Shown one piece after another: positions 1-42,245 of a DNA stretch of 42,245 nt. Each line of letters starts with the position of its first letter. Position 1 is the first letter of the stretch. The stretch comes from Candidatus Omnitrophota bacterium (GTDB taxonomy: Bacteria > Omnitrophota > Gorgyraeia > 2-01-FULL-45-10): assembly GCA_028715345.1 (NCBI GenBank), contig JAQUSB010000016.1, forward strand, positions 1 through 42,245, in the 5' to 3' direction. Made by a program: the position numbers and the translations under genes. The notes under the pieces were generated by a model that saw only the letters and a list, made by a program, of their open reading frames with translations, did no database searches and was not told where the DNA came from.

Positions 1-200
1 ATATCCTTGGGAATAGCTATATTAGCATTTAAATCATTATTATTAATAGGCGCCTTTACATTAAAAGACCCGTTGGCCGGTTTAGACCAAACGGGTGTGC
101 CTTCCTGCGCCCAGACTATGTCCTGATGGATGAATGCTGCGGCTAAAATTATTGCAATAAGCCGTATCCACCATGGTTTTTGCTGCCAAGCTGATAGCAC
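1..200 (-). CDS. Start of a secreted or membrane-anchored protein (3' end outside window)
   Basis: Seen: a minus-strand frame opens at GTG (198-200) and stays open to the left edge, giving 66 codons. The translation starts MLSAWQQKPWWIRLIAI and has a basic start, a hydrophobic core (about residues 13-23) and a likely signal-peptidase site after VWA (residues 30-32), followed by a polar Asn-rich region. Start choice: an in-frame stop lies only eight codons upstream, no ATG is available, and AAGGGGG sits six bases before the GTG. A promoter and leader hairpin precede it, so it is probably transcribed separately from the giant gene upstream. Inference: an exported or anchored protein. Signal segments ending in a QDxVWA-type motif are, as far as I recall, common at the start of large Omnitrophota proteins, so this may be another very large protein. 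Function cannot be assigned. Confidence 0.8.
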   Translation of the reverse strand, partial: MLSAWQQKPWWIRLIAIILAAAFIHQDIVWAQEGTPVWSKPANGSFNVKAPINNNDLNANIAIPKD

Positions 201-206
201 TTTTAA

Positions 207-213
207 CCCCCTT
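207..213 (-). promoter_or_regulatory. Ribosome binding site of the partial secreted-protein gene
   Basis: AAGGGGG on the minus strand, six bases before the GTG at 198-200. It differs from the ideal AAGGAGG by one base. It is the main reason for choosing GTG as the start, because no ATG is available in this frame. Confidence 0.7.
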
Positions 214-223
214 AAGACAAATT

Positions 224-247
224 AAAGATATCTGCCACGATATCTTT
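224..247 (-). promoter_or_regulatory. Leader hairpin / palindrome in the 5' UTR
   Basis: A perfect 9-base inverted repeat (AAAGATATC at 224-232, GATATCTTT at 239-247) with a 6-base loop. It lies between the predicted promoter and the Shine-Dalgarno of the partial gene, about 11 bases before the latter. It could be an operator for a dimeric regulator, an RNA hairpin affecting mRNA stability or translation, or a weak terminator reading toward the plus strand (T-run at 245-249). The sequence alone does not decide. Confidence 0.5.
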
Positions 248-274
248 TTCTAACTTTACTAAATATTTACATAA

Positions 275-302
275 AGTATAGCATAGAATGGCATTTAGTC
301 AA
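275..302 (-). promoter_or_regulatory. Sigma70-type promoter for the partial secreted-protein gene
   Basis: Minus strand: -35 TTGACT (297-302), 16-base spacer, -10 TATACT (275-280), with an extended -10 TG one base before it. Each hexamer has one mismatch to consensus. The transcript would start near 268 and have a leader of about 68 bases. The surrounding DNA is AT-rich, typical of a bacterial promoter region. Confidence 0.6.
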
Positions 303-402
303 TATACGATTTCTGACTTTTTTAAGTCTTAACTTACATATAAATATATATATTACAATATGTTACGATTACGGATTTCTGGGTATGAGGTTTGGATTTT
401 AT

Positions 403-542
403 TATGTAGCCTATCCTCGCCTCGATCTAAGGCCGCTTGGCGGAAGCCTTAAATGAGGCGAGGATAGCGCCCCGGCTCGATCCGAGATCGCTCTCAAGCC
501 TAACCGGGGATCATTGGGCATCTCCCTATCCCTGGCTACATA
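403..542. repeat. Multibranched inverted-repeat element directly after the giant gene
   Basis: Nested inverted repeats: outer stem TATGTAGCC (403-411) with GGCTACATA (534-542); inside it a 13-bp perfect stem CTATCCTCGCCTC (411-423) with GAGGCGAGGATAG (455-467), whose loop itself holds stems TAAGGC/GCCTTA (428-433/446-451) and CCGC/GCGG; and a second arm CCCCGG (470-475) with CCGGGG (504-509) enclosing CGATC/GATCG (478-482/486-490). The element starts four bases after the stop codon. No U-run follows on the minus strand, so it is not a classic intrinsic terminator. It may act as a 3' mRNA structure, a structured RNA, or a MITE-like mobile repeat (9-bp terminal inverted repeats, 140 bp). GC content is much higher than in the AT-rich DNA to its left. 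Confidence 0.65.
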
Positions 543-546
543 AACC

Positions 547-3500
547 TTATGCTGCGGCACTCAGTAGCAGAACCGCACTTCTATAAGTTTCTATCTCCTC
601 AGCGTAATTTATCGGTAAAGTCTTCGGCAAATATATGAATATCTTGCGCGTCTGGTCATAAACGATATCCGGCAATTTGTCCTTCAGGGCAGCTAATATT
701 TGTTCGTTACTGCCGTCGGTCTTCAATATATTCAACAGGGCCTCGTAAGTATTCATCGTCAGGAGTATGCTCTTATTATTTACCGTCAAAGACTGGACTT
801 CGAGGATCTTAGCTATATCAGGATCCATATCTTTAAATTCATCTTTAGCCGGCCTTATGCCTATATTATCTATGTTTGTCGCGGTCTTTATTTCGCCTAT
901 TATTTCGTCAAAAGCCTTGGCGCGTTTATCGATGAATACGATATCATCCGGGGTGCCGTCATAACCGGACGCGGCCAGGAAGGCCTTCGCCGATTCCTGC
1001 GTAGTGAATATTTCGCCGTATACGAACGCATTCCTGATACCGAGCGCGCCGGAGCGCTTCAGGTTGCGGGCAAATGACGGATCCTGGATAGCGACTTTTT
1101 CTGTGGTAGCGTGGACCGCCTTTTTAGCGTCTTTAGCAATGCCTGCGTATAGATACGCGGTATCTCCGAGCATATTTGTAAACTGCTGTCTCTGCGCGCT
1201 TACCAGCGATCTCACCTCTACGAGCCTACCCTTATTTTCGGGTCTATTCACGGCATCGACGGCGCGGCCGAAGATCTCAGCGGCATTAAGGCTCTCGACG
1301 TCGCCGAGGATCTCTTTTATGAGAGAAGCTATCCTCGTCCTTATCTCGGGGCTTATATTATTCATAGTAAATATGATGCCGCTGTCGCCGGTCAATTTCA
1401 CTGCTGCCGCTTCCTGCGCAAACCGGGCGCCGGTCATTTTGGCTAATCTGGCCGCATCATCGATGAATATGCCGGTCTGACCTTTTGCTTTTGCCAGCGC
1501 TGCAAGCGCGTCCGCATCTTCGACGGTAACTATTTCGCTTATGATATTGGAAGAGGCCGCCTTCTGCCAAACGGCGGGCTTCTCGTCTTCCGACGTAACG
1601 CCTATAAGGATCCTCATCTCTTTTCTGACCACCGTGTAGTTCGATCCCTTTGTAAACGCTCCGCGCAGAGGGAACATGTAAGGCATAGTTTCGGTTTCAT
1701 AGCCTGCGGCGTGTGTTTTTTCATGGAGCATAAGCCAGTTCTGGGCCCAATAAGGCAGATTATCGAATGCGGGGTGAATAACTATTTCATAATTATTATT
1801 TTCTAATTTTCTCGTCCCGAGCATGGGCCCTGCGCGCTCTTCGGTCGTGCCGTATTTCTCATAGGCGATGAGGATGGCCCGGGCGGACAGGGCCTGCATC
1901 ACGGCCTGCGCCGCGATCGCACCGCCCGCTGTTCCGACAAGCGCAAAAGCTGTGTTAAATACATAGCCGAAGTCGAAATGCAGTCCTATCACCGCGAACA
2001 CCAATGAGGCTCCCGCGATAACGGCGGTTTTAAATGCGGCGCTCTGCAAACCTTTACTCAGAACAGCGGCAATCGCATTCTGTTCGAGGACAGGAACGTA
2101 TGTATCTGTCGCGTATCGCTTCTCCATGGCGGCCGCCGTAACGGGTTTCTTCTTGCCGTCTGTGCCGTATGTAGCATCCATATAAGAATTGTGCATGAGC
2201 GTTTTCCAGGAATCGGAATTTTTATAATACAGGTCGGAGCATATCGCCAACTTCTCATACACATCGGCAGGAGCTTTGGAATAGAAGCCGTCTATATCTG
2301 CCTCGAGGCCGGCCGGCGTTGTCTTGGTATATGAACCTATGAAAAATCCGCTGCCGGTACGGGCAACAGTATCATATTCGGTCATCCACTCCGCAGGGCC
2401 TGCGCCGTTTATGGAGACATTCACTCCGCCGTTAAGCGCGGTCCTCTGGTCCGATGTTCCGCAGGCTTCTTCGAGCGGGCACGGTATGGTAAGGCATACA
2501 TCGGCACCCATCGCCTGCATCTTCAATGTGCTTGCGTCGGTATCCGGGATAAAGACAAATCTGCCCTTAAGGGAATTCTTATGCCAGTGCTCGAACCGCT
2601 CTACCCAGTAATTTTCATACATAGGCGCGGGTCCTCCTACTACTACCTGCATGCCGAGGCCGTGTATCTTTTCTTTACCGCCCGCAAAAAGCTGATCTAA
2701 TATCGACCTGGCTTTCTGGTGTATATCCCACTCTCCTCTTTCGTTCCTGTTATAACGACGGTTAAAGATTGGGTGTTCGGGATTGGCACTCATATCGGGG
2801 ATCTCATTCATCCAGAGATCCCATAACTCGTCTCTGGTGAATTCCTTCGTTCTGTCGGCGCATAATACATGGACAAGGAACCTGAGCACAGGGTACTGGC
2901 TCTTATATTCGACGAGCCTTCTCACCAGCCATACAGTAGGTTTCTCCGGATCGAGTTTTACACCGGTTATTCTCTCTATCTCCTCATATGCGCGGGCCTT
3001 ACCTTCCTCGTGAATTTTCCATAGCGTCTCTGTGTCCGGCTTTTCCCCGCGCGCTTCCATCTCATTCAGTTTTTCATTCTTCCATGTCTTGCCGGAACCG
3101 TTAAGCACCGGGATGACTTTCTTATTGAACGCATTTCCATAGAGCGCTTTAAAGAGTTTCTCCGTAGCTACCGCATGCTCTTCGCTGACCGCGGTTATCT
3201 CATCTGCAATATTAAATGCCGCGTAACAATAATCGATCACCGTTTTCCGCACATATCCCAAGTCTCTGAACTTTTTGGCGTTGTCTTCATCCGCAGGCTT
3301 TCCGTCATCCGTCAGCTTTATGCCTCTGGCGATAACTTCTTCACGGGTGACGATCATATTTTTGCTGTTAAAAATATGGTCGTGCTTGAAGCTCGAGGCT
3401 ATCCTGTCTGTCAGCTCTTCGGGCAGTTCCATTATCGAAATCATCCTCGGAATCTCGGGCTTCCACATATAGTCAGGAACATGCATCTCCATACCTGCCT

Positions 3501-6500
3501 TTTTCAAAGTATGGTTGGTATAGATTATCTTTGTCTTCTCGAATATCGAAGGCCTGGCCTGAGGATCTGTCATACATGCCATGCGCGCTTTTAAGACATC
3601 CGCTTTAATAAGCGCGGCCGCTACCACCGTATGCGCTTCGTTAAGGTGCAGTATATCCGGCGCGATCGAAAATTCTTTTAACATCGCGAAGACCGCTTTT
3701 CCGTAAACAACTTCCTGAGTATATCGATGCAGAGGATTCTGAGTATATAAATCATCGAACACTATGGGACACTTCAGCATATACAAAGTCGTCTCGCCGC
3801 GGTCGAGTTCATACACCTCTATTTCGTATTCCGGATTTTTGTCACCGTTATTTTTGTCTTCTTCATCCCATGCCTTTACGCGCAGTATCAGCGGATTGCC
3901 ATCCCTGCCTAAAGTCCTCCTAAGAACGCCTTTTTCGAAAAGAGCTTTGTAATCTTCCTCGACCTCCTGGCCGTTACTCTTCGAATACATGGGCATGACG
4001 CCAAATGATTTGTCGAGGCCTATATCGTTAAGCCCTTCCAGTTTGTCTCCGTAGTATGCACCGAGCCCGCCGCGCGTATTGGCGCTCTGCGCAAGGTATC
4101 CGGCAAACTCAGGGATGTTGCCCTCCATGGAAAGGCTGATGATGGTTTTATCTGCAAGAGCAGGGGCGTGCACTGCGACCCAATTTTTCTCTGCGGGCAC
4201 AACTGACGGGACACGCTCTATTACGGAGTCTATCTCCGCCCTTATCCTGGACGCTTCTGCAAGCAGATTATCGGCTCCGAAAGCGAAATATTTAGGATTG
4301 GAAGCTACTACGCCTCCTATAATGCTATCTGTCGCGGCCTTATCTTTTAACAGGACTATCGCATCGAGGGCTGTATCGTCCAAGGAACCGAAACCGTTCC
4401 TGAGCCACCAACTTATAGCGCTGACAAGTTTGTCTCCTTCATTATTCCAACCGCAGTAGGCCGCTATCGCCAGCATTTCGGCGTCACGTTTCCACGCTTT
4501 ATAATTTTCGTCTCTCCAGAACTCCTCTTCAGCCGCTTCATTCTCCGGCATCCATGCTTCTCTTATAGTCGAACGCTCGATAGGATTAAACGGAGGAATG
4601 ATGCCGAGGTTTTTCAGCTCTAAAGCCGCGGAGAGCCTTTTCGTAAACGGCGTATCAAGCGCGCCGAAGGCGGCGGTCAACCTGTCTATATCGGCCGGTT
4701 GTTCACCGCTGCGGCTCTGCATATAGGCAAGCTCTAATACCGCATTATCCACTCTCTGCTCATTCGCGTGCGAATCGATCAGATCCAATAATGCGAGTAT
4801 AGGCCACACGTCCATACCCTGCCTGTAAGCGTATTCGGCGAAGAATGCCCTCAATATCTCTCTGTTGCCGGGATCCGCCTTCTTGTAGCGTTCGACCATA
4901 AGCATGATGGCGTCGTGTTCTTCCGCAAGGCGCGCATCGGCGTCAGCGAGGAAAACCTTGCCGCGGCCCAGCCATCTCTCAAGATGCAGAAATTCATGCT
5001 CTATCACCATATCGAGACCTGCGGCTATCTGTGACTCGGTCCTATCGGACTGTCTTGCTTCCGGTAATGCGTCGAGATGTATCTCGATCTTATCCTCTTC
5101 CTGGTCGGCTATCTGCTCGATATCCGGAGTGATCTCGAATTTAACGCCTTCTGTCTTCATAAGCACAGCTGCAGGCGCGTCAATAGGCACGCCTTCCATA
5201 TAACGGGCTGTGGCCGACTCAAGACGCTCTCTCTGGGTATCGGTAAGGCCTTCGGCATCTACGGTTATGTTACCGCCTGCGTCCATCCTTGCTACGGCCG
5301 CGATAGGCGCGCCTTCTCTCATTTTCGTTGTAAGCGGGAACGGCGGGACGTTGCGGCGAGCCATATGAGCGAATATACGCGGCAGTTCCGTCTGGACTAC
5401 CTCACCGACTATATTTCTCACATTCTGTACGTTATATCTTATTTCAAAGTACGGCGAATCATCTATCCTTGAACGCTTTTCCTTGATCGTCAGTACCTTT
5501 GCCGCAGGAAGCGGAACGGCTATTGTCGTAATGGCCAATTCTTCCGCAGACGATATAGTAGAATGCTCAAGCTCGCTTATCTTCACAAGCTTTATACCAT
5601 CCTCTTCGGCAAGCCTTCTTCTCAACTCTTCGAAGTCTGTTTCATTCATGCCAAGAGAATTCGAGCATGTCCCTTTATACAGAGCGCTCGCCAACGCGGC
5701 CCTTTTGTCCAAATTTTTCTCATCGGCAAAGCCGGTACTGTCTAAATAGAACACGACGTTCGGCAGTCTGCCCACAGAGTCTTTGACCTCGCGCATAAGG
5801 TCTATAAGTTTCATTCCCACGCTCTCTTCGGTATCCGTATTCGGCGGCAGTATCCAGATAAACTGGAATGCTTCTTTGGGGTCCGACGCTCTGCGGCCCA
5901 ATATCGCAGGTATGTCTCCCTGCATTACGGTCTTCATGCTTGTGAAAGGACTCGTAGGAGCGATTATGGCGAGCTTGGCGTCTTTGGCCGCACGTTCGGC
6001 CGCCGGATTTGACGGTAATGTAGGTAAGAGATATCCGAAATGTTCTACCCTCAAGCCGGGCCTTATCCTGGTGTGGCTGAAGTAGTCCTGGGTGATCTTT
6101 CTGACGCCATTGGACATATGAGCTACGAGAACGTTCGGCGCCGAGCAGACAGGGATAGGATAACCTTTAACGTCCCCGATCGATTTGAAATTCATGTACG
6201 CGGCGTACTTGACGAGCGCCCGGTTCATCCCGAAAAGATTTATGAACCATGTCTTCTGCCCCGTTCTCGGGTTAGTATCAAAACAGAAGGAAGCGCTGCG
6301 TATCATCAAACCGAGCATTATCATATTCTGGACGGAATTCTTGTAAAGCGATATATAGCCCGACCTTATGAACATATCATCATATGATTTGGCGGCTTCC
6401 AGTATATTCTTCTCCAGGCGGGCGACCTCTTCGTGGCTTCGGGGCACATTATTTGCATCGCCTTCCAAAAGTCTCATCTTAAGCAGTGTAAGCGGAGTAT

Positions 6501-9500
6501 TCGCGCCGGCGGTAAGGTATTCGGTAAGCGTAAGATTGGAACCATCCGGTTTTTTATATTTATCCATGCTATCCGACAGCCTCGTTTCCAGGAACTTCTT
6601 TATAAAAGGATGGGTCTCTATAGCTTTTGCCATATCTCCTATGGCCACTATAGGCAGGCCGAACGAAGCTATGGATTGCCTATCAAGCTCTTCGATGGCA
6701 AATACCGCAAACCCGCTTCCTTTGATATCGGCCGTCGAACCGCCGTCATCATCCACACCGACAGCCGATACGGCGCCGCCGAGGTTCCAATAGTTTATCG
6801 GAGGCCCCTGGAGCATATCTATAAGGAAGCTCGACCCGCCTCCTCCGCCGATATTAAATATATTGGCAGGGGTCACTTTTGTCGTAAGCGAAAGATCGTC
6901 CGGAAATACGTATCGCGGATTACCGGATCCGTCAAAAACTAACTGTACCTGCGAAAGCAGAGCGATAGTCGTTTCAACGATACCCCGCATATACTCTATG
7001 TCCCCGGATGAAAGCTGTTTGGTAGGAGGGACGGCCCGCAATTGCTTTATACTGTTTACATAATCTCCTTTTATCAAATTACCGTTCGTAGTATTGCCCA
7101 TAGATGCGGCCACCGTCTTATCGAACCTGTCGCAGAGATCCAGTATAGCGCCCCTGGCGGCTTCCCGCACATTCGTGGGCTGGCGCAAATCGGCGTATAT
7201 CCTGTTCAGCGAATCTATGGTGCCTATGGCAGGCAGTCCTATGCGGGCAAAAGCCTTTATTATACGTATCTTAAGATGTGGATTGGGCGTATCGGCAAGT
7301 GTCCTGCGCATAGCAAGCAGCACTGCAGGCTTCCATTTAGAATTTTCCCATATGCCTGCTATATATGCGCTGTTTACGGTAGTGCCGGAAACTCCCGAGG
7401 CAAGTTTTACGCCTATACTTTCAAGCTCACGGGCGATCAATGTGCTCTGGATCCATAAAGCCGTCGTACCGCAGGAATATTTGAGATTCGCTACGGGGCT
7501 GTAAGAATATGAGGTGCCGAAATGCTGTTCGGGCGGCACTTCTCCGTCCCAGCCTGTATCGGAGGCGGTCTTTTTAGCGGTAATGATATCCTCGATAAAT
7601 TTATTGACCGCGGGCACGTCCTCTCCCAATACGCGCATCGCGTATATGGCCTGTTGTCTTACGAAATACAAGCCCGGGAATTTGCGTTTATCGGTCGCTA
7701 TATGTTGTAATACGCCCTGTATCTTCACCCTCACCGCCTCATAGCTTGCATCCGACTGGCGGCTAGAATACTTCTCGGCCAGGTATTCAAGAGCCTGAAC
7801 GGTCAGCGTATCCAGCTCCTGCTGAAGCTCGGTATTCTGCTGTACTCTCTCGAGCTGTCGTGACAATACTGTATTTCCTTCCTTAGCGGCCTTCATACGC
7901 TCGCTTATGAGATTGAGCGGCGCGCGGCCTCTGTCGTCGTTATAAAGATCGCTTAACGTATCTACAGCGGCAGCCGCGGCTTTCGGTTCCAGACGCAGTA
8001 ATCCCAATACGTGCACAGCCTGGCCCAGGATAATGAGCTGGCTCTCATCCCACCAATTGGTATTGCCGGACACGGCATCTCGTATCAGTCCTGTACAATA
8101 TTGGGCGATCGATTCTGGCTTACGGGAGAACTCCGTCATTTCCGATGTTATGGCGTCTGCCAGCCCGACATTTACAGCCCCTACCTGGAATATCAACTGC
8201 ATACAGTCTTCGAACCTCAGGCTGAATATGACATCCGAAAATTCGCGCACGGCATTTTCGATCTTGAATTCCCTCGCCCATGAGCTCAAAAGACGCGCCG
8301 CGACCTTGAATTTCTTCTGCTCTTCGGCAAGATCACCCTGCCTTGCATACATATCCGCCTGCTGTATGAATGATGCGGTGACGTCGCGCCTTATCTCGAC
8401 AAATTCATCTTCCGTACACGCTTTGCCTGATTTCGTATATGCTTCGATCGACGATACGCTCTCGGCATTTATCGCGAGCATAGTGGCCAGTATCCTGTCC
8501 CGGACAACCTCTTCTTTATCTTCGTATATCCTGGCCCTTCTTCTGCCGGAATTATCCTCATATTCCTCTATATCCTCGGCCGTCAGGGCGCCCTCTGTAA
8601 ATGAACCTCCGGCAAGCGCCCCGGGTGTTTTAAGTATGTCATACAGCTCTACGAACGCTTCCTCTGCGAGGTCTCTCAGAGGCCCTTCCTGCGGTAAATG
8701 ATCGTCTACGGTGCGATATAATATATCGTCCACTTTTTCCGCTATAAGATGGGCTATCCGCAGATCGCTTGTTTCAAGACACTGCGTACCGTAAACAGCC
8801 GCTATTTCTGCAACGGCCTTTGCCATAAAGTCCGGGCCGTAGGTATCCGGTAATCTGGCGTTCAGCCTCTCAAGTATCTTATGGGACAGCGTGGAATCTT
8901 CGAACGGGGTAGCAATAAGTCCGTGCTCTATGACTTCGTGGGTCTTATGCTGTTGTACGTTAAGATCGGGGTTCGAGCCTTCGATGTCGGCAAGGAACTG
9001 GCTTACCCTTGTAAATACGCGTATGTGGCCGCCATTTTCGGTCGTAACTTCAGCCGGTTCCGGTATCTTATTGAATCTCTGCAGGATATTTTTCTGGAAA
9101 TCATTCAGTTCCCGGCCTTTGAACCCGAGCAGGTCCGCAAGCCAGCCGTTGTGCATCCTATGAGGACCTATGATCGCGGGAACGGGCGGAGCGCGCGCTT
9201 TTATTGCCTTCGTCAACTCTTTTATCGTCATGATCGGCCTGAACATCGCCGCAAGCCACTGAGGTATAAGTTTTATGAAGAAATAAGCTGACCTGTATAT
9301 AACCGAAGCGCTGTTATACTTCTCATCTTTTTCCAGCATCAATGACGTCTTAAGAACGGCTACAACCAGAGCACCCATCATATATACTGCCGCAATATAG
9401 TTGGCCGCAATAGATGCCGCGCCTACCATTATAGGCACCATCGGAGCGCCTGAAATTGCCGGCTGTCTCTGTGTTATAGCAGCGCCTTTCCCTGTACCGC

Positions 9501-12500
9501 CTTCCGATCTGGGCAGGGCGGCGAATTTTACTATCTCGGCAAGCATATCGGCGCGCGCTTCCAAAACAGGATCGAATTTACCCTGGACTCTTGCGGGTTT
9601 CCGCGTAGCCTTCATGAACTGAACATCGTTTATCACCACAACGCCTTTTTCCTTAAGCCACTCTATATCTTCCGGCGTCGGGACTATAGGGCCTTCATAA
9701 TTTGCCTGGCGGAATTTCTTCTCAAGATCGGCATCAAGTTTACTCGCGTCGTTTATTACGATAACGTCGAATAATTCCTCGAATCTCCTGCCGCTCTTAT
9801 CCTCTATGGTCTCGATGAGTTCCCTGAAAGTCAGCCATACCGTCTCTTCGTCGTGGACAGGGTTCATAAAGTAGATCCTGAGAGCTTCCTTATTATCGGC
9901 AAGGGCATCGACTACCGCCTTGTCGAGTAAAAGCACAAGGAAGCTTGTAAAGAAGCTTGACAGGCCCGCCAGTATCAGTTTGGTGCGGGATGATTTCAAG
10001 CGCACTATCTCCTGCGTCGCGGGCAATACTACCGACGGATCCGTCTTAAAGAAGTCTCTCATAGCATCCCCTTCGGCGGTAGGGGTATGCGATGTCATAT
10101 CCTGCTCTATATTACTGTAACCGCTCTCGAACCTGGCCTGAAGAACGTTCGGAGGCTCACTCGTCGGCGCCGCGTATACTTTAACGCCGAGGAGTTCTCT
10201 GTATATACCGACTCCGGCGTATATGCCGGCGGGGTTGACCACATCTTTATCGTATGCGCCTGCTTTCATGAGCGACCCTACTAAAAGCAGATTTCTCAAA
10301 CTATTGCCGTGCAGGTTCAGACTGCCGTCGGCTATGAACGTCAGATCGACTATAACAGCCAATTCTTCGAGTATCTGTCTCTTAAATCTCTCGAATTCTT
10401 TATTGTAATCATAATAATACTTTTTAATACCTTCGATCGCGGCATCCGAATTGACCGCCGCAATAATGCCGTGAGCCGGATCGGCCGTGATAAGGCCGCT
10501 CTTAATAAGCTGGCCCTGTTCGTAGTCCGTTATATGGGTATAGAAATGCGCGGCGATGTCTTCGGCCGCACCGGGCGCCGTTATACCGCGCTGTTTCAAC
10601 TGCGCCGCAAACCTTAGAACATTCTTTATGCCTTCCTTATTTCTTACGTTAATGATCCCCGTGTCCTTATTAACGTTTATAAGCGTCAGATTGGGCTTCT
10701 CAGCCTTCCATTTGTTACGATGCGTAGCGTTGGTGTAGAGATGAGCGGCTATGCCTCGCGCCGTATTAATATCGACCGGGCAATCGGGGGTGTTCAGCGC
10801 TAATATCTGGCCGGCCAATTCCTCTATCTTCGCGCGCATTTCGGGAGCTACGCGGCTATCCGCGGCCATACCGCCGCCCCTTATGAGAGCGGCAAGAGAA
10901 CCTTTCACCTCATCCAGTGACGCTATATGTGTAGAGCCGAAATCATCGCCGTTCGTAAGGACGCTGACGAGTGTTTTGCCGCGATAATGCGTCTCGGCCT
11001 CGGGCTTGGCATTGAATCTCTGGTCTACGCAGTCCCTCTTCCACATAGGTATTATCTTCAATGAAGCATTGACTATGTCGCCCGGAGCGATCAGTTTTAC
11101 ATGGAATTTCTTCATGAAGAGAGCCTTTAAGTTCCTCGTGGACCCGCCGTCGTCATCGGTGCCGAGTATAGACTGCACCCACGTATCGGGATTTATCCTG
11201 TAAAGGACTTCCAATAAAGCCTGGGTACTGTTACCTCCTGCAAGAGTAACGACTTCGGACGCGTCCTCTTTCCTTAATATGTCTTCCTTTGTCTTCAGAT
11301 CGTTCAGCTTGCCGAGTTTGCCGAGCAATCCTTTGGTAAGGCTATATAGCGTCTCCAGCGCTTTCGGATCATTAGGCGCTGCATTGTACACCTGGACAAG
11401 TTCGGACCGTATGAACGGCACGGGAGAAGACGGCAGGACTATATTATGCTTAAGGAGAACGGCCCAGCAGAGATCCTTTATCGCAAGCGCATAAGCATTC
11501 CTTAATTCGCCGTACACCGCATAATTACCGAAGGCGTCTTTTTCTTCGTATAGGGATATGAGGACATCGAGTGAGCTTACCGCAGAATAGCCTGTCTTCC
11601 CAAGGGCTCTGGCTATATTCGCTTTAAGCTGCCAATAAGGTATATTCTTATCCACGATTATATTTATGCCCGCATCGATAACGGCAAGAGGCATTAATGA
11701 TTGTTCTATCATTTTACGTAAAGATTCTACGTCCGGGATTACAGGCTGTTCCCCGTCATGTACTACGACCGCGGCCAGCATATCTCTCTTCGCGTTAGCC
11801 TGTATTATGGAATAGCGTGTAATATCGGCCGATAAACCGAGATTCAATACGGGGTTGGAAGACGGAGATGTCATAAAGTTCTGCTTTTCCGGAACATATC
11901 CCGAATCACCCGGATTTTCGGTGTATCTTACGACATCGTCCAGCGCCGCCATGACCGCGCCTTCCGGATAGTCCCGCGTAGGAAGATTGGTAAATTTAGA
12001 GAATATCCTTAAAGCGCATGCCGCGCGTATTCTCGACCAGTAAAAACCTTCCGTAGAGGTATTGATATCCCTTGCTATAAGCATCGCCCGGATAAATCGC
12101 TTCTCCCTGGCTGTGCAGTTCTGGAGCTGGGCAGGATCCGTGATTTGCAGTTCAGGATTGCCGAACCTCTCCTCGGGAGAGTTGCCCGCATCGGAATAAT
12201 ATCTTTGCACAAGGGTAGGCGCTTCCTGATTTAACCTGTCCCTTATAAGTCTTTTGGCGCAATAATATAATGCTTTCTCCTTTTTCTGGGAGTCCTCGGC
12301 CGCGGCCGCCAGATATTCATTGCGCATATCTATAAATGCTTTTGCCTGTTCCGGAGTTATTTGCGGCTCCGCACCCGTTTCATGAAGTTTTTCCACCGCA
12401 TCGTGTAATACTCTTCCGGAGGTAACACTATCTTTCATTATACTTATAAGCAGGTCGCGGATAGTCCCCAGAAGCTCGAACTCGCTCTCTTCCGACATGT

Positions 12501-15500
12501 CCATACCCGGCGGGATGAGCTTATCCCCGCCCTGCTTGAACATAGCCGCAAACTGCTCTACCGAAAGCCTGCCGAGATAAGCTATCTCTTCTTTGTCAAG
12601 GTGGGCTTTATCCGGGCTGACGAGCCAATCGTATACAAATTTGGCATAGCGGGCATCTGCCGGCACCTCCACCTTCTCGATCAGGCCATTCTGTACGGCG
12701 ACTTTGACTTTACTGCGGATATGTATATCGGATACATATGCGGCCGCTATGTTGCGCAGGGCGTCTATGAGCATAGCCGTATGGGTCATATCTATGCGAA
12801 CTTCGTTCTCTTTCGCTTTCTGCGCGCGATACGCCTCTTCGTAAGCACTCTTTAGTTCCGCCGACCTGGCAGAGGCGAGCGCTATTTTTTCTCTGATAGG
12901 CCTGATCTCATCTTCTATTTGACTTCCTATGCGCATTTCCGCCCGGACATCGTAGTTAAGTATGGCGCTATTCAAATCCGCCTCATATTTTTCGCTTATT
13001 TCGGTTATCTTTCTTGTATCATCCATGATATCGCGGCCGTTTTTAAGATACGCTTCCTCCTTCTTCTTCGCATCATCTCTGGCCGCATCGACGCCGATGA
13101 CTCTATTCGCTTCGATCCTGGCGGTAACCATATCTTTCAGTTTATTTACGACCTTCGCCGATACAAGTCCGAATAACCCGAGCATATTCACAGCCTGATC
13201 GACGGTACGAGGATCTTTATTATCCAGAGCCTTATAGAGAATATCTATAATACGGTTACGCATGACGTGATCTTTATTGGCCCACATTATAAAGGAATCT
13301 TTGAAACGCAGGGAGTATTCGAAAAGTCCTATGGTATTTTCGTTTACAAACCCCTCTATATTTATATTGCCCGCGCTCGTGACAAGCTGGCGCCGGATAT
13401 CTTCCGCATATACGCCGGGCTTCTGTCCGTATTCGAGGATGAGTTCGAATACGTTATCCGCATGAGAATCATGCAATATCCTTAATTCGTCCAGACGCTG
13501 TGGGGGTATATTATAAGAGCGCTCTTCCAATTTTGACATGAGCAGGGCAAACCTGTTGCCGTTGCCGTAACTGCGGATAAGTAGTTTGTAGAATTCCTGG
13601 GAATCTATGCTCCTGTCGCTCAATATCGCGGCGAGATAATCGGCCTGCATAGAAGTGCTGAGGCTGAGGAAAGCTAATACTTTTTCATAATCGGTAAGTA
13701 GCTCGATGAAAGCCTTCTCTTCTATGCCGGGAGGCCCTCTCGGGTCTGCCTGACGCGCATAATGGCGCAGTTCCTCGTCCAGCTCGAGCAGGACGAGCGG
13801 TTTACACGCAAGCGTATCGTAATCTATGACGAGTGTATCACCCTGGAGTATGGCGAGTTTCGTATTGCCGGTCATAAGCTTTACTCTCGGGTCGGCCACT
13901 TTATACTGGTCGGTCACATCATCGCGGGCTTTGAGGGTCGGGAAACGCTCTCTCGCTCTCGCAAGCGCGTTCTTATATGCTCTGGCGAGGTTGGAAGCCT
14001 TTACTCTTTCTTTCGCGGCGGCTTCCGGCGTTTCGGCGCGCGCGGCCATCTCTTCTATAAAGGCGGCTGCTTCCGTTACAGTACCTGTAATAAGCGTCTC
14101 CGGAGCATTTTCGCCGGCGGCTTTGCTTATACCTGAGGTTATGCGTTCTCTGGCCGCATTGCACATAGAGGTAAGGTCAGGCGGCGTATTCGGCGCACCG
14201 AGTTTGAGCGTGTGCTCGGATATTATATCCGTAAGGCTCCTGTGGCCGTACATAACTACCTTGAGGTCATTTATCCGGATCGGCGCCAGGTCTGCAAGGC
14301 CGAGCTCATTGAATAGATCGTTTATCCTGGCTATCTGCGCGTCCGTAAGCGGAGCGGTTACTCTTCCCAGGCTTATATGGAGCCCTTCGCCTTTTGCCTC
14401 GGTCGGTAATTTGCCAAAGGCTTTTCTGACATTCAGCACCTTCTTCCCGTTTATTTCCGTATATTCCGTAACAGGCTCGAGCACAAACGATATTTCACCG
14501 TCCGGCTCATAATAGACTATGTCCGCGATACGCACACTGAACGGCTTGCTCTGACTTGCGGCATCGGCTATAGCTGAGGCAAGGTTCCCGCCCATATTTG
14601 AATTTCCCTCGGCTATCTTTCCTTCGACCAGCGCGGCAGCCTCGTTCATGGAAACGGCATCGCCTTCCGTAAAATTCTTCGTCCGCGTAATAGCACGGAC
14701 AGTCATATGGAGCGCGGATGTGCCGCGTTCCTGGTTAAATTTCACATTGCCGCCGGTAATTTTCCTTATGCGATCCCTGACAGTTTCTACGGCTGCGGCA
14801 AAAACGGGACGCTCTTCGCCCAGAGGCGCGCCCGCTACTATAGTTACAGCGAAGCCTTTCTTCGCGTTCTTCTCTAAGTTCCTGCGTATCGACTCAGCCT
14901 TATTCCGCATCTTTTCTGCAAAAGCGATCCTGGCTAAAATAGCTTTCTTAGCCATCATTAATACGGCGGCGACTATTGCCGCTACGAAGAGCCCTGCGAA
15001 AACATAGGGTAACACAGTGCCCGCATGCGCCCAGAACGACAATGAGATATCCGGCTGTGCCATTACGGCGAGGCCTTCTTTAATTGCCTGGCCGGGGGCC
15101 TGATTCGCTATGGATGAAATTATTGTAAAGACAACGGCGGCCGCGCCGGAGCCTATGCCGACTAAGGACAACGCTTTCCGGGCAAAAGACTGGATCCCGG
15201 CAAATAAGCCGGACGGACGTATGGTGCGTATCGTGGCCGCTCCCCAGACAGCTCCCGCATCGCCGTCATTTACGAGTATCGTCGGTTTCGCGAACTCTTT
15301 CTCGATTATACTGCGTATCTTGACTATGACGCGCCTGTAGTCCGGCATGGCAAGGCCGCTCGTTATCCTTGTCCTCTGGCCTACAACCTCGCCGCCTACT
15401 ACGGGACCCGCCCAGCTTATGCCCAATCCCTGGACATTATCGAGCGTAAAGCCTTCATCCGCTTCCCACTCGTCGCCGCCTCTTTTGGACTCTTCTATGG

Positions 15501-18500
15501 CCTTCCTGACATACGACATCATCAGGCCTTTATGGATATTGGGATCACTGAAACTTCTCGGATCCCAAACGTGTTTATGTCTGTAAAGGACGGTCTCTTT
15601 AGCGTTGCCTCCTGCGTCGTAATCCAATCTGACTGCAACTATCTTCATATCGCTTCCGCCGAGGTCTAAAGATACATACCGCTCCGTCCGCGTGCCTGAA
15701 GGTTTATTGCCGTTGTGTTCCGCGGCGTACTTAACGTAATATTCCGCCTGGGAAGCATAACAGCAACCTACGGCTTGTCCGAATTCATCGACAAGCTCCG
15801 CCTGTTTTTCCATTTCCTCTTTTGAGGCTTTGGCATACTTTTTACGAGCGAGGTTATCCGCGCGTGATATATCCATATCTTTTATGCCGTATTTTTTGGC
15901 CAATGTATCCCGAGCCGCCCCTATAATGATAGGCCCTGCTTCTTTAGCAACCATACGGCCGAAAAGTATGACGTTCTTTACCCGGCCTTTAGATAACAGA
16001 TATATGCGGCGTAAGCCTTCGGCGAAGTATTTCCCTATCTGGACATACATAGTATTGGCTTTTATCTTGTCGTTTTTCTTGGTACGCACGGCGTCATCAT
16101 ACAACTGTCTCATAGCCGAATCCTCAGGCAGCTTGTCTATACTCGCGTTCCTATCGGCTTTTTTCAATTTCTTCTGCCAATCCTTAAACCATTCTCTCTT
16201 TAATACATCGTCCTCCATCAGGCTTCTGACATACTTAAGACGGCGGCCTTCATCGCTTACCCATGCGATGAAATTACTCATATCTTTCAGACTTCTTAAC
16301 ATACGCAGCGTAAGCTCCGTATCTGCACCGGCATATAAAGGAATAAGCGCGTCGAGCTGCTTTTCGGCGTCTTTGGTCTTCAGGTCTTCCCACTTCGCGG
16401 CGTCTTTAGCTTTTACCAGGGCTTCTATATATTTGCCGAGATACTGCATCTTATCATCGCCGAGATCAAGCTCCAATTTCTTTGCGCCTTCCTCGACAAG
16501 TTTATTAATGAATTGGTCGACGCATTCTTTCTTGTCCTCTTCTTTCTTCGCCACAGGCAATTCTACGTCCGCGAGCTTGGCCAGCATACCCACAAATAAC
16601 GGCGTCCATTCCTGCGGCTTCTTGCCCTGCAGGCTGAGAGCGGTGCGCATTTCGAGGCCGGCCGTCATCCTGTCGGCGTCGAAAGTTTCACCTTTTTCTA
16701 CCGCCTTTTTAGTCAATTCCGGCGTCTGTTTCTCTACCGCAAGCTTTAACAATTTGTCGGAAATATTCCTGAATACTATAGGAAGCCATTCGTCTTCTGA
16801 TACTCCGTCAAGCCTGTCCGTCATCCCCATCGATTCCGCCAGTTCCACCGCGGTATATAAAAGGGTCTGCCTTTCCATATCTATGCCGGCTTCCGGCGCC
16901 ATTCTCAGAAGCGCATACTGCGCTTCAAGCATCTGCTGAGCGCCGCTGAGTTTCGATATCCTGTGGCCGGGAGAAGCAGGATCCATATCGACGGGCACCA
17001 TGCCTGCTTCTGCATAATATCCGAGTATATTACCTTCCCTGTCCGATACGCCGCACGCGTATCCTGTACCCATAGCTATACCGAGGTACATGTCTACAGG
17101 CAGGGAAGCTTCAGTCTGGCGAACGCGCTCGAGAAGATCGGCCTTGAAATTCCTGGCAGGTTCGGCGCCTTCAGGCTTAGTCATAGCCGCAGGGTCTACC
17201 CATTCCGCCCTGAAGTCTTTATATATCATCCTGCCGTCGGAGCGCTCGTATTTTTCACGCGTGCCTGCTTTAAAATTGCGCTCCACTTCTTCGGCAAGAT
17301 TGCGCGGTCCGTCTATGTATATGCCGCGCGCTCCGAAGTATGCAGTAAGCCAATACGAGAACGTTATAGCATACCTGTCTATTACGGCTTTCACCTCGGG
17401 ACTGCGCGAGGCCCTGTCGTATGCCGGCACCCAGAATACAAAGCTCATGACTTCGGACTTTTTGCCTTCTTCAGGCTTTTTGCCGAGCTCTATATATACC
17501 GTAACTTTCTCTTTACCCTCTTTAGTATGGTCCCCGGTCGAGAACGCGTTAAATACCCTGTCCCATTCCGAAATCTCTCTGAATTTTTCCTGCCACGGGT
17601 TACCGGCCTCTGCCTTTACCACAGACCGTCTGGGCAAAATACCGGCAAGCTCGAGCACATCGGCAGGTATCTCATTGAGCCATCCGCGTTCTATATCGGC
17701 CGTAATTTCTGTCTCCGGCGTTACGCGCGCCTTGGTGGCGATCTGTATGCGGGTCCTTAATATAGGCTCGAGCGCCGCCATCTTCTCCTGCAGAGAAGCG
17801 GCATATTCGACGTCCCTGTTCGCGGCCTCATCTATTCTGTCCGCCAGACGCTCCCTGTTGGTAAGCCTGTTTAATACCCCGGCCTGTTTAGCGGGATTGA
17901 AGAGAAGCGCTATCGCGGCGCTCGTAAATCGGCTCTCGCCTCTTACCTTGCGCAGTTCATCGGAACTGTCCAGGTCGGCATTAGGTTTGTTATCGAGGAG
18001 GTCTTTTATCGCGTAGAACGTCCTGTCTTCCGGAAGACGTCCGATGAGATCTATCAATTCCTGTTCCGGCTTCATCAGGCCCAGGCTCCCCGGTTCCAGC
18101 CCTATGACAGCCCCGGCCTTTATTTCTCTTCCTTCCGGTATGACGCTATTTACGACCTTCACATGAAGGAGGGCTTTCCTGCCGTGCATAGCCCGCAGAG
18201 GCGTGCCGGAATTTACGCCGATGAACGAATTTTCGAAATCGGAACCTATCGCCGCAGTGTACGCGTGCATCTCGCCGTCATTCCTGTCGACGCGCAGAAG
18301 CATCGTGACCCTATCCGGATCGTCACCGTGGGTCTTGCCTTTAAGGTAATGGTCGGAGAATACGGTATTTAACGCCCTGCAGTTCCTCAAGCCCCAGCCT
18401 TTGCCGACAAAGCTATGGCGTAACGTCAGGCCCCACGTATAACACGCATTACCTATATGGGAGGTGGTGTCCATATCAAGGTCTTCGAAGAGGCGCGTGC

Positions 18501-21500
18501 CGTCGGAGCAGTCTTCGCCTTTGAAATTCTTCGAGCCTACGAGGTCGAACAGGGTATCGGTCTCGCCCGCAAGTTTAAGCCTGAAATGTTTGCCGGTCTT
18601 ATCTATAACGGCGCCGCCTTTCTTCTTCGGATGGATGTAAAGCTGTTCGAATCTCGACTCATCTATAGATTCGGATTTCTTGTCCGCAGGTTTTGTATCG
18701 TTAAATTTAGCCATGAAGGTATCGGCCTCGGCGCTTACCTCGGGCTCGATCGGCATCATCTTGCCTTCGTTATTTACCACCGAGACCGGCCAGTCATTCT
18801 CTTTCTCTATCTCATGCACCGTAATCGCGATCTCGTTATGCAGATATTTGTGTTTGCTGGCGGACTTTTCCGCGTCAGTCCTTAGCGCATCAAGCAGTTC
18901 CTTTATAACAGTCTCGTCTTCCCTTCCGACGGTCTTCAGGGTCCATATAGCATCGGAGACGGCCCTGATACGCTGTTCCTCGCTGAATCTCTCATAATCC
19001 TGGCCTATATTCAATTCGCCGTCGCGGCCGCCGCTTAAAATATCATTTATTACCGCCATGCGCGCATCGAGAGCGCCCGCGCGATGCAATTCTCCGGCAA
19101 GGCCGGTATGCTCTTTTCTCGAAGCGATGTCTGCGATCACGGCATTCACATCCGGATCGGCAAGGGCCGTAAGTATAGGCGCTATATCGACGCCTCTTAA
19201 GTCTCTTAAGAACCACAGCGCGGCCGATACGCTCGTAATACGGCCCGCCGCTTTTTCCGCATCGGATGAGTCGTCCTTAAAATTAAGCTCGCCATCGCGC
19301 GCGCCCGAGAGGACTTCCTTTATATAAGCGGCTTTGCCCGCTGTGTCCGGTATGCGATCGATCGCTCCTGCAAGCGCCGCTTCCTCGTCCATCATTCCTA
19401 CCACTTCGTAATATTCGACGCCTTCGGCCAACGGCGAGAGTCTTCTTCCTTCAGGTATAACGGTATCGCGCGCAAATAAATTCTTATACGCACCGCGGCC
19501 GAGATACGTATTTATGAGGATGCAGTTCACTTCTTCGCCCTTAAGCGTCGTTCCTGCTTTGATATGGCTTCTCTTTATAGAAGCGTTCTCGAGGGTTGTC
19601 GGAAGTTCTGCCGAGCTTTCGATACTCGAGTGGAAATCGTAATAGAATAGGCCTTTTACCGTAATATTACCGCCGAGGAATACGTCTTTATAGTCTTTGC
19701 GATTGTCTTTCGCGAGCACGTCATGGCCGTCTTCCATAGTAAAGCACATGACGTCTTTCTCTTTCACGCCCACCGCTCTCAGATGCTGGCGATTATATTC
19801 TACGAAGTCATTTATCGAATCCACGACCGTCTTTATGTCTTTAAGTCCGCTTCGCTCGAAGCTCTTGGGCTCGAACCCTACGAGTCCCTGGTCGACCATA
19901 GCTATAGGATAAGACGATCCGGGGAATTTAGCCCTGCGCAGGGAAGGAGGCGTTTCTCTGTAATCATCGTTCAATACTACGAGGAATTCCCAGGCAAGGA
20001 ATCCGATATCGAATTTGCCCGGATCTTCGAGAGACGGATAATCGAAAAGTTTGGATGTGACGGCGCCGTCTTTCTTCTCTTTACGGGTGATCTCCCACAA
20101 AGCTTTCGAGAAGATAGTTTTGTTCGTATTGATAGGCATGAATCCTTCTTTGTCGGAAGCAAGAAGGGCCTCTTTCTTCTCGCTCAACAGGTCCTGAACG
20201 AAGGACAGTAGCTCTATCTCCTTTTCGATAGGCTTACCCTTACTGCCTATCTTAGGAGCTGTCAGGACTTTTGCTTTCATGGCGTCCTCGAATATCTTCT
20301 GGAGCTTCTCCGAAAGCTTCTTAGTTAAAGGCTTTATCTTCTCTTTCGTCTCTTTCTTTATCTTGCTCCAGTCGTCTATCTTATCGAGCTCTTTCTTCAG
20401 GTCTTCGACGAGCTTTAATACGCCTTCGTCGCCGTCCATAAATTCATGGTGGAACCCTACGGCCTTCAACTGCTCTATCCTGCGCTCGATCTCGCCGCTC
20501 TTTATTCTCGTAGGCGCGTACATCATCATTATCTTATGCCAGTCGCCTAACTGGACCGGTCTGCCTACGCTGTCTGTCACGAAATTACCTTTATTCTTTA
20601 TCTCTAACGACTGCCTCGAGCACGGAGTGGCGATAGCCCGCTCGCTCACGCCTTTTAAGAACGCGACGAGTCCGGTATGGACCATTGTATCGAGTTCCAG
20701 AGGCGAGTGTTCGCCGAAATGGACCTGGAATTGCCCGACATCCTGCATCCTGGCGCCCTGGACCCGGCCGTCGCGGTACTGGACGAGCTGTTTTATGCGG
20801 CCTGCGTAAGTTTTGGACGTATCGGAATTGATAAGGTGCTTTATCAAAGGATCGATATCGACGGGTTTTACGGTATCAGTAGAATCATGCTTCATATGCC
20901 ACAGAGCTCCCGCTATGCCTTTAAGGCGGGTTTCCCGTTCATTCTCTGCTTCCGGCAGATCGACGCCTGCGCCCGTAGCTACGATGCTATCGATAAGCTG
21001 CGCCTGCGCCTCTATATCGGGCAGGGCGCGCAATCTCGCGGCGAGCGCTTCGTATTTTGAGTCCGTAAAATCGATATCGCCTTTCGCGTAGACTTCCATA
21101 GCCATTTCCGTATTCGCGCCGTGGCCGCCTGCCTCGTCCTCTTCCTTAATAACGAGTATTGCGTTATCCGGCACCGCGGCCCTGCGTTTGATCAGGCTTA
21201 CCACGTTCCTGGGAAGAAGCTCTTCGAGAGCTGTTCCATTTTTCTCAGACAAGAGCTTCTTAGCCTCATTGTAATAACCCTCTTCGTTCAATATATAGGA
21301 AAGCGTATTCTTACCAAGAGGTATTACGGGCCTTATGCCTACTGACAGGAACGATATCGCGCCGTAGAGTTTATTTACGTTGGAGGTGCCGAGCATCTCG
21401 TCGAAGCTCTTATTGACGTGCTGGTCCGGCGAACGGCGGCTTCCCTCACCGCCTGCCACTATGACAGGGACGACCCCGTAATGTCTGTTGTAATCGGCCT

Positions 21501-24500
21501 GTGTCAGAGAATCGATAGAAAGCTCTTTTCCGGTTCCCGCGGTCTTCTTCGATAGCTCGTCGCCTAAGGTTATAGACATCATCGCGACTGCCGTTAATGC
21601 CAGCCTGACCGCCTCAAGCTCAAGACCGGAAGCCTGCAATAATAGCTTACGCGCAGTCTTTAATTGCTTATCCGCCTCTTTATCATCTTTGCCTTTTGCC
21701 TTCTTATATGCCTCGAACGCTTTTACGGCCTCTTTTCGTTCGGCTACACCCCTGTGCTGAAGCTTAAGTATATTTGCCCCGTCCATAAAATCATTCTGTA
21801 TATCTATCCTGACGGTATTAAGCACAAAATCCATAAACGCCGCGTCATCCGCAGGGATATCTCTGCCGGGATAAAGTTTAGCAAGAGCCTGCCGCAGTGA
21901 TGCACCTATATTTTGTGTATGCCTTCCCGCGTCATCGAGATGCGCGTTATCGCCAAGAGCGAGGAATTTCTGCCAGAGATCTTGTATTATAGCCGCCTTG
22001 TAACCTTTGAGCTTATCAAGAGGCCTGTCCAGATCGCTTGTTTTTAATTCTCTGTCGAGAGTGCTTTCGTCGAAGCCAATAATAGGTTTCAGCTTCTCGT
22101 TCCAGTCGACTTCCCATATATTTATATGGTCATACGCTTCTTTTCTCAAATCGTAGACTATAGCGTCATCGTTTCTCAGTAGTTCCAATGCCGCACCCGC
22201 ATCTGCCAGACCGCAGGCATCCTGCACTATTTTCAATGCCGCCGCGTCGGCAACCTTAGAATTTTCCAGGTGGCGCGTTACGCCGTTGGCCATATTAGCG
22301 CCTATCCTATAAAGATCGATAAGAATGGCGGCCACTTCATAAGACGGCATATCGTTCAGGACGAGCGGCCGCAGTATAAACCTTATATTCCCGTTCTTAT
22401 CTTTCGTAACGGTGTCAGAACGCCGCGCAAATTCCAGGGCAATGTTTATTTCGGCATCGGACGGAGTTTTAGACGTAATAAGGCCCTGACCGGTCAGGCT
22501 CTTCACTATCTTCGCGCGCTCCTTTACTGCGGCGTCATCTTTAAGGCCCTTTAAAAGCCCCTCTATAGTAGAAGGCCCTACGTCCAGCTTGGTGTCGTCC
22601 ACCACAAGGCCGCCTTTACGCTCTATCTCTTCTATCTTCGCAGCCACATCTTCGTCGGCTTCTTTTATACGTTTAAGCGCCGCCGTGAACGAATTATGCT
22701 CCGTATCCACGGCTATGGGCAGTCTTGCCTTGTCCGTCTTGCCGGCCTTTCCTGCTTCTTCGACGAGAATATCGCATATCAAGACATTGCCGGCTTCATC
22801 ATCCTGGCGCCGCGCGCCGACCTTATATTTGTCCGCTATAGCGCTTACATCGGCCGCGGCTATATCGCTTATCGAAGCGTCTTTTAACGCGCTTTCAAGG
22901 AATGAGATCGTCTTCTTCTTTTTAACCTCGTCCTGCTCTATCTTCTCGAACGCGATGTAAATTAAAGGCCTGTGTATGCGTTCGGCATCCGCAAGCCTAG
23001 GATAAAGTAAACCTAAAGTAACATGATCACCTTTTTCTTCGGCCTTGTTTATCTGCGCCCGTATCGCGGCCGCTTCGGGATTTTCCCAGATCCTCCATAA
23101 GACGACCAGGAACTTGACTAGCGATTCGTCCTTGTCCATGGCGGAGGCGGCGGCATCCATATAAGACATCCGGCTCTTCTTCATGAAATTCTCGAAGCCG
23201 GCGATTTCCGCGTTCGTAAGAGAGTCTTCGAGCATCTTGCGCGCCTTCTTAAGTCTCATAACGAGCCTTACCCTGCGCTCAAATTTATCGGTAGTCTTAG
23301 CCATAACGTCGCGCCTCGTCAGAAGATTGACGAACCGCTCGCTCGTGTCGGGTTCCGGCAGAAGCTCGTTCTTCTGCGTCTCCGTCATCTGGGCTATGAG
23401 CGATTTGGCCAGCTCCTCATCCTTCGACATTATTTCGGCCAGGAACTCGATATAGCTGATACCTTGTTCCCTTAAAATTTCCCGCACATATGCGTTATCT
23501 ATGACCAACCCCATGCCAAGTGCGGCGCGCATCTCGTTCGTGAGCCTATCAAAGAATGCTTTGTGATCTTTTATGCGCGCGGGCATATCTTTGCCTCTGT
23601 AGTAGAGCGTTACGTCGTCGGCCTTGCGCGCGGCTTCCGAAGGATACATCTTGCCGGCCTCAATGAATTTGCGGAGTTTATCCGGATCAAACCTGCCCTC
23701 GCGGCCCACTCCTCTTATATCGGCGATATTAAGCATTACCATAATGTTTGTAAATGCCTGAGCGCCCGATTTGGCGCCGCGCTCCGGCGTTACGGATACA
23801 CCCGACATCGCCGCGGCGGATTCGCCGAGGCCGAAGTAGGCATCTTCGCCGTACCCGAGGCGGCTTACAAAGCTGTGGTTCTCGACAAGAGAGCTCGCCA
23901 TATCGATAAGCTTTTCGTCCCAGTTGAATCTGTCACGCAATATCTTTTTGACCATAGCGGCCGAAAGGTGCACGTGCTGGGGCCACGAGACCGATTTACC
24001 TATATCGTGCAGTAATATCAGCATCCAGACGAGCGTCCTGCCGTCTACCTCGGACACTTTACCCGCCTCAGGCGACGCCGACCTGACACGGAACCCGGAG
24101 ATCTCCCTGTAGAATTCCACCACTTCCATAAAGCCTTCGAAAGTAAGCGAGCTGAGTGTGCCGCCTGTCCTGTCTATATATTTCTGATGTGCCCGGCCGA
24201 GTTCTGTCTTAAGGTCCGCCGCGGCCTTCTTATCGCCTCTCGCCTCAGCTTCCTCTATGGCGCTAGCGGCGCGGGCGGCGTCGTCAAGTATCTGCAGGTT
24301 ATTGAGTATGCGGAACATGTGGGCCATCATATGGTCATAGTCATGCGCCCTCTCGACGTGGAGAAGGTCGAGATCGGCAAGTTCAGGCAATAGTTTAAAT
24401 AATGACTTGTCTCTTATAGCAGACTCAAGATAGCCGGCCGTGTCGCCGCCATTTGCAAGTTCAGCGTTAAATCTGTCCCTTATCGCATTGAGCTCTGCTG

Positions 24501-27500
24501 CCGGAGCAGCATCTGCCTGGATAGACGTTATAAGTCCGGTCACGATTGAGCCGTCCTTATCACCGTCCTGAGCAAGCCTGTTTCTCATCAATATCCTCGT
24601 AAATCTGGACGGATTATCGACAAATGTATCGGATTCCGGAGAAGAAGCAAATATAATAACATTAGCAAGTTGGTCTTCAGGCTTCGCCAATACCAATTCT
24701 TCCATAAATTGTTTTATAAGCGCAAGATAACGCGGGTCGCGGCCGGCCCGATCCGTTACTTTTTGCACATTTTTCGAACCTACCACCATGATCCAGCCGT
24801 CGACAGCACTCTTCACAGTATCGCTGTCTGCCGCAAGCCCGCACATAGTAATGACGCTGTCCCGCAGCGGAGCCGAAGGCACTTCGGCACGGCTCATAAC
24901 ACTGTCGATCTTAGCTACATCGGCGTCCGACATCAGGCCCACTTCACGCAATAATTCCGAGAAGCTCGCTATATGAGCGCCGTTCGCCGCACTGTAAACG
25001 GTGCCGCTAACCCACGGATCATCGTCGACTTTCTCGACCCCGAAGAGCTTTCCGCCGGCCTTCACAACGGAGTCGTTAAGGGGTTTGACGCCCATTTGCT
25101 CCGCCACAATGGCCCTGACGGTCCCTTTCGGCGATTTCTTGGTACTCGTATCTCCTACGAGGGCCTTCATGAAATCCTGCTCGTCGACGTCGTTATAATT
25201 GCGCCCTTTAAGAAGTTTTTTCATGTGGTGATCTTTGAATTCTTTATATTCTTTCTTAAGGTTTGCCATGACCTCGTCGCGCGATATTTTACGGATGATC
25301 ATGACCTGCTGTATATCGCCTTTTAAGTAGTCGAGCATGAACCTTATGGCGCGCACTTCTTTTGAAGCGCCATGAGTCTTTTCCATTGCTTCGAGCCAGC
25401 CCGTAAATCCGCCGCCGTCTTTTGCCGCGACAAATCCGAGGCCCTGTTCTATTTCGGCCTTTGTGACGGATCCGTCGTTCTTGAGCTGTTTGACTAAAAA
25501 GTCCACGCCTGTCGCTCCCCATCTTTCGATGACCGACTGAGCGCTCATCCTGCGCCTATGGAGAGTCACGACCTGGAAACCGAGCTTTTTAGTCAAATGC
25601 TCCAGTATCTTCTTCCTTAATTCAGGGTTGAGTCCGCCGAATTCTCCGCCTTTAAACAGCATAAAACTTACCGCGGACTTATCGCCGTTCTTATCGTCTT
25701 TCGCTTTCGTCTGATTGCGATCGTAAAGTGCGGTCAGGCGGGCTGTCCTTGTCTCGAGGGCCTTGTCTCTGGCCGTCTCGTCATTCCGCACAGCTTGTGC
25801 AGCGGCAGTCAAAACAATTTGTTTTGCGACGTTCGCATCACCTTTGGCCTCAGGAGGTTTAGTGTCGATCTCCGTGAACATACCCGGATACTGCTCGAGC
25901 GTGGCCGCGACCCTGTCGCGCCTGTCGCGCAGTTCTATCTCGCGGGCGACATCGCTTAAATCCCTTGTAATGCCTTCATCGGCTATCATCCTGTCGCGCT
26001 CTCTTCTTGCGCGCTCGGCGAGATCCGCTTTCAGATAGAGGTTCGTCGCCGCTCCTTCGGCAAATCCGCGGCCGGCCACCACGACTCTGCCCAGACGCGC
26101 GGCGAGTCCTACGATCGCACGCTCGCGCTCAAGCATCTCGGAGCGGAGCTCATCGGTCGCGCGGAGCGCGCCCACGGCCTCGTCTATCTCCGGGGTGTGG
26201 AGCAGGCTTTCCGAAACTATCTCATTATCTACGCGGATCGTGCCGTCCCTGAACGAAACACGAGTGTCCCGGACTATCTTTAAAAGTCCTTTCGGATCGT
26301 CAAGCGATGACAGCTCCCCGCGCTTTACGGCCTGGATAGCTTTATAAGTATAAGCCCTGTGGATATTGCCTTCATCTATATACGCACAGCCGAGATTCGC
26401 GGCCAGATCTTTTGCGGTCGTCGTCTTGCCGCTCCTGGCCTGTCCTACGACATTTATGATATTCTTATCCCTTAAGAGATCGGCCATCTGCTTGAATGCG
26501 CTCGCACGGTCGTCACCCTTGGCCGCGCTCCTTACGTATCCTCTTAAAATGAGCGCGCGTTTGGCATTCTGCGGCAGTGAAGAAGCATGGATCGCGGCAT
26601 CGTCGTAATCCCACATCAGATATTCGATCATTATATCGTTATCGGCGTAACCTTTGTTCCACGCCTTCCAGAGAGAGCCGAAGACCCCGATCCTTTCGGC
26701 CGCGCTAAATCTGTTTATAGCCGCGAATTTGCGGCCGAGAGCATCTTTAAGAGACTTTATCGCGTCAGAATTCTCGGAGAAGACGTATACGGCGGAATCG
26801 AGTATTTTTATAAGCTCGTCCGAGCTTAAGCTTTCGACATCAAGGACGTTCTGTGCGGGTATCGAAGCATCTATCGAATTCCTTACGAAAGCAAGCTTTA
26901 AATATTCCGTGTAAATATCGGTCGCAGCCGCCGTGTTTGCAGGCATTTCCCTGCCGAGACCCGCGGCCATATTGCGCAAAGTCTCGCGCCTTACGGCTTC
27001 CGCTGTTTCGGGAGCTTTCCTCCTGTATACCGCCAAACCGGCAGGCATGCGGGACTCCTCAGCCAGTTTATCCTGCAGTTTTTCTTTGTCTGAAACCTGC
27101 GGCAGTAAGGCGATTGCCTCTTCGTAACCGGCGCGCCACAAAGCGCAACCTGAGCCGGCAAGCTTGGTCTTGCCGGATTCCGGCAGACCCGGCATGGCAA
27201 GGAGCGAATTGTAAAGTTTCTTCGAATTTTCGGGATCGACCGGCGCGGTAATATCGAACGCCCGGAATTTGATAGATATCCCGGTCCTCGCTTCGGCCTG
27301 GGCGGCGTTGAAACGGTCCATGGCGTCGCTCAATACGGCGTCGAATACTTCATCACTCGTTCCGCGCCCTGTAAGCAGCATCGGCACGGCGCCTTTTAAC
27401 CCTATGTAACGGCCTGCCTCGCCCTCCGAGCTTCCGTAAAGCGCGATGTCATGCTTTACTATACTGTCATACAGTTCTCGCAGGGCGGCCCTTAATATAG

Positions 27501-30500
27501 CCTCGGCCCTGTCCTGCCCTACATTCGGCTGTTTCTCCAATTCGCTCATCGAAAGCGTAACGGGTTTGCCGTTTATCTCCATAGTAAATTCGGGGAATAT
27601 CGTAACTATATCGACGTCTTTCTCGTTAATGACGACGGCGTCGAAGAGCTGGTTAAATCCGACCCTGCGGCCCAGCGTCCTGGACGCCGTATTTTCGACA
27701 AGCGCAACAATATCGGACACGCTCATATTGGCCGTCTGGTTATCGCGATACATATCGATGACAAATATCTTCCTGCCTGAGCGGTTGGCCAGAAGAGCTT
27801 CTACTATATTACGGTTAAAGAGATTCGAGACTGTCGCGCTCAATCCCAGCGTAGGATCGAATACCGCGATATTGTCAGTCCTCGCCAGATCTCCGGCTAT
27901 AGCCTGGCCCGCATTGCGGCCTACCGCGGCCTCTATATCGCCGCCGGCCAGGGCCCCGACATCTATGATCTTCGAGTAATTTTTAACGTCCCTGATATTG
28001 GCCTCGCCTTTACGCAGACGGCTTGAGATAGTCATAACGCGTCCGCCTATCTCCAGGGCATTGCCGGTCGCGGCATTGACACCCCTGCCGTCATCACTGA
28101 GCGGTATCTCCGCCGCCGCGTATCCGAGCCGCGGCGCAAGGTATGTCCTCTCGGGCGTCGTAGCGTCAGCCGCTATATTGGCTGCGCGCACCTCTTCTAT
28201 CTGCCATACTTCCGTCCCTACCTTTATATATATATTGCCTTCGCTGTTACCTATGGTAATGCCGTAAACTTCGCGCTCATCGCCTGCCCGCATGACCGAT
28301 CTTTGCTCCGTTCCCGAAATATCGGTATATCTCATGGATACATCCTGAGTCCTGCCCGTGCGGTCCGTCTTCACGGCTATAGATACGTCGCGTTTGTTGA
28401 ACTCCGTATTTATCACGTTCTCGTCGTATTCGGCGTAGACCTCATACGGCGGGATGGTCCGGGCCATCTTATTCACCGAAACTTTTTCTTCCGCGGCCAG
28501 TTTGCTTAAGAGATCGGAAACACCGGATACATCCTGAGTATTCGCCCGGGCAAACGCACCCCTGTGAACTTTCACTCCGGCACTAATGAGGTTATCAACT
28601 TCATCTGTAGAGGCGGTAATTAGTTCTATATCGGAGCCGGGCCTATTGACATTATCCGAAACGGCCTTATTGCGTTCGGCCATGTCCATCCACTCTTCCT
28701 CAAAGCCGCTGGCATTGAGCATCTGCGGAATATGGCCCGCCCTCTTAGATTCGTCTGTCACAGTAAGCGCGCCGATACCCGCTTTCGCAAGCCGCTTCTT
28801 CGCCTGTTCCGCTTCTTTGCCGTATGCCGAACGGCGCAGGAACGCGAGTCCGCGCTTTACGGCGTCACTGCCGAATATGCGCTTCTTCTCTTCCTTGAAC
28901 GTCTTCGTCGCGGCGCCCCTTATCGAGCGCATTTCGGATATGAAGTTACGTATATGGTAATATTTATCCGTTCCCGTACCGGTCTCTTCATAAATGTCTT
29001 CTGCAGAGGTGCCGGTCCCGCCTAAAAGCCACATAGTGAACAATTCATGGAACTCGGCGGCGGAAAGCTGTCGCATCTCGAAGAGGAACCTCGAGAATTG
29101 ATACGCGTATTCCGGATCGACCGCGTGTTTGTCGATAGACCTCTGTATCGCGGCCTCGCCTGCGGCGTGTATGAATTCGGCCAGATTGAATAAGAGCTCG
29201 ACCTGCGTAGTATCGGGCGCTGTCGTGAATATTTCGTTGTGGAGCATTACAAAGTCTTTGAACTGACGCTTCTGGGTATCGGTAAGGCCCGGATATAATT
29301 CGTCGAGGAAGTCCGCGCTCGCGTTAAGCGCGGGCGGATAAGCATGCAGGGCGGCCGCTCCGGCGGGAACAGGATATGAATTATACCTGGCCACGCTGTT
29401 GGTAATGAGCATTTCGCGCAGGCGCGCGCCCAGTCTCTTCGACTGCGATGACTCGAATACGCCGCTGTCGGTAAGTTCGATAGGATGGCCGAGAGAGACT
29501 TCGCTATACGGATAGTGGAGATGGTACACCATAGCCTCGATACCGGTGCGCAGTAACGTGTTGATGTTAAAGACCAGTTCGCGCTCGTCTTCCTGTTCCT
29601 GAGTTTTTACGGTATCGAAAATTATCTCCGCAGGCTCAGGCAGGCCCTCATCGCTGAACCATTTTCTCACATCAGCTTCGGTAAGACCCGAGGCGTCCCA
29701 TTCGAAACGTTCTATGTTACGCGCAAGATCGTAGTATTTCGGAGCGGCTATGAATTCTTTTACGTCGGGCTTCCTGCCTTCCAGCCCTTCTTTATATATT
29801 ATGACGGCTTTTATGAAACTCGTTATAACGCCTTCCGCCATACTTTCCACTATCCGGAATTTGTCCGCGCCCGGTTTTATAACTCCTGTGTCTTTGAGCC
29901 TCCGGTAATAGAGCTCCACCATATTCCTGAATTCGGCGTTTGACGGATCCTGGGCGCGCGCGGCAAATTTTACCATGAGAGAATCGAAGAATTTCTCCGG
30001 GGCCGGCTTCTCGGCCATCGTCTCCCGCATGATATCTTCCATAGCATCGTGCACCTTGCCGAGTTCTTTTCTGGTAGCCGGCAATATTATATTCTTAGAT
30101 CCGTCGAAGGCGGCGCCTTCCATCATACGGCGGGTCAGCCAGTAGCTGGCCGCGTCCCTTGCGACGTATATATTTACGCGGTCGGGGTCTTTTTTGTCTT
30201 TATCGATCATCTGCCGGACTACATACGGCAGAAGCCTCGTAATGGCTATGAGAGCGTGATAGAAGGTGTATGCGCCGCTTGCGGCGTATGCTTCGCGCAT
30301 AGAATCGATCAAATGATCGCGGCGGCATGAAAGCATGAAGGCGCGGATCTTTCCGTTAAGGTCTGCAGGCGTTACGGTCCCTGAGAGAGCCGCGGCATCC
30401 GTAGATATGGTCTCCGCTATTTCATCGGGCACCGAGAAAGTCGTGTGAATAGGAGTGTAGGCTGTTGCGATCTCTGTCACGTCGACAGGCGGGTTGGAGT

Positions 30501-33500
30501 CGGATATCTTGGCTGTCGGCGCGGGAGGAGCCCTTGTCGGAGCAGTATGTTCTATTATGAATTCTCTGAAATCTTTTATATCGTCTGAGGGCATCAACCC
30601 GAAATCTATCAGCAATTCATCGTTAGTGCCGGATGAGTGAATGCCGTTGGCGCTGGCAAATATCGTAGTGCGCGGCGCTGACATGTTATAACCTTCGTTG
30701 ACGGTATCTTCCAGAGCGCCGCCTTTGCGCAGTTCCTCGCCCACGAGAGCTCTCAATGTGCCGGGCGCGGCGCGATCGGTCTGTGCGTCGCCTATTAAGA
30801 GTTTATTGACGAATTCCTGCTCGGTCGCATCGTTCAAACCGATGCCTTCGGGTAGATCGAGCGCCTGGCGCGCCTCTTCGGCAGATATGCCGTAATCTTT
30901 CAGTATGTCATCCCTAGAAACTTTTCTCTCAAGGCATATATACTGCGTATCTTTCTGCAGATAAGACCACAGGAAGTAAAGTCCGCGTATCCTTTCGACG
31001 CCGTCGTAAGTATCGTTATTGTATTTCTTCAGTATATTTTCCAGCCATCTGTTAAAACGCTCACCCTCGAACCTGTTAAGGGCATGTAAGGCAAATCTGT
31101 ATTCCGCGGGCGTTATGGTGCGGCGTATATTATCGAGGAGTTTCTTTATACCTGTCGGCCCCCATCTCTTCAATACGTCATCCGTCGATATCTTATTTGT
31201 CCTGCCGGCTTTCACATTATAATGGCGCGCCAGCCTCGCGAGTATCTTCTGCCTGACCGCCCAGTCCAATCCGCCGGAATCTCCGCCTTTTAGGACGACC
31301 ATCGCGTAAGACTTATTATCCGCAGATCTCGTCATGGCATCGTAAAGTTCCATCCTCGCGGTATCGCGCCTCATCGAAGCGCGCAGGGCCGCGAGATTCA
31401 CATCCATCTCGCTTACCATCGGCGCGGCCTCGGGAGCGGCTGTGACCGGCGCGGCCTCGGGAGCCGACGCCCATTCGTAATACACACGGTCCCTGCCTTC
31501 TAACTTGGCCTCAGCAGTTGCCTGTCCTGCCGCCAGTATCACATCGTCTACGGTCCTGCCCGGCGCCATATCCGCACCGCCTATCGACACACTGAAGGCG
31601 GGAACGACGCGTTCCGAACCTTCGCGTATAGTTAAAGTCACGGCCAGTTTATTCAATTTATTATTCCAGTTCTCTACGCACTGCCTCGCCGCTTCTTCAG
31701 GGCGCTGGCCGGGCCGTATGTCGAAGAGGAATATCGCTTCCCCGTTCGCGTCTATAGCAAGGGTCTTGCCGACCACTTTGTTTATCTCCGCTCTCCTTGC
31801 GCTGTCTATATCTTTAAGGCCTGTTAAAGTCGCCTTGCCTATAGCCCCGCTGCTTCGCTCCGTAACACCGCGGCGTATGCGCTCAAGTATTTTTTCGGCA
31901 AGTTCCCGATCTACGAGAGTTTTGTTTTTCGTATATATGACTATGTGCGATTCGTCGCCTTTAAGGCTTACCTGTATAACGTTGATATTGGCAAACGCCG
32001 GATCTTTTCCTATATCGTCCCGTATTATATCCTGGATGATTATTCGGACCTTACCGGCAAGCTGCTGCTCTCTGCCGTATGCCTCGAGCATCCTCGTTAT
32101 CCTGTCCATATCGACGAGGCCTATGACAAAATCGGTGCCGTGATCTGTCAGCTCCTGCAGTATCCTCTGTCCTTCTCTGCGGGAAGTCACCCTCTCTTTA
32201 CGCTCCATAAGCGGCACAAATTTTCTTACGGCCGCGGGCTTTTCTGCCTGTCTGAGTGTTCCGCCGTCGAGATCATATACGGGAAGCTGTATGCCGGCGA
32301 TCGTATCGAGATTTCCGCGGCCTCTTACCATGACGAGGTCGGCGTTACGTAAAGCTCCCGCCGCGCCTTCACCGAGATTTTCCAGGTCTATGCCGTAACC
32401 GGCCGGGCCGTCTTTTACCAGAATGAATCTTCCTTCGGCGCCTTCGCTTAAGAACTGCAGAGGATGCGTTGCGGGCAGGTTATTTATATCCGCTATAAGC
32501 GCGTCCTTCGCCGTGCCGTCCGGGACGTTCGCATTTATAAAATTGCGTAAATCATCGGCCGCGGTCGGCTCTTCGAGCCTTATGGCCTTGAGCGCTCCGA
32601 TAAGTTTAGTTCTATTATCTTTATCTTCAACGGCGTCGAGTGAGTCTTTTGCGCGCGACTGTATCTGCTTTAAGAACGCCGCTTTCATCTGCCTTAAATT
32701 TACAAGCAGGTTTTCCACGTCTGAGGCGGTGATATTTCCGGCAAACCTCCGGGCCTTAGGCAAGGCAACCACAGTAAGGCCCGGATTGCCGATAAGCATG
32801 TTCTGGATAAGGATGAGATCGTTTATATCTTTTACGTTGTCGCCCAGGACGACCACTATCTTATTCATCCTGCCGATACCGTCTATGGCGGCTGAAGGCG
32901 CTTCGCCTGCCGCGAGTGCCTTAAAGTTATTTTCCCTGTTCGCCTCGTCTATAGATTCTAATTTTTCGGCAAGCGCTTTCTCGTCCATCTTCTTTAAGGC
33001 TATCTCCATGGCCATAAAGTTGAATGTGAGATATTCGGGTATCGTAAGGTCGAGCCACAATTCATGCCCGAGATACGTAGGAGTCCACGCGTTGAATATC
33101 GCGACGATGGACTTAACATAACTGGTCCATTCTTCATCCGTTATATTTCTCGCGGCCAATTCGGAGCCGATCATCTCTTCGGCCATAACTACGACTTTTG
33201 CCCTGTCAGAATCACCGAGCGAGCCGACCTTTACCGCCCTGGAGTAACGCGGATCTACATAACGCGATACGAGATCTTTCGCTCTGGTCCCGATCTCGTA
33301 ATACGCCGCATCGGCATCGTCCACTTTTTCCGCTCTCGCCAGCAATATGTCTTTGGCGTGGCGCTCGGCGCGCATCAGCGACATTCCAGTGGAAACACTG
33401 ACCATAGCCGCTCCCGTGCTGACTGCCGGCGCGGCGCCTGCGGCGGCGCCCTTCTGGTAACCGCCTTTAGCCGGCGCTGCTGCGGCCGGTGCCGCGGCCT

Positions 33501-36500
33501 GAGCTGCGGGCGCTGCGGCCTTCGCCTGATATCCACCCTTAGCGGCAGAGGCTGCGGCCTGAGGCTGTGCGGCTTGAGCAGGTGCGGCGGCCTTAGCCTG
33601 GTAGCCTCCCTTGGCGACCGGTGCTGCTGCCTGTTGGGCCTGAGCGGCCTGCGGCTGTGCGGCGGCTTTCGCCTGGTAGCCGCCTTTGGCGGTCGGCGCT
33701 GCTGCCTGAGGCTGTGCGGCCTGAGCGGGCGCTGCGGCTCCCTTCTGGTAGCCTCCTGCCCTCGCGGCAGGCGCCGCTACAGGCGCCGCGCCTCCCGCAA
33801 CCGCGACTCTCTTCTCGCCTGTAACCTTCAGAACACCTCTCGATTTCAATAACGCTATAACGGCCTGTGAACTTTCACGGTCGGAATTCACTTTAAGATT
33901 TATGGCGGTGATATTACGTCTTTCTTTTCTCTCGCGGCGCGCGTTCATCGCTTCATTTATCACAGCCTCTATATTTATACCTTTATTCTTTATGAATTCC
34001 AGCGCCCCTACGGAACCCAGGATGCCGGTCATCACTTCTATATTAGCGGCGTTTACGTATAGGCTTAATATCATTTTATGCAGTTCAGCATCGGCAACCG
34101 CCGGCTTGTCCGCTTTAGCGAAAAATTTCGTCAGCACTTCTTCTGTGGCCCTGTCCATAACAAAGTCGGTGTCCGCATATTCGCCCATAAATCTGAGCGC
34201 CCTGAATACCTGCAGAAACGTTATGTCGTTTTCGACGCCTGCGGTGAAATTGAATTTCAATACACGGCTTTCGATATCCCACTGGCCGTCGTATTGGTCG
34301 TAAAGTCTGTATTCGCCCTGTCCGCTCCTCGATACTACAAGGCGGTTTATTGTAAGGTCTGGGAGCTCTCCGAATACCTGTTCATTGCCTTCGAGAGCAT
34401 ATATCGTCCCGTCCTCACCGACCGCCGCGGCGAATTGGACATGCCTGCCGTCGACTACCGCTGTATTATTCTTTATATCCTCGGCAAGGACTCCCCATCT
34501 TTCCGCATGACGTCCAAGCTCGGCTTCCGCCTGCCTGAGGGCTTCATCTCTTACGGCTTCATGGACCATATAGCGCCTTAATGCTTCCTTTAATACGTCC
34601 GGCTCTTTTACGCCGCGGCGCCTTAGCAATAGATCTACGACCGCGCCCCTTAAATGCTGGGCAAACCTATCCTTAAATCTCGGGTCTGCCTGCAAACGTT
34701 TTATCAATTCCGACCAGCCATGCGGCGACCTGCCAAGCGCCTGCCTTACCTCACGCTCAGCCTTCTCCTTAGCCTGGGAAACCCGGACACGCACCATAAC
34801 GTCTATATCTTCCGTTTTATCTTCCCTGTCCATGATCGCGTTACGCACAGCGCCGCCGAATACCATTACATCGGGAGAGCTCTTCGCCATGAACGTATCC
34901 AGCGCGCCTCCGGCAGGTATCTCGCCTTCCAACATACGTCTTGAAACATCCCAGCCGCCGTCTATGACCCATTCCCGCTTCGAGGTGAGCTCTTCGCCGG
35001 TAAGCCCGTCTGCTACTTTAGCAAATCCTGCCGCAACAGCCTCCTTCATCCCGTCCTTCTTTTCGGCCTGGAGTTTCAATATCAGCTGTTGCCATGCTTC
35101 TTTGGAACCGTCGGACTGTCTGTGAAATGCCTGAATATCCGCCGCGGGTAGCATAGCCTCGGAGAGATCTCTCTTGCGATCGTATCTCAGGTCATGCGTA
35201 AGATTATTCACGCACCTGTCCATATACAAGGCCGCGTCGCGCCGGACGAGATAATCGAATATCCTGACCATTGCTTCCGGATCCTCTGCGCCGCCCACGA
35301 CATCTAAAAGCGCATTATATACACTCCTGTATCTGCGCAGTATCTCTATCTTGGAAAATCCCATGTTTTCGCGTCTATACATCGCGTCACGGACCCTTCT
35401 CAGCAACTTCCCGCCGGATCCCGTAACGGCTTTAAGCTGGCTCATCGTATGTTCGCCTTCATACATGCGCCGTTCGACATTAACGCGCTTGCCTTTATTA
35501 AGCTCTTTGGCAACCAGCTCTCTCTCTTCTGCGTCAATACCGTTCTGATATGCGATCAGCATCTCCACCTCTTTGTCCGCGGTAAGGCTGAGAAGATCCT
35601 CGACGGCGTCGAACGCCTCGCCGGCCTTCTTACTATCTTTTACGTAATAATTTATAATATCGCGGACGATGCGCCTCTTTTCCGCGAGCGACGTATAAGG
35701 CCAGTATGTATCTCCGAGCCTGCGCGGGCCTATGCGCCCGGCTATCGCCGCTACCGCCATTATGAGTTTATAACGGTCTTCGTCTATCTGCCCGGCGAGA
35801 AGGTCCATGATCGCGGGCTTTCGCTCGGAAAAGATCCTCGACATAATACGCGCCCTTAAAAGACTCGGCGTCTTCTGCCACTCGTTCTTCCACTCCACAT
35901 CCCAGAATTCCAGCTGGTCTAGCTCTTCTCTCTCTATATCCTTATAAAATTCAGACTCTCTGATACGGTGTATTTCGGCTTCCAATTCCCGCCTGCCCTT
36001 GAGATCAAGATTGGTAAGGTAAAGCAGGTAGAGGCGTATCCTGTCGAGATCCGGATTGACATCTACCGACGCAGCCATAAGCTCATTTATCTTTTTTATC
36101 GCGCCGCGGTCATTAACGGCTTCGCCCTCTATATCTTTCTGAAGCTCCGACGCCGTGTGCATAAATGTGAGATCTTCGTGGCTCGTAGTGCCGCCGAATT
36201 GGGCCGAGTACCAGATAAGATACGGGCCGACTATCCACGAGAATAGATAGATCGGGAACCCTCTGAAGGCAAGAGCAGGGTCGAGTATTTTTAACACCGG
36301 GCAATTCGCGCCGGCGAATACGTATAATAAGGTAAGGGCGAGGATAGACGTCCCGAGTATCGGCGCCCATTTATACTCGCGATATACCGCGCCCAACGGG
36401 AGTCCCCGCGCCGACATCCTCTCCGCCTGCAGAAGCGTAACCCACTCGAACCTCCTGCCTGTGAGTATCGTGATAACGCCTTCTTTGATATCTCCCGTTC

Positions 36501-39500
36501 TGTAAATGAGGTTTATCATAAGGATACCGGTACCTATCAGGGTCTCCGATATCGCCCTTTTCGCGATGTAATACAATTCGGGAGCTATGGCAAGCCTAAT
36601 AGCCTTATTGTATGCCTCTTCCGTTCCCCTTGATCTCAATACTCGCATGCGCAGTTCTATAAGTTTTATTATTGAGACAGGCACCGCGAGCCATGGTAAC
36701 GCCGACGGTATGCCTCTTATCCAGTCGAGCAGATAAGTCGCTGACGGCACAGCGCGTATAGCATTTTCGAGATAAGCGGAAATTCCCGAGAGCACAGCCG
36801 CGAACGGCGGGGCGAAGAACGCGGCAGCTATGCCTATGCCGAATATCGTAAGCAGGGCGACATTCCGGACCGGATGCTTCGAGTACACAGCTTTCACAAA
36901 AAGTCCGAATAGAACCAAGCCGTACGAAATATGCGTAATATGCGGTATATTCATAACCGCAAAATATGTTATAACAACAATCGCTCCGATAAAGCCCAGG
37001 TTAACTAAAGTACGCCATGAGCTGCCCCTGGTTACGGCTCTCAAGCCTTCCACAAACACCTTCTGTCCTATGAGAATAGCAAGAACCCATTCGAATATCC
37101 TTATGGCCATCCACGGTTCGGACGATGTCAGAAGGCCTATAACGATGGTGGCAGGAACACCGAGTATAACGAGCCAGGCCACGAACGCCGGCTCCGATAT
37201 TATACCGCGTATGACAGCGCCTAAGTGCATCTTGGCCTCGAGGGTAAGGTGCGTCCTCCCTATCGTCTTATGGCCTATACCTCCGGCAAGAGTTTTAAGC
37301 GCCTGAACGCCTTTGAAATTCAGAAGCTGGAATAAAGCGGTAAATACGAAGTGCTCTATCTTCAGGACAAGGAAGTCGCCCGGTATCCAGCGGTTACTCC
37401 TTATACGGGCGGCCTGGAAACTCGAAGGCGTAAATTCCAGCACCCTCATCTTAAGCCTCTGGCCTTTTTCATCCGTGCCCTCGATAATACGCGCCGTATT
37501 CGACCACATGGCCTCCCACAGGTCGTGGCTTCGCACATTCCACGGTATTACTTTCTTATAATATATGTCGTTGAATACTTTCGGGGTATTGAATGCCATC
37601 TTGCCTACGGCGGATGATGCGCGGTATGCTAAGAAGTTGGCCGGGTCTATGTAAGACAAAATTACCTGCGCCCACACCTGGAAACGCGCATACATGGATT
37701 TACCGACGTTGTAATAATCGACGAGCGCCTGGTACATTCCCCACTTCTCTTCGCCTTCCACATCGTATGCCGCGCGGGATATAATCCTCTTAAGGTGATT
37801 TGCCGGTATCTCGTTCTTATTGTCCATCTGCGCGGGTAGGAATACGCTTCTATCCGGCTCTACGGCATGTCCGGCTTTATCTTTTACGATATCGAAAGCG
37901 CCTCGCGCATCGGGCGTTAAAAGGAATGATCCGACTTTGATCATAACATTTCCGCTGCCGTCTATCGCGAACCCTTCTTCGTTTATAGTAAAGTTACTGC
38001 GCTGAGCTATCTGCCTTGTAACTATAAGGTCGCCGGTCTTCTCGTCTATTCTCACCTCTCCGGCGCCGAAAGTCCCTTTGAGACTGATCTCAGGATCGGC
38101 ACTATCCACGTCTTTATTACGTATGTTATCGAACTCATCGAGAATAAATGTGCCGGCGCGGGCCGCTATAATATCATCGGCCTTTCTTACGGCATTGCCG
38201 GCGTCATCTATATATATGTCGCCGAAGCGGGCTATGACGCGTCGGACGCGATAGGTGCCGTCGCGGACTGCGTATGTACCGTGTCCGGCCAGCTGTTGAT
38301 ATTGGACAAGGTTGCCTGTCGCAGGCTCTATTATGACATTATCCTGCACGGTCCTTACGAACGGGAGATCGAAATCGGAAGTACGGTTCTCATCTTTCTC
38401 TATGACGGATTTACCTGTTTTCTTAAAATGGATCAGCCTGCCGTCAACTACACGGAAACCGTCGGCATAATTCGCAAGATACCCGCCCTCCACTTCCTTA
38501 ATAAGACGGCTCTTTACAAGGCGTCCGAATTGCGCGCGGGCCGTACCGGTCAGAGCCTCAAAAGTCTCCGAACTTATAAAGTAGGTATCTTCTCGCCCTG
38601 TCTTTCCTATATTAAGGCAATCTGTGTCGGCAAAGCATCCTTCCGCAAAATAGAGATCGGCCTCTTCTTTCGTTATACCGCCCGCGTAGAGATTGCCGTC
38701 TTTATCCTCGCGCCAGGTCCCTTCTCTGGCCAGTATCAGGCCGTCTAGCGCGATAGCGTCGCCCGTAGCTTTATCTATCTCCCACCCTCCCACACCGGCC
38801 ATCTTCTTAGTGCGGCTGCTCGGCTTCGTAATAAATCCTGTGGCGGGATCGACCTCATCGGTAAAGGCATCGAGAAGCGCGCGGTCGAAATGATGATACG
38901 TATCAAGCTCGAATCTCCTGCCGTCGTAGAACGCGAGAGGATCTTCCAGTCCTTTGGAGTCCGACGATATCAGCATAGACGCTTTCTTTGTCTTCATAAG
39001 GATGCCGTCTTTCGTCAGCTCATACTCATCGTAGAAAGTCTGCGTGTCGGACGGTTCTATGCCGCGCAGGCTTGCAAAGATATTACCTTTCGCGTCCAGC
39101 AGTAAACCGTCCTTCGTCAATTTAAGCGTAGTGACTTTACCGGCCGCGTCAGTGGCAAACACGGTCTGGTCGAACTTCATAATGATCTTTTGCGGGAGCG
39201 CCCTTCCGTCCTCACCGATCATAGGGGCCCCCGGATGGCGTTTATTTATGAGATTGCCGAAACGGTTTATCTCATACATATCTTTAGTCGCGGCAAGCGT
39301 TCCTGTCCTGTCGTCATAAAGATCGCCTTCCAGCATCCTGTACCGGATGGCGGGGTTTTCCGCGTCGTATAGATACATCTCGCTGGTTACGCGTATATCC
39401 ATAGGCTGGCCGTTTATAACGGACACTTTACGCCTGCGGTAGAATTTAGTATCGTCGGCATATTTCGCTTCCGCAGGCTTATTGGTATTCACGTATGTAG

Positions 39501-42245: not shown

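Follow-up and report, generated by a model that had tools for sequence, protein, structure and literature searches.

A giant open reading frame in an Omnitrophota genome that probably encodes a modular exported protein and ends in a C-terminal module that recurs in other giants

The window, which is the whole stretch of 42,245 nucleotides that was analyzed, holds most of one genuine, single gene of giant size. The gene probably encodes a giant modular exported protein of an Omnitrophota bacterium, whose genome holds at least one more gene of this kind. Its open reading frame covers positions 547..42243 on the minus strand, with 13,898 codons and a stop codon at 547-549, while its 5′ end lies off the contig. 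There are no Ns in the window and no stops in this frame, compared to 265-1,023 stops in each of the five remaining frames, and a frame of this length has a chance probability of ~10^-301 when base composition alone is considered. Codon-position GC was even throughout when the frame was divided into 14 bins (1,000 codons each), which is the pattern of one continuous coding sequence. These counts reproduce the reading of a first-pass annotation, made from the sequence only, in which the frame had no stop from the right edge to 547 and its first available start was a TTG at 42202-42204, preceded by 13 sense codons; this TTG is indeed the first ATG, GTG, or TTG codon of the frame. An Rfam scan of the window detected no RNA element. 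Long antisense ORFs (15830-18016, plus strand) had no Pfam match and were set aside as shadows of the coding frame.

The window is the entire contig G000:C18 of a 1.6-Mb genome in 65 contigs, so that a frame leaving the window also leaves the contig. When its first 1,000 residues were used as a query in the same genome, contig C65 (14,903 bases) was found, with 100% identity over the overlap. The assembly junction is a 126-base exact overlap of window positions 42117..42242 (minus strand) with the 3′ end of C65, in the same frame; the outermost three bases of the window (42243-42245) differ from C65. C65 itself is open from end to end (4,967 codons), and the joined frame comprises at least 18,823 codons, or 56.5 kb, of which the window holds 41.7 kb, encoding a protein of 2.09 MDa. 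The gene thus exceeds the window and its product 1.5 MDa, both of which had been predicted in the first-pass annotation. Residues of the joined protein are numbered here from the end of C65 (J, equal to the window residue plus 4,925), which places the junction at about J4926-4967. Single BLAST alignments cross it in G024 (J3738-7736) and G017 (J3649-5148), which belong to the family of the window's genome, and lie inside unbroken frames in both cases. With both relatives collinear over the join and free of stops there, the gene is neither a chimera nor a product of chance.

Extension to the right therefore found the continuation of the gene on C65, but not its true start: the frame is still open at the 5′ end of C65, and no overlap of this end with other contigs of the genome was found. 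Two further contigs of the genome, C40 and C51, both begin inside the N-terminal module that is described below, and their first 127 bases are identical. The genome thus contains two giants or more, with starts so nearly identical that they broke the assembly, which is probably why the start of the window gene is missing. C40 and C9 were checked as upstream pieces, and both carry SecA-like modules. No overlap between C40 and C65 was found. C40 is a candidate for the 5′ part of the window gene, and if it is indeed the upstream part, the protein would be longer than 21,000 aa. The SecA-like modules of C40 and C9 are paralogous (~63% identical), on contigs that are each open throughout, and their Walker A motif reads GGGKG, where relatives have GGGKT.

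That Omnitrophota carry giant ORFs has been described before (PMC10066038, PMC12057145, PMC11573180). ORFs of more than 20 kb were reported for 77 of 116 species representatives of Velamenicoccia and for 20 of 23 of Omnitrophia (PMC10066038), and V. archaeovorus has an ORF of 39,678 aa with peptide evidence (Seymour et al. 2023, PMC10066038). Giants of up to ~85,800 aa are attributed to a preprint by West-Roberts et al., as quoted in PMC12057145. With an Omnitrophota host and a single frame of more than 20 kb, both within the window and after joining, the gene resembles these published giants, and its size by itself is consequently not new. Its earlier description as far outside normal bacterial size does not place it beyond what is known, given how common such ORFs already are in Omnitrophota (PMC10066038). 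Further features in common are membrane helices, few annotated domains, poor conservation, and carbohydrate-related parts. What is shown here in addition is a C-terminal module that many giants share and that ends at the stop codon, together with modules of cyclic glucan synthases. In the published accounts consulted, which do not include the West-Roberts et al. preprint, no mention was found of a shared C-terminal module, its exact end at the stop, or cyclic glucan synthase modules.

The conserved C-terminal module (550..1479, minus strand) spans 310 aa, ends in YLPKTLPINYAEEIETYRSAVLLLSAAA directly at the stop, and was modeled by AF2 with a pLDDT of 79.6. It matches the ends of frames of 11,305 aa in G021, 10,021 aa in G023, and 3,237 aa in G005, and also the end of the frame on C51 of the window's own genome (at least 11,160 aa). 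A profile of the module matched 26 of 292 genomes of the class, among them at least 19 from the family of the window's genome, which is itself one of these. In all 10 loci examined by an HMM check, the stop codon directly followed the module. An [ASNT]A ending was present in 12 of 17 large ORFs (at least 2,000 codons) versus 12 of 462 smaller ones (Fisher p 5.6e-14), in genomes that are related and partly picked for holding giants, and are thus not independent. The module was also found on frames of 368 to ~1,000 aa, some of which possibly lie at contig ends. No convincing relative was detected in Pfam or the PDB, and a fold search with the module returned nothing below an E value of 0.001. 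By sequence comparison, the module defines a family among related genomes; the earlier statement that no single family describes the protein therefore stands for the protein as a whole, but not for its last 310 residues.

The opposite end is conserved as well. Complete relatives have a conserved N-terminal module, ahead of which a signal-peptide-like segment (type TFINQDIIWAQ) forms the very start, and the G021 and G023 frames of 11,305 and 10,021 aa each combine a signal-peptide-like start, a SecA-like Walker A motif, and the C-terminal module. Because complete relatives start in this manner, we infer a signal peptide for the window protein too. A profile of the N-terminal module gave only chance-level matches against the PDB; it may adopt a ChaN/EreA-like fold. 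Downstream of the giant, the window contains the start of the next gene (1..200, minus strand), with a GTG start codon at 198-200, AAGGGGG upstream of it, and a signal-peptide-like N-terminus (WWIRLIAIILAAAFIHQDIVWAQ) similar to the starts of the giants of G017 and G021. A promoter-like site before this gene (302-275) was no better than expected by chance. Between the two giant genes, there is also an inverted repeat (CTATCCTCGCCTC...GAGGCGAGGATAG, 411-467) without a T run, which is a possible terminator or small repeat element.

In G017, G021, and G005, giant genes stand after genes for RND pumps, and a tandem pair of RND pump genes precedes another large frame on contig C12 of the window's own genome. 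We treat this adjacency as a lead to a link with the giants rather than as proof. In G005 (G005:C14:19100-102164), four consecutive large frames of 9,651, 10,558, 3,237, and 4,058 codons stand in tandem after two RND pump genes. In the near-complete assembly of G021, one uninterrupted frame (G021:C10:52628-118336, plus strand) runs for 21,903 codons, which exceeds the joined window frame; it contains YD/RHS-like repeats and ends in AAISA. The Omnitrophota giants might even form one coherent exported class that is defined by its ends: a signal peptide with the conserved N-terminal module at one end and, at the other, a previously undescribed C-terminal module ending in YLPKxLPIxYxxEIExYRxAxxLxxAA at the stop. 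The latter would be the sorting or anchoring signal of an export route dedicated to these proteins, in which the neighboring RND pumps would perhaps take part, while the cargo in between would be freely swapped. We put forward this generalization tentatively, and it may well prove wrong.

Between these ends, the frame encodes membrane bundles and modules derived from glycan enzymes. Hydropathy analysis gave ~20 hydrophobic segments, predicted to be transmembrane helices, in line with the several membrane patches noted earlier; about 9 of these form the first bundle (40234..41472, minus strand). The best conserved module in the window (37219..40206, minus strand) is located between two such bundles and is 43% and 51% identical to its counterparts in G017 and G024, respectively, over ~1,000 aa. 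Its AlphaFold model had a pLDDT of 38. The last part of the module can be aligned with the GT84 portion of proteins in which a GH189 domain follows, and relatives gave a weak match to Glyco_trans_2_3. Together with the membrane bundle that follows, this glycosyltransferase module, similar to GT84 (cyclic beta-glucan synthase), occupies 36274..37926 (minus strand); SHDxxE and RxRWxxGD are kept, and the DxD motif has become DNK in all three giants compared. A second module, similar to alpha-glucan phosphorylases (GT35; 2086..4074, minus strand), carries EACGTSDQR at 2443-2469, and in an alignment to PDB 9l6i has an arginine at the expected position of the PLP lysine.

A third glycan-related module lies on C65 (G000:C65:4802-6451). 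This Glycoamylase module, a GH189-like barrel that is related to the cyclic beta-1,2-glucan synthase NdvB, matched PDB entries 8wy1 (E 1.5e-37) and 8rf9 (2.3e-28), and is 51-54% identical to stretches in G017 and G021. The barrel is circularly permuted, with its C-terminal part before the N-terminal part. C65 also encodes diverged repeats of ~200-240 aa each (J ~2,350-3,700). The closest known arrangement is that of NdvB/CGS proteins (GT84 + GH189 + GH94), with which the giant shares its GT84-like and GH189/GH144-like 'Glycoamylase' modules and a GT module next to membrane helices. In the giant, however, the permuted Glycoamylase module is upstream of the GT module, which reverses the order, and ~4,500 aa away from it; the DxD motif is lost, and the total length is many times greater. 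No GH94 match was found in Pfam and NCBIfam scans of the 18,823 codons.

Other modules resemble housekeeping enzymes, and the combination of glycan and nucleotide enzyme folds anticipated by the first-pass annotation is borne out by domain matches of both kinds. All lie on the minus strand. They include a cytidylate kinase-like domain (25903..26460, E 5.4e-20), in which the Walker A motif GQARSGKTT is kept and GRD has become GRG, and a CofD/YvcK-like domain (9628..10317, E 1.3e-19), of which a second, divergent copy with 29% identity is located at 5674..6435. An ARMT1-like phosphatase domain (32290..32967, E 2.7e-7) exceeds its gathering score, while an HD-domain-like segment with its HD pair present (23863..24039) scores slightly below. 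A segment similar to the head of CCA-adding enzymes and poly(A) polymerases (33901..34863) is a weak match under curated cut-offs, in which DxD is kept (DID) and GGAVRD reads GGAVRN; an Ala/Pro/Gly-rich linker with ~3.5 copies of a 72-75-base repeat occupies 33494..33757. At what we take, from established knowledge of the families, to be the catalytic positions, the kinase Walker A, the HD pair, and SHDxxE and RxRW of the glycosyltransferase are kept. By contrast, the PLP lysine (to arginine), the glycosyltransferase DxD (to DNK), GGAVRD (to GGAVRN), and, on other contigs of the genome, the SecA-like Walker A (GKT to GKG) are changed.

Some of these modules count against export, as cytidylate kinase, CofD, CCA-like, and SecA-like modules are of cytoplasmic types, which is odd for an exported protein, and some key residues (the kinase Walker A and the HD pair) are kept. 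They could instead belong to a megaenzyme of the cytoplasm or inner membrane, in which glycan and nucleotide domains are active in the manner of an assembly line. The cytoplasmic families matched (cytidylate kinase, CofD, HD, and ARMT1-like), the intact kinase Walker A and HD pair, and a GT84-like module flanked by membrane bundles in the style of glucan synthases would all fit such an enzyme. The substitutions listed above are difficult to reconcile with activity, however, and complete relatives open with a signal-peptide-like segment, making this an unlikely explanation. Domain scans of the joined frame revealed no PKS/NRPS, carrier, or peptidase domains. Readings of the gene as a PKS/NRPS, toxin, or phage gene were rejected, as no domains support them.

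Equally unlikely, in our estimate, is that the frame yields several proteins, either from a single chain that is cut afterwards or from several internal starts. The many unrelated modules with linkers between them could suggest this, as could the short frames that bear the C-terminal module and a split in G024, in which the region matching the giant is divided by one in-frame TAG (G024:C251:21033-21035) into 6,014 and 8,055 codons. This TAG, which also counts against a single exported chain, may be due to an error in sequencing, to a genuine split of the gene, or to its decay. Against several products stand the lack of any peptidase domain in the scans and the complete relatives of 10,021 and 11,305 aa, which are bracketed by a conserved signal-like start and the C-terminal module. 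Finally, although the metagenome-assembled genome is fragmented, the three edge bases differ from C65, and the assembly breaks where two giants share sequence, an assembly chimera or decaying frame is highly improbable given the 13,898 open codons on the window's contig alone, the collinearity of two species across the join, and the even codon-position GC.

Under the favored reading of a giant modular exported protein, the missing 5′ end would carry a signal-peptide-like start as in the relatives, and the protein would enter the Sec pathway. The membrane bundles would then hold it in the envelope, and the C-terminal module may be a tag, shared by the giants, for sorting, anchoring, or docking. 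Its middle would be swapped in, consisting of diverged tandem repeats, of glycan enzymes that stem from cyclic beta-1,2-glucan synthase, and of partly decayed housekeeping-enzyme folds, which may have a structural or binding function. Surface giants and large secreted adhesins, such as those of Patescibacteria, Nanohaloarchaeota, and Apilactobacillus, are similarly very long single chains that contain repeats and are exported, as the giant is predicted to be. The giant differs from them in its many enzyme-derived modules, its internal membrane bundles, and the lack of a recognized sorting signal of a known type. From its modules and the proposal published for V. archaeovorus (PMC10066038), the most likely role of the giant would be in cell contact and surface glycans, where it may contact and process glycans of its own cell, of a partner, or of prey.

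For the questions of what giant bacterial proteins do and by which route a 2-MDa chain is exported, the shared start and C-terminal module offer a handle by which giants can be recognized and counted in fragmented genomes, and the C-terminal module is short enough to be tested on a reporter, so that the full-length protein need not be handled. The decayed enzyme folds, in turn, suggest that giants grow through the capture of ordinary genes.
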